A program made the translations under genes and the position numbers. A stretch of 64,000 nucleotides of DNA from Loxodes magnus (taxonomy: Eukaryota; Ciliophora; Karyorelictea; Loxodida; Loxodidae): assembly GCA_946699065.1 (NCBI GenBank), contig CAMPDV010000093.1, forward strand, positions 62,001-126,000, in the 5' to 3' direction. Positions 1 to 64,000 of this stretch are shown here, piece after piece. The notes beneath the pieces are model-generated. The model worked only from the letters and a program-made list of their open reading frames with translations, made no database searches and was not told where the DNA came from. Position 1 is the stretch's first letter. Every line of letters starts with the position of its first letter.

Positions 1-368
1 CTATTTCGGTATCTTCTAAATCAAAGATAATAAGATCTATATTGAATTATCGTACTTTACCTTCTTCGTTTATTTTTTATTTTTTTGTTATTATTTTTAT
101 CGATTCAGTTGAATGGTCTTTTTTTGTTTTCAATGGAGGTGTTGAGAACTGTGTTAACTTTTCTTTTCTGAATTTTTATCTCAGTTCTTATTTATCTTTT
201 GATGGAAGGGAGTTAGTATTTTTTTAAGCTCTTCTAATCTATTAGTTAGTTCTTATTATTTTTATAAAGAACAGCGTTAAGTTGAAGAAGATGTGGTGAG
301 GATATGTGCTTCTGGTTTTCTCTCCTATTCTGAGGAGGTGGTAAAAAACCCTTCTTGAAGCTACCATT
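1..368 (-). pseudogene. Gag-like coding fragment, N-terminal part, truncated by the window edge
   Basis: Read on the minus strand with TAA/TAG as Gln, one frame gives a Ser/Thr/Gln-rich stretch followed by a helical Lys/Glu/Leu segment. Its first third resembles the minus-strand region at about 23.78-23.92 kb: both encode a Gln-Gly-Phe motif, then Thr-Ser-Ser and a charged run. Both also lie upstream of the same direct-repeat block. I infer two copies of one mobile-element gene, this one cut by the window edge. The frame rests on amino-acid plausibility and the match to the second copy, so the call is weak. Confidence 0.25.
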
Positions 369-380
369 TTATATTATATG

Positions 381-1575
381 ATTGCCTTAAATAATATTTA
401 TTTTATAATCGATAAAATAATTAGAATGCTAAAAATAAGTTAAGAAGCTATTTATTTGCAATACGATAAAAGTGAATAATTGTACTATCTTCCAAACAGT
501 AAGATACTAATAATGAATTAAATTAAATGATTTTAAAGATTATTGTTTACTAAGTATATTTATTTATTACCTTACTATTTTCTATTTTTCTACTTGTTAT
601 TAATTAAGCTTATATATTAATTATTTTTTTGTCTGAATTATAAAAATGAATATAAATGTATTTTAAGATTAAATTTTCTAAGTAAGATATTTAAATCTCT
701 TAATATAGGAAATTTCCTGCTTGTATTAAAAGTAAAATAACTATTAAATAGCTATAATTTTAAACTAAGGAAATAGGTTTTTTCATTTTCTTCTATAATT
801 AATAAAAACTAACCTAATATTTATTTATTCATATTAATTATATTTAAATATCGTTTGAGGCAGTCAAAGTAACCCGCCGCTCAAAAAAAGTCTAAATATC
901 TTATTCTTCTTTAAAATTCTTTGCTTCTTCTTGATGTTTATTTTCAATTTATAAATGGAGCGTCGTAAATCTTCTCTTGTAGATTTTCCCAACTTGATTA
1001 CACAATATTATTTGGGCTTTCTTGATCTCTCTGTTTCAGTATTATTTCTTGAATTTCTTAAATTTCTTGCAGTTTCCACACATATACCAGCCGCTACAAT
1101 AGTAATATCTTTTCTAGGATTTTATTCTTATTAGATGATTACTTTTACTATTTAATTTGTTCCTTTTCAATATTAATTTTAATGCCCATATTTTGGTCTA
1201 CTTGGCTATGTTAATTTTAGTTGCTCTTCTTACTCTATAGAATGTTTTCAACCTACTGGTTTTGTCTTTAATATTATATATTTAGGAGTTTGTCTAGCTG
1301 TTCTATTTTGCTGGTAGGGCATAAGATTCAACCTCCCCCTTACTAATTAACCATTCTCAGTTCAAGCATATCTTAAAGTCCATGTTAGATTTACTCCGTC
1401 ATCTTGGTATTTTCCTATCAAAGTTTTTTCAAGGTTCAGTACCATCTTAATGAGCAATTTCATAATATCTGTACAGATAAATTGAATTCCGAGACCTCCT
1501 GGTGTATGGCGGACTTCGTCTATTTCCTCGGTTTCTTCTACGAGGAAGGCATTATTACATCATGGGTCGTTTTCT
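381..1575. repeat. Direct-repeat block, copy A
   Basis: About 1.2 kb that reappears in the same orientation at about 25421-26590. Matching landmarks in order are an AT-rich lead-in with TTAAATAATATTTATTTTAT, a CTTATTCTTCTTTA segment, TGGAGCGTCGTAAATCTTCT, and CATATACCAGCCGCTAC. The copies differ by scattered substitutions and small indels. This copy ends where the left arm of the giant inverted repeat begins. The partner ends just before the inner end of the right arm. Confidence 0.8.
860..1566 (-). pseudogene. Decayed element protein, copy A
   Basis: Minus-strand coding potential, more GC-rich than its surroundings. It is homologous along its length to 25870-26598. Shared stretches include KLLNI..YQR, IEKEQ, YCSGWYM and YKRRFTTLH in one frame. 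Other stretches align only in a second frame, for example TW.LRYAW.ENG, whose last Trp is a TGA codon in both copies. The frame switches between copies imply indels, so at least one and probably both are decayed. No family was recognised. The position beside a repeat boundary suggests a mobile-element gene. Confidence 0.4.
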
Positions 1576-1639
1576 AATATGTTCTGGACTCCTATCTCCT
1601 TGGAGCTGCAAAAAATTCCTTTACTGAATTCTTATATCT

Positions 1640-3400
1640 CTTTTTTTATTTATGTATATTAATAAAATTGAATAAATTAAATAAAAATGTATATCTAAAT
1701 ATCTACTTCAAATTAATAAGTAGAAAATAATTAAAAATATATTAATTATAAATAAACTAAGACAATCTTAATATTTAAATTAAAAAGATTAAAAATCTAA
1801 AAGTTTTATTTATATAGAGTATATTAGATGTATAATCACCTTTTATTCATTATGTATAAAAAACTTATTAATAAAGGAAAAATATCTAATTAAATTTAAA
1901 AATTATTTATGAACTATTAATTAGATAAAAATTTATTTATCTCTTGGTCAAAATAAATATTGTAAATAAGGTAATTTTTATAATATAAAACGAAAGATAT
2001 AATTTATAAACTTTTATAAGTAAAATATCTCCTAAGATCGGTAAGTTATAAGCAGGAAAATATTAATAATATTATGATTTAATTAAAAATAATTAATTAA
2101 AAAAAACAAGCTTGATAGAATTAGTAAGTAGCTACTTTGATATATCAAATTTTAAAATTATTTTTTATAAAGTATAAAGCAAAGAATATTCCAATGTATT
2201 ATGATTAAATTTATCTATAAGCAAGATAAAGATTTGCATCTTTTTTAGTTTAATAAAAAGAAAACATTATAATTTCTGGTAAAATTATTACTTATAATTC
2301 AGTGTGAAAATAGGTTATAATTAGATAAATTTGCAAAGTCTGATATGTACTCTATATTTTTAAAATTCTTGATAATTTGATTAAAGATAAATTTTATTTA
2401 AAGATATGTGAGAATCTAAATTTAGTAAGATCTATTATATTTTATTACAAATATAGCTTCAAAGTAATTTAAATTATTTTAATTCATAATTAATAATAGA
2501 CTAAGGCTTTTATTCTAAATTCATTAGATTATAAAATTTTTGCTTCTATTTATTCTAAATTAACTACTAAATTTATATACTAAACTTATTATTATATACA
2601 GTCTATTTAGAACATCTAAAGCAAAAGTTTTTACTTCAAAGGGGTTTCTATTAATTATATAAGCATTAAAATTTAATTGAAATATCTAAGCTAAATTTAT
2701 TTCTAAAATTGATAAATTTAAGATAAAAATAATTTTTTTCAAAATTTGCTAAACCTTGCAATACATAAAAAGAAGATAATTCTTAATATCCTTTTCTTGC
2801 TAAATTTCTTAATCTATTTGTATTTATGTGTCTCAGTAATTGCTAAATTAAAGATTTAGGCCTTTATTTAATTGAAGCTCAATAATTTGGGTCTTTAAAT
2901 GAATAAGAAATATCATAATAAATTTTAGTTGGGTAGAATACTTTTATCTAAACTTCTTTAATCATGTAATTTATCTAAATAAGCTAAGAAAATAGATATT
3001 TATTAGAAGTTTTAATAATCTGGAATAAGATAAAATAACTTTTAAGTATATCTATAATTGTTTTGACGAAATCCACTGAAAAAAAGAAAATAAACTTTAA
3101 TGTTTACATTTTAAATAAAAACTTTCTGATAAAATAAAGAATTAGAGTGCCAATCAATTCACTTCCCTAAAACTAAAGAGTATTTTATTTGACTTACTTT
3201 AATCCTAAAATAAATCTTAAGTTAAAAATTATTTTTTTAGTATATTGAACTGTTTTAAAATTAATCTTACCTTTATTAACTATTAATTATTTTATTTTTT
3301 AAAACTTTGAATATATCCTTTTCTAAAGTTATTTTATTAGTTTAAATTAAAAGTAATATCTTCATATAAAGAAATAATTAGAATAAAATTGTTTTGCTTT
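1640..3400. other. AT-rich arm DNA, no gene seen
   Basis: Very AT-rich sequence between the outer arm edge and the 3' end of the left kinase gene. It is mirrored at about 34.1-35.85 kb. No ATG-to-TGA frame, domain or repeat of its own was recognised. Confidence 0.5.
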
Positions 3401-3669
3401 AACTAATTTTTTGATATCTCATATGTCAACATCTTCATGACTATAACTAACTTTGAAGAATTCGAAAACTGTTGATATTATTTTTTTGTCGCTTGATGGC
3501 TTAAATAGTACTTAATTCATTCCTGATTAGATACACTTCTGAATATCGTATTAGTCTGCGTAAGCTGTGTATCCTAAAATTGCTCCTTAATATCCCATTT
3601 ATCTTATTTTTTAAGTTGCTTTCTATCCATCCATTATTGGCATTTCACAATCCATTATTATTGTCACAA

Positions 3670-4014
3670 AATTATTGCAACAATTTTTTTTTAATTTTAA
3701 ACTAAAAGAGTTTTTGGACTGCAACTTCTTGCAGTTTAACGACCCAACACTCCCTTCATGGGATAACGGGGATATCCTGTTGCTTTCGAAAAGCAGCTGC
3801 CAGGGAGCTCCATCGCTATGGGCAGCCAGGGTTCAAGCCCCTACCAGTAGTGGATAATCAAGAGGAAGGCGTTCCCTTGCAAAGGTTGACTTTGACCAGG
3901 GACTTTCTCAGCGACAGGAAAGGAACTTGTTCCTAGCCATAAAACCAGAAAATATGATTCAGAAGGTCAATCTCAGCTCCCACCATCTTTTTAATTATTG
4001 CAACAATTTTTTTT
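3670..4014. repeat. Target-site duplication pair flanking the SINE-like insertion
   Basis: AATTATTGCAACAA followed by a T run occurs at 3670-3691 (run of 9 T) and again at 3993-4014 (run of 8 T). The three paralogous kinase genes each have a single copy at the same site (near 13437, 33836 and 42238). The duplication is therefore a consequence of the insertion. A long T-rich duplication is typical of target-primed reverse transcription. Confidence 0.85.
3692..3992 (+). mobile_element. SINE-like, tRNA-derived retroposon of about 300 bp
   Basis: A GC-rich island in extremely AT-rich DNA, sitting inside the left kinase gene and absent from the three other copies. It has a perfect tRNA-type B box, GGTTCAAGCCC, at 3830-3840, and an A-box-like TGGGATAACGGG about 70 bp upstream at 3759-3770. 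That is the spacing of an internal RNA polymerase III promoter. It is flanked by a 22 bp duplication. It codes for nothing recognisable. I infer a non-autonomous element mobilised by a LINE. It differs in sequence from the GC-rich element at the inner ends of the arms. Confidence 0.75.
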
Positions 4015-5969
4015 CATCTGAGTTTATACTTTTTTAACTGCTTCCAGTCCATCTTTTGCTTCTTCTAATTTGTAATAATTATTCAGAATATCTGATAATA
4101 TCATTCTGACTATTTCGGAGTCATCAACTAAGAGAACTTAAGCACATTTGCACTTATAAGCATAAAGTTTTTGAATATTTTAAAAAGGGATACTTCAAAA
4201 GGCACTTTCAGTTTTTGTTTCGATGATTTCGTAACTTTTTGAAGTAATATGGCTACTTCTTGAATCATCCTATATAAAGAACTAAAATTTAAATATATTA
4301 GTTTTTCTCTTTCTCTTTTTAGTTATTTCTTTCTCTCCTATTTATAAAGAAATCTATTGTGATATATAAAAGTCAATTTCTAAGCCTTTAGTGTGTTTTA
4401 TCTGACCTTCTTCAAGAAGTTGGAGTTCAGTTCCAATATTAATTGGTTCTATGTCTTCAGATCTTGAATCAATTATTTTTATTTTAATTATCTGGAATTA
4501 TCTTTATGTTGAATTTTATTTTGAAAAATATGCGTATATGTTTATAAATCCTTTCTTTGTATTTATTAAGGAGTTTTGAAGTAAAGTCAGCAATATAAGC
4601 TAAATTCTTTTTTAGTCTCCTTAAATAACAGCAGGTATTTAGTTATCTATATCAATATTTATTTGCAACCCTTTTCTTTTGGCTTAAAAATCTATTATAT
4701 TAACACACTTTTTTACTATTTTCTAAAGATTAAAGTTTTCCATCTAAACTTCAAATTTATGATTCTATATTTCTGTTATATCTTATATCTAAAGAATTTT
4801 ATTCATTAGAAATTAAGTTTCACTCTTTATTATTTGTATGATATTAAAGCATTTTTCAATATCAGATTATTAATCTTAACCTTAGAACTATGGTTAGCTT
4901 AAAATTTATTTAAGTCGCTTATAGCAGCTTTGGGTAGCTGTAATAGGATGTCTAACTTCATGATTAAGAGTTCTGAGGAAAAGAGTTTTATATTTATTTT
5001 CTGACTTAATTTGCTCAAACTTGATTATATGAGTTATATCTATTAAGTTTAATATCAAACACCTCTTTCCATACCATTCTGTATTATAAGCGCTTATTTC
5101 CATAATTTTATCTTCATTTGATTTAATAGCTGAAGCAGGAATTCTTATGTTGTTCATTTTAATTTTTTCTTGTTAGTATTACTTACACATATAAAAATCT
5201 TCTAGATCATTATAAAAATTATCTTATTTTTTATTAGTAAATTTAGGTTTTTAATATTAGCTTTCTTCAAGAGTTTTGATAATATCACTGTTTGACATAT
5301 TTTAGAATAACTATTTTATTTTATCGTTAGAGTAGTAAATTTCGTAGAAGTTGAATACAATATTCCTGAACATGCTGTTTCGTTGATAAATTTTTAGTAT
5401 TTATTAGTTTAGACAAGGTTATTCCATTATTTGAAAGCTAGTTAAGTGTCGCAGTAGTTGCAAGTGGTTAAAAGTCATTTAACACAAATCATTACTAAAT
5501 AGGACATAAACATTTCAAAATCTTATTATTGTAAGTAATTTTCTTTCCAAGTAATATAGAGTCACACAATGGAATTAGCGAAAAGGATAAGGCACTAAAA
5601 TATATACTTCTAAACTAATTTATTTGCTAGGCTTTAAGCAAACAACAAATAAATGAATCCTATTTCATATTTCTTCAAGACTGCTGTGAAAAATATTCCT
5701 TTTACTGTCAATACTAAAAACACAAAGGACCCAATAGTTTAAAAGTGAAAGGCTAGCTTTTTACTAGCCATAAAAGTAAGCGAAGATATCAAAAGAATTT
5801 TTCATAATTCCAATACAAGATCAGTTTGCGAAGTGTTCCATATAATTTCTTTAAAAATCCCCATTGTAATGATAGGAAAAAGGGAAAGCCAACAACGCGA
5901 AGAATACGCCTAGATCCTAAGTTTAATAAACTAATTATAATTAACAAAGCCCATATAATTAGCATCCAT

Positions 5970-8900
5970 CTTATCTTTATTATTTTGAAAAAATTAATTA
6001 AATAAGTTAGAGTGTAAATTCCTTAATGAAATTATACAAAAAATTATTAATTTTAATTAATTTCTCTCCTGTAATATTCAGGTTTATATATCTAATTTTA
6101 ATCTTAAGCAAATTTGGTTTAAATTTTAATTTAAATATTTTTGCTTCTTATATTTATGCCTCTGCAAATATTTCTTAGTTTTTTCTTAATGAAAAGATTG
6201 TAAGAATAAATAGATTTAATTACATAAAGAAGCTAAATTGATTATATAAATTCTAGTAGTTTATTAAAATTTAAATAGTTATGAATCATATATTAAATTT
6301 AAGTGTCTTAGATATATTTAAATATATCATTACCTGGCAATACATTAATTTTTATATTTTTAAATTAACTAAAGGACATCTCTACTTCAGTTAATTAAAA
6401 GGTTTACTAATTCTGTATAGAATTAATTTGAAAAACTAGTGCATTGAATGAAAATAATTTCTGAAGCCTTTTTCTTGTTCTGCATAATTAAAATTTTATT
6501 TGCTGTTTCAAAGTTGATTAAAATTTAAGCTGGTTAAATGATGTGGTAATAAAATAAATATATTTAACTAAAAATAATTGATAGCAATAAATAATTAGAG
6601 AAGGTCTTAACTATAAAGCACATTAATTTATATGATTTTATTACATTTATTTATTTAAGCTTAATTATTTTATATGTAGTTATAAATAATTATTTGTTAT
6701 GATTGGTTTAAAAAGATTTTTACTATTCATTTTATTTAATTTCATTATTTTTGCGCTATATTTAAACCAGATTCATTTTAAAGTTGGAGAGGGAGTCTAA
6801 TATTAGACTTAAGGATATAAGCTTAAACTCTAAATAACTAAATATTAATAATTAACTTATTTTTCAACTTATTCATTTTATAAAGTCTTATAATTACATT
6901 ATATTACTATGATAGCCACCATTTAATTTCAACCTCAAAGCAAATAATTTTTAGATAGATTGCTGATTTATATTTTCTTTTGTAAAAATTAGAAGTTTTC
7001 TTAAGGAGTTTATAGTATTCTTAAAGCAAAGGCATTTGGAATTATAAACACATTTGATTTAAATTTTAGTTTTGTCTTTAAAGTAAATTAAATTCTTATA
7101 AACATGAAAGTATTTATAATCCCCTAATATTTCCTTAATTTTAGAATATCTTTAGATTATGAGATTTTCTCATTTATCAATAAGTATAAAGCAGAAGAAA
7201 CTAAAGAAAATTTAAATTAAAAGCATTTAAAAAAATAATTATGAAGAAGATAAAATAAAGTATACTAAAAGCAAATTTCTTCAATTATAATAAGCTTTAT
7301 AACTATTAAACTGGAATTAAGTATTTAGTGCTTTTCTTAATATTTTGGTATACATCAAATTGTTAATTAGGAAGTTAACTTGAAAGTGTAATTTATTATT
7401 TTAAATAAAATAATTAAATGAGATTGCAAGTATTTCATTTTTAATTTTAAATTTCGTTAATCTTCTTTCAAACGAAACTTGAAAGTTTTTAATTTAAAAA
7501 ATATCCTAAAACTTCTAAAGACATATTCCTTATGACTTATTTATCTAAATCTGAATTAATGTTGATTAATAAAATAAGAATAGAGAAGAGTTTGATATAA
7601 ACACAAAATTATCTAAAATTATAATTGCAATTTGAGCCCTTAAAGTGGTATTAGATAATATCTTAAATTTAATAGGTATTATTAAAATTCACATTACGAT
7701 ATCGTTTAAAGTATAATAAAATTTAAATAAAAAGAGTAAGTATTTAATCATATCACTCTAAAATAAAATTAGTTTTTATTCTGTGTAAATATGTAGTTTT
7801 ATAGAAGTATGAAACTAAAATGAAGGAAAAATGAATATCAATCTACTATGAAGATATACTTTAGAATAAGGAAGGCATATTATATAAATATTGGCAAATA
7901 AGATTTTAAGGAGATTATATCAATATTAAAATAATCAAAAGGTAACAAATTATTTGGAATTAAAATTTTAATATTTAATAAAAGACCTAAATTAATTTAA
8001 ACTTTTAGTAAAATAATTTTATTTATATACTTTAATAAATATTTATCAAAAAGAAAATTATTTTATAGTTATAACAATAAAAAGGAATAATAAATTTATT
8101 AATTAAATCATAAAAAGAAGGTAAATAAAAACATATTGAATCCTCTAACTATAAACTTAAATAATGCTATATTTTCTAAGTTAAATAAATTTATTCCTAG
8201 ATATTGGTTGCTAAAGTTTAACAATTTTATTTATTTAATAATTAATTAGGATAAAAATATAGAAATCTCAAATCATTTGTATAGAGATTACTTACATGGA
8301 ATAAAATTAATAAAAGAATAACAATGAGATTGAGAAAGGCGAAATGACCTTGAGATTTTTAATTTATTATCTAAAAAATTAAAAATTAAATCAATGTTTA
8401 TTTTACAAAATATCCATTCTAGAAGCTTTTTTTGCTATACTTATTTGTATTTTTTTACCTAGAGAGGAATATTTTTCAAATAAATTGAATATAGAAAAAT
8501 ACTTATCGAAACATTATAATTTTCTCTAATCCTAAAGTTATATCAGGATTGCTATAAAATGAATTGAACAAATAATTAGTTAAGATAACTAGCGAAGAAA
8601 AGAGCTTAAGATATATACTTAGTTTTCTAAAAAGAAAAAAGAAAAATTTAGAATCTTAGAACTTTATAAGTTATTTTTAATTAAATCTTCTAAATATAAT
8701 ATCTTTTATACAAATAGAAATTTAACACTGATTATATTTTATGAATTTAATAGTTTATATTTTTTATTTTTTTGTTCTGTGAAATGAAAATGGTATCTTA
8801 AAGTATAGCTAAGGAGTTAAAGTCTTAAAATAATAATATATTCTATTATTTATTTTAGCTAGTAAAAATATTTATGAGATATCGATTCTTAGTTTTTAAT

Positions 8901-10810
8901 AGCTATAGTTAAGATATTTATTTTTAATTAATTAAAAAGCTTTATATTTTATTAGTTTTAAATATAAAGAAATACCTTCATAATATTAAAAAATCAGATT
9001 TATATCAAAAGATTTCCTTTTTAAGCTTATACTAGTAATTATATTAAATTTTTATAAATATATCTTTAAAATAGCTAAAATTTAGTTATAGAGGTATCTT
9101 TAATTATTATAGATTTAAGTTTTTATAAATTATGTAAAAGCTGATATAGATATATGGTGCTCAATTAAAGAAAATAAGTTTATTTTTAATTTTAAGATAA
9201 ATTTAAAATAATTTAATACATAAATTCTAAGAACAAATATGATTAAAGAAATATTTATTATTTACTAATATCAATCTTAAAAATACCTTGCTATATAAAA
9301 CTTCTTTCTAATTTTAAAGATTCTTTTCCTTACTTTCTTTGGTTAAGAGAATATTATTTCAATTTTGTAAGCAAATCAGATCTCTTATTTATTTAAAAGA
9401 GGCAAATAGTATAATTAAATTAATTGTTTTGATGTATGACAAAAGAGAAAAATAAGGTGTAATTTTAAAATATGATATACCACAAAAATTAAGAATTTAA
9501 TAAAAATGGAATATTTAGATAAAAGTTATATAAAATAGAGAAAAATATTAAAAATATATATATAATAAACTATATATAATAAACTGTAAATGTTTAATTC
9601 GTTTAAGATCCTAAGCTTTCCTAATATATAAAATGACTACAAAGCAAAAAATAAAATAATAGTATATTATATTTATTTTACATTTACTTTTTATCTTTAT
9701 TTTATTATTTTATTTTTGTCAAAGTTAGAATAATTTTTGCTAAATAAAGCTATAAAATACTTAGTAATATAAAATACATTCACTTAGTTATAAAATTTAA
9801 ATTATGACTATTTTAAAATTAATTTAAATTTTTCTAAAGGATTTAATTTTAAGCATTATTAGTATAATCATACTTATATTAGTTTTAACTTAGATTTATT
9901 TTATTATTATCAAATAGTTAAATATCAAATGCTTTAATTTTGTTTGAAAGAAATTCGTGCCTATAATAAATTTTTTAAACCTTTAGTCAAATTAAAATAA
10001 TTCGCAATTAACTACATAAATAATCAGCTAAAAATAGTAGAAAGTAAGCTTGTAAATAATTTTAAAATTTGGAGAAAAAGAAATGTATATAATTAAATTA
10101 AATATACTGTAAATCTTAGAAGAATTATATAAAATTTAATTTATATAAAGTATAAAAATCTAGATTAGCTAATATTTTGCTATTAAACTTAATTACATTT
10201 TTTAAAAATATTAAATGTAGATTCTCTATTTTAGCTTTCATAAACAAGGAAAATAATTACTAATAAAAAAAATTTAAAACTTAAAAAATCAGACAACTAT
10301 AAAATTAAAACTTTATCATAGGGTATCTAGCATCACTTTTATTAATTTGATAATTATCTTTTACAAGTAATTAAATATATCAAATATAATTTAAAATCTA
10401 TTATTTATACACAAGAAAAAATTATGCTTTATTAAATTAATTTCAGGTTATAAATATTAAAATGTTGATAGTTTAAAAATAATTGTTTATTTTTTTTAAT
10501 TTTAAGACAATCAATCATTAATATGGAATTTTAGAATAATTAATTTTAACAAATAATTATAATTGTATCAATTGCTTAAATTTATTTTTAATTTTCTTAA
10601 ATTTTAAATTATTTTATTTTATTTTGCCTTTTGCTACTTGAGTATCCTTTAAATTTGATTTATAAGCATAAAAAGCTTAATTAAAATTACACTTATTTAG
10701 TAAGTATCAATATACTAAATTAGTAGTATTTATTCTCCTTTTATACAATCTAAATAATTTTATATTTAAAAACCTTAATAAAGTAAATACCTTTTATAAC
10801 TCTATAAGTA
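5970..10810. other. AT-rich arm DNA upstream of the left kinase, no gene supported
   Basis: About 4.8 kb mirrored almost base for base at 27.0-31.86 kb. Short open stretches exist in several frames but none shows a domain, signal peptide or consistent codon phase. The first 100-200 bp upstream of the kinase ATG probably contain its promoter, though no motif could be assigned. Confidence 0.5.
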
Positions 10811-11121
10811 CTACCAGAATCTGCTTAATTGTCCGGAGTAGTCGCGATACTCTGTTACGCCGGCGGCGGGACAACGTGCAGATGGCGAGTTTGGGAGGTG
10901 GGCAGAGGGGGTCATCAGACTAATTCAGGGTTTGTCCTAGTCACGTCAGGGAACGGCATCGGGGCTTCATGGAAGTGATGTGTCGAGGCTGTTAAAGAGA
11001 GAGGAATCGCCTCAGGCTGGAAACAGAGCAGGGAAAACTCTCCGTCCTTGATAATGGCAGGATCGCAGACTCCACGTAGTCCGACTCTGCTTACCCACTA
11101 AACCACGAGTTCCACATCTGC
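10811..11121 (-). mobile_element. GC-rich SINE-like element, left-arm copy
   Basis: About 310 bp of high-GC sequence that reads as a tRNA-derived element on the minus strand. Near its 5' end it has TGGTTTAGTGGGTAAGC, an A-box-like tRNA D-arm motif, followed about 35 bp later by a poor B-box-like GTCTGCGATCCTG. The mirror copy is at 26709-27020, so the element was present before the arms were duplicated. No target duplication could be fixed by eye. It could alternatively be a GC-rich non-coding RNA gene. Confidence 0.55.
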
Positions 11122-11317
11122 ATTTTGCTATTTTATAAGATTCTTTAATATTTCTTTAATTAGGAGAAATATAATAATATTTGTATAGCAATTAAAAATA
11201 ATTAATAATAGTAATTTTAATATCTAATTATTAGTTTCAATTTAAACTATAAAATAGTGTTTAGAAAAATAATAAAAAATAATAAAATATACTTTTATTA
11301 TATTTTATTAAATTGCT

Positions 11318-11800
11318 TTGCTCATTGTTCGAAGGTGAGCAACAAGGTCATCTTCATCAGAGGTTGTGGAAGTTAAGTACCCATAATCGACTTTATGTCT
11401 TCCTCCGCTTTGGCTTGACTTCGAGACATCTGCTAGTTTGACCTTCGGCACTGACTTATTATAATTTTTAATTCTGGAACGAAAAAGAAATAATATTGCG
11501 AGCTTCATCAGAGGTGGGGAATTTAAGTACCCATAATTGAAACATGTCGTCCTCTGCTTTGGTGATGCAATGAGACACAATCCTGCCATGTCCTTGGACC
11601 TCCAACAAGTATTAAAGATACGAGTATTCTGAAATTATATCAGTATTGAACATTTTTATCAGTACTGAATAATTATACCAGTATTGAGCAAGGTTTATCG
11701 GTATCTGATAATTTTATCAGTAAGAAACATTCTTGTCAGTATGAAACATTTTTTTTTAAAGAGCTGCTCACCAATGAGAGTGCTATGCGCTCTATAATCA
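11318..11800 (+). repeat. Composite repeat, copy 1
   Basis: A repeat of about 480 bp with a second copy at 19503-20010. It contains an internal duplication of about 60 bp, 152 bp apart (CTTCATCAGAGGT...CCCATAAT...CTGCTTTGG at 11349-11411 and 11503-11563). Then comes a run of short degenerate units based on TATCAGTATTGAACATTTT (about 11640-11750), and finally a hairpin. The minus strand carries an open frame of 93 codons, but the same DNA in copy 2 is disrupted by a CTTGG tandem array, so coding is doubtful. It looks like a non-autonomous element or a structural RNA unit. Confidence 0.7.
11760..11793 (+). repeat. Hairpin repeat, copy 1
   Basis: AGAGCTGCTCACC, a short loop, then GTGCTATGCGCTCT. 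The two halves pair imperfectly. It closes composite repeat copy 1 and is followed by ATAATC. Related copies lie at 19434, 19969, 21641 and, inverted, 22466. Confidence 0.7.
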
Positions 11801-13180
11801 AATTTATTTATTTATTTATGTTAGATTATTTAAAATAAAGTTTTAATTTTTAAGAAGCATATAATGCATAAAATAGAGAAATAAATTAAATAATTTATTT
11901 TAATTTTTAATAATTTATTTTAATTAATATATTTTTATAATTTTAATTAAAAAATAGTCCAAATAAATATCATAAAAACATGTAAATTAAAATAAATAAA
12001 AAGTTAAATAATTAATATATATAATCTTTATTAAATATAATTAGATAAAATGTTAATAAATTTAAAAAGATTTATCCAAATTTAGACTATTTTAATATTG
12101 TAGAAAGAGATAAATTTTGATTTTAAAATATATTAGATTGAAATAAAGCTTTATATAATTTTTGCTAACTACAATATGAAATTTATTTTGTCATCAATTT
12201 ATTTATTTACTTTATCAAAGGAAATTTTCGCCTTAAATTTTAAAAATTTAATTAAATTGTTAAGACACATAAATACTTGTAGAAATTAATATATTTAAAA
12301 TTAATTCTCACTTCAAAGAAATTTTAAATTACATAAATTTTTAATTTTTTAATTTTTAGGAAAGATATAAATTTAAATTCTTTATATTTGAAGAGTTTTT
12401 AATTCCATTATTATTATTATATACCTCTTTTTTTTCTTTTATGTCCGTATTATTAATAAAGCAATCATATAGGAAGTGAAAATAGCATTTATTTAATTTT
12501 TTGAATGATAAATTTGAATTTTAGTATTTTAGCAGAGAGAATTTGATTACATACTAATAAATTAATTTTGTTTAAAACAAAGAAAATAAAATATAATAAA
12601 TTAATATAAAGAATATTTTATAAATAATATTATATTTGTTTTGTCTATGTATTTAGCATTAGTTTCATATTTAACTTAATATTATACTTTTTTTTCTTAG
12701 ATAAAAATTACTATTTAAAGTGTTAATTTTGTATTAAGTTAAAAGAAACAAAGATAGATAAATTATTTATTTTAGAGAAAACTTTCGTTTATGAAAAAAA
12801 TAATGATAATTAAATCTTAAGATTTTAGGCATAATTCTTACTAGTAAATTAAAATTTTAATTCAATAATTAAATAAAAATGTTGCAAAATTACCTCACTT
12901 ATCAAAAAACCCAAATGATAGTCTCAATTATCTCATATTATTTTAAAAAAAATTATTAAAAAAATGTTTAATTTAAAGGAAATTTATTCTTTTTATTTAA
13001 AATATAGTAATAAAATATTTAATTTTAGAAGATATAATTTCTATTATTTAATCTTCATCTTAAATTATTACTAAGAAATTTTTAAATTAATTTTGTTAAA
13101 TATTTTAGAAAAAAAATGTATTAATTAGAAAATTTTAGATGATAATTTTTTTAAAGGTTAAGATCTTTTTAATTAATTTT
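11801..13180. other. AT-rich spacer, nothing recognised
   Basis: Between composite repeat copy 1 and the 3' end of the third kinase gene. No consistent frame or repeat was seen. Confidence 0.45.
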
Positions 13181-13183
13181 ATC

Positions 13184-15403
13184 TCAGAAGTCTTCACTGT
13201 CGTGCTAGTAAATAACTTTGAAATATTCGAAAACTGTTGATATTATTTTTTTATCACTTGATGGTTTAAAAAGTACTTAGTTCATTCCTGATTAGATACA
13301 CTTCTGAATATCGTATTAATCTGCATAAGCTGTGTATCCTAATATTGCTCCCTAATATCCCAACTTTCTTATCTTTTAAGTTGCTTTCTGTCCGTCCATT
13401 ATTGGCATTTCACAATCCATTATTATTGTCACATAATTATTGCAACAATTTTTTTTCATCTGAGTTTATACTTTTTTAACTGCTTCCAGTCCATCTTTTG
13501 CTTCTTCTAATTTGTAATAATTCTTCAGAATATCTGATAATATCATTCTGACTATTTCGGAGTCATCAACTAAGAGAACTTAAGCACATTTGCACTTATA
13601 AGCATAAAGTTTTTGAATATTTTAAAAAGGGATACTTCAAAAGGCACTTTCAGTTTTTGTTTCGATGATTTCGTAACTTTTTGAAGTAATATGGCTACTT
13701 CTTGAATCATCCTATATAAAGAACTAAAATTTAAATATATTAGTTTTTCTCTTTCTCTTTTTAGTTATTTCTTTCTCTCCTATTTATAAAGAAATCTATT
13801 GTGATATATAAAAGTCAATTTCTAAGCCTTTAGTGTGTTTTATCTGACCTTCTTCAAGAAGTTGGAGTTCAGTTCCAATATTAATTGGTTCTATGTCTTC
13901 AGATCTTGAATCAATTATTTTTATTTTAATTATCTGGAATTATCTTTATGTTGAATTTTATTTTGAAAAATATGCGTATATGTTTATAAATCCTTTCTTT
14001 GTATTTATTAAGGAGTTTTGAAGTAAAGTCAGCAATATAAGCTAAATTCTTTTTTAGTCTCCTTAAATAACAGCAGGTATTTAGTTATCTATATCAATGT
14101 TTATTTATAATCCTTTTCTTTTGGCTTAAAAATCTATTATATTTACACATTTTTTTACTATTTTCTAAAGATTAAAGTTTTCCATCTAAACTTCAAATTT
14201 ATGATTCTAGATTTCTGTTATATCTTATATCTAAAGAATTTTATTCATTAGAAATTAAGTTTCACTCTTTATTATTTGTATGGTATTAAAGCAGTTTTCA
14301 ATATCAGATTATTAATCTTAACCTTAGAACTATGGTTAGCTTAAAATTTATTTAAGTCGCTTATAGCAGCTTTGAATAGCTGTAATAGGATGCCTAACTT
14401 CATGATTAAGAGTTCTGAGGAAAAGAGTTTTATATTTATTTTCTGACTTAATTTGTTCTAACTTGATTATATGAGTTATATCTATTAAGTTTAATATCAA
14501 GCACCTCTTTCCAAACCACTCTGTATTATAAGCGCTTATTTCCATAATTTTATCTTCATTTGATTTAATAGCTGAAGCAGGAATTCTTATGTTGTTCATT
14601 TTAATTTTTTCTTGTTAGTATTACTTACACATATAAAAATCTTCCAGATCATTATAAAAATTATCTTTATCTAAATTTGAAAGATTAGTTTTTTGGTATT
14701 GGCTAGCTTCAAGAGTTTTGATAATATCATTATCTTAGAATAATTGTTTTATTTTATTGTTAGAGTAGTGAACTTTGTATAAGTCGAATACAATTATCCC
14801 TGAAGAAGCTGTTTCGTTGATAAATTTTCAATGAAGATTATTCTAAAATAGGCTATTCTACTATTTGAAAGCAAGTTAAGTGTCGAAATAGTTGCATATA
14901 AACAAGAGTCATGTACTGCAAATCATTACAAGGTATGATACAAACATTTCGAAATCTATTTATTGAAGGTAATTATCTCTTCAGGAAATGTAAAACCATA
15001 TAGCTGAATTAAGAATCATTATAACACTCTAAAATATATGCATTTATACTAGTTTACTTGCCATGCTCTGGGCGAATAGGAAATAAATAAAGCCTATTCC
15101 GTGATTACTCATGACCGCTGTAAATACGATACTCTTGATAGTCAATACTATAAAAACCATGGAACCAATCGTTTGAAATTAAAAAGCTAGCTTTTTACTA
15201 GCCATAAAAGTAAGAGAGGAAAGCAATGCACTCCTCACTATTTCTACTAAAAGATTTCCAACCGAAGAAAGGAAAAAAATTTCTTTGAAGATACCTAGCG
15301 AAATAATAGGGAGCAAAGCTAATCAGTAGTACGAGGAATATGATTAAATTCTAAGTTTAATGAACGTCTTGTAGTCTTAGAAAGGTTAATCAAAAGAGTC
15401 CAT
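13184..15403 (-). CDS. Hybrid histidine kinase, central copy
   Basis: ATG at 15403-15401, terminal TGA at 13186-13184, exactly 740 codons with no frameshift when TAA/TAG are Gln and internal TGA is Trp. The N-terminal third has several hydrophobic segments. The middle has a PAS-like stretch beginning NETASSG. HisKA carries LNHEVRHPITAIQ. The C-terminal receiver has VDDSEIIRMIL, the phosphoacceptor in MDCEMP, and KPS. It should receive a phosphoryl group on the receiver Asp in a membrane-bound phosphorelay. Internal TGA codons include one in an I-S-TGA-R-D-N context, where the arm copies have TGG, and one in the S-T-TGA-L-L context, where the copy at 41985-44219 has TGG. It is closest to the 41985-44219 copy, including upstream DNA. 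The ATP-binding G boxes look eroded. Confidence 0.85.
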
Positions 15404-15690
15404 CTTTAATAAAAAGTAAATAAAAAAATAAACTAAAGAGATAAATCGATCAGCTAAATTATCAAAATCTCATAATGCATAATCTTTTGAATTAAATGGT
15501 TCTCTCCTCTAAAAAAGAAGAGCATAATAGATAATAATTTTTATTTTGCTTGAATTTTAGGTACAATTCAAATAACTCTACTGTAATTAAATTTTTATTT
15601 TAATTACTAAGTTAAAGCAACTAAATAAAAATAATGCTAATATATCATGGTTTTTAGATGCAATAATAAATGATTAAATTTATAAATAGT
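15404..15690 (-). promoter_or_regulatory. Conserved upstream block of the central kinase
   Basis: The 280 or so bases upstream of this kinase resemble those upstream of the 44219 start codon. Both contain AACTAAAGAGATAAAT.GATCAGCTA and a later AAGTTAAAGCAA. Conservation outside the reading frame suggests a shared promoter and leader, or simply that the duplicated unit extended this far. Confidence 0.4.
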
Positions 15691-17600
15691 ACAATCAATT
15701 GATAAAAGTGAAATTAAATTAAGTCTTAGCTTAATTTAATTTATTAAATTAAAGTTAAAACATTAGATAATGAAATTAATTTTCATAATAGAAGAAATAT
15801 TAGATAAATTACAAAATCTAACAATTTATAAAGATAAATAAAAAGTGAAATAGATAATTAAGAAATATATTTATCTCATAATTTATTTTTTGATACTATT
15901 GAAATTTTTGTCAAATGAAAAGTTAGAAATATATTAAATTTGAATTATGCAACTTGAAAATTTAAACTGATTTAAATAAAACAAGAAATTATTTAATTAA
16001 TAAAAATATAATATTTTAAATGAAGATTTTGAGCTAAACATTTTGCCATTTTATCACTAAAATTTTTATATTAATTTTTAAATATTTTAAATAAAACTGT
16101 TAATAATTTTTTATTAGTTCCAAGGAAAAAGGTTTAAAAAATTAGGATTTATAATTATTTTATTTTTTAATTAATTTATATTAAATTTGATGCTTAAAAT
16201 AATTTAAACTAATATTTTTAATTTTTAATTTCATAAATTTACATCATAAATATCTGTTCGATTTAAATAAAGTAGAAAAAGTTAAGTTTATAATGTAAAT
16301 TCAGATGTACCAACAAGATTTACTATTTGTTTTTGAATATCTTGAAATATTTTACTTAGAGAGGAATAGCAAATCACCCCTAAATGTTATTATAGTTTTT
16401 GAATAAATTTTTTTTTTAATATATTGTTCTCTGGAAAAATTATTTATGTCTTTTTTTATTATTATTTATTAAATATTTAATATCTTCTTAATAATATAAA
16501 CATATCTAATTTATTTTTAGTAAGAATTTAAATAATTACTAAACAATTAAATTAATTTTAGTAAGATTAAGATTAATGTCACTTACATTTCTTTCATTTT
16601 TATTTTTATTATAAGAACATTTAAGCAACTTCATATTAATTTTAAGAAATTGCCTATATCAATTATGTATATATTGTAGAATGAATAACTTTTAGTCAAA
16701 ACATATTTATAAGTATTAATGAAATTATAGCTAGAGTTATTTCTATTTAACTTTATTTCAAAAATTATTTTTAAATAAGTTAAATTTTATTTTGTATTAA
16801 TATAAACAAATTTTCTCCCTCATTTTATTTAAAAAACAGTTGAAGTTTTAAAATAGACTGAATCTTAATTTCTTATATTATAATTAAATAATATTTGTAT
16901 ATTAAAGCATAAATTAAAATGAAGTAGGAAAGCTGCTGTAAATTAAGATATAATATTTAAATAAGTATAATTAAAAATATAAAATATTTTAAAAGATTTA
17001 TTTACATTAAAATAATTTAAACTAGTTATAATTATAAACATTATTTTTATTTTAATTATCAAGATTTAGTCTTAAGAAAAATAGTATATTCAAAAAATAA
17101 AGAATTTTATATTATAAATTTATTTAATAATGTAAGATTTTTTAATCTATTTATTATATTTTAATATAGAATTTTATGCTATAGCTTCTTAATTTAATTA
17201 AATTAATAATTTATAAAATCTTTTAAGTTAAATAAATTTAAATTATTTCTTTAATCAAGAATTATTTAATAAAAATTAAATTTTAGTTAAAAGTTACATA
17301 TTTTATAAGAATAAATATTTTAATTATTTTATTTATAAATTATCAAGATTAACTATTCATTTTTTCTTTTATTAGTATAGTTCTTATGATCATTCTCATA
17401 CCTCAAATCAATAAATTTTAAGTGGTTTATTATTTCGACTTCCTAATCCAGTCTTTAATAGCTAAAATCTTTAGAATAAATTTTCATTTGTGTTTTTCTA
17501 TTTGTTTATATTTTCTTACATTTTATTTATTATCTTTAACTATTTGTCATAAACTGTTGACTTATTATTAAATTTTAAGTTATCTCAATTATTAATTGAA
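15691..17600. other. AT-rich spacer, nothing recognised
   Basis: About 1.9 kb of very AT-rich sequence with no supported gene, repeat or structured element. Confidence 0.45.
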
Positions 17601-17639
17601 TCAATTTAATTTATATATTTTTCTCATTTTAACGAGTTT

Positions 17640-19120
17640 TTGAAATTAGACAAATAGAAAGCATTAGTGAAATCGACTATGAAATGTTTAAATAAATTTG
17701 AAAATCAAAATTAACTTTTAAAGGTACAAAATCATTTTCTCCTATATTTCTATGCATTTAGAAATAAATTATCTACTAATTTTAACTAAAACAAGGAAAA
17801 TTTTCAGTTCTGCAAAACATAATTAATTAAAAATTTAATTTATTTAAAAGTATAAAACTCAATTATATGTATGTTCTAGGATTTTTGATTCGTAGAGAAT
17901 ATAAGAGATATGGAAACTGAAATTTTGAATTAAGATATTCTACTTCGCTATTATTTTAAATATTTTCGCTCTAAAATTAGAATTATTTATTAACTTAAGT
18001 TGATTTATTTAATCTATTACTGAATAAAATAATTAATTTATTTGGCTATATATTTTCAAATTCATTTATCTCGACATCCTTAAAGATTTTTAAGTTAGCA
18101 ATTATTATTTAATCCTCATTAGCACTAAAAACTATTATATTGCTAGAGATTTTAACAAATTACTTAAATTCCAATTTTATTATTATATTTTTATTTGTTA
18201 AAATTTACTTAGCGTATTTATTACAGTAATAACTCTTAAGATTCATTTTTCATTTATCTATTATAAAACAATTTTAACAATTATTAGTTCTTTATATTTT
18301 CAGTCAAATTGTTGTTTGCTTTTAATTTCTTATTTATAAATTTCTGATATAATTATTAATTTTATATTTAAGTTGAAAGGTTTTAAAAATAATTCATTTC
18401 AAAGTTATTTAGGTAAAAAAATTAATAAAAAAGGCTAAAGGTTAAAAGGAGTTATAGTTACAATAGTTTGCCTTAGCATTCAGTAATTTTTAAAATTTTA
18501 CTCTTGAATAAAGAACAATTAGGACTTCATTAATACACCACCCTTAATTATAGTTTGGACTTTACGGCTGAGTCTAGTTCATCTTAAAGTTATTTTTTAA
18601 AATTGCTTAATTTATGCTATAAACTTTTTTTCTTTATATTTAATTTATTTAAGTTTATCTTATTTAAAATAGATCTTTAATTATATTTTTCTTACTCTTT
18701 TAATAAATTTAGTTTCTTCGCCAGCATCTTTTATAATTAAACTGCTTTTGACATGCATATCAGTGTAAATTTCTTCTTATGCTTTATTGCTAATAATATG
18801 ACTTAGCATTCATAGATATATTTTCTTGTTATCCATTGATTCTTTAAATAATATCTTATTATAGTGTTTATTTGTTTAAAATTATTTTATTTGATACTGA
18901 AACTGAGAAAATTTAAATTAAAGCAATTGAACCTTTTATCAATTTGATCCAGTTATATCCCATTTATAATTGTATATTGTTTATTGCTTCCTCTTTAAAT
19001 GAAAATGAAAGGTCTAGTTCTTCCCGTATATTTCCTAGTATTTATTATAATTCTAAAGTTTTGATTTCTATTGTTTAACTCTTATTATATAAGTTTACTA
19101 TTATTTTATGTACTCATTGT
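17640..19120 (-). CDS. Possible minus-strand gene, unrecognised
   Basis: One frame stays protein-like from about 19080 to 18500. It includes ILGNIREELDLSF, a Cys/His/Trp-bearing stretch (LHWYACQKQF.YKRCWRRN), and MNQTQPQSPNYNQGWC at 18582. A different frame looks best below about 18350 (KISSNIIVFSANEDQII), so an intron or a frameshift is needed. Trp is written with both TGG and TGA. No family was recognised. With almost no stops in any frame this could be chance; a comparison with related sequence is needed to fix the frame. Confidence 0.3.
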
Positions 19121-19149
19121 GCTTAATATTAATGTTAATTCTTATTATA

Positions 19150-19411
19150 TTATATATAAATAAATAGAGAGCAGCAATCCTCCAACTGAGATTTACTTAA
19201 GATCTGGTACCAAGAACTACTCATGGGAGAAGAACCGAACAAGATTCTTAGTAGGATTAAGAGAGAAAACAAAAACTGAAGAGTTATCAAGTAATTTTAT
19301 TGAAAAAAGATGCTTGACACTAGGGTTTCTTAGGGAGTATTCCGATAGCTGCCCTATAGAAGACAAGATTTACAAAGGAATGTTAGCATTGTGGAAGACT
19401 TTGGAAAAAAA
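19150..19411 (+). CDS. Short open stretch ending just before a hairpin
   Basis: A frame from about 19150 encodes about 85 residues of well-mixed composition (for example PPTEIYLRSGTKNYSWEKN and IYKGMLALWKTLEKN). It uses almost no TAA, TAG or TGA, which is unusual for this window. It lacks an ATG, so it may be a 3' exon or a truncated element gene. The hairpin at 19434 follows within 25 bp of the last plausible codon. Confidence 0.35.
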
Positions 19412-19433
19412 TTAACTTTAAAATCTTTATTAA

Positions 19434-19465
19434 AGAGCTGCACTTATTTAGGTGCTATGCGCTCT
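19434..19465 (+). repeat. Hairpin repeat, copy 2
   Basis: AGAGCTGCACTTATTTAGGTGCTATGCGCTCT, a shorter loop version. It lies about 40-70 bp before composite repeat copy 2, so that copy has hairpins on both sides. Confidence 0.65.
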
Positions 19466-19640
19466 TTAATATTATTTATTTAATATTATTATATTTTAAA
19501 ACCGCCATAGTTGTTCGAAGGTCAACAACAAGGTCATCTTCATCAGAGGTTGGGGAAGTTAAGTACCCATAATCGATTTTATGTCTTCCTCTGCTTTGGT
19601 TTGGCCTAGAGACATAATATTCTTAGACCTTCGGCACTGG

Positions 19641-19668
19641 CTTGACTTGGCTTGGCTTGGCTTGGCTT
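19641..19668 (+). repeat. CTTGG pentanucleotide microsatellite
   Basis: Roughly four to five tandem GGCTT/CTTGG units inside composite repeat copy 2. Copy 1 has only one or two units here, which marks slippage. Confidence 0.7.
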
Positions 19669-19968
19669 CGTTTATTTTTAATTCTGGAACGAAAAAGAAA
19701 TAATATTGCGAGCTTCATCAGAGGTGGGGAATTTAAGTACCCATAATTGACACATGTCGTCCTCTGCTTTGGTGATGCAATGAGACACAATCCTGCCATG
19801 TCCTTGGACCTCCAACAAGAAGAAAAGATTACGAGTATTCTTAAATTATATCAGTATTGAACATTTTTATCAGTACTGAATAATTATACCAGTATTGAAC
19901 AAGGTTTATCAGATCTGATAATTTTATCAATAGCAAACATTCTTGTCAGTATGAAACATTTTTTTTAA

Positions 19969-20002
19969 AGAGCTGCGCACCAGCGAGAGTGCTACGCGCT
20001 CT
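19969..20002 (+). repeat. Hairpin repeat, copy 3
   Basis: AGAGCTGCGCACC, loop, GTGCTACGCGCTCT, followed by ATAATCCAATTTATTTATTT. This is the closing hairpin of composite repeat copy 2. Confidence 0.7.
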
Positions 20003-20010
20003 ATAATCCA

Positions 20011-20950
20011 ATTTATTTATTTATTTATTATTTATTAAAGTTTTTATTCGGTCTACATATATTCCTATTTTTATTTTTTATGATATTCGTTAAATGAAGT
20101 ATATTTTTTCTTTGGAGCCATTTCTTTATTAATACTAAAATTATTTTTTTATAATTTCCTCTTTATGCATTACAATTAATTTTTTAATTTAAAATTAGTT
20201 TAAATATTAGTTACCTTATGCATTCAATTTAAAAATTAAATAATTCCATATAAATCAATATATGATTGCTTTTATTTTATTTAGTAAAAAGATTTAAAAA
20301 TATAGCTGTATAGTCTTTTATTTATGCTTATCTGATTGGTTTATTTTTGGTTAATTAATTTGTAGTTTGATATAGTTTTAATGTTGTTATAATTTAAAGG
20401 AATTTAACTTTTAAGTATATTATTTTATGCTTATACTAGTTTGGATTATTTTATATTAGTTAAATTTAAATTTGTTTTTCCTAAAGATTTATTATCTAAT
20501 TATTTAAGACTGACTTGTCTCTAATGTATAATGGCATTCAGCTTTATGATTAATCCTAAGAGTAAATAATTTCCTCTAAATAAATAGCTTCTAATAAGTA
20601 AATTCTATTTTCTCATAATAAAACTTAAGATAGTAATTACTTTATTTAAGGATTGTTTATTTGTTGCTTTATATAAAAGCAAAACCTTTTTAATTTTAAA
20701 TAAGTATAAAATAAATATAAAAAGCTTAAAATTAAAGAGTATAAAATAATATTAAAATAGTGTAAGTAATTTAAAATAATAAAGGATATTTAATAAACCC
20801 TTTACATAGATATATATATTAATACACTTAAATTTAAATAATATACTTCCTTAAAAACCTTTTTTTTTCTATCTTTAATACTTTTATTTCTCTTTATTTT
20901 AAAAATAAAATAGAACAAATGCTAAATACAGTATCTTTCTGAAGGTTCAT
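20011..20950. other. AT-rich spacer, nothing recognised
   Basis: No supported gene or repeat between composite repeat copy 2 and the next coding region. Confidence 0.4.
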
Positions 20951-20963
20951 AAATATTATATAC

Positions 20964-21558
20964 CTGAGATACAATAAAAATAGAAAAGAAGAAATATGCT
21001 ACCTATTTAGAATAAGAACGAGATGTAAGAGGAGCTAGCATTGCTTAAAAGAAAGACCACCTAGTTATGACAAATCAATATCCTTTCTGTAATAATGCGA
21101 GAGAAAATGAAGGTATATCATAGAAAATTGTTCAGAAAACAAAGAAGGAAGATAATAATGTATTTGAAATCTTAGAGCAATAGGAGTAGTGAGATAAAGT
21201 ATGGAACTATTTGATATGGTATGAAGTACGGCCAAATTCGAGAAATTCATTAGAACCTAAGAAGAGTAAAAAAGAGCTAAAGCTGACTTGATAATAAAAG
21301 ATTATATCAAAGATATATTAGAAAAAAGGAAAAGAGGATATATAGAAAAGAAAATTGAATGAAAAAAAATAGGAAAATAATATAGAGCCGGAAAATGATA
21401 ATTTTTATGAGTTTATAAAAGTTTGATCAAGAAGAAAAGAATTAGAAATGAAAATTAGTAAGATATGTAAGAAAAATAAATTAAGCTTGCAATAAAGATC
21501 TAATAAAGCGTAGATAGATAGAAGACAGAAGAACAAGAAATAATGTAGAGGAAAATGA
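20964..21558 (+). CDS. Probable Lys/Gln-rich protein, unrecognised
   Basis: One frame runs from about 20964 to TGA at 21556-21558. A possible start is the ATG at 21067, giving 163 residues; the frame also reads well upstream. It has NQYPFCNNARENEG near that ATG, then VWNYLIWYEVRPNSRNSLEP, and a charged C-terminal half. Several Trp codons are TGA, for example in EFIKVW. The two other frames also look partly protein-like because the strand is purine-rich, so the frame is likely but not certain. The hairpin at 21641 lies about 80 bp downstream. Confidence 0.4.
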
Positions 21559-21640
21559 GGAAGATATGTAACTAATAAGAGAAGAATTTCTATTACCTGA
21601 ATGCTTACTTAAAGAAACTTACATATATTGAGATATAGAA

Positions 21641-21673
21641 AGAGCTGCGCACCAACGAGGTGCTACACGCTCT
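21641..21673 (+). repeat. Hairpin repeat, copy 4
   Basis: AGAGCTGCGCACC, loop AACGA, GGTGCTACACGCTCT, followed by ATAATC. Downstream of the plus-strand coding region. Confidence 0.7.
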
Positions 21674-21743
21674 ATAATCAAATTGATTTATTTATTATTT
21701 ATATAAAAAGCTAATGTTTAATGATTAATAATGCAAAGAGATT

Positions 21744-22600
21744 TCAAATTAAGTTGTTTTCTATCTTTCTTTAGTTATTTATATATTAATTTTTTAGCAA
21801 AAAACTATAAATAAAGTGTATATCTGAATTTTTAGACTATAAAAACTATTTATTTTTTATTCTGAATAATTGTTTTACATGGATAGTTATCAATTCTCTC
21901 CCATTTAGCCTTTTCATATTCTGTCTCCTAACTTACTCTATCATTATTTATATATAATCATAAAATTTCTCTTTTATTATTTTTAATATCTTACCTTTAA
22001 ATTTTTTGGATTTAAAATTTGACTTTATTAGATCTTTGGTAGATTAATTTTATCTAAATAAATTTAACTTAAAGTTATATTTGCTTAGAATTATTTAGCT
22101 TTTATTTTTTATTTATTTTAGTATTTAAAAACTTTTTTAAATATCCTTTGCTTCAGTATTCATAATATCAGCCTTAGATAATTCAGCTTACATTAAACCC
22201 TTCTAAGTTAAATTGGACTAAGATTGACGAGTAAAATATTCTTCTACTGCAAATTTTTTAAACAAGTATCTTTCATAATAATGGCATTTAAAAATTAAGT
22301 TATTCTAATGAAGCACAATTTTTCATAAAGAAAAAGTTTTACTAATCCTTTGCTAGAATTTAGTTCATTTTTCATTTGCTAAAACACTCCTTCACTATTT
22401 TAGGCCTATTAAAATAATATTCAATGTCCTAATATTTGCTACTTATAAATATATAAATTTGATTATAGAGCTCGTAGCACCTCTTTTGTTCGCAGCTTTT
22501 TCATAATAAAGAAATAGATAGCAGTGATTTTAGTTTTTTTCTTTACTTTTCTGGCATGCTTCCTAGTATTTCTTAGTTAACTTTCAATGTGTAACTACTT
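21744..22600 (-). CDS. Possible minus-strand gene, unrecognised
   Basis: A frame ending in TGA at 21746-21744 stays plausible up to about 22380. It includes KCHYYERYLFKKFAVEEYF and LTQKGLMQAELSKADIMN, then a basic helical tail. A second frame looks better upstream of that, across the inverted hairpin at 22466. The frame switch means an intron, a frameshift or a wrong choice. No family was recognised. Confidence 0.3.
22466..22500 (-). repeat. Hairpin repeat, copy 5, inverted
   Basis: On the minus strand: AAGCTGCGAACAAAAGAGGTGCTACGAGCTC followed by TATAATC. The same element in the opposite direction, forming an inverted pair with copy 4 about 800 bp away. Confidence 0.6.
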
Positions 22601-22609
22601 TCTGGTTTT

Positions 22610-23020
22610 TTTAATTTTAATAAAAATGCTATTTTTATTAAAAATATAAGTTAAATTTTTTTATTTGATACATAAAATTTTATAGTTTAATGTTTGATTT
22701 AAAAATAATATAAATAAAGTCTAAATAAATCTAAATAGGAACTAAAATAAATATATATTAAATTTAAAATAAATAAAAATTTAAGATTATTATTAATATT
22801 TTATATAAAAACTTTAATATTTTAAATTATCTCTATATATACATATTTTAGATAAGAAGCATTTACAAAAATATTATAAATATATTATTTGATAATAAAG
22901 GCCTTAACTTTCTCTAATTAATATGATATTTGCATTATTTCAATACCTTATATCTAAATTTTATTTTTTTATTTAAACTTCCCCTTTTAGATATTTAATG
23001 ATTTAGATTTTTCATTCTTT
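22610..23020. other. AT-rich spacer, nothing recognised
   Basis: No supported gene or repeat. Confidence 0.4.
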
Positions 23021-23025
23021 TAAAT

Positions 23026-23920
23026 TTAAATTTGAAGTATTTTTAGTGCAGAAGCTGTCATTGCTTGAAAAAGTTGTGAAGTTAAAATTATCCAATTTTT
23101 TTCGAGCTCTGGAACTCGCGAATCTTCTCTTTCTCTATTTCTTGTCAGTTTTCCAACTTCCGAGCTTTCTTGATTTCTTTTTAGTCTATATACTTGGCCA
23201 TTCTTCCTGCACCAAATATTGTTTTCGTCTAAATCATTTTTTCCTTGACTTATTTTTATCATGATTTTTCTTTTAATTTCTAGAAAGCGGAGCTTTTTTA
23301 TAATGTATTTTACTATTACAGTAATAGCATAATTTTTTATTCTTAATTAGTCGTTTTACATTTTTTTCTATTGGAGAATTTTCAATTTCCATTTGCATTG
23401 CTCCAGTTTACTCAGCTCTGTTTTTGATAGTTTATCCTCTTATTTTAAAAATTGTTCTGTTAAATGTGTAATTGTCTGTCTTATTCTATTGAAAATTTCA
23501 AAATGTTTACATTTCCCTTTCGTAGTTTCTTAGCTTGTCTCATTCAGGTCTTCTCTTTGCTCTTTTTATTCAAGTCTTAAATTTGCATTCAAAGTCTTTA
23601 GTTTTTGAACCTCTTTCTGGAGGTTGACAACCATTAAAGCTTGTTGAGTAATGTCAACTTTCTCCTTTCAAAATTTGAACTTTCGCACTGCCTGATTCAT
23701 GACGATTTCCTATTATTTCCTTGTCATTTCAAGTAGTTGGAGGAGTAAGTTTTTGTCTCTTACCTTATTTTAGTTATTACGTTATTTCTTGATAAGAAGA
23801 AAATTAGTTATAAGAAGACATGTGGTAAGAAGAAGTGGCATCTTGCTTCCTCTCTTCTTTTTTGACTTAAGAAGATGTATTTAAAAAACCTTATCGGATG
23901 TTCCATTTTATTTTTGCAGA
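23026..23920 (-). pseudogene. Gag-like protein with a zinc-knuckle-like motif
   Basis: More GC-rich than its surroundings. The upstream part (about 23760-23550) reads as a coiled coil (LQKEVQKLKTLNANLRLEQ). Further down, in another frame, comes MEIENSP, then KNKKLCYYCNSKIHYKKAP and a long basic tail. CX2CX4H resembles the nucleic-acid-binding knuckle of retrotransposon Gag, but the fourth ligand (Cys) is not where expected. The frame change between the two parts suggests decay or programmed shifting. The first part matches 1-368. I infer the remains of an LTR-type element; no reverse transcriptase was found. Confidence 0.4.
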
Positions 23921-24194
23921 CTTTAATGTTTAATTATCTTCTTTGAAATAAAATTAAAAATAAAATTTTAATCTTAATTAGTATAAATAGAATTATTATA
24001 GTTATTTATTAGTTTAATTTCTAATTATATTAATTAAAATTTAAACTAATGCTTTGCACTATTTTTAGAAACTAAATAACATATTTTATTTTTATAAATA
24101 TATCATTTCTTTTTCTTATTTAAAGATACATCTCTTCACCAGGTTTATTATATTTTAAACTTTTATAACTTTTAGATTAATACATTTTAAGAAA

Positions 24195-24960
24195 TCGAAA
24201 AACGGAGTAACTATTTATCTTTCAAAGAATATACTTAAAAAAATAAGGGGAAAGCAGAGAAAGAAATGTAGAAAATCAATAGCAAAAAGAAAAGTAAATT
24301 CTTCATCTCAAGGTTAAGTTATGATCAGATTTGTTGAAATAAAAAATCTAAGAATGAAGCTGATTAAAAACTCTAAAATCAGCTAGATAAAATGAAAAAC
24401 TTAATTTAAAAGTATGAAGAAGTAATTTAAATTTAAGGGGAAAATTCAAATTTAATGAAAAACATTGAAGATCAAAACAATGATCTATTAATACTAAGTC
24501 GATAGTAATCTAAAATAATTTAGTAGTAGAGTGTAACTATACTATCAATCATACTGATATTAAAAAAATATTCAAACATTATTAAAGAAAACGAAAAAGT
24601 AATACTAATTTATCAAAATATAAAAAAAGATGATAAAATTGAATTAAATTTGGTAAAGAGAATAGAATAGTTGGAAATTTTTTTTTCAAAATAGATAAAA
24701 CCAAAAAAAATTATAGTAAATAATCGTATTCTCAAAAATGCTGTTCATGAAACTTAAGATAAGATAACAATAAAGAATATAAAAGACATGGATAAATTCT
24801 AATAACTGAAATGGATCTCATAAATAGAAAATTTTAACAAAAGCTGAAGATATGGTGGTAACCTACCACATATGAAAAAAGGTCATGATATCCATCCACA
24901 TAAACAAAATGGCTTCAAGTACTAGTTAAAAACTAAAGGGGAAGCTAAAAATTTAACATT
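24195..24960 (+). CDS. Coiled-coil protein, unrecognised
   Basis: A single frame of about 250 codons on the plus strand. It has a basic N-terminal part, a clear heptad-like region (LQNQLDKMKNLIQKYEEVI and MKNIEDQNNDLLIL), and a C-terminal His/Gly-rich stretch with WRYGGNLPHMKKGHDIH, where the Trp is a TGA codon. No ATG or TGA boundary is clear. It lies between the gag-like region and copy B of the direct-repeat block, so it may belong to the same mobile element. An alternative frame near the 3' end is also plausible. Confidence 0.35.
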
Positions 24961-25420
24961 TAAATATAAATTATTACTACTATTTTAAGGAAATTAATTA
25001 AAAATATTTATCACCTTTCAAATTTCAATCTTATATTTAGATTTTATTTGTAAATATCTAAACTAAATTTTATGGATTATTTATTCTAATCTTTAGAAAG
25101 GATATATTAGCATTTTTTAAGAAAAAATATCCATATAATTATTTTTTAAAAGTTATAAAAATGTATGTAAAGCATTAAATTATTTTATTAATTTGCTTTG
25201 CATTAAAAAAACTAATTACTAAGAATAAATTATAAATATATATTTATAATATTTTTCATTTATCTCTTCGGTATTTTTACTACTATATATTTTTTTAAAC
25301 TAAACGTTTTTTGTTTCTACTATTCTAGAAAAAATTTTAATACGCATATTTAAATTTAAAATATCCTGTTTCCAAAAACTTTATACCTTTAAGTAGACTA
25401 AAATATGATAAAATAATTTG

Positions 25421-26590
25421 ATTACCTTAAATAATATTTATTTTATAATTGATAAAATTATTAGAATGCTAAAAATAAGTTAAAGAATCTATTTATTTAC
25501 AATACGATAAAAAAATTGTATTATCTCCCAAACAGTAAGATACTATAATGAACACAATTATATGATTTTGAAAATTATTGTTTACTTAGTATATTTATTT
25601 AATAACTTAATATTTTCTATTTTTCTACTAGTTATTAATTAAGCTTATATATTAATTATAATTTTGTTTGAATTATAAAATGAATATATATAAATTTTAA
25701 GATAAAATTTTTAATTTTCTAAGTAAGATATTTAAATCTCTTAATAAATGAAATTTCTTGCTTTGATTAAAAATAAAATAATTATTAAATTGCTATAATT
25801 TTAAACTAAGGAAATATATTTTTTCATTTTATTCTATTAATATAAAATACCCTAATATTTATTTAAATAAATAATTATATTTAAATGTCGTTTGCGACAG
25901 TCGAAGTAATTGCCATTCAAAAAATGTCTAAATATCTTATTCTTCTTTAATAATCTCTGTTTCTTCTTCTTGGTGTTTATTTCTCCATTATGAGTGGAGC
26001 GTCGTAAATCTTCTCTTGTAGATTCTCCCAACTTGATTACACCATAATATTTGAGCTTTCTCGATCTCTCTGTTTCAGTATTATTTCTTAAATTGCTTAA
26101 ATTTCTTGTAGTTTCCACGCATATACCAGCCGCTACAATAGTAATATATTTTCTAGGCTTTTTATTCTTATTAGATGATTAGTGTTAATTATTTTCTTTG
26201 TTCTTTTTCAATATTAATTTTAATGTCCCATATTTTGGTCTACTAGGCTATTTAATTTTATTGCTCTTCTAACTTTATAGAATACTTTCAATATACCGGC
26301 TTTGTTCTTTAATATTCTATATTTAGGAGTTTTTCTGGTTGAACTTTTCTAGCTGGTAGGCCACAAGGAGCTCCTCTACTAATTTACCGTTCTCGATTCA
26401 AGCATATCTTAGAGCCCATGTTAGATTTACTCCGTCAGCTTTATATTTTCCTTTCAAAGTTTCTTAACCTCTTTTTCAAGGTTCAGTACCATCTTAATGA
26501 GCTATTACATACTCATCTGGGCAGAAGAATTGAAATCTGCTACCTCCTTGAGTAAGGCGGACTTCGTCTATTTCCTCAAATAAGGTGTTA
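25421..26590. repeat. Direct-repeat block, copy B
   Basis: Same-orientation partner of 381-1575 (see there for landmarks). It ends about 80 bp before the inner edge of the right inverted-repeat arm. Confidence 0.8.
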
Positions 26591-26598
26591 TAGATCAT
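25870..26598 (-). pseudogene. Decayed element protein, copy B
   Basis: Homologous to 860-1566. A possible ATG at 26598 opens a frame with MIYNTLFEEIDEVR and later DGVNLTWALRYAWIENG, in which the second Trp is TGA. A second frame is better conserved further on (NIEKEQ, YYCSGWYM, YKRRFTTLH, EEQDIQTFFE). Because homologous pieces fall in different frames between the copies, indels have occurred. No known domain was recognised. The TGA/Trp in RYAW is shared by both copies. Confidence 0.4.
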
Positions 26599-26708
26599 GG
26601 GTTGAAATTTAATTTATTAATTTAGTTATAGAAATGTTAGTTAAATATATATATTTTATTTTATTCTAAATTATAGAAATATTAAAGAATCTTATAAAAT
26701 AGCAAAAT

Positions 26709-27020
26709 GCAGATGTGGAACTCATGGTTTAGTGGGTAAGCAGAGTCGGACTACGTGGAGTCTGCGATCCTGCCATTATCAAGGACGGAGAGTTTTCCCT
26801 GCTCTGTTTCCAGCCTGAGGCGATTCCTCTCTCTTTAACAGCCTCGACACATCACTTCCATGAAGCCCCGATGCCGTTCCCTGACGTGACTAGGACAAAC
26901 CCTGAATTAGTCTGATGACCCCCTCTGCCCACCTCCCAAACTCGCCATCTGCACGTTGTCCCGCCGCCGGCGTAACAGAGTATTGCGACTACTCCGGACA
27001 ATTAAGCAGATTCTGGTAGT
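26709..27020 (+). mobile_element. GC-rich SINE-like element, right-arm copy
   Basis: Mirror copy of 10811-11121. On this strand the order is A-box-like TGGTTTAGTGGGTAAGC near 26735, then a weak B-box-like segment, then an unrelated GC-rich body. It is nearly identical to the left copy. Confidence 0.55.
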
Positions 27021-27024
27021 ACTT

Positions 27025-30000
27025 ATAGAGTTATAAAAGGTATTTACTTTATTAAGGTTTTTAAATATAAAATTATTTAGATTGTATAAAAGGAGAATAA
27101 ATACTACTAATTTAGTATATTGATACTTACTAAATAAGTGTAATTTTAATTAAGCTTTTTATGCTTATAAATAAAATTTAAAGGATACTCAAGTAGCAAA
27201 AGGCAAAATAAAATAAAATAATTTAAAATTTAAGAAAATTAAAAATAAATTTAAGCAATTGATACAATTATAATTATTTGTTAAAATTAATTATTCTAAA
27301 ATTCCATATTAATGATTGATTGTCTTAAAATTAAAAAAAATAAACAATTATTTTTAAACTATCAACATTTTAATATTTATAACCTGAAATTAATTTAATA
27401 AAGCATATTTTTTTCTTGTGTATAAATAATAGATTTTAAATTATATTTGATATATTTAATTACTTGTAAAAGATAATTATCAAATTAATAAAAGTGATGC
27501 TAGATACCCTATGATAAAGTTTTAATTTTATGACTGTCTGGATTTTATAGCTTTTAAATTTTTTTTATTAGTAATTATTTTCCTTGGTTATGAAAGCTAA
27601 AATAGAGAATCTACATTTAATATTTTTTAAAATGTAATTAAGTTTAATAGCAAAATATTAGCTAATCTAGAATTTTATACTTTATATAAATTAAATTTTA
27701 TATAATTCTTCTAAGATTTACAATATAGCTAATTTAATTGTATACATTTCTTTTTCTCCAAATTTTAAATTATTTACAAGCTTATTATTTTCTATTTTTT
27801 AACTGATTATTTTTTATATTTAGTTGTAAGTTTAATTTAATTTGACTAAAGTTTTAAAATATTTATTCTAAGCATGAATTTGCTTTTAATAAAATTAAAG
27901 CATTTGATATTTAACTATTTGATAATAATAAAATAAATCTAAGTTAAAACTAATATAAGTATGATTATACTAATAATGCTTAAAATTAATTCCTTTAGAA
28001 AAATTTAAATTAATTTTAAAATAGTCATAATTTAAATTTTATAACTAAGTGAATGTATTTTATATTACTAAGTATTTTATAGCTTTATTTAGCAAAAATT
28101 ATTCTAACTTTGACAAAAATAAAATAATAAAATAAAGATAAAAAGTAAATGTAAAATAAATATAATATACTATTATTTGATTTTTTGCTTTGTAGTCATT
28201 TTATATATTAGGAAAGCTTAGGATCTTAAACGAATTAAACATTTACAGTTTATTATATATAGTTTATTATATATAGTTTATTATATATATATTTTTAATA
28301 TTTTTCTCTATTTTATATAACTTTTATCTAAATATTCCATTCTTATTAAATTCTTAATTTTTGTGGTATATCATATTTTAAAATTACACCTTATTTTTCT
28401 CTTTTGTCATACATCAAAACAATTAATTTAATTATACTATTTGCCTCTTTTAAATAAATAAGAGATCTGATTTGCTTACAAAATTGAAATAATATTCTCT
28501 TAACCAAAGAAAGTAAGGAAAAGAATCTTTAAAATTAGAAAGAAGTTTTATATAGCAAGGTATTTTTAAGATTGATATTAGTAAATAATAAATATTTCTT
28601 TAATCATATTTGTTCTTAGAATTTATGTATTAAATTATTTTAAATTTATCTTAAAATTAAAAATAAACTTATTTTCTTTAATTGAGCACCATATATCTAT
28701 ATCAGCTTTTATATAATTTATAAAAACTTAAATCTATAATAATTAAAGATACCTCTATAACTAAATTTTAGCTATTTTAAAGATATATTTATAAAAATTT
28801 AATATAATTACTAGTATAAGCTTAAAAAGGAAATCTTTTGATATAAATCTGATTTTTTAATATTATGAAGGTATTTCTTTATATTTAAAACTAATAAAAT
28901 ATAAAGCTTTTTAATTAATTAAAAATAAATATCTTAACTATAGCTATTAAAAACTAAGAATCGATATCTCATAAATATTTTTACTAGCTAAAATAAATAA
29001 TAGAATATATTATTATTTTAAGATTTTAACTCCTTAGTTATACTTTAAGATACCATTTTCATTTCACAGAACAAAAAAATAAAAAATATAAATTATTAAA
29101 TTCATAAAATATAATAAGTGTTAAATTTCTATTTGTATAAAAGATATTATATTTAGAAGATTTAATTAAAAATAACTTATAAAGTTCTAAGATTCTAAAT
29201 TTTTATTTTTTCTTTTTAGAAAACTAAGTATATATCTTAAGCTCTTTTCTTCGCTAGTTATCTTAACTAATTATTTGTTCAATTCATTTTATAGCAATCC
29301 TGATATAACTTAAGGATTAGAGAAAATTATAATGTTTCGATAAGTATTTTTCTATATTCAATTTATTTGAAAAATATTCCTCTCTAGGTAAAAAAATACA
29401 AATAAGTATAGCAAAAAAAGCTTCTAGAATGGATATTTTGTAAAATAAACATTGATTTAATTTTTAATTTTTTAGATAATAAATTAAAAATCTCAAGGTC
29501 ATTTCGCCTTTCTCAATCTCATTGTTATTCTTTTATTAATTTTATTCCATGTAAGTAATCTCTATACAAATGATTTGAGATTTCTATATTTTTATCCTAA
29601 TTAATTATTAAATAAATAAAATTGTTAAACTTTAGCAACCAATATCTAGGAATAAATTTATTTAACTTAGAAAATATAGCATTATTTAAGTTTATAGTTA
29701 GAGGATTCAATATGTTTTTATTTACCTTCTTTTTATGATTTAATTAATAAATTTATTATTCCTTTTTATTGTTATAACTATGAAATAATTTTCTTTTTGA
29801 TAAATATTTATTAAAGTATATAAATAAAATTATTTTACTAAAAGTTTAAATTAATTTAGGTCTTTTATTAAATATTAAAATTTTAATTCCAAATAATTTG
29901 TTACCTTTTGATTATTTTAATATTGATATAATCTCCTTAAAATCTTATTTGCCAATATTTATATAATATGCCTTCCTTATTCTAAAGTATATCTTCATAG

Positions 30001-31860
30001 TAGATTGATATTCATTTTTCCTTCATTTTAGCTTCATACTTCTATAAAACTACATATTTACACAGAATAAAAACTAATTTTATTTTAGAGTGATATGATT
30101 AAATACTTACTCTTTTTATTTATATCCTTACAATCACTTTTTTATTTACATTTTATTATACTTTAAACGATATCGTAATGTGAATTTTAATAATACCAAT
30201 TAAATTTAAGATATTATCTAATACCACTTTAAGGGCTCAAATTGCAATTATAATTTTAGATAATTTTGTGTTTATATCAAACTCTTCTCTATTCTTATTT
30301 TATTAATCAACATTAATTCAGATTTAGATAAATAAGTCATAAGGAATATGTCTTTAGAAGTTTTAGGATATTTTTAAATTAAAAACTTTCAAGTTTCGTT
30401 TGAAAGAAGATTAACGAAATTTTAAATTAAAAATGAAATACTTGCAATCTCATTTAATTATTTGATTTAAAATAATAAATTACACTTTCAAGTTAACTTC
30501 CTAATTAACAATTTGATGTATACCAAAATATTAAGAAAAGCACTAAATACTTAATTCCAGTTTAATAGTTATAAAGCTTATTATAATTGAAGAAATTTGC
30601 TTTTAGTATACTTTATTTTATCTTCTTAATAATTATTTTTTAAAATGCTTTTAATTTAAATTTTCTTTAGTTTCTTCTGCTTTATACTTATTGATAAATG
30701 AGAAATCTCATAATCTAAAGATATTCTAAAATTAAGGAATTATTAGTGGATTATAAATACTTTCATGTTTATAAGAATTTAATTTACTTTAAAGACAAAA
30801 CTAAAATTTAAATCAAATGTGTTTATAATTCCAAATGCCTTTGCTTTAAGAATACTATAAACTCCTTAAGAAAACTTCTAATTTTTACAAAAGAAAATAT
30901 AAATCAGCAATCTATCTTAAAATTATTTGCTTTGAGGTTGAAGTTAAATATTGGGTATCATAGAAATATAATGTCATTTATAAGATTTTATAAAATGAAT
31001 AAGTTGGGGAATAAGTTAATTATTATTATTTAGTTATTTAGAGCTTAAGCTTATATCCTTAAGTCTAATATTAGACTCCCTCTCCAACTTTAAAATGAAT
31101 CTGGTTTAAATATAGCGCAAATATAATGAAATTAAATAAAATGAATAGTAAAAATCTTTTTAAACCAATCATAACAAATAATGATTTATAACTACATATA
31201 AAATAATTAAGCTTAAATAAATAAATAAATGTAATAAAATCATATAAATTAATGTGCTTTATAGTTAAGACCTTATAATTATTTATTGCTATCAATTATT
31301 TTTTGCTAAATATATTTATTTTATTACCACATCATTTAACCAATTTAAATTATGCAGAACAACAAAAAATCCTTCAGAAATTTTTTCACTCGATACACTA
31401 GTTTTTTAAACTAATTCTATACAGAATTACTAAACCTTTTAATTGACTGAAGTAGAGATGTCTTTTAGTTAATTTAAAAAATATAAAACTTAATATCTTG
31501 TCAGGTAAGGCTATTATTTAATATATCTAAGACACTTAAATTTAATATATGATTCATAACTATTGAAATTTGAATAAACTACAAGAATTTATATAATCAA
31601 TTTAGCTTCTTTATATAATTAAATTTATTTATTCTTGCAATGCTTTCATTTAGAAAAACTAAGAAATATTTACAGAGGCATAAATATAAGAAGAAAATAT
31701 TTTAATTTAAAATTTAAAACAAAATTGCTTAAGATAAAAATTAGATATATAAACCTGAATATTACAGGAGAGAAATTAATTAAAATTAATAATTTTTTGT
31801 ATAATTTCATTAAGGAATTATACTCTAACTTATTTAATTAATTTTTTCAAAATAATAAAG
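27025..31860. other. AT-rich arm DNA, no gene supported
   Basis: Mirror of 5970-10810. Short open stretches occur on both strands (for example near 31071-31295 and 31635-31841) but have no ATG-to-TGA frame with a domain, and are best explained as chance in stop-poor AT-rich DNA. Confidence 0.5.
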
Positions 31861-31865
31861 ATAAG

Positions 31866-34094
31866 ATGGATGCTAATTATATGGACTTTGTTAATTATAA
31901 TGAGTTTATTAAACTTAGAATCTAGACGTATTCTTCACGCTATTGACTTATTCTTTTTCCTATCATTACAATGGGGATTTTTAAAGAAATTATATGGAAC
32001 ACTTCGCAAACTGATCTTGTAATGGAAATATGAAAAAGTCTAATTATATCTTTGCTTACTTTTATGGCTAGCAAAAAGCTAGCCTTTCGCTTTTAAACTA
32101 TTGGGTCATTTGTGTTTTTAGTATTGACGGTAAAAGGAATATTTTTCACAGCAGTCTTGAAGAAATATGAAATAGGATTCATTTATTTGTTGTTTGCTTA
32201 AAGCCTAGCAAATAAATTAGTTTAGAAGTATATATTTTAGTGCCTTATCCTTTTCGCTAATTCCATTGTATGACTCTATATTACTTGGAAAGAAAATTAC
32301 TTACAATAATAAGATTTCGAAATGTTTATGTCCTATTTAGTAATGATTTGTGTTAAATGACTTTTAACCACTTGCAACTACTGCGACACTTAGCTAGCTT
32401 TCAAATAATGGAATAACCTTGTCTAAACTAATAAGCACTAAAAATTTATCAACGAAACAGCATCTTCAGGAATAATTGTATTCAACTTTTACGAAATTTA
32501 CTACTCTAACAATAAAATAAAATAGTTATTCTAAAATATGTCAAACAGTGAAATAATCCAAGCTCTTGAAGAAAGCTAATATTAAAAACCTAAATTTACT
32601 AATAAAAAATAAGATAAGTTTTATAATGATCTAGAAGACTTTTATATGTGTAAGTAATACTAACAAGAAAAAATTAAAACGAGTGACATAAGAATTCCTG
32701 CTTCAGCTATTGGATCTGACGAAGATAAAATTATGGAAATAAGCGCTTATAATACAGAATGGTATGGAAAGAGGTGTTTGATATTAAACTTAATAGATAT
32801 AACTCATATAATCAAGTTTGAGCAAATTAAGTCAGAAAATAAATATAAAACTCTTTTCCTCAGAACTCTTAATCATGAAGTTAGACATCCTATTACAGCT
32901 ATCCAAAGCTGCTATTAGCGACTTAAATAAATTTTAAGCTAACCATAGTTCTAAGGTTAAGATTAATAATCAGATATTGAAAATTGTAGCAGCATACTTA
33001 AAATAATAAAGAGTGAAACTTAATTTCTAATGAATAAAATTCTTTAGATATAAGATATAACAGAAATATAAAATCATAAATTTGAAGTTTAGATGGAAAA
33101 CTTTAATCTTTAGAAAATAGTAAAAAAGTGTGCTAATATAATAGACTTTTAAGCCAAAAGAAAAGGGTTGCAAATAAATATTGATATAGATAACTAAATA
33201 CCTGCTATTATTTAAGGAGATTAAAAAAGAATACAAGTTGTATTGATATCGTTACTTCAAAATTCAGTTATCAGTACAAAAAAAGGATTTATCAACATAT
33301 GTGCATATTTTTCAAAATAAAAGTCAACATAAAGATAATTCCAGATAATTAAAATGAAAGTAGTTAATTCAAGATATGAAGATATAGAACAAATTAATAT
33401 TGGAGCTTAGATTTAATTTCTAGGAGAAGGTTAGATAAAACACGCTAAAGGCTTAGAAATTGACTTTTATATATCACAATAAATTTCTTTATAAATAGGA
33501 GAGAAAGAAATAACTAAAAAATAAAAATAAAATACCAATATATTTAAATTTTAGTTCTTTATATAGGATGACTTAAGAAGTAGTAATATTACTTCAAAAA
33601 GTTACGAAATCATCGAAACACAAACTGAAAGTGCCTTTTGAAGCATCCCGTTTTAAAACATTCAAAAGCTTTATGCTTTTAAATGCAAATGTGCTTAAGT
33701 TCTCTTAGTTGATGATTCCGAAATAATCAGAATGATTTTATCAGATATTCTGAAGAATTATTACAAAATAGAAGAAGCAAAAGATGGGCAAGAAGCAGTT
33801 AATAAAGTATAAGCTCAAATGAAAAAAAAATGTTGCAATAATTATGTTACCATAATAATGGATTGTGAAATGCCGATAATGGATGGATAGAAAGCAACTT
33901 AATAAATAAGATAAATGGGATATTAAGGAGCAATATTAGGATACACAGCTTATGCAGACTAATACGATATTCAGAAATGTATCTAATCAGGAATGAATTA
34001 AGTACTATTTAAGCCATCAAGCGACAAAAAAATAATATCAACAGTTTTCGAATTCTTCAAAGTTAGTTATAGTCATGAAGGTGTTGATATATGA
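31866..34094 (+). CDS. Hybrid histidine kinase, right-arm copy
   Basis: ATG 31866, terminal TGA 34092-34094, exactly 743 codons. Residues 25-200 are hydrophobic (several membrane segments). A PAS-like region follows, beginning NETASSG. HisKA has His337 within LNHEVRHPIT. The ATPase region has an N-box-like LLQNS but a D-x-G-x-G position that reads VNSR. The receiver has Asp616/617 (VDDS), phosphoacceptor Asp666 (MDCEMP), Thr694 and Lys716 (KPSS). TAA/TAG are Gln throughout. TGA occurs at five internal positions, two of which are TGG in paralogues. Likely role: membrane sensor or phosphorelay component acting through its receiver. It is the intact twin of the disrupted left-arm gene. Confidence 0.87.
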
Positions 34095-35850
34095 GATATC
34101 AAAAAATTAGTAAAAACAAAATAATTTTATTCTAATTATTTCTTAATATAAAGACATTGCTTTTAGTTTAAAATGGTAAAATAAATTTAAAAAAGGATAT
34201 ATTAAATTTTTTTTGATAAAATAATTAATAGTTAATAAATTAAGAGTAATAATTTTATTTTAAAAATAGTTCTTAAATTCTTTAAAAATAATTTTAACTT
34301 AAGATTTATTTTAGGATTAAAGTAAGTCAAATCAAATATTCTTTAGTTTTAGGGAAGTAAATTGATTGATGCATTAATTCTTTATTTTATCAGAAAGCTT
34401 TTATTTAAATGTAAGCATTAAAGTTTTTTCAGTGAATTTCGTCAAAACAGATATAGATATACTTAAAATTTATTTAATCTTATTTTTTATTCTTAGAACT
34501 TCTAATAAATATCTATTTTCTTAGCTTATTTAGATAAATTACATGATTAAAGAAGTTTAGATAAAAGTATTTTGCCAAACTAAAATTTATTATGATATTT
34601 CTTATTCATTTAAAGACCTAAATTATTGAGCTTTAATTTAATAAAGGCCTAAATCTTTAATTTAGTAATTACTGAGACACATAAATACTAATAATTTAAG
34701 ACATTTAGCAAGAAAAGGATATTAAGAATTCTCTTCTTTTTATGTATTACAAGGTTTAGCAAATTTTGAAAAAAATTATTTTTATCTTAAATTTATCAAT
34801 TTTAGAAATAAATTTAGCTTAGATATTTCAATTAAATTTTAATGCTTATATAATTAATAGAAACCCCTTTGAAGTAAAAACTTTTGCTTTAGATGTTCTA
34901 AATAGACTGTATATAATAATAAGTTTAGTATATAAATTTAGTAGTTAATTTAGAATAAAAGCCTTAGTTTATTATTAATTATGAATTAAAATAATTTAAA
35001 TTACTTTGAAACTATATTTGTAATAAAATATATTAGATCTTATTAAATTTAGATTCTCACATATCTTTAAATAAAATTTATCTTCAATCAAATTATCGAG
35101 AATTGTAAAAATACAGAGTACAGATCAGACTTTGCAAATTTATTTAATTTTAGCCTCTTTTCACGCTGAATTATCAGCAATAATTTTACCAGAAAATATA
35201 ATGTTTTCATTTATTAAAATAAAAAAGATGCAAATCTTTGATTTGCTTATAGATAAATTTAACCATAATACATTGAAATATTCTTTGTTTTAGACTTTTT
35301 AAGAAATAAATTTAAAATTTGATATCTCAAAGCAGCTGATAACTCACTCTATCAAACTTGTTTGTTTAAATTAATTATTTTTAATTAAATCATAATCTTA
35401 TTAATAATTTCCATGTTTTAACTTACCAATCTTAGAAGAGATTTTACTTATAAAAGTTTATAAACCATATCTTTCATTTTATATGATAAAAATTACCTTA
35501 TTTACAATATTTATTTTGACAAAGCGATAAATAAGTCTTTATCTAATAAATTGCTTATAAATAATTTTTCAATTTATATAGATATTTTACCTTTATTAAG
35601 AAGATTTTGATAAACAAAATAATAAAAGTTGACTATACATCTAATATACTCTATATAAATATTACTTTTTAGATTTTGTATCTTTTAGTTTATATATTAA
35701 GGTTGTCTTAGTTTATTTTATAATTAATGTATACTTAATGATTTTTCTATTTATTAATTTGAAGTAGATAGTTAGATATACATTTAATTTAAACTAATAC
35801 GTTTTATTTTATTAGTATACATAAATAAAAAAAAGAAAATCAGGCTTCAG
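34095..35850. other. AT-rich arm DNA, no gene seen
   Basis: Mirror of 1640-3400. Nothing further recognised. Confidence 0.5.
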
Positions 35851-36689
35851 TAATAGAATTTTTTGCAGCTCCAAGGAGATAGAAGTCCAGAACACAGCAG
35901 AAAACAACGAACTAATTAGCATAAACTTTTTAAAGTAATATAAATAAATAAAAAAGCTTATTATTTTAAAATAGTTCTTATATGAGCTTTCTTAATTAAA
36001 TTTACTTAACCTTATATAATTTTTTTGTTTAAACTGTATAATATATTTCATTTTTTATTTTATATTTTTACATATCGAAGAATTTTTGTGATGTAAAAGT
36101 TTAGAAATTAAATGTTGATACTCTATTTGGTAAGCATAAATTAAATTGATATATTCAAAATGCTTCCACAAAAAATAAAAATAACTATGTAAATTAAATT
36201 GTTATAATATGTAAGATTCTCTTAGAAAAAAATTAATTTATCAAGAATTTAAGATTTACTAAAATTTTTGAAATTAGATAAAATCTAAAAATAAAGATAT
36301 TTATAAATCAAAATATTTATTTATGGGTAACTTAATAGTAATGAAGAAAAAAGAAAATTAGAATTAATAAAATAATATAACTTAAAATTATATTTAGATA
36401 AATAAATCTAACTTAACTTCATAAAATTAAGATATTCACAATAATTAAAAATTTTATATGATTTTTAAATCAATTTATTATTTATTTAAAACTATTAAAA
36501 AAATTAAAATTTGTAATAATTAAATATATAAATTTACATTAAATCCTTAATAAATTTACTTATGAAAATTAACCAAAAATTATATTGCTTGAAATTTTTG
36601 TTTTTTTTATTTGAAAATATTTTTATAAAGAGTACGGAAAATTTCTATTAGAAAACCTTATAGAAAAAAATAGAATCAGAATAAGCTTT

Positions 36690-37440
36690 ATAAATCGTTC
36701 TCTACGAACAATTAAGTATGTATATAAAAAGAAAATTAATAGCTAAATTGTAGTTACAAAAGATTAGCATTAAATTTAGAGCTTAATCTCTAGAATGATG
36801 TCAATATATAAGAAAAATTAAATTTTAAAGCTGAAATATAGGTAATCACACTTATATGAAAGAAATTAATATGCAAATTAAAAAAAAAAAAAGTCAATTT
36901 TCTGAGATCATAGAACCTTATTTTAAAAAGCTTACTTTATAATGATCCGATTGAAGTAGAGTCTGAATTATAGCCAGCATATACAATAAGGAAGAAAAAA
37001 TCTAAATGTTGCTATAATAGGGGGTTGTATATTTTGTAAGAACTGCTGGAAATTTAAGCAAAAGACTGAAAATTATTATCTATGAAATAAAAAAAGTAGG
37101 CTGTAATTACTCCTTTGGATATATTTATAGATTTATGATATTAAATGGAAAATTTGCTTACGAAATTTGAAGAAATCTCAAGAAGTTAGCACAAATAAAT
37201 ATTCAGCAATATTCTTAATCCCAATTTATCAACTAAAATCGAGATAGGCCAAAAGAACATCAGTAAATATTTTATAATATAACTTATAACTGAGGAAAAC
37301 TTGGAAGCTTCTCTTAGAAAATTATTTTCAATAAATTTAAGTATTTATCTAGTGATAAACCTATCAAGAGGTGGAAGTACTAAAATTAATTCATTTATGC
37401 TAAAATTTTTTTAAAATCTAAATATAAATAGTTTTTATTT
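36690..37440 (+). CDS. Possible protein gene, unrecognised
   Basis: A frame with consistent phase from about 36700 to 37440 includes NDPIEVESELQPAYTIRKK, a Cys pair (KCCYNRG), TPLDIFIDLW, and INLSRGGSTKINSF. Two Trp codons are TGA (KDW, DLW). The density of Pro, Gly and acidic residues makes chance less likely than in neighbouring DNA. No start codon was identified and no family recognised. It lies just outside the right arm of the inverted repeat. Confidence 0.4.
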
Positions 37441-37449
37441 GTCGAATTA

Positions 37450-40400
37450 AAAAAAATTCAAATTAAAAATTTTGTATATTTTATGATAAATATTACAGTT
37501 AAAAAAATAAAAAATTTTAATCTGATTCTTTTAGAGAGGGATTAAATTTTATACAATACTCTAAGAAAAATCTGTCTATATCTTCAGCCTTTAAATAACT
37601 TAAATTATTATACATTATTTATTAAGAAAATTAAATTTTTTGTTTTATAAGTAAAACTTTTGAAACTAGTTCTAATTATTTATTTATTTTTAATATTTTT
37701 TATCACTATTTTACCTCAATCTTAAACAGATAAAGATATTGCTTTTATTTAACACCAAATTCTTAGTCAATTTCTTAATTATTTTCTTTCTTGTGATAAT
37801 TAATCTTAATATCTTCCAATACTTGACTATTTAATTATTAATAAGCAAATATCTCTAATTTTAAACTATATTAATTTGTAATAATAATTAAAGGAAAATA
37901 AAATTTCTTTTTAATTCTTTAAATTTTGAACGAAACATTTTTCTTTAAATTTATCTTACAAATATTTTATAAACTCCTCTAAGTCTAAAATTTATATTAT
38001 AATTTTATCAATGAAGCGTATCTAACTTTATTTTACTAAGTTTAATAATATTATAATTAATTAAAAATAATATAGCATACTAATTTATTCTAATAATAGT
38101 AAAAAAGCGCAAATACACAATTTCTTAGATTCTAGTTTTAAATTGAAACAATTTACATAGATAAGGAAAAAAGATTTATTGATTCATTTCATTTTAAGAA
38201 CTTTTTTTTAATTTTAAATAGCAATAAATTAGATAAATATTATAATAACTATAATAAAGATAAATATAAAATGCTTTTTTAAACTGATTTTAATAGTAAT
38301 AAAAATATAGTTATAAATAATTAATTGAAATACTTTATAAAATTGTTAATCAAGATTAAACTAAAATTTTTCACTATTCCATAACTCTTAAAAATTACTT
38401 TAAACTAATATTCATTATACTAAATATTTTTCTTTATTTGTCTCTTTTTTAAATGATTAAATTTAATTAATTTTATAAAAAAGAAATTTTATAATGAATT
38501 TCTAGATTAGATAAATGTATAAATTTAAAAAATGAAGATGGAATTAAATAATATTAAATACATATAAATAAATAGAAATGAAATTAAAATAAATGGAAAC
38601 TAATAAATTTAAATAATAATGATAAATATAATGTTAATCAGTATATTAAAGTATAAAATAAAAATATATTAATTTAAGTTAATATCTTATAAAGCATAAA
38701 ATAATTTAATTTAGATTAATTAAGTTATAAAATGTATCTATAAATATTTAATTTAAAAATGGAAGGATATTAAATTTAATTTAATTGTTTGATAAACTTT
38801 ATAAAATTTTTTTCAGATTTAAATAATTTTAATTTATTAATATAGCTATTATTTTAAATTATGATGCTTTTGATATTTATATAATCTTAGAAATTGACTA
38901 AAGTAATTTTATAAAAATAAGGCTATTTTGAATATTAATAATCTATTGACATCCCCCACTCTCTTCTTACCTATTTATTATATTTAAGATAAATAATAAT
39001 TTTATAATTGATATTTTTTAATTTATTTAGTTAAACAATTTTAATAATTATTAAGATAAAATAGATTTAGGTTTAAATATTACATCAAATAAAAATATTT
39101 GATTAATCTTTAGATTTTTTAATTAAATTTAAGACAAATTTAAAAAATTAAATTTAATATTAAATACCCTTATTATTCAAAAATTGGTTAAAATTTAGCA
39201 TCCCATTTGAATTAAAAGTTTAGTTATATTTTCAATATTATTACTAAAGATAGAAATAATTATTAATATTTTATAATAATATTTTAAATTAATACCCATT
39301 TCTATTTTTGAATACCTAATTATTTATAAAAAATTAATTAATTAGGATATCTAGATTTAATGAAGATAAAAATTATTTTCTGAAAATAAATATTAAGGAA
39401 TATTATTCAAATCTCAAATTTAAACTTAAATCTATTTTCTATATTTATTTTATCTAGTTCAGTTACTATTTTTATTTTTTAATCACTTTATAATTTTAAA
39501 TTAGATTTAAATCAAAATTAATTCTCATTCTGTTAAAATATTTAAATATATATAATATCATTATTAATAAGATTGTTAAACTAAGATTAAATAATTTAAT
39601 TTCTTCACACTAAGATATTATAATTAATTATTTTCTCTTTATCTCTTAATAATCCTGCTAATAAGTTAAATATAATTACTTTAACCTATTATTTTATATT
39701 TAAATATATAATAATATTTATTATTATGCTCTTTACATTTATTTTAACCTAATTTATATTTTTAATATGCCTTTTTTAGAAAATATTTATTTATTTGTTT
39801 CTAAATTTTAGCTTTCAAAATAAAATCTAAAAATTTAAAAATTATTAAGATCAAAAAGTGCAAAATCTATTTTATATTCAAACTAAAATTTTTAAAATTA
39901 TAACTTAAAATAGCTAAAAATAATATATAATATAGATAAAATTAAAAAAACAGATAATACGGGTTTTCTACGAATGATTGTTTATAATTATTTTCTAAGA
40001 TATAAAATTATCTTGTAAAATTATCTAATTTATATTAGATTAAAATTTAAAAATAATTAAAATAAAATAGTTTTATTATGTATTTTTCATAATATAAAGT
40101 CAGATAAAATAAAAATTTGATATGCAAAATAAAATAATTAAAGAAATAGAAATTTTAATTACATATGTTTTACATCTGATAAATATTAAATGCAGGCTAA
40201 TTTAGTCAAAAAATTTTAAAAGTGTTGTTAATAACATCGGAATTATGAATATGATAATGATTAAAGCCTTTATAACTAAAATAATATAAAATATAAAAAA
40301 GATTTAGAAAATTAAAATGATTGATTATAAATAGAATTATATTAATTTGCTTAAAATAAAATTAATAATTTAAGAAGTAATTATAGTATAAATATAAAAA

Positions 40401-41980
40401 ACAAAATAACTTAAGATATTATTTAAATTTTATATATTATTATATAATATATTTAGATTCAGCAAATGCTAAAGCTAGGTAATAAAAAATAAAAAATGAA
40501 AAATAGAAATAAAAATATGAAAATATAAAGAAATATGATTTAAATAAAAATGAAGTAAAAAAATTATAAGAAAATGAATTAAAAATAAAAAATTTAATTA
40601 AATATTTAATTATAATGAACAAAATAATAAATTGATTCTAAAATAATAAATTGATTCTAAAATATTTAATTGGAATTAAATCATTGTATGATTTTTTTTT
40701 CAACTTAATAATGAAATTTTAGATAGTAAAATTTTATTTAGTATATTTAATAAATAAATTCTTTAATTAATAATTTAAGGTTAGATAAAATTGATATGAT
40801 AGATATAAAATTGTAGAAATACATTATTAATTAAATGTTTTAGAATGAGAGTAAGCTGTGAATATTTATTCTCCCCTACATCAAATATAACTATCTGCTT
40901 TCTTATTTTCTTCCTATATAAATGAAAAATCATAAAATAATCACATTTCTTGCTAAGAAATAAAATTAGAACATTTTTAATAAATAATATCATAAATCAT
41001 AAACATTTTTCTAAAAACTAATTCAGATAGTAATTAAAGATAAGCATGAATTAGTATTCCAAAACTTTAACTAAGAAACCTTCGTAATATAATTAAATTA
41101 ATTAATAAATAGTTATTTTGCTCGAAATTGATAACAAAATAAAATATTGCTATATTCTAAAATTTTTAAAAAACTTAAAAGAAATTGAAGCATTATTTTA
41201 TGAAATAAAAAAATTAAAATCATTATGAAAGCCAAGTAAATATTTTTTACGCAAAGCTAATAATTTAAAATAAAAGTTTCAAGAAAGAATTAACCTTGAA
41301 AGTCTTAGTTTATAAATCTACAAATAAATTTACATCTTTTAAGCTATGATATAATAAAATATTTTTGTAAAGTATGCAGTCTTTGTTTGTGTTTTGAAAG
41401 GATTAATAAACTTAAAATTAGATATTTAATAGAGTTTATGTTTGAATTAAAAAATAAAATATTTATTTAATTTATTGATTGTTTATATTAGTTATATGAT
41501 TAATTAAAGAACTCATTATATATACAATTAAATTTTCAAACTTTAGGAAGAATCCAATTTTATAAAGCTAAGAGAAAAATTTAGGGAAATGAAACTATTA
41601 ATTTTTCTGAGTCTTTACTTAAGAGTATAAAATGATAAGAAAATTTTAAAGATTTAAGCTATCATTCTTATGAGTAAATTAAATTTTTAATATTCAAATT
41701 AGTTAAAAAAATCTTTTAGATAAAAATTTCATTTAGAATAAATAAAAATGATAATCTCAGTTCTCTTTTAAAAAAATTAATTTAAAGCTAATAAAGCTTT
41801 GCATGTCTTAAGGAATTCTCTTCTTTCATATTTAAACAAAATGCTTTATTTTAAAGATTGATTATTATAATTTTAGTTTTTAAATTTGTACTTATATTTT
41901 AATTTTAAGTATTTTAAAAAGAAATTCATTAATGAAGATTCTTTTAGATTGATATTAGTTTTTTTAATTTAATTTTTTGA
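37450..41980. other. AT-rich region, nothing recognised
   Basis: About 4.5 kb with very low GC. No supported gene. A stretch near 40440-40620 is simple A/T-rich repeat-like sequence. Confidence 0.45.
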
Positions 41981-41984
41981 TATC

Positions 41985-44219
41985 TCATATATCATCGCTA
42001 TCTTGATAATAACTAACTTTGAAATATTCGAAAACTGTTGATATTATTTTTTGATTACTTGATGGCTTAAACAGTACTTAATTCATTCCTGATTAGATAC
42101 ATTTCTGAATATCGTATTAGTCTGCATAAGCTGTGTATCCTAATATTGCTCCTTAATATCCCATTTATCTTATTTATTAAGTTGCTTTCTATCCATCCAT
42201 TATCGGCATTTCACAATCCATTATTATGGTAACATAATTATTGCAACATTTTTTTTTCATTTGAGCTTATACTTTATTAACTGCTTCTTGTCCATCTTTA
42301 GCTTCTTCTATTTTGTAATAATTCTTCAGAATATCTGATAATATCATTCTGATTATTTCGGAGTCATCAACTAAGAGAACTTAAGCACATTTGCACTTAT
42401 AAGTACATAATTTTTGAATGTTTTAAAATGGAATACTTCATATAGCACTCTCAGTTTGTGTTTCTATGATTTCGTAACTTCTGCTTAAATTTTGTATGCT
42501 ATATAAATCAGAGTCTTTTACGAAAAATTAGAAAATAAAAGCATTAGTATTGTTACTAAACTTCTTAATAATTTTTCTTGCTCCTATTTGTTAAGAAATC
42601 TACTAGGATATGTAAAAATCAATTTCCAAGCCTTTAGCGTGATTAAGCTGGCCATCCTCAAAACTTTAAAGAAAACCTGAAGTATTTATTTGAAGTTGAT
42701 CAATATCCTCAGATCTTGAATCAGCAACTTTTATTTTTATAAGGTTTTCTTATTTTTAGGTTTCTTTCTAATTTTTTTTTGAGAAATATGCATATATGTT
42801 TATAAATCCTTGCTTTGTATTTATCAAGGAATTTTGAAGTAGCGATAGCAACACAAGCTGTACTCTTTTTTAGTCTCCTTCAATAACAGCAGGTATTTAG
42901 TTATCTATGTCAATATTTATTTGCAATCCTTTTCTTTTGGCTTAAAACTCTACAAGATTTACACATTTTTTTAAAGTTTTTTAAAGACTAAATTTTTCCA
43001 TCTAAATTTAAAACTTATGATTTTAGATTTCAGTTATATCTTATATCTAAAGAATTTTATTAAGAAGAAATTATGTTTCACTTTTAATTATTTATAGAGT
43101 ATTAAAGCAATTTTCAATATTAGATTGCTGCTCAAGGTTTTAAAATTGTGGTTTGCTTAAAATTGATTTAATTCGTTTATAACAGCTTTGAATAGCTGTA
43201 ATAGGATGCCTAACTTCATGATTAAGTGATCTGAGGAAAAGAGTTTTATATTTATTTTCTGATTTAATTTGCTCAAACTTGATTATATGAGTTATGTCTA
43301 TCATGTTTAATATTAATGATTTCTTTCCGAACCACTCTGTATTATAAGCGCTTATTTCCACAATTTTATCTTCATCTGACCCAACGGCTTATCCAGGAAT
43401 TCTTATATTACTCATTTTAATTTTTTCATGTTAGCTTTGCTTGCACATAAAAAAATCTATAAGATCATCATAAAAATTATCTTGGTCTAAAATTGCGAAT
43501 TTGATTTTTTCGTATTGGCTAACTTCCAGAGCTTTGATAATATCACTATCTTAGAATATTTTTTTTATTTTATCATTAGAGTAATATACTTTGTAGAAAT
43601 CGAATACAATAATTCCTGAAGATGCTGTCTCGTTTATAAATTTTCAATGAAGACTATTTTAAAATAGTTTGTTCTACTACTTGAAAGCTAATTTAGTGTC
43701 ACAATAGTTGCATGTAGATAAAAGCCAAGTACTACAAATCATTACGAGATATGATACAAACATTTCGAAATCTATTTATTGAAGGTAATTATCTCTTCAG
43801 GAAATGTAAAGCCATATAGCTGAATTAAGAACCATTATAACACTCTAAAATATATGCATTTATACTAGTTTACTTGCCATGCTCTGGGCAAATAAGAAAT
43901 AAATAAAGCCTATTCCATGATTGCTCATGACTACTGTAAATGCGATACTCTTGATAGTCAACACTAAAAAAACCATAGAGCCAATCGTTTGAAATTAAAA
44001 AGCGAGCTTTTTACTAGCCATAAAAGTAAGAGAGGAAAGCAATGTACTCCTCACTATTTCTACTAAAAGATTTCCAACCGAGGAAAGGTAAAAGATTTCT
44101 TTGAGGATGCCTAACCAAATAATAGGGAGCAAAGCTAATCAGTAGTACGAGGAATATGACTAAATTCTATGCTTAATGAACTTCTTGTAGTCTATGCAAG
44201 TCTAATCATAAGTTTCCAT
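41985..44219 (-). CDS. Hybrid histidine kinase, copy outside the inverted repeat
   Basis: ATG at 44219-44217, terminal TGA at 41987-41985, exactly 745 codons. Same architecture as the other copies: membrane segments, PAS-like NETASSG region, HisKA with LNHEVRHPITAIQ, degenerate ATPase, and receiver with VDDSEIIRMIL, MDCEMP and KPS. TGA is used inside in the contexts S-TGA-R-D-N, S-Y-Y-TGA-L and A-I-TGA-S-I-P, while TGG is used in A-I-W-L-Y and S-T-W-L-L, where other copies have TGA. The ATPase segment reads VADSRSEDI where VxDxGxGI is expected. It is most like the central copy. Confidence 0.87.
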
Positions 44220-44505
44220 CTTTATTAAAAAAATAAAATTTAAAACAATCAACTAAAGAGATAAATAGATCAGCTATAGTTAAAATTAACATATTCAAAT
44301 AATTCATAATCTATTTATATATAGAATCTTTCCTTCAAAATAGAAGATTATAATAAATATCTATATTAATTTTGCTTATATTTTAAGATAAATCAAAAAT
44401 CTCTATTACAATAAAGCTATTTTTTTAATAAATAAGTTAAAGCAAATAAATACAAATATTGTTAATGTGTCTTGGTGTTTAGCTGTAATAAGAAATGATT
44501 AAAAT
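44220..44505 (-). promoter_or_regulatory. Conserved upstream block of the outside kinase
   Basis: Matches the region upstream of the 15403 start codon, including AACTAAAGAGATAAATAGATCAGCTA. A shared promoter or leader is inferred; no named element was recognised. Confidence 0.4.
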
Positions 44506-44509
44506 TAAT

Positions 44510-46740
44510 AAATAGTATAATCATTTAATAATAGCTAAAATAAAGAAAAGTTTTACTTAATTTTTTTAAAAGATAAAATACTTGATCTGGATAACCTAGT
44601 AAATTAAAAGAAAGTTAAAGATAAAGATAGGGATAAATCCGTCATTCGTTGAAAATAATTAATTAAAAATGTTAGAAGATTAAGAAATATAAATGTTGTA
44701 GAATAAGTGAATTTTATAATTGAAGTCTATAAACTAAAGTAAGTAAGAAAGTTATTGATATAATAAACTCAAGATATATATCAAGACAATTATAATTATC
44801 TTATATAAAAATAATAAAATTAAATCACTTTAAAAAAGATAAATATAGATATGGTTTGTATTAGATTATAATAACCATTAATTAATTTAGTTATAAAAGG
44901 TTTTTGCAGATATCTACAAATTTTTTAGATAAGTAATTCAAATAAATTACTTCTAAGCAGCAAATTCAATATGAATAAAAGCTAGTGGCTTACTTTTAGT
45001 TAATATAATTGATTCTGAATAAAAGAATAGCTATTTTATTTATTTAGAAAGGCTTAATACTTCATTAAATAAATTTATTAATTTTATATTTATCTTTTTT
45101 TAAATTATATAAAGAGATTAAATTTAATAAAAATTAATAAAAATTTAAATAGAATATCATATTCAATCATGTAAACGAGTATTTTCTTTGGGAACCTCAA
45201 AATCTATTAAAATTATTCCATTCAAAATTTAGTGAATTAAGTTGAATATATCAATATTATTTTATACATAAGCAAAAAAATAGAAAATTCTATAAGTAGA
45301 TTAGATAAATCTATTATAGTTACATTCTTCAAGGACCACTTGAATATTAAAAACACATAAATATCTAAAGCACTTATAGAATTGTTAATACTTTATATTA
45401 AGCTAAATTAAACTTTAAATAAAATAATTTAATAACTAAATCAATACAATTTTTAAAGATTACTTATATCATTTATGTAAGAGCTATGATAAGTTTTTAA
45501 TCCTTATTTAAAATATGATATAATTATTTATTAAGCTATAACAAAAAATTCCCTTATAAATTATTTATTTTTAATATAGATAATCTTTATGTTTAAAAGT
45601 ATTTAAAATAATTTATACTCTTTTAATATTTAAAAAAATAAAATATAATAATAGTTAAACTTTCACTTTATTTTAAAAAATTGTAAGCAAAAAATTAAAA
45701 ATAATGAAAAACCAGAATTCACTAATATTAAATAATTATGCACATAAAAAGTTAAAGGAGATAGAGTAAAATTAACTAAAGAAAACTAAATTACTTATAA
45801 TTATAAACTTTTTAATTCTTTTAATGAATAAACTTTAAAGAAGCAAAAGGATATAAATGTCTTTTATCTCTAGTAATAAAGATTATTTTATAAATTCCTA
45901 GAATTATTAAATTTAATTTTGATTTTATTTAATTCTTTATATAATTCTACTTCAATAGATGCCTTTTTTCATTTAAATTTATCATAATTTATTATATAAA
46001 ATAAAGTAAGATAAATTATGCTGTAGAAAAGTTTAAATCTAAAATGCCATCTGAAATTTTTTAGTTAGGCATCTCAAAAGTCATTACTTGTAAATAATAG
46101 GTTATATTTTAATAATTATATTTTTAGAAAGGATATAAATTAAAAAGCATCATAGAATATAAGAGCAGAGGTTAATTTAAAATATTTAATGAATGGCTTA
46201 AGAAAATATAGATTTATAAGTTTTTTAAATTTTTGCTAGGTACAATTTATTTATTAAGTTAATATAAAAGAAAAAATTCTAAATTAGTAATAATAAGTAA
46301 TAAAATCAAAAGTGATCTACACTCTAAATTTTTTTAGTTTTTAAAAGAATTATTAATTATAAGGAATGTAATTTTATTGAAATAGAACTTAACTATTTTA
46401 TTTGAAGTAGCTTATCCCGGTTTTAATTAGTATATGTAAAATGCATCAAGCAAAATATTTTTTTATTTTACAAATAGAAAATTTAAATTTGTATATCTAA
46501 ACTCTTAATTTCTAGTTTGGCTTTAAATAGTTTATTGACTTAATTCTTCCTTATTTTTATTTAAAAATATCATCTTTAAGAGATAAAATGTTTGGTTTTG
46601 AATATATCCTTTTCATATTTTAAAAATGAATAACTATTTTTATTATATTTATTTAATTCAATTATCATAAGATATTTCTTAGATTTTAGCAATATAAGAG
46701 TATATTTTTTCAACGAAATTAAATAATCAAGAATAAAGTT
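44510..46740. other. AT-rich region, nothing recognised
   Basis: No supported gene or repeat. It marks the transition from the repeat-rich left part to the more gene-like right part. Confidence 0.4.
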
Positions 46741-46750
46741 TTTAAAAGCA

Positions 46751-47030
46751 TCATATTTTGAATTCACCTAATTCTTCTATTTGTTCTCTTGTAATTTTGC
46801 TCTTCAGTTTATTCAATGTACCCAACTTTATTGTTACGAAACGAAATATTAGATGTCAATTCAAGACTTTGCTTATTTTGAAGTTATATCTTTTCAATAA
46901 CAGAGGACTTTGCTTCTTAGGATTCGATTTTAGTTTTTTCTTCAGAATTTTACCTTCGAGATCTTGAATTAGTTTTTTAACTGAGTTTTATTTTATCTCT
47001 CGATGATCTTGATCTATTCATAATTATTAA
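46751..47030 (-). CDS. Possible small helical protein or 3' exon
   Basis: A frame ending in TGA at 46753-46751 encodes a helical basic stretch (KKLIQDLEGKILKKKL) and a C-terminus KITREQIEELGEFKI, with one TGA-coded Trp. A competing frame starts at an ATG near 47020 (MNRSRSSRDKIKLSQ) and ends in another TGA near the same place. One of the two is probably real; I prefer the helical one. No family was recognised. Confidence 0.35.
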
Positions 47031-47039
47031 AAATATGGA

Positions 47040-49030
47040 AAGTTTTAAATTAAATTTTTTTATTATCTTATTATTTCACTTTCAGTTAAGTTGAATTAGC
47101 TTATGAAAAATTAAAGAGCTATTATTTAATGAATTTTTATAGTCACACAAGATCTTTATTAGCTATATTTATAAGTTTAGTCTTTTCTTAGAGCTTAATC
47201 TTTCTAAAATAGCAAGTTATTTTTTTACCTTTTAGGCATCAAACTATAAAGATTTATTTTAGATTAGTTTCCATTTTTTTACTTATAATTTAGCCTTAAA
47301 ATTTTTTTTGAACAATTCTGTTATTTATGTAGTTAAATAGAATAGAAAACTGTGTATTCTATTTATTGCTTAAATTTATTTCTTAATTATAATTTTTTTA
47401 TTAATAAGTAGCTTAAATGAAGCTCTAAAGGATCTTTCAGTTGAATTAAAAATATTAAAGAGACTTCTTTATACAAAGCTATATTCATATTTAAATGACT
47501 ACCTTCTAATTTATATCCAATTCTTAAAGGGATAATATTAGAGAATATTAATAGTTATATGATAATCTTTGATTAAATAAAATGAACTTAAGCACTTAAT
47601 TTAGGTAGACTTAAGAAATAGGTTAAGATATAATAAATACCTAATTTAAATTATGTAATAACTTATTTAAGCAAAGCTCAAGCTATTAAATGTTATATAA
47701 CTCATTAGAATAAAATAAAAAGCTACTTACAACTAGTTCAAAGCTAATTTCTAAAGATTAGTGAACGATAAGATTTTTATTATATAATCTTTAAATCTAG
47801 GTAATAGGATTTAATTTAGATTTATCTTTCCAATTATTTTTAATAATTATTCTTAAAATATTAAATGAGACTTAGATGATAAATAAAACATTAAAGAACA
47901 TACTAGAGTAAGGAATTAATTCTAGCTTTAATATAATAAAATGCTTTCTTTTGTTTTAACTTTCAACTATATTTAAATCATTACACTTAATAAGTTTGAT
48001 ATTTATATTTCATAAGCTATTTTTCTAAGTTTATTATGTAATATCTAGATAAATTATTCTTGCTTGTATTTATTTAGTAATAAATCAGTTTGTAAGGAGT
48101 TAGTTAATAATTAATAATAATAGAAGTAGATATTTTTCATATGAATTCTATAATAAATTAATAGGCATTAGTTTACATCTCAATTTTTAGAATGGTGGTA
48201 ACTTTTACATAATGTGAATAATAATAAATATTCGACAATTTTATAATTTTCTTTATCTATAAGAGATAAACAATACAATTTTTTTACTAAGTTGTGCTAT
48301 TATGGAATAATAGATTCTCTTTTGAGGGATAAATTTTAAAAGTTAAATTTAGAGATTTCAATAAATCTCTGAGTAAAAAATTATTTAAAAGAATAGGTGG
48401 GAATTTTTAATTTTTTGGATGTAAGAGAAAAAGAAAAATATAATCACATACATTTTATTTCGCAATTCAATTTAAAATTAATTGTCTTTAATATTTTTCT
48501 TTTTTAACAATATAAGATTAAGATATAAATAAGGTATATATCCTTAGCATTTTTTAAATAAAATAATTAATAAACAATATTTTAAATTAAGAACTTCACT
48601 TTTCTTTGTTTATTCGAATAAAATGAAATTTAATTTAGTATTTATTTCTTTAGAAATCGTGAAGCTGAACAAAATAATGCTTTAATAAGATATTGTCGAA
48701 AAAGAGAGTTTCATAAAGATTAGGCTAATATAGATGCAAAGCAAAAGCTTTTAAAAAATTATCTTAATAACTTTTTAATTGCAATATTCAATTAAAAATT
48801 TTTATTTTACTTAAATGATAAGAAAATATTTGCTTAGAATTAGATCTAATTGGCATAAATTTTAAAATAAATAAGTAACACCCTTTTGAAATGAATTAGA
48901 ACGAAAATTGTAAAATGCTTTTGATGTGATTTTGCTTTAAAAAATGAGATTTGATACATAATTATTTTAAAATATTAAAAAATTTATTTATAAATATAGT
49001 TGAAACTTTTAACTAAAATTAGAATGCAAA
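47040..49030. other. No gene supported
   Basis: AT-rich. Possible exons cannot be separated from chance by eye. Confidence 0.35.
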
Positions 49031-49039
49031 AATTAAAAA

Positions 49040-49654
49040 TCACTAACATATTGATATTCTCAATTTTTTATTTATAAATTCTTCTTGATAATTTTGATCT
49101 TTTAAAACCTTATTAAATGGCTAATACTCCTCTTAGATTTAGACTTCTTCTAAGTCCATTTTACATTCGTTATCTATCTTCTTATTCTATTTTTAAATAT
49201 GAAATTTAATTATTTTATTCTTTTATTTTTAAATCTGATGAAAGGATGTACACTTCGTCTAAAATGCTATTTTCTTTTAATTCATTTTTCCTAGCAACAT
49301 TTTTGATTTGGCTTTCTCATTTTGTATTTATTATTGTACAGGTATTTTTTTATTAAAGGATAAAGAAATACTGTCTGTTTATTTACTATTGCTTAAATAT
49401 TTTTGCTTCGCTCTTTTAGGTTTAGTCTTGAAATTCTATTTCTATTATTTATAATTATGCATTGAATAAATTTCGCAATTTTTGTTTTATTTTTATTAAG
49501 TTAAGGGAAAATTTTAATTGTTGCCAAAAATTTAATTCTCATAGTTCATATTTTAGCTTTCTTCTTAAATCTTATTTTGAGCATCAAACGGAATCATTGA
49601 ATTCTATTAAAGAGCAATCTAAGAATTTCTCATTTTATTATCATTTTGATTCAT
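49040..49654 (-). CDS. Gln/Asn/Lys-rich hypothetical protein
   Basis: ATG at 49654-49652 and TGA at 49042-49040 in one frame, 204 residues, with no internal TGA. The N-terminal half is Gln/Asn-rich (MNQNDNKMRNSQIALQQN), the middle is basic (KTKPKRAKQKY), and the C-terminal third is acidic then basic (CKMDLEEVQIQEEY). About a fifth of the residues are Gln, most from TAA/TAG, as in ciliate low-complexity proteins. No domain or membrane segment was seen. No Trp at all. Function unknown. Confidence 0.6.
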
Positions 49655-49659
49655 AAAGT

Positions 49660-50400
49660 TAAAATCTATAGACCAATTCTATAATTCCCTTTCCTATACT
49701 TTATCATTACTTTTTTTACTCATATTTTTAATCTATTTAGGGGTTTTTCCTTTCTTAATTCATAGTTAGTTACCGGGTAAGTTAGTAAAGCAATTAAAGC
49801 TTTTTTATCAACATTTCTAGCTACTCATTTTATTAATTATGAATAAATAAATCTTATAAAAATCTAATAAATTCATTTCCTGATAATTATAAATGTTATA
49901 ACTTTTCATTAAATGCTTTTTAAAGTATATAATATAATATGAAGGATAGTCTTTTAATTTACTTAGATGCTTTCTTTTTATTTTTTATTTATATAGTAAT
50001 TTATTAAGTTTTTAGGTAGAAATGGATTTTTAATTTAATGAGTTTTAGATAATATTTTTTATCTTTTATGTATTTTATCTATAATCTCTTATTAGTTGAT
50101 TTTAGAATTTCCTTTTCATTTTTTTCTAATTAATTTTCTATAATTTTTCTTCTTTTAGTCTGCTTAATTTTCTGATGAAACTTAATCATTAGTCTCTTCA
50201 TCCCTAAATTAATAATTTCGATATTCCAAAATCTGATAAAAATAGCTATCTCTATCGACTTTAATTATAGATATAAGATTAAATGAAACTAAAGTCCAAA
50301 AGTATTCTATTTTACTTTTTAAAGCTATACTTAAAGCAATTCTCCTTTATTAAAAATTAAGTATATTTATTAAATTTTCATTATATTTATTAAAAATGCT
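49660..50400. other. Intergenic or upstream coding DNA
   Basis: AT-rich. The frame of the downstream gene stays open upstream to about 50280, but no reliable start was found there. Confidence 0.35.
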
Positions 50401-50415
50401 TGATTTTAATGAGGT

Positions 50416-52269
50416 ATGATAAATATCTTTTAAGAACAAAAATCATAATTTAAGTTTAGCGATTCCAATTAATAGATATATATATGACTTAAGTGCTAAT
50501 GAATACTGATAAAATACTTTTATTTATAGATTTAAAATAATTATAAATAATGCTAGCTTACGCTACTTTAGATTTAGAAGGGAAACATAGTTAGCTTATC
50601 AAGCTCTTCCTTAAATCTTTGAATTACATAAATATAAAATTCCTCTAATACCTAAGGTATTAAGTGAGACTTTTTCTCTCTCATCTTTCTGATAACCTTC
50701 AATGTGATTATTAAAACTTATTTAAAATAAATTTAACAAAAAGCAAGTCCATAATCTTATTAGAGAGAAAGAGTTGGAAATTGGAAGTTAAATTAAATTA
50801 ATGTTAGGCACTTTAAGAATTTAAAAGGCTAAAAAACTAAAAAGTATAATCATTGCTAGATTTATTTATTTAAACTTATAATTATAGAATGCCTTGCATG
50901 TTGACAGTCTTTATGCTGAATCCAAGAACAAAAAGAAAAAATAATAATTGAATAAAAGTATAATGAAGATGCTTTAATTTAAAGAAAGATAAAAGAAAAT
51001 AACTTTGATGTAAAAATAATATGAACAAGCGAAATTAAGATTTATAAGAATATTAATTTTATAAGCAAAGTAGTAGGATATTGCTCAAGAAATGAATTTA
51101 ATAGTTTTGAAGAAATTAATAATAAATATAATATGCCAACAAAAAAAAAGGAAATAGCCTTAAATTTCGAAAATAGGCTTTAGAAATCATTTAACAAAAA
51201 TAAAAAGAACGTTTTTTCTATAGAGAAAAAATCAAGGATATCTGCATAACCCTTATAAAATAGATTTGTTAATCCCTATTAAAAAGTTAGAAAAGGTTAT
51301 TCCATACTAAAAATTGGAATACAATCTAAATAAAATAAAATCAGGCAAGATAGAAAATTTTAAATGCCAAAGACTCATTTATATATGGAAAACATTATAA
51401 ATCTATCTCTAAAAATAGATTTTTTCTCCAAACCCTTCAGAATGTATAAAAACCATGCTTCTATAGAGAAAATGAAGATAGAAGCTTATATCTAAAGATA
51501 TAACTATTGAAGCATTGATTAATTTTTTCTCTTATATCTATAAGTTTAGGTTTCTTTCAAAATTACATTCTTAAATTTCATAAATTATAAAAATTTATCA
51601 ATAATTAGCTATTTATAATCTGATGTAAGGTTTAATTTAGAGCTAAAAGAAATTTAATTCAAATGTTTGAAAATAAGAAGAAACAGGTTTAAAATGTGTG
51701 ATTATGAAGAGGAGATTAAGTAAATAGTTAAATATATTAATTATAATTTATTAAATTTTTATAAGGAAATATTAAAAGAATGAGATTAAGTAACTAATAA
51801 AATCTTTTAAATAAATATTATAAGTCAAAAATTTGCTTATGCTGCATAATTTATTTCGCTAAATTTTTAAAGTTCGCTCATATTACAAGATTTTGATAAT
51901 TTGAGCTCGCAATTTTTCTTAATACTGATATTTATTTAGTAGAAATAAGGATCAAAAACTCCTCTTGGTATTTATTTACAAGATGTTCAGATTAGTTTTC
52001 CAAAAAATAAGGAGTATGAGGATTTCAGGAAGTTGTAATGATACAATTTAATAAAAAGAATCAAAAATTATAAGTTCGAATATCAAAAATATAGTAGGAA
52101 GAGAAGAATTTAAGCAGACAAATGAATCTATCTTTTATATTTAATAATTATTCATGCTAGCTAGACTAGAAAATTCTAAGTTGTCTGGTAAATAAAAATA
52201 ATTAATTTAATAAAAGAAATAAATTAAAGGAAAATATCTGATTAAAGCAATAGTAGAGTACAACTATGA
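50416..52269 (+). CDS. Long unrecognised protein, about 617 residues
   Basis: One frame holds its phase from an ATG at 50416 to a TGA at 52267-52269 (618 codons). Well-mixed stretches are SSNTQGIKWDFFSLIFL, INNKYNMPTKKKEIALNFEN, QPLQNRFVNPYQKVRKGYS, KTPLGIYLQDVQISFPKNK and EYEDFRKLQWYNLIKRIKN. An early hydrophobic run (about 50670-50720) could be a membrane segment. A Cys cluster (ECLACWQSLCW) lies near 50890. Around ten Trp are TGA codons. The start is uncertain and could lie up to 130 bp upstream. No known domain; ciliate genomes have large families of such membrane-associated proteins, which is inference only. Confidence 0.5.
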
Positions 52270-52363
52270 AAAATATATCAAAGAGTATTTGAGTTTTTGT
52301 TTATTTAATGATTAAAGAAATTTATTAAATTCATTTTATTTCGAAAATTTTTTAATACAAAAA

Positions 52364-52597
52364 ATGATGGCTTCAAATTATGACTGGCAGCCTAAAAAAA
52401 GAAGCAGAAGTGATAGAAAAAATAATGGTTATCAGAAAAGTTCAAGTGAAAATTCTAAAGATAAACGTTTAAATAGATAGGATTAGATATATTAATAAAA
52501 AATTAAAGAAGAACAAGATTTATTCAAAGAAAAAGATAGAAAATAAAATTTAGAAAGAAGAAAATTAAGGAATCAAAGAACAGATAGAAATAGTTGA
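52364..52597 (+). CDS. Small Arg/Lys-rich protein, 77 residues
   Basis: ATG at 52364 (a second ATG follows directly), TGA at 52595-52597. It encodes MMASNYDWQPKKRSRSDRK, then a Ser/Lys stretch and a charged helical tail with NLERRKLRNQRT. Five Gln are TAA or TAG; the single Trp is TGG. The basic, Ser/Arg-containing composition suggests a nucleic-acid-associated protein, but no domain is visible. It starts 94 bp after the upstream gene's TGA, on the same strand. Confidence 0.55.
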
Positions 52598-52609
52598 TAA
52601 TTGGTGTAT

Positions 52610-53750
52610 CAATCATTATTAGATAAAATGCACTTTTATTTTAGTTTATTTTTGAGTATACTTTGTCTCTTTCTTTTCTCTTTCTTTTTATCTCAATTTT
52701 CTATTTAAATTTTCTATTTTCCAAAACTTTTATATTTTGCATGATAATCTTTATTTTATGAATCATTTTGATAAATCAAAAAGATAAAGAACAATTACAA
52801 TTTTAAATCTAAAATTTACAAGAAATTATAATTAATTTTCATATAATCTGTTAAGTAAGAGGAATATTGGATAGCATGAGAAAGATATTTCTATTCAAAT
52901 TATTTTTGAATTTTATTTTAGCAACTTTGGAAAAATAAAAATTCTTTAAACTACAATTGACTTCCTCGCTGATAATTTCAATACAATTTAATTATATCTT
53001 TCTTTTATGAATTTATCTGATATATTTAGTTTATTCTATTGCCTATTTTTTTAATAAAGCCCTTTCATTCTTTTTTTTAAATCAAAATTCTTTTTATTAA
53101 AATGACTAATAGTTCAACTTTAAGTTTGCTTATAAACCAAAAAAAATGAATTTAAAATTCTATGTTCTATATACAATTAATTATTTTAGAAAAGTAGGTA
53201 TTTATTTCTTATCTTATACATGATAAATTAATAAATATTAATAGATAAACTTCTTTGTTAGCTTAATTTTAATAAATTTCTATATTTCTCTAAGATTTTT
53301 TTATTTTTTTATTTTTAGTCTTTTAGATTTTGTTAATTTGAATGGTATACCTATTTTAATTTAAATTACCCTTATATTTAATTTGTTAAAAAATGATGAT
53401 AGTGCTAAATTTCTTAATAATTATTTTAAATTATGACTTTAGTTATAATTTTGTTTGATTCTTGAATTTTGAAATAATTAAGATAATTTTTTAACAAATC
53501 TTATATTAAAATTATTTGGTTATTTGATCTGATGTAAAGATATAAATTCACGCTATTTTAGCTTAATTTATATTATTATTTTAATTTACCTATCTATTGT
53601 TTATTTAATGCAGACTCTTAATAATTTAATTAGAGTCATAATTATTAAATCCTTTTAGTACTTTAATTAAATTTTCCTACTCTATTACTATGATTTAAAA
53701 GATATATATTCAGATTACTTTTTTAAGAAAATTAATGTTTATTTTGTTAT
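52610..53750. other. AT-rich intergenic DNA
   Basis: Pyrimidine-rich stretches follow the small gene. No supported gene. Confidence 0.4.
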
Positions 53751-53754
53751 TTAA

Positions 53755-54297
53755 ATGAAAATAAGCAATATTAAAGAGTGATATCATTTAGATTTGAATC
53801 TTGTTATTGGATAATATGTACTAGGTCCTGGAGTGTCTTATATAGTCCAAATTTATTTTCTTGGTGTTGTACCTATTCTTGCTGATGGATTTTATTTTTT
53901 TATAAAGTCAGTACTTTTTGCAACGTTATATTTACAAGGGCCTGGCGATTATTTATTGATAGGTATTCCTTCTCTTTAAGATCTACTAAAAGAAGTAGCT
54001 CCTTGTAGTTATTAACCGAAAGTAGACTATAAATAATAAATTTACCAAGTAGTGCATATCATTATTTGAGCCGAAATTAAGGCTTGCGAGAGATCTATTA
54101 ACTTTATTAGGGGTTAAATCTTAGCTTTTAAAGTAGCCTAATCTTGCAGAGATACTCATAACTTCCATAGTACTGAATTATTACTTTTTATTGCTATTAA
54201 ATTATTAATTTTTTGTCATTACTTTACTCGAATTAAGGCTATAGGTAACCGGAGTTTTGCTTCGCATATAACTACTAGAATCTTAAATTTCTTTTGA
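53755..54297 (+). CDS. Short membrane protein, unrecognised
   Basis: ATG at 53755, TGA at 54295-54297, 180 residues. It begins MKISNIKEWYHLDLNLVIG, in which the Trp is TGA. One or two long hydrophobic Gly/Pro-containing segments follow (GPGVSYIVQIYFLGVVPIL and FYFFIKSVLFATLYL), then a soluble stretch with CSYQPKVDYKQQ, a Trp coded by TGA (IIIWAEIKACERS), and a further hydrophobic segment (LLLFIAIKLLIFC). The Gly, Pro, Asp and Val content is far above the surrounding DNA. The frame stays open beyond the TGA as hydrophobic sequence, so this TGA could be Trp and the protein longer. Confidence 0.55.
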
Positions 54298-56910
54298 GTC
54301 TAAATCAATTGTTACTTCTAGCGGCTTTTTCTGAACTTCTTTTTATTACTAAGACAATTTTTAATTGTTAATCTATTTCATTTGCGTTTGTATTTAAGCA
54401 TCAAACAAATCATCAATGATCATACTACTAATTAATTTCAATTAAGACTTCAATTCATTTGCCTACTTAATTTAATTCTCTTACTTTATGTTTTAGGTAT
54501 CTATAAACTTATTTAGTATTTCGGAAAAAAGCTAGAAAATCTTAGAGTAAAATCCCATTTATTCCAGTTTTTCAATTATCTAAGGTAGTTCTAAATAGCA
54601 TTATAGCATATTATTAAGGTTTTGCTTGCTTTATTTAAGTTCCATATTTAGAAGCACAATTTAATTTCATACACTATAAATCCCATATATAGCTTGCTCA
54701 TTACTAACATTTAAATAACTATAATAATACTCTATTTTCACCTAATTACTTAGATAAACTTATACTTAATTTAGAATAAAGGTAATAAAGTTATCTTTTC
54801 TAATTTACAAAATTAGTTAAACTTCTTCGAATATTTCGTAATCACTCGTTTGGCTTAATATAAAAATTGCTTAATCTACATAACTAATAAAAGATATATT
54901 CTAGCTCTTTCTGTTTGCTTTTTTTTCCTTACCTAGTTTTTTAAGCATTAAGATATGATTTTTATAACTAGAACTTTAAAAATAGAGACCATGATAAATA
55001 AAAACTTAGAGATAATTTAAATTTTATTAAAGTGATAAAAATCATGACTAAATTAAGAAAAGATAAATATATAAGTCGGTAAAAGGAAAAGAAAAGCAAA
55101 GCATAATGTAAACTTAAATACCATAAGCTTTATTATTTTTAACCATTTTCTGATTTTTGTTTTATAAGTTATTAAATCACTAAAGCATACACATTTTATC
55201 AAACTTAAAATAAACATTTATTTAGTTATATGAAAAGGATTCAATTCTTATTAATATGCTTTTAATTACTCTATGAAATATATTAGGGAGTTATGCTAAT
55301 TTTCCATTAAGTTAATAGCTAATTCATATATATGAACTAGCTCAGCTTTGATAGATTTTTTATTTATATCGAAAAAAATTTCGCTCGTTCCCTTCTATTA
55401 ATATTCTTTTTCCCTTAATATGCACATAAATCTAAAAATAGGTTTTAGGTTCATTTTATCTTCTGATATTATAAATTTATATTTACCTTAAAAGATAAAA
55501 AGATTATACTTAAATCTCTTGAGCATTGCATAAGTTAAAATTTATTTATCATAGCTATAAAAAAGCTTAATTCCTTTCTTTTAACCAAAATAAAAAGATT
55601 CAATTTTGTTAAATTAGCTTAAGCCAGTCTATTATAAATTTTATTTTCCTATATTTTCATTTTCTTCTATTAATTGGAAGGAATATTTAACCAGTTTCTA
55701 TTATATTTAAATCAGTTAGAATTATTTAATCAAAAGGTATCAAAATATTCTTAAAATTAAAATTCAACTTTTTTAAAAAAGCTTCATAATAGATAATAGA
55801 AGTATTATAATCTAGTCTAATATTCTAGCTAAATTTAATTAACAAGCAGTATAAAGAAACTTAGCTTCAGATATAAATTACTCTAAATATCTATACTCTT
55901 AGAATTTAATTTCATAACTATAGGAATTTTACTTAGAAGTATTAAATTTAAAATAGCTAGCTATTCCAATAATTAAAGGATTTAACTATAGATACACTAA
56001 TTTTTAACTTTGGAAAAGATAAGCTTTAGCTATTTTTATTTAAATATCACCTAATAAATGCTATCTGAGTTTTATCTTATAAATAAACTCTTTAATCCTT
56101 ATTAAGTAACGTGGAATATGCTTAGTTTAGAAGCTAAATATTTTATAAGAAATGAGATAATAAAATATTATAAAAGCATTGTATTTAAATTGAATATACT
56201 AACTTCAATCAATTTAATTATATCACTATTATCTTATTAAGCTTTACTTATATAAATTAAAAGATAAAGCTCATTAACTGCAAACATTCATTTTACTTAT
56301 TTTAGAATGATTTGATGTTTAATTATAAGCATTATTGGATATTTTAATTTTAAAAAAGGAATAATTATTTTATTATACAATGATATCATTTTAATAACTT
56401 AACTGATAAACTATATTAAGATTATAGCCTAAATTATTATGCTTTACTTGATAAAGCTTTTGTTTTCCAAATAAAGCAGGTAATTAAAAGTCTATTTATC
56501 CTAGTCTAGTAGCTATTTCATATAGCTATTTATCTAAATTCTTTTTGTATTATTTTTAGAATCATTTCACAAATTACTATTATAGCGTATCTTATCTTAA
56601 GATAGAAAAGTATACTTCTTATCTCCATCAATCGATTTTAGATAAATTTTGAATCAAAGTAAAAAAAAGCAATTATTTTAATTTAAAACCACAAATATTA
56701 TAATTAATCACCACAGTAACTTGTTTGCTATCTAAATATTTACTAAAATGGCAGATAAAGAATTCAATAATTGCTTGCTTTTTTCATCCGTCACTGTAAT
56801 AATAGTATTGCAACTATTATATTGTAAAAATTTTAAAGTTCTAAATAAAATAATCTACAAAAGCTGCTAATTAAAGCTCCTAATATTTTAGACTTTTATA
56901 ATAAATCGTA
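54298..56910. other. T-rich region, coding not resolved
   Basis: T-rich on the plus strand, so hydrophobic-looking frames arise by chance. It may contain the continuation of the membrane protein. Nothing is firmly supported. Confidence 0.35.
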
Positions 56911-56915
56911 TCAAA

Positions 56916-57227
56916 ATGATTCAAACTTAACTTGAAAGATAGCCAGATAAAAATCCTAAAAATCGATAAGCTAGTGAGAGTATAAGCAAAAGCGATAGCG
57001 ATAGCGATAGCGATAGTAGATAATATTACAGCAAAGTTTAAATTGCAGAAAGTAAATTTTCATCGTGGAGTTAAAGTGTCAACGAAAACTGTAAAAGTTA
57101 TAGTAAATAATCCAAGCTGAGTTTCGACAAATCCAGGAAACTATACAAGGATTTCAAGAAGTCTTAGCTGAAAAACTAAAGGTATAGGAATACCTTTTTA
57201 TCAGGACCTTTGTCTGGCCATTCTTGA
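56916..57227 (+). CDS. Small Ser/Asp-repeat protein, 103 residues
   Basis: ATG at 56916, TGA at 57225-57227, 104 codons in one frame. It begins MIQTQLERQPDKNPKNRQ, then a run of alternating Ser and Asp encoded by tandem AGCGAT units, then a Ser/Lys/Tyr-rich part and the C-terminus FLSGPLSGHS. The serines with acidic neighbours would suit casein-kinase-2 phosphorylation (inference). No Trp is TGA; the only one is TGG. No domain recognised. Confidence 0.6.
56984..57015 (+). repeat. AGCGAT hexanucleotide array
   Basis: Four to five perfect AGCGAT units coding Ser-Asp inside the small gene. In-frame hexamers can expand without breaking the reading frame. Confidence 0.75.
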
Positions 57228-57405
57228 AAATTTTATCTAAAAGTTTATTATTGCCAATTGCATTTATTATATTTCTTTATTCTGATTAATGATTTAAATA
57301 ATTTGAATTAAATAAAATATTTAAATAAAAAATAGCAAGCTATTAGTAATTAATTTAAATAGCTATTTTTAAATAATACAAGTTACATCAATATAGTAGA
57401 TTAAG

Positions 57406-59406
57406 ATGCAATGATATTAATAGACTGAAATTTAAACAAATGTATTGAATAATTAATACTTATTAGTTATGGTTTTTTATACTTGCTTCAAGCAACTGAT
57501 TCTTAGATGAAATAGATAAATAACATTGAAGGTTTAAAGTAGAAAATTTAAAATTATTTTAAATACAGAAAAAGGTAAAGGAATTAATCATAGGTAAAAC
57601 TTATTATATCTTTGATATATATGAATATTGCTGAAATTGAAATAAATATTAAATTAATAAAATAAAAGATTGATATATCTTTTTAAATCTAGTTATATAT
57701 TGATTGTAAAAGTAAGTATTCAAAAATACTAATCAAACTTAATAATTTAGAATATAAAACTTAGTATTTAGATAAAAGAACCTTAAATTTCTAAGCTATT
57801 ATTAAGGATTTTAAGTATGAAACTTGGAAATTTTTAAAGGTTTTAAACTTAAATATGAAAGGTATTGCTTGATTTATAAAAAATAAAGCTATATAGTTGC
57901 TTTTATTCCATAAAATAGAAAAAGGTATTTTAAATTTCTTTTAATTTAGGTTTAATCAAGTATTTCTCAATGACTTATATTTTCTTTATACTTAATTAAA
58001 GTATCTATATCTACTTCAATCCAAAAAATATCTTAAAAATGCTAAGAATTGAAAATAATTTAGGATGCTCGACTTCTATCAATACAATAAAAAAATTAAA
58101 TGAAGCTTTACTGAGATTTTCATTAGCTTGTTTTAATTAACTTAAGAAACTATAAAACACTAAGAATGTATCTATTTTCTATAGGATTAAAGTAGTATAA
58201 AGTTATAGTTGTATAGCTTTAAATCTAATAGTAGAACTTTTATAAATGAAAGAAATAAAGATTGACAAGTTATCTAATAATACCCATATTTTCTTAAAAC
58301 ATTCTAAATAGCTAGCAGGCTTTATTGCAAAGTAATATTTTCTTAAAGCTCTGTTAGCTTTAAAAAAAGGATAAAAGATTCTTCAGTTATTCAAAATCTT
58401 TCAGATGTAAGCTTGTGAAAGATGTAAATATAGCTAGTTACTGATGATAGATATATTCTGGCTTTTCTCAAATAAATAATACCAAAATATACTAGAAGGG
58501 ATTTATATTAATGATATAGTTGCTATTATAGAAATATAGCTAAATTTAATACTTAAAGCTATGCAATTTATAAGTTTAGGCAATAAACTAATCTAATTCT
58601 AAATTATCTTTTCATAAGATTGAGATTCTTTAGTAAAGTGTTGAAGCAAAGTACTAATTTATTAATCTTGCTTTATTATATTTTCCTCAATCTACGAAAT
58701 TAAAATTATAATAAGCTTAAAAGATTAAAGCTTAATCGAAAAACGCGAAGTATAGAAAAAGTAAGGTATTTAAATGCTCTATTTACTCTTCAGCATTCAG
58801 ATTATAAATAAAATGTTTAAATAATAAATATTAGGTAGATAAAGAAAGCAACTAATGACATTACAGAAAGGATTGAGGTAGTGTTTTTAATTGAATAGAA
58901 TGTTTTATTTAAATAGAGTAGACAATAAAGTTTAATAATAATAGCTTATTTTATAACTTATTGCTGTAAAGTATTTTATTAATAAATAATCACTTCTAAA
59001 ATGAATAGGCTAATTATATGAAATTATTTAAAATTAAAGAGGAATTTAGAAGTAGAAATACTAAAATAAAGTAGATATCTAAAATATTAGATTTAAAAAG
59101 ATTTAAAATACTAAAATATATTAGATAATTAGGTTACTCAGGACAGATGGTAATTAATTAATATTTGATTAATTTAAAATTAATTTAAAACTATAAAAGA
59201 AGATAAATTAGTCCTTATCTAGCAAACTAAAAAGTGATAAAAGAAGATTAAGCTAGAAGATTAATCTAAATTGGAATTCATCAAGTAAAATTATTTTTTT
59301 TTAATATTTGGGATTTTAATTTTTAATTTTAATAATTTATTAGAATAGTAACTATTTATTTCATTATTATTATTAAATTTAGACTTAAAACATTTATAAA
59401 AAATGA
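57406..59406 (+). CDS. Possible long gene, 666 residues, unrecognised
   Basis: An ATG at 57406 and a TGA at 59404-59406 bracket 667 codons in phase. The most protein-like part is about 58260-58740 (QLAGFIAKQYFLKALLALKK, QACERCKYSQLLMIDIF, ILEGIYINDIVAIIEIQ). Many internal TGA codons must be Trp. Other frames of the same DNA are also open, so the span is a hypothesis. It would converge on the minus-strand gene ending at 59461, with 54 bp between them. No family recognised. Confidence 0.3.
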
Positions 59407-59460
59407 TAAATTTAAGTTTATAATCTAAAAGAGAACTTCAAAGCTAATTTTCATTTGACA

Positions 59461-60216
59461 TCACTCTCTCTCAAACTAAAGCATTGCGTGGGACTTCGTT
59501 AGTTAGCCATCTTTATCTCCCAAGATCCATTTTTTTCTGGTTTCTTCTTAAATTCTTATTATATTTTTACATTCTTGATTTTTTAAATTTCTTCTTGTAT
59601 ATTATTTCTATCCTTGTTGGTCAAAAGCAAAAAGGTTCGTCTAATATTTATTTCTTATTAATTATTTCAATTTCAATTTTCTTTTAATATATTTTCAAGC
59701 AATGGTTCTTCAACATATATAGCAACGAATCTTTCTACGATAAAAATTCATCTTTTTACATCTTATTATTATACAGATTAAATTTCCATTGGAAATATTC
59801 TATTACTAGGCTTATGATTTTTAAATTGCTGCTGTTATTATTCTTACCTTTCTAAAATTTGTTTAAATTGATATTAAAATTAAGAGAATTAAAATTAAAC
59901 ATTTAAGGAACCTTATTAAATCATTTATCGGTCTATTCCAATTTAATTACTAATTAAAATTAAATTTTCCGAATGTTTCTTCTATGGCTGGGGATTATAG
60001 GTCTAACTATACAATCAATTTTTCAAGCTTTTTCTATCCTTTATCTTTGTTATTTTAATTTAATCTGTAAATAAATTATTCGTTGCTACTTTGATTATGT
60101 TTAAGCTTCCTAAGATAATTTTTCTTAAGCTTATTAAAGAATTATTCTGTTAGGCTAGATTATTTTTCTTATTTTTTTATAATTGAGCCAAAAGAGGATT
60201 ATTTCTTAGGTGTCAT
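59461..60216 (-). CDS. Probable 251-residue protein, unrecognised
   Basis: ATG at 60216-60214 and TGA at 59463-59461 in one frame (252 codons). N-terminal: MTPKKQSSFGSIIKKQEKQ, then KLEKLIVQLDLQSPAIEETF and a hydrophobic stretch that could be a membrane helix (LKCLILILLILISI). C-terminal: LFAFDQQGQKQYTRRN, RKKWILGDKDGQLTKSHAML. The middle (about 59640-59860) is less convincing and may hold introns. Two Trp are TGA. It starts 47 bp after the stop of the next gene upstream on the same strand. No family recognised. Confidence 0.45.
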
Positions 60217-60263
60217 TCTTATTTATTCATAATATTAATAATTAATTATAGTGATTCCATCTC

Positions 60264-61680
60264 TCAATCAAGCTAATCACTGTGAAATTTATTATTTTTG
60301 TGAAATGTTTCATTTCCAATCTTCTTCCGATCACTTTCTTTTAATATATATCTGGCAGTACTGTGACAAACTTTTTTTAAAAGGTGTCTTGCTTCATTTG
60401 AATTCAATTCCAATTATATCTAAGTTTCTTCTTTGCTGAGCAAGAGCGATATCCGGCAAAAACTAACTCCCTTTGTGCTTTTCCTGAATGTTAACCCTTC
60501 TGTAGTTTAATATAAATTGCAAAAAGATTATCATAATTTTAAATTTTCTTTTTATAGCTTTTGTTTGAAATATCATCAGTATCTTAACTTATCTCCAATC
60601 CCCTGCAATATCTACATTGTTTTTCCTCTTATATAAGAAAGTTATTTCTGCTTGATCTTTAGGTTTTACATCCATCTGATCATTCATAGTTATATTTAAA
60701 GTAATATGTTTTAGATAAACTCTGCGAATTGGTTGAATTTTGTTTCTACTTATTAGATTCTGATCTTTGCTGAGTATTTATTTTCAGTTTTTTATTTCTA
60801 TGTTCTCGACATAAAGTTTGTGATTTTACCTTCAAACTCTTATATTTTTCTTATAAGTTTAAAATTCTCCTATTGCATAATTTTTAATTCTTAAAGTATA
60901 TTTTGCTAATCTTTATTTGATTGGATGGATCCTATTAAGAAGAGACTTTTTGCAAGAAATTTTCCATTTCTAAATATACAATACATAATAAAAGCTTATC
61001 TTATGAATAAAGTACAAATTTAGTTAAGTCAAATAATATTCCATAGTTCTTTTAAAAATCTATCCAAAATTTAACTTTCACTTATCCTTTCAAAACTAAT
61101 CTTAGAAAGACTTTAACTAACCAAAAAGATTAATTTCAAACTGGCTAAAAAGAATTTATTTATAGTTACTCCTTTACAAAGATTCCCTTTTTGGTCAAAT
61201 TATTTCAATTTTAAGCTTTCTATAATAAAAAATTTGAAGAAAATAAAAACTAATAACAAAAGATTAATATTCAACCTCATAATTAGTGCTGGTTAAGGAT
61301 AAATTTTCTTAAATTTAAATTTAAACTAAAAAGTTTATTTACTTCTTTATTTGTCAGAGTGATTTCTTCTAGCTAAAGAGATTGATTTTGAAATTTTCTT
61401 CATTGTACTCTCTCTTTCTCGAATTTCTTTTTAGATTCTTCTTATTCAGTTTTTTTCTAATGTAAATAACTCTCTTCTTCTTTTAAAGAACATTTTTAGC
61501 GATGCTATTTTCTTTATCCTAACGTAGAACACAGAAATGTATATATTGTAAAATTTCTTAAATTCTTTTCAATAGTTAAAAAACTTTAATCATTGAATAT
61601 GATATTTAAATCTTAATTTGGGAAGTTGATGATTCTTTTTTTAATCGTTGAATAAGTGCTTTGTCATAGAAATAATAAAG
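60264..61680 (-). CDS. Probable multi-exon gene, unrecognised
   Basis: The 3' part (about 60500-60264) reads well to a TGA at 60266-60264: LELNSNEARHLLKKVCHSTA, then YILKESDRKKIGNETFHK. Upstream, about 60960-60560 reads well in a different frame (RVWRQNHKLYVENIEIKNW, MNDQMDVKPKDQAEITFLY, DIAGDW). An intron from about 60590 (GTTAAG) to about 60490 (ACATTCAG) would join the two frames; this is inference. A coiled-coil frame also exists over part of it. Exon structure is therefore unresolved, but coding on the minus strand is likely. Confidence 0.4.
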
Positions 61681-61689
61681 CTGAATATA

Positions 61690-62530
61690 ACTACTTTAAA
61701 TATGCTTTTATTTTTTCATCCTTAAACCTTTATTTATTCCCTAACTTTTTAAATTATAATCCTTTAAGATCTTTACATGTTTTCAAGTATGACTAGATAT
61801 AAGTTTAGACTCTAAATCATTCTGGAAACTTGTAAATTATATAATATGTATCTCATATTATTTAGATATTTTAAAACAAGCTAGGAAAATTTATGAAAAA
61901 AGCATATATAACAATTTATATTAAGTAGCACTTTACCTTTTTGAGAAATTACCATTCGATATTTAATAAAGTTTATTTCATAGAATAAAGAAAGATTTCC
62001 AAATAGCAATATAAGATATCTTAATATAAGATTTATAGTTAGCATCACATCATATCCATTTTCTCAATTTCACTTTTAATTTCAATACTCTTATTTCATA
62101 AAAAATAAATATAGCGCTTTTCATTTTTTCATTCTATTTTAAATTATAAAAGCACTAAACAAAAATAAGAAACCAAGCATTCTAAGGAAACTTGAATCAT
62201 GATTGAATTAATAGTTTATCTTAATTATAGCTTACAGTATGATTTCTTAGTGTAAAATTTATCATTAAAATTAGAGGATCTAATTTTCTTAATTTATTCC
62301 TTTTATTATAAGCATTTAGTCTATAACTAACAAATGTGAAGTATGATTTATAAATCCAGCATAGCTTTATTAAACTCTTCTTAATTCTTAGTTCTAATTT
62401 TAAGCTAGATTTTCATCTAGTGGTTATTATAAATAGAAGTCATTCTAAATTATGCTTTAGAATTAAGCCTTTTAAACAAGGGAATTCATAATATTTCCTT
62501 TTTTATTTAATTCTCTAGTAATTAAAAAGA
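61690..62530. other. AT-rich intergenic DNA, upstream of the receptor gene
   Basis: No gene supported. It probably contains divergent promoters for the minus-strand gene to the left and the receptor gene to the right. Confidence 0.4.
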
Positions 62531-62538
62531 AATATAGC

Positions 62539-64000
62539 ATGAGAGTTGCTTTATTGGTGCTTAGTCTAATAGTGATGATGATTATAGAAAGTTAATCACC
62601 TGGGTAAATAAATATGTGCTTTGTATAATCAAGTTAAACACCTTTAGGTTTATTGAAGTATATGAAGAGTAAAATAGAAACTTAACAATATAGAAACTAA
62701 ATTAAGTTATACAATTATACTTTAGATGATGTTAAAAGCGTTTAAAGTTTGTAATGGACTGTTGAGGAGTTATTTGTGAATATAATAGTAGATATATCAT
62801 ATAAGCCTGTTATATCCTTTTTCATCTAAAAGACCTTTAATAAAGAAGTGATTGTTTTCGTAGTTCAAAGATAGAAAAGCTAAACAGTAAAGAAAATATT
62901 CCAAAATACTTTTTACATTACTCCTACTTACTAGTCTGAAAGCGAGGCCTTAGGCCTGTTCTTGGATTGATGAAAATTTTGGAATGTGCTTGCTATTTAC
63001 TAGCAAGACTAACGTTTTTATTTTCCTATTGTAGATTTAACAGGAAAAAATAAAATAAAAGGTACGATCAATATCTAATTCCCCTATAAAGAGATAAAAT
63101 CTTAATGTACTGATAAGAATAAATAAAAAATAAAGGATGATACACTCAAAATTCTAAAATTATCAGGCATTCCTATAATTATACTCAACTCTGAAAACTG
63201 TTGGACTTAATTTATTCTAAGTGAGGTTCAAAAATTGTAAATTCTAGATGGATATGCTTGAATTTTAGGACTCGAAACTTCTTAGTTTCTTTTCGATTTT
63301 CAAACAAATAATAAAATTAGCAATTTCAAACTTATGTAAAATGGAATACTAGCTCTGACACCTTAAGGTTGGATTCCCCAAGATTAAAATCACTTCTTGT
63401 GAACATATTTATCTGAAATTCTGAAAACTATAGACGATAAAATGGAAATTCATACTGATTTCGTGTAAAGTTTTAAGAAGTATGTATCTCATATGTTTGA
63501 GAATAATTATCTAATAGCTAAGTATTAAATAGTGAATGCATAAAATTTTAGCTAAATTCAAGTTGCCTTTTTAAGCAAAACCTCTTATCTAGATATTAAT
63601 CCTATTTTTTGGCCCTCACCTAATCCATCTCCTCCTAAAAACAAAATAAAAATCTAAATGAGTTATGGAACAGGACTTGGCGGAGGATAACTTTCTGATT
63701 AAACAGGAGCGTCTGTTATAAATTATGCAAAGTAGATACCTTGTGCAGTAAAATACGTAAATGATAGATCCATCTACTTATCTGATTATATTTTTTAAGG
63801 TAATTCTCTTGACTATGGGTGCCTTTTCGTTAACACAACTTTAATAGCCTCTTCTTTCATTAAGTCTCAATCTAAAGTGGGAATTATCCATGTGCCTCCA
63901 ATAGCCTTTTGATACATTTACTATACTTTTATAATAGTGAATCAGTACTTGGGATTCAATTTACCTTTTTTTAACTCAGTATCTATTAAAGAGTTTGATA
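62539..64000 (+). CDS. Receptor with ANF-receptor-like (PBP1) ectodomain, 3' end outside the window
   Basis: ATG at 62539, then 487 codons in one phase to the window edge. The N-terminus MRVALLVLSLIVMMIIE is a signal peptide. Residues of about 30-300 resemble the type-1 periplasmic-binding / ANF-receptor fold: an ITPTYQSESEALGLFL motif, then D-W-W-K-F-W-N-V-L-A-I-Y (residues 143-154) matching the family's F-x-W-K-x-V-x-x-I-Y signature, then ILDGYAWILGLET and LALTPQGWIPQ. After a Pro-rich linker (WPSPNPSPP), a second domain seems to begin near residue 380 (GGGQLSDQTGASVINYAKQ, FNLPFFNSVSIKEFD). TGA encodes Trp at residues 144, 145, 241, 288 and 458. It would bind a ligand outside the cell; the signalling part lies beyond the window. 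The domain was identified by eye. Confidence 0.75.

Follow-up and report, generated by a model that had tools for sequence, protein, structure and literature searches.

Evidence for the ambiguous karyorelict genetic code, with TGA as tryptophan and as stop, around kinase-like paralogues of Loxodes magnus

Kinase-like paralogues and other open reading frames of the window

The window, which is the whole 64,000-nucleotide stretch of Loxodes magnus DNA analysed here, contains four kinase-like paralogues, one of them carrying an insertion:

About 3419–5969, minus strand: kinase-like paralogue A, the disrupted left-arm copy; its start was taken from the alignment
3669–3991, minus strand: insertion within copy A, a dispersed repeat of ~300 bp with 44% GC and a duplicated target site of ~20 nt
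13184–15403, minus strand: kinase-like paralogue B, 739 aa plus terminal TGA; internal TGA at its own codons 27, 141, 165, 192 and 589
31866–34094, plus strand: kinase-like paralogue C, the right-arm copy, with 742 aa plus terminal TGA; internal TGA at its own codons 27, 56, 136, 165 and 592
41985–44219, minus strand: kinase-like paralogue D, 744 aa plus terminal TGA; internal TGA at its own codons 27, 141, 192 and 594

Copies B, C and D run from ATG to TGA in a single frame of 740, 743 and 745 codons (TGA included) and hold 5, 5 and 4 internal TGAs, respectively, as against 11–27 TGAs in each of their other frames. A preliminary description, made from the sequence alone, had all four kinases keeping one frame from ATG to TGA; this holds for the three intact copies but not for copy A, which is broken by a 1-nt deletion and by the 323-nt insertion at 3669–3991 with its repeated target site. 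Further copies of the inserted repeat lie in L058, L002, L076 and L074. When the three intact copies are examined as hybrid histidine kinases with Pfam, the receiver domain is strong in all (Response_reg, PF00072; E 3.1e-20 in B, 3e-21 in C and 2.9e-21 in D) and HisKA (PF00512) is weak in two, with E values of 0.0062 in B and 0.0031 in C that fall under its cut-off. Copy D has no HisKA match at E ≤ 0.01, and none of the three has a HATPase_c match at E ≤ 0.01.

Four further reading frames bear on the use of TGA:

49040–49723, minus strand: small ORF ending at TGA; putative, coding status unproven
52364–52597, plus strand: small ORF ending at TGA; putative, coding status unproven
56916–57227, plus strand: small ORF ending at TGA; putative, coding status unproven
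62539–64000, plus strand: receptor-like ORF continuing past the end of the window, with five TGA and five TGG codons inside it

The five TGAs of the receptor-like ORF (62968, 62971, 63259, 63400 and 63910) agree exactly with the number given earlier, and its match to ANF_receptor (PF01094, E 0.003) lies below the curated cut-off. The small ORFs do end at TGA, as had been described, but their standing as genes has no Pfam support (no match at E ≤ 1), and they are therefore weak evidence on stops. A codon-usage scan of the window picks out only the kinase stretches at its threshold.

Exchange of TGA and TGG among paralogues and across the genome

In the four-copy alignment TGA and TGG replace one another at codons 27, 136, 141 and 165 (numbered as in copy D), in keeping with the interchange noted in the preliminary description, although the site that it placed near residue 36 is residue 27. 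Codon 27 differs only in the broken copy A. Of the five TGA sites that vary among the intact copies, three alternate with TGG; when copy A is included, four of six do. The remaining variation shows that not every TGA site keeps tryptophan: codon 192 is TGA or TAA, as had been reported for one site, and codon 56 is split evenly across the four copies between TGA and GTG (Val), a variation absent from the earlier account. As for TAA and TAG, of the 78 ordered pairs with TAA in one of copies B, C and D, 41 have TAG, CAA or CAG in the other; of the 44 with TAG, 31 have TAA, CAA or CAG.

Under the ordinary ciliate code (table 6) the internal TGAs would be the stops of decayed paralogues, a reading to which the truly broken copy A and the commonness of decay in duplicated genes lend some colour. 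It is set against the pattern of substitution: dN/dS is 0.12–0.24 over five codon ranges (the whole gene and four parts) and 0.13–0.19 after the last internal TGA. These values, near 0.2, show that purifying selection persists beyond the internal TGAs. Together with the third codon positions, which carry the most substitutions in all six kinase pairs, and with the scarcity of TGA in the coding frame of the intact copies, they take the pattern beyond what chance would give. Genome-wide searches of the assembly (705,730,643 bp) point the same way. The conserved kinase tryptophan site S-D-[V/I/M]-W-S-x-G, searched as SD[V/I/M]-TGN-S-x-G, gives 24 matches, in which the TGN codon is TGA in 18, TGG in 5, TGT in 1 and TGC in none; the reversed pattern gives 0. 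Across 136 scored protein-kinase domains, TGA lies inside 91, TAG in 116 and TAA in 131. The pseudogene-stop reading is rejected on the selection kept past the TGAs and on the genome-wide tryptophan motif, and we consider it extremely improbable. The same evidence, with the paralogue exchange, contradicts a TGA that is always stop and upholds the earlier statement that this is not the Tetrahymena code.

Gene ends, release factors and tRNA genes

All five anchored gene ends (three kinases and two eRF1 genes, that is, two families) are TGA, with TAA or TAG at none. The kinase terminal TGA is homologous among the copies; the common TGA end described earlier is seen in the three intact ones, and a 5-nt indel in copy B, which is not a multiple of three, lies three bases past it. 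No internal TGA falls within the final 150 codons of copies B, C and D. Both eRF1 genes end at TGA near the end of eRF1 in solved structures. That TGA might be tryptophan only, with the true stops elsewhere, takes its appeal from how clear the internal TGA-to-tryptophan reading is, but the homologous kinase stop followed at once by a non-triplet indel, together with the eRF1 ends, leaves it scarcely any probability.

Each eRF1 gene has nine TAA/TAG codons opposite glutamines of aligned eRF1, including Gln185 (human numbering) of the GGQ motif, which is TAA in both; a further 11 (L031) and 10 (L032) stand opposite other residues. Neither gene has an in-frame TGA, so eRF1 itself is uninformative on TGA as tryptophan. 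The position of human Ser70 is Ala in both. A third eRF1_2 match (C2, L033) is an eRF1-family protein that lacks GGQ in the stretch read and for that reason is perhaps Pelota-like.

The preliminary description had called for suppressor-type tRNA-Gln genes and for a tRNA-Trp with anticodon UCA. Candidates for the former are abundant: tRNA genes with anticodons UUA and CUA, presumably glutamine tRNAs. No cytosolic gene of the latter kind was found in genome pattern searches, with ARAGORN or among the tRNA-Trp relatives read, a search that intron-containing genes could escape. The abundant tRNA-Trp has a CCA anticodon and a 4-bp anticodon stem and occurs as a gene array; the C148 copies (4 of 34 matches read) have a T.C mismatch at the top anticodon-stem pair, and some copies of the tRNA keep the usual stem of 5 bp.

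A cognate tRNA-Trp(UCA), rather than the 4-bp-stem tRNA-Trp(CCA), could instead read the internal TGAs. Cognate tRNAs are the commonest solution for reassigned stops according to PMC13092985, and UCA-like matches somewhat exceed their reversed controls, with 33 against 22 in a first search and 242 against 189 in a second. This reading is nevertheless unlikely. The CTTCAGAT...T-loop pattern has 2 genome matches against 21 in the reversed control, ARAGORN finds no UCA tRNA in 30 loci from the 33 matches, and no UCA anticodon occurs in the 10 tRNA-Trp relatives read of 40 scored (from 131 candidates, 91 unscored). Several candidates were discarded individually. A repeated UCA-like family (C444, C558, C561, C594, C921, C1144) resembles a tRNA 3′ fragment, and neither Infernal (E ≤ 0.1, five loci) nor ARAGORN with introns allowed finds a tRNA in it. 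Among the matches listed from the 242-match search, one family is tRNA-Val(CAC) (one member examined) and another yields no tRNA (two members examined). Of the two CTTCAGAT...T-loop matches, the one examined, on C227 (in L054), gives no tRNA with ARAGORN; the other lies on C97.

The karyorelict code and its relation to known systems

Because paralogue comparison, the genome-wide kinase tryptophan site, eRF1 and the UUA and CUA tRNA genes agree, the code here is read from sequence as one in which TGA is tryptophan inside genes and stop at gene ends, and TAA and TAG are glutamine; the value of any single TGA is one that we infer. With great confidence, we take the best explanation of the whole to be that the window is karyorelict ciliate nuclear DNA, almost certainly L. 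magnus macronuclear, using the ambiguous karyorelict code (NCBI table 27). This code is already known, having been described for karyorelict ciliates, with table 27 in print for L. magnus.

In the mechanism envisaged, TAA and TAG would be decoded as glutamine by dedicated tRNAs with anticodons UUA and CUA. Internal TGA would most likely be read as tryptophan through near-cognate decoding by the abundant 4-bp-stem tRNA-Trp(CCA), as published studies of tRNAs of this kind suggest. On the published model, TGA would terminate only close to the 3′ end of the mRNA, where eRF1 would win out over the tRNA, and the Ala that replaces human Ser70 may tilt the competition toward readthrough. Joined together, the tRNA and eRF1 halves would leave TGA weak as a stop everywhere but close to the ends of mRNAs, in a system lacking any cognate UCA tRNA, a combination to which we give an even chance. 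Other authors have already described the 4-bp-stem tRNA-Trp(CCA), and with it the tRNA half, in Loxodes; the eRF1 half was not found in the literature searched and is possibly less noticed.

The karyorelict code strikingly breaks the rule of one codon, one meaning, as is already known, and gene models in the window must set each TGA as tryptophan or stop by its position. The likely decoding parts, namely the 4-bp-stem tRNA-Trp array, the abundant tRNAs for TAA and TAG, and an eRF1 whose position 70 is Ala, are now located in the genome and open to testing.

No difference was found from the karyorelict code as published for L. magnus (PMC11441545) and for Parduczia sp. (PMC4967479), in which UAA/UAG are Gln and UGA is Trp within genes but stop where they end. 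Published work gives L. magnus table 27 with UGA the only stop, its stop meaning depending on nearness to the poly(A) tail. Two further marks of that code, short 3′-UTRs and UGA depletion before stops, call for transcripts to be seen, and the last 150 kinase codons without TGA may offer a glimpse of the depletion. The Condylostoma-type code (table 28), in which each of the three codons serves as sense and as stop, shares TGA as Trp or stop and TAA/TAG as Gln, and PMC4967479 likewise records no detectable tRNA-Trp(UCA) in C. magnum. That source has Condylostoma stopping at UAA and UAG as well, whereas the five anchored ends here, a small sample from two families, are all TGA, and published L. 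magnus work has UGA as the sole stop; a Condylostoma-type code is therefore very unlikely. "TGA only" would be too much to claim from five such ends and draws on that published work. The preliminary description had called the code karyorelict or Condylostoma-type; its codon meanings stand, and the code that fits better is that of the karyorelicts Parduczia and Loxodes, with TGA as stop, rather than that of Condylostoma. The nonstop code of Blastocrithidia (PMC12153298) has in common UGA as Trp, a 4-bp-stem tRNA-Trp(CCA) and a substitution at human eRF1 position 70, but there UAR is Glu, the stop is UAA and the substituted residue is Gly, whereas here UAR is Gln, the stop is UGA and the residue is Ala. 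The broken first anticodon-stem pair of the 4-bp-stem tRNA-Trp(CCA) system of Blastocrithidia and Condylostoma is present here also, in the C148 copies.

Kinase paralogues and their reading frames

The preliminary description, which had read TGA as both tryptophan and stop and TAA/TAG as glutamine, held that four kinase paralogues keep a single frame.

Copy A: about 3419-5969, minus strand, with a 1-nt deletion and a 323-nt insertion
Copy B: 13184-15403, minus strand, ATG to TGA in a single frame
Copy C: 31866-34094, plus strand, ATG to TGA in a single frame
Copy D: 41985-44219, minus strand, ATG to TGA in a single frame

This is so for copies B, C and D; copy A is not intact, its frame being shifted by the deletion and its 3′ part split by the insertion (3669-3991), a dispersed repeat accompanied by a target-site duplication (about 20 nt). 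Assignment to the kinases is probable, based on a strong match to a receiver domain and a weak one to HisKA. Copies B, C and D have 740, 743 and 745 codons including the terminal TGA, with 5, 5 and 4 internal TGA, 2, 4 and 4 TGG, and 49, 59 and 43 TAA/TAG codons, respectively.

TGA and TGG do interchange at aligned sites (codons 27, 136, 141 and 165 in the numbering of copy D), as had been described; TGG at codon 27 is confined to the broken copy A, which leaves three exchanges of the four that distinguish intact copies. TGA alternates with GTG at codon 56 and, as already described, with TAA at codon 192, and all copies have it at codon 594. When B, C and D are compared in ordered pairs, an internal TGA that differs between copies faces TGG six times, GTG twice and TAA twice.

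Among the kinases, dN/dS (Nei-Gojobori, translated with TAA/TAG as glutamine and TGA as tryptophan) is 0.20-0.21 over the whole gene, 0.12-0.17 for codons 28-165, 0.18-0.24 for codons 166-593 and 193-593, and 0.13-0.19 for codons 595-744, beyond the last internal TGA. These low values downstream of internal TGAs argue that selection on the protein persists past them. Copy B differs from the others by a 5-nt gap three bases past the terminal TGA (codon 745), whereas all gaps inside the intact copies are multiples of three, a pattern that fits translation ending at this shared TGA.

Copy B has a mosaic structure: over codons 28-165 it is close to D (dS 0.24, versus 1.65 to C), and over codons 166-593 it is nearer C (dS 0.37, versus 0.67 to D), a pattern suggestive of gene conversion. 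A large, imperfect inverted repeat has arms of roughly 9 kb each (about 1566-11174 and 26656-35908), 78-99% complementary in pieces and separated by about 15 kb; one arm holds copy A and the other copy C. Direct repeats at 11325-11718 and 19511-19910, 8.2 kb apart and 87-98% identical, end in a degenerate tandem motif resembling TATCAGTATTGA. The repeat inserted in copy A appears SINE-like; it is about 300 bp long with 44% GC, against 24% in positions 1-4000, and has further copies at loci L058 (98%), L002, L076 and L074 (79-80%).

Family support is absent or weak for the small genes at 49040, 52364 and 56916 and for the receptor-like ORF (from 62539), which has a weak ANF_receptor match and, in its downstream half, no Pfam match at E <= 0.01. 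This long ORF continues past the window end into locus L105, with many further TGA.

Genome-wide codon use and candidate tRNAs

Genome-wide searches covered 705,730,643 bp (the window being C93:62001-126000). Among the 136 protein-kinase domains scored of 5592 candidates, TGA occurs inside 91 (157 in all), TAG inside 116 (323) and TAA inside 131 (603). The conserved protein-kinase motif S-D-[V/I/M]-W-S-x-G was searched with TGN at the tryptophan position; its 24 matches, judged by motif alone, have TGA in 18, TGG in 5, TGT in 1 and TGC in 0 (13, 5, 1 and 0 as distinct sequences), and the reversed pattern used as a control has no match in the genome.

An anticodon-UUA tRNA pattern has 241 genome matches against 164 for its control, and one identical tRNA core occurs in 72 of the 100 matches listed of these 241. 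Of five places examined, the three that contain the core all fold as tRNAs (four copies); the two that lack it do not. The anticodon-CUA pattern has 79 matches against 3, and the one examined folds. ARAGORN labels the UUA and CUA tRNAs 'Stop' and 'Pyl'. Genes for tRNAs with UUA and CUA anticodons are present; that they are the suppressor-type tRNA-Gln genes sought we infer from codon use and from their likeness to tRNA-Gln.

A search for a tRNA-Trp with anticodon UCA had also been proposed, and none was found by genome pattern searches with ARAGORN checks of loci taken from the matches. With a single tRNA-Trp copy as query, 34 of the 40 relatives scored (of 131 candidates) lie on contig C148, 33 of them in a tandem array with steps of mostly 241-242 bp; the four examined of these 34 all carry CCA and have the first anticodon-stem pair broken, leaving 4 bp. 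The six relatives elsewhere carry CCA (four), CAT (one) and CCT (one). Three of the CCA tRNAs (L045, L094, L096) have a 5-bp anticodon stem as drawn by ARAGORN, and the fourth (L095) is a tRNA by Infernal, undrawn by ARAGORN. PMC13092985 and PMC12005148 attribute a Loxodes tRNA with a 4-bp stem to Swart et al. 2024 and Swart et al. 2023, respectively.

Several kinds of tRNA gene occur in tandem arrays (L098 on C148, L101 on C214, and on C130, C78, C103 and C158), with units of about 241, 275, 588, 527 and 1750 bp. Loci L045 and L094-L097 (C110, C7736) share nearly one tRNA-like body with anticodons CCA, CAT and CCT, some with mispaired T stems, and are possibly decayed or chimeric copies.

Release factor and published codes

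Two eRF1 genes lie about 35 kb apart on contig C196.

L031, 1075-2385: eRF1 gene, 436 aa, ends in TGA
L032, 1075-2385: eRF1 gene, 436 aa, ends in TGA

The human eRF1 of structure 1dt9, which supplies the residue numbering, aligns over residues 9-430 (E 3.4e-158). Gln185 of the GGQ motif is encoded by TAA in both genes; TAA and TAG together stand opposite glutamine at 9 codons in each and opposite other residues at 11 in L031 and 10 in L032. Neither coding region contains an in-frame TGA, and in both a second in-frame TGA follows three codons past the terminal one. Anchored gene ends are TGA in five of five cases, the three intact kinases and two eRF1 genes representing two gene families only.

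Substitutions in eRF1 include Thr58 to Arg, Ser60 to Gln, Ser70 to Ala and Tyr125 to Phe. No mention of Loxodes eRF1 position 70 was found in a limited literature search, and it may therefore still be published. In Blastocrithidia this position is Gly, associated with UGA readthrough in PMC12153298, in contrast to the Ala found here.

The genetic code seen in the window is already known, being in print in PMC11441545 and PMC4967479. PMC11441545 describes a 706 Mbp MAC assembly of Loxodes magnus and assigns it code table 27, with UGA as the sole stop and as tryptophan at a sufficient distance from the poly(A) tail, a median 3′-UTR of 41 bp, and depletion of UGA and UAA over roughly the last 20 codons ahead of the stop; PMC4967479 sets out the codes of Parduczia and Condylostoma together with the context model.
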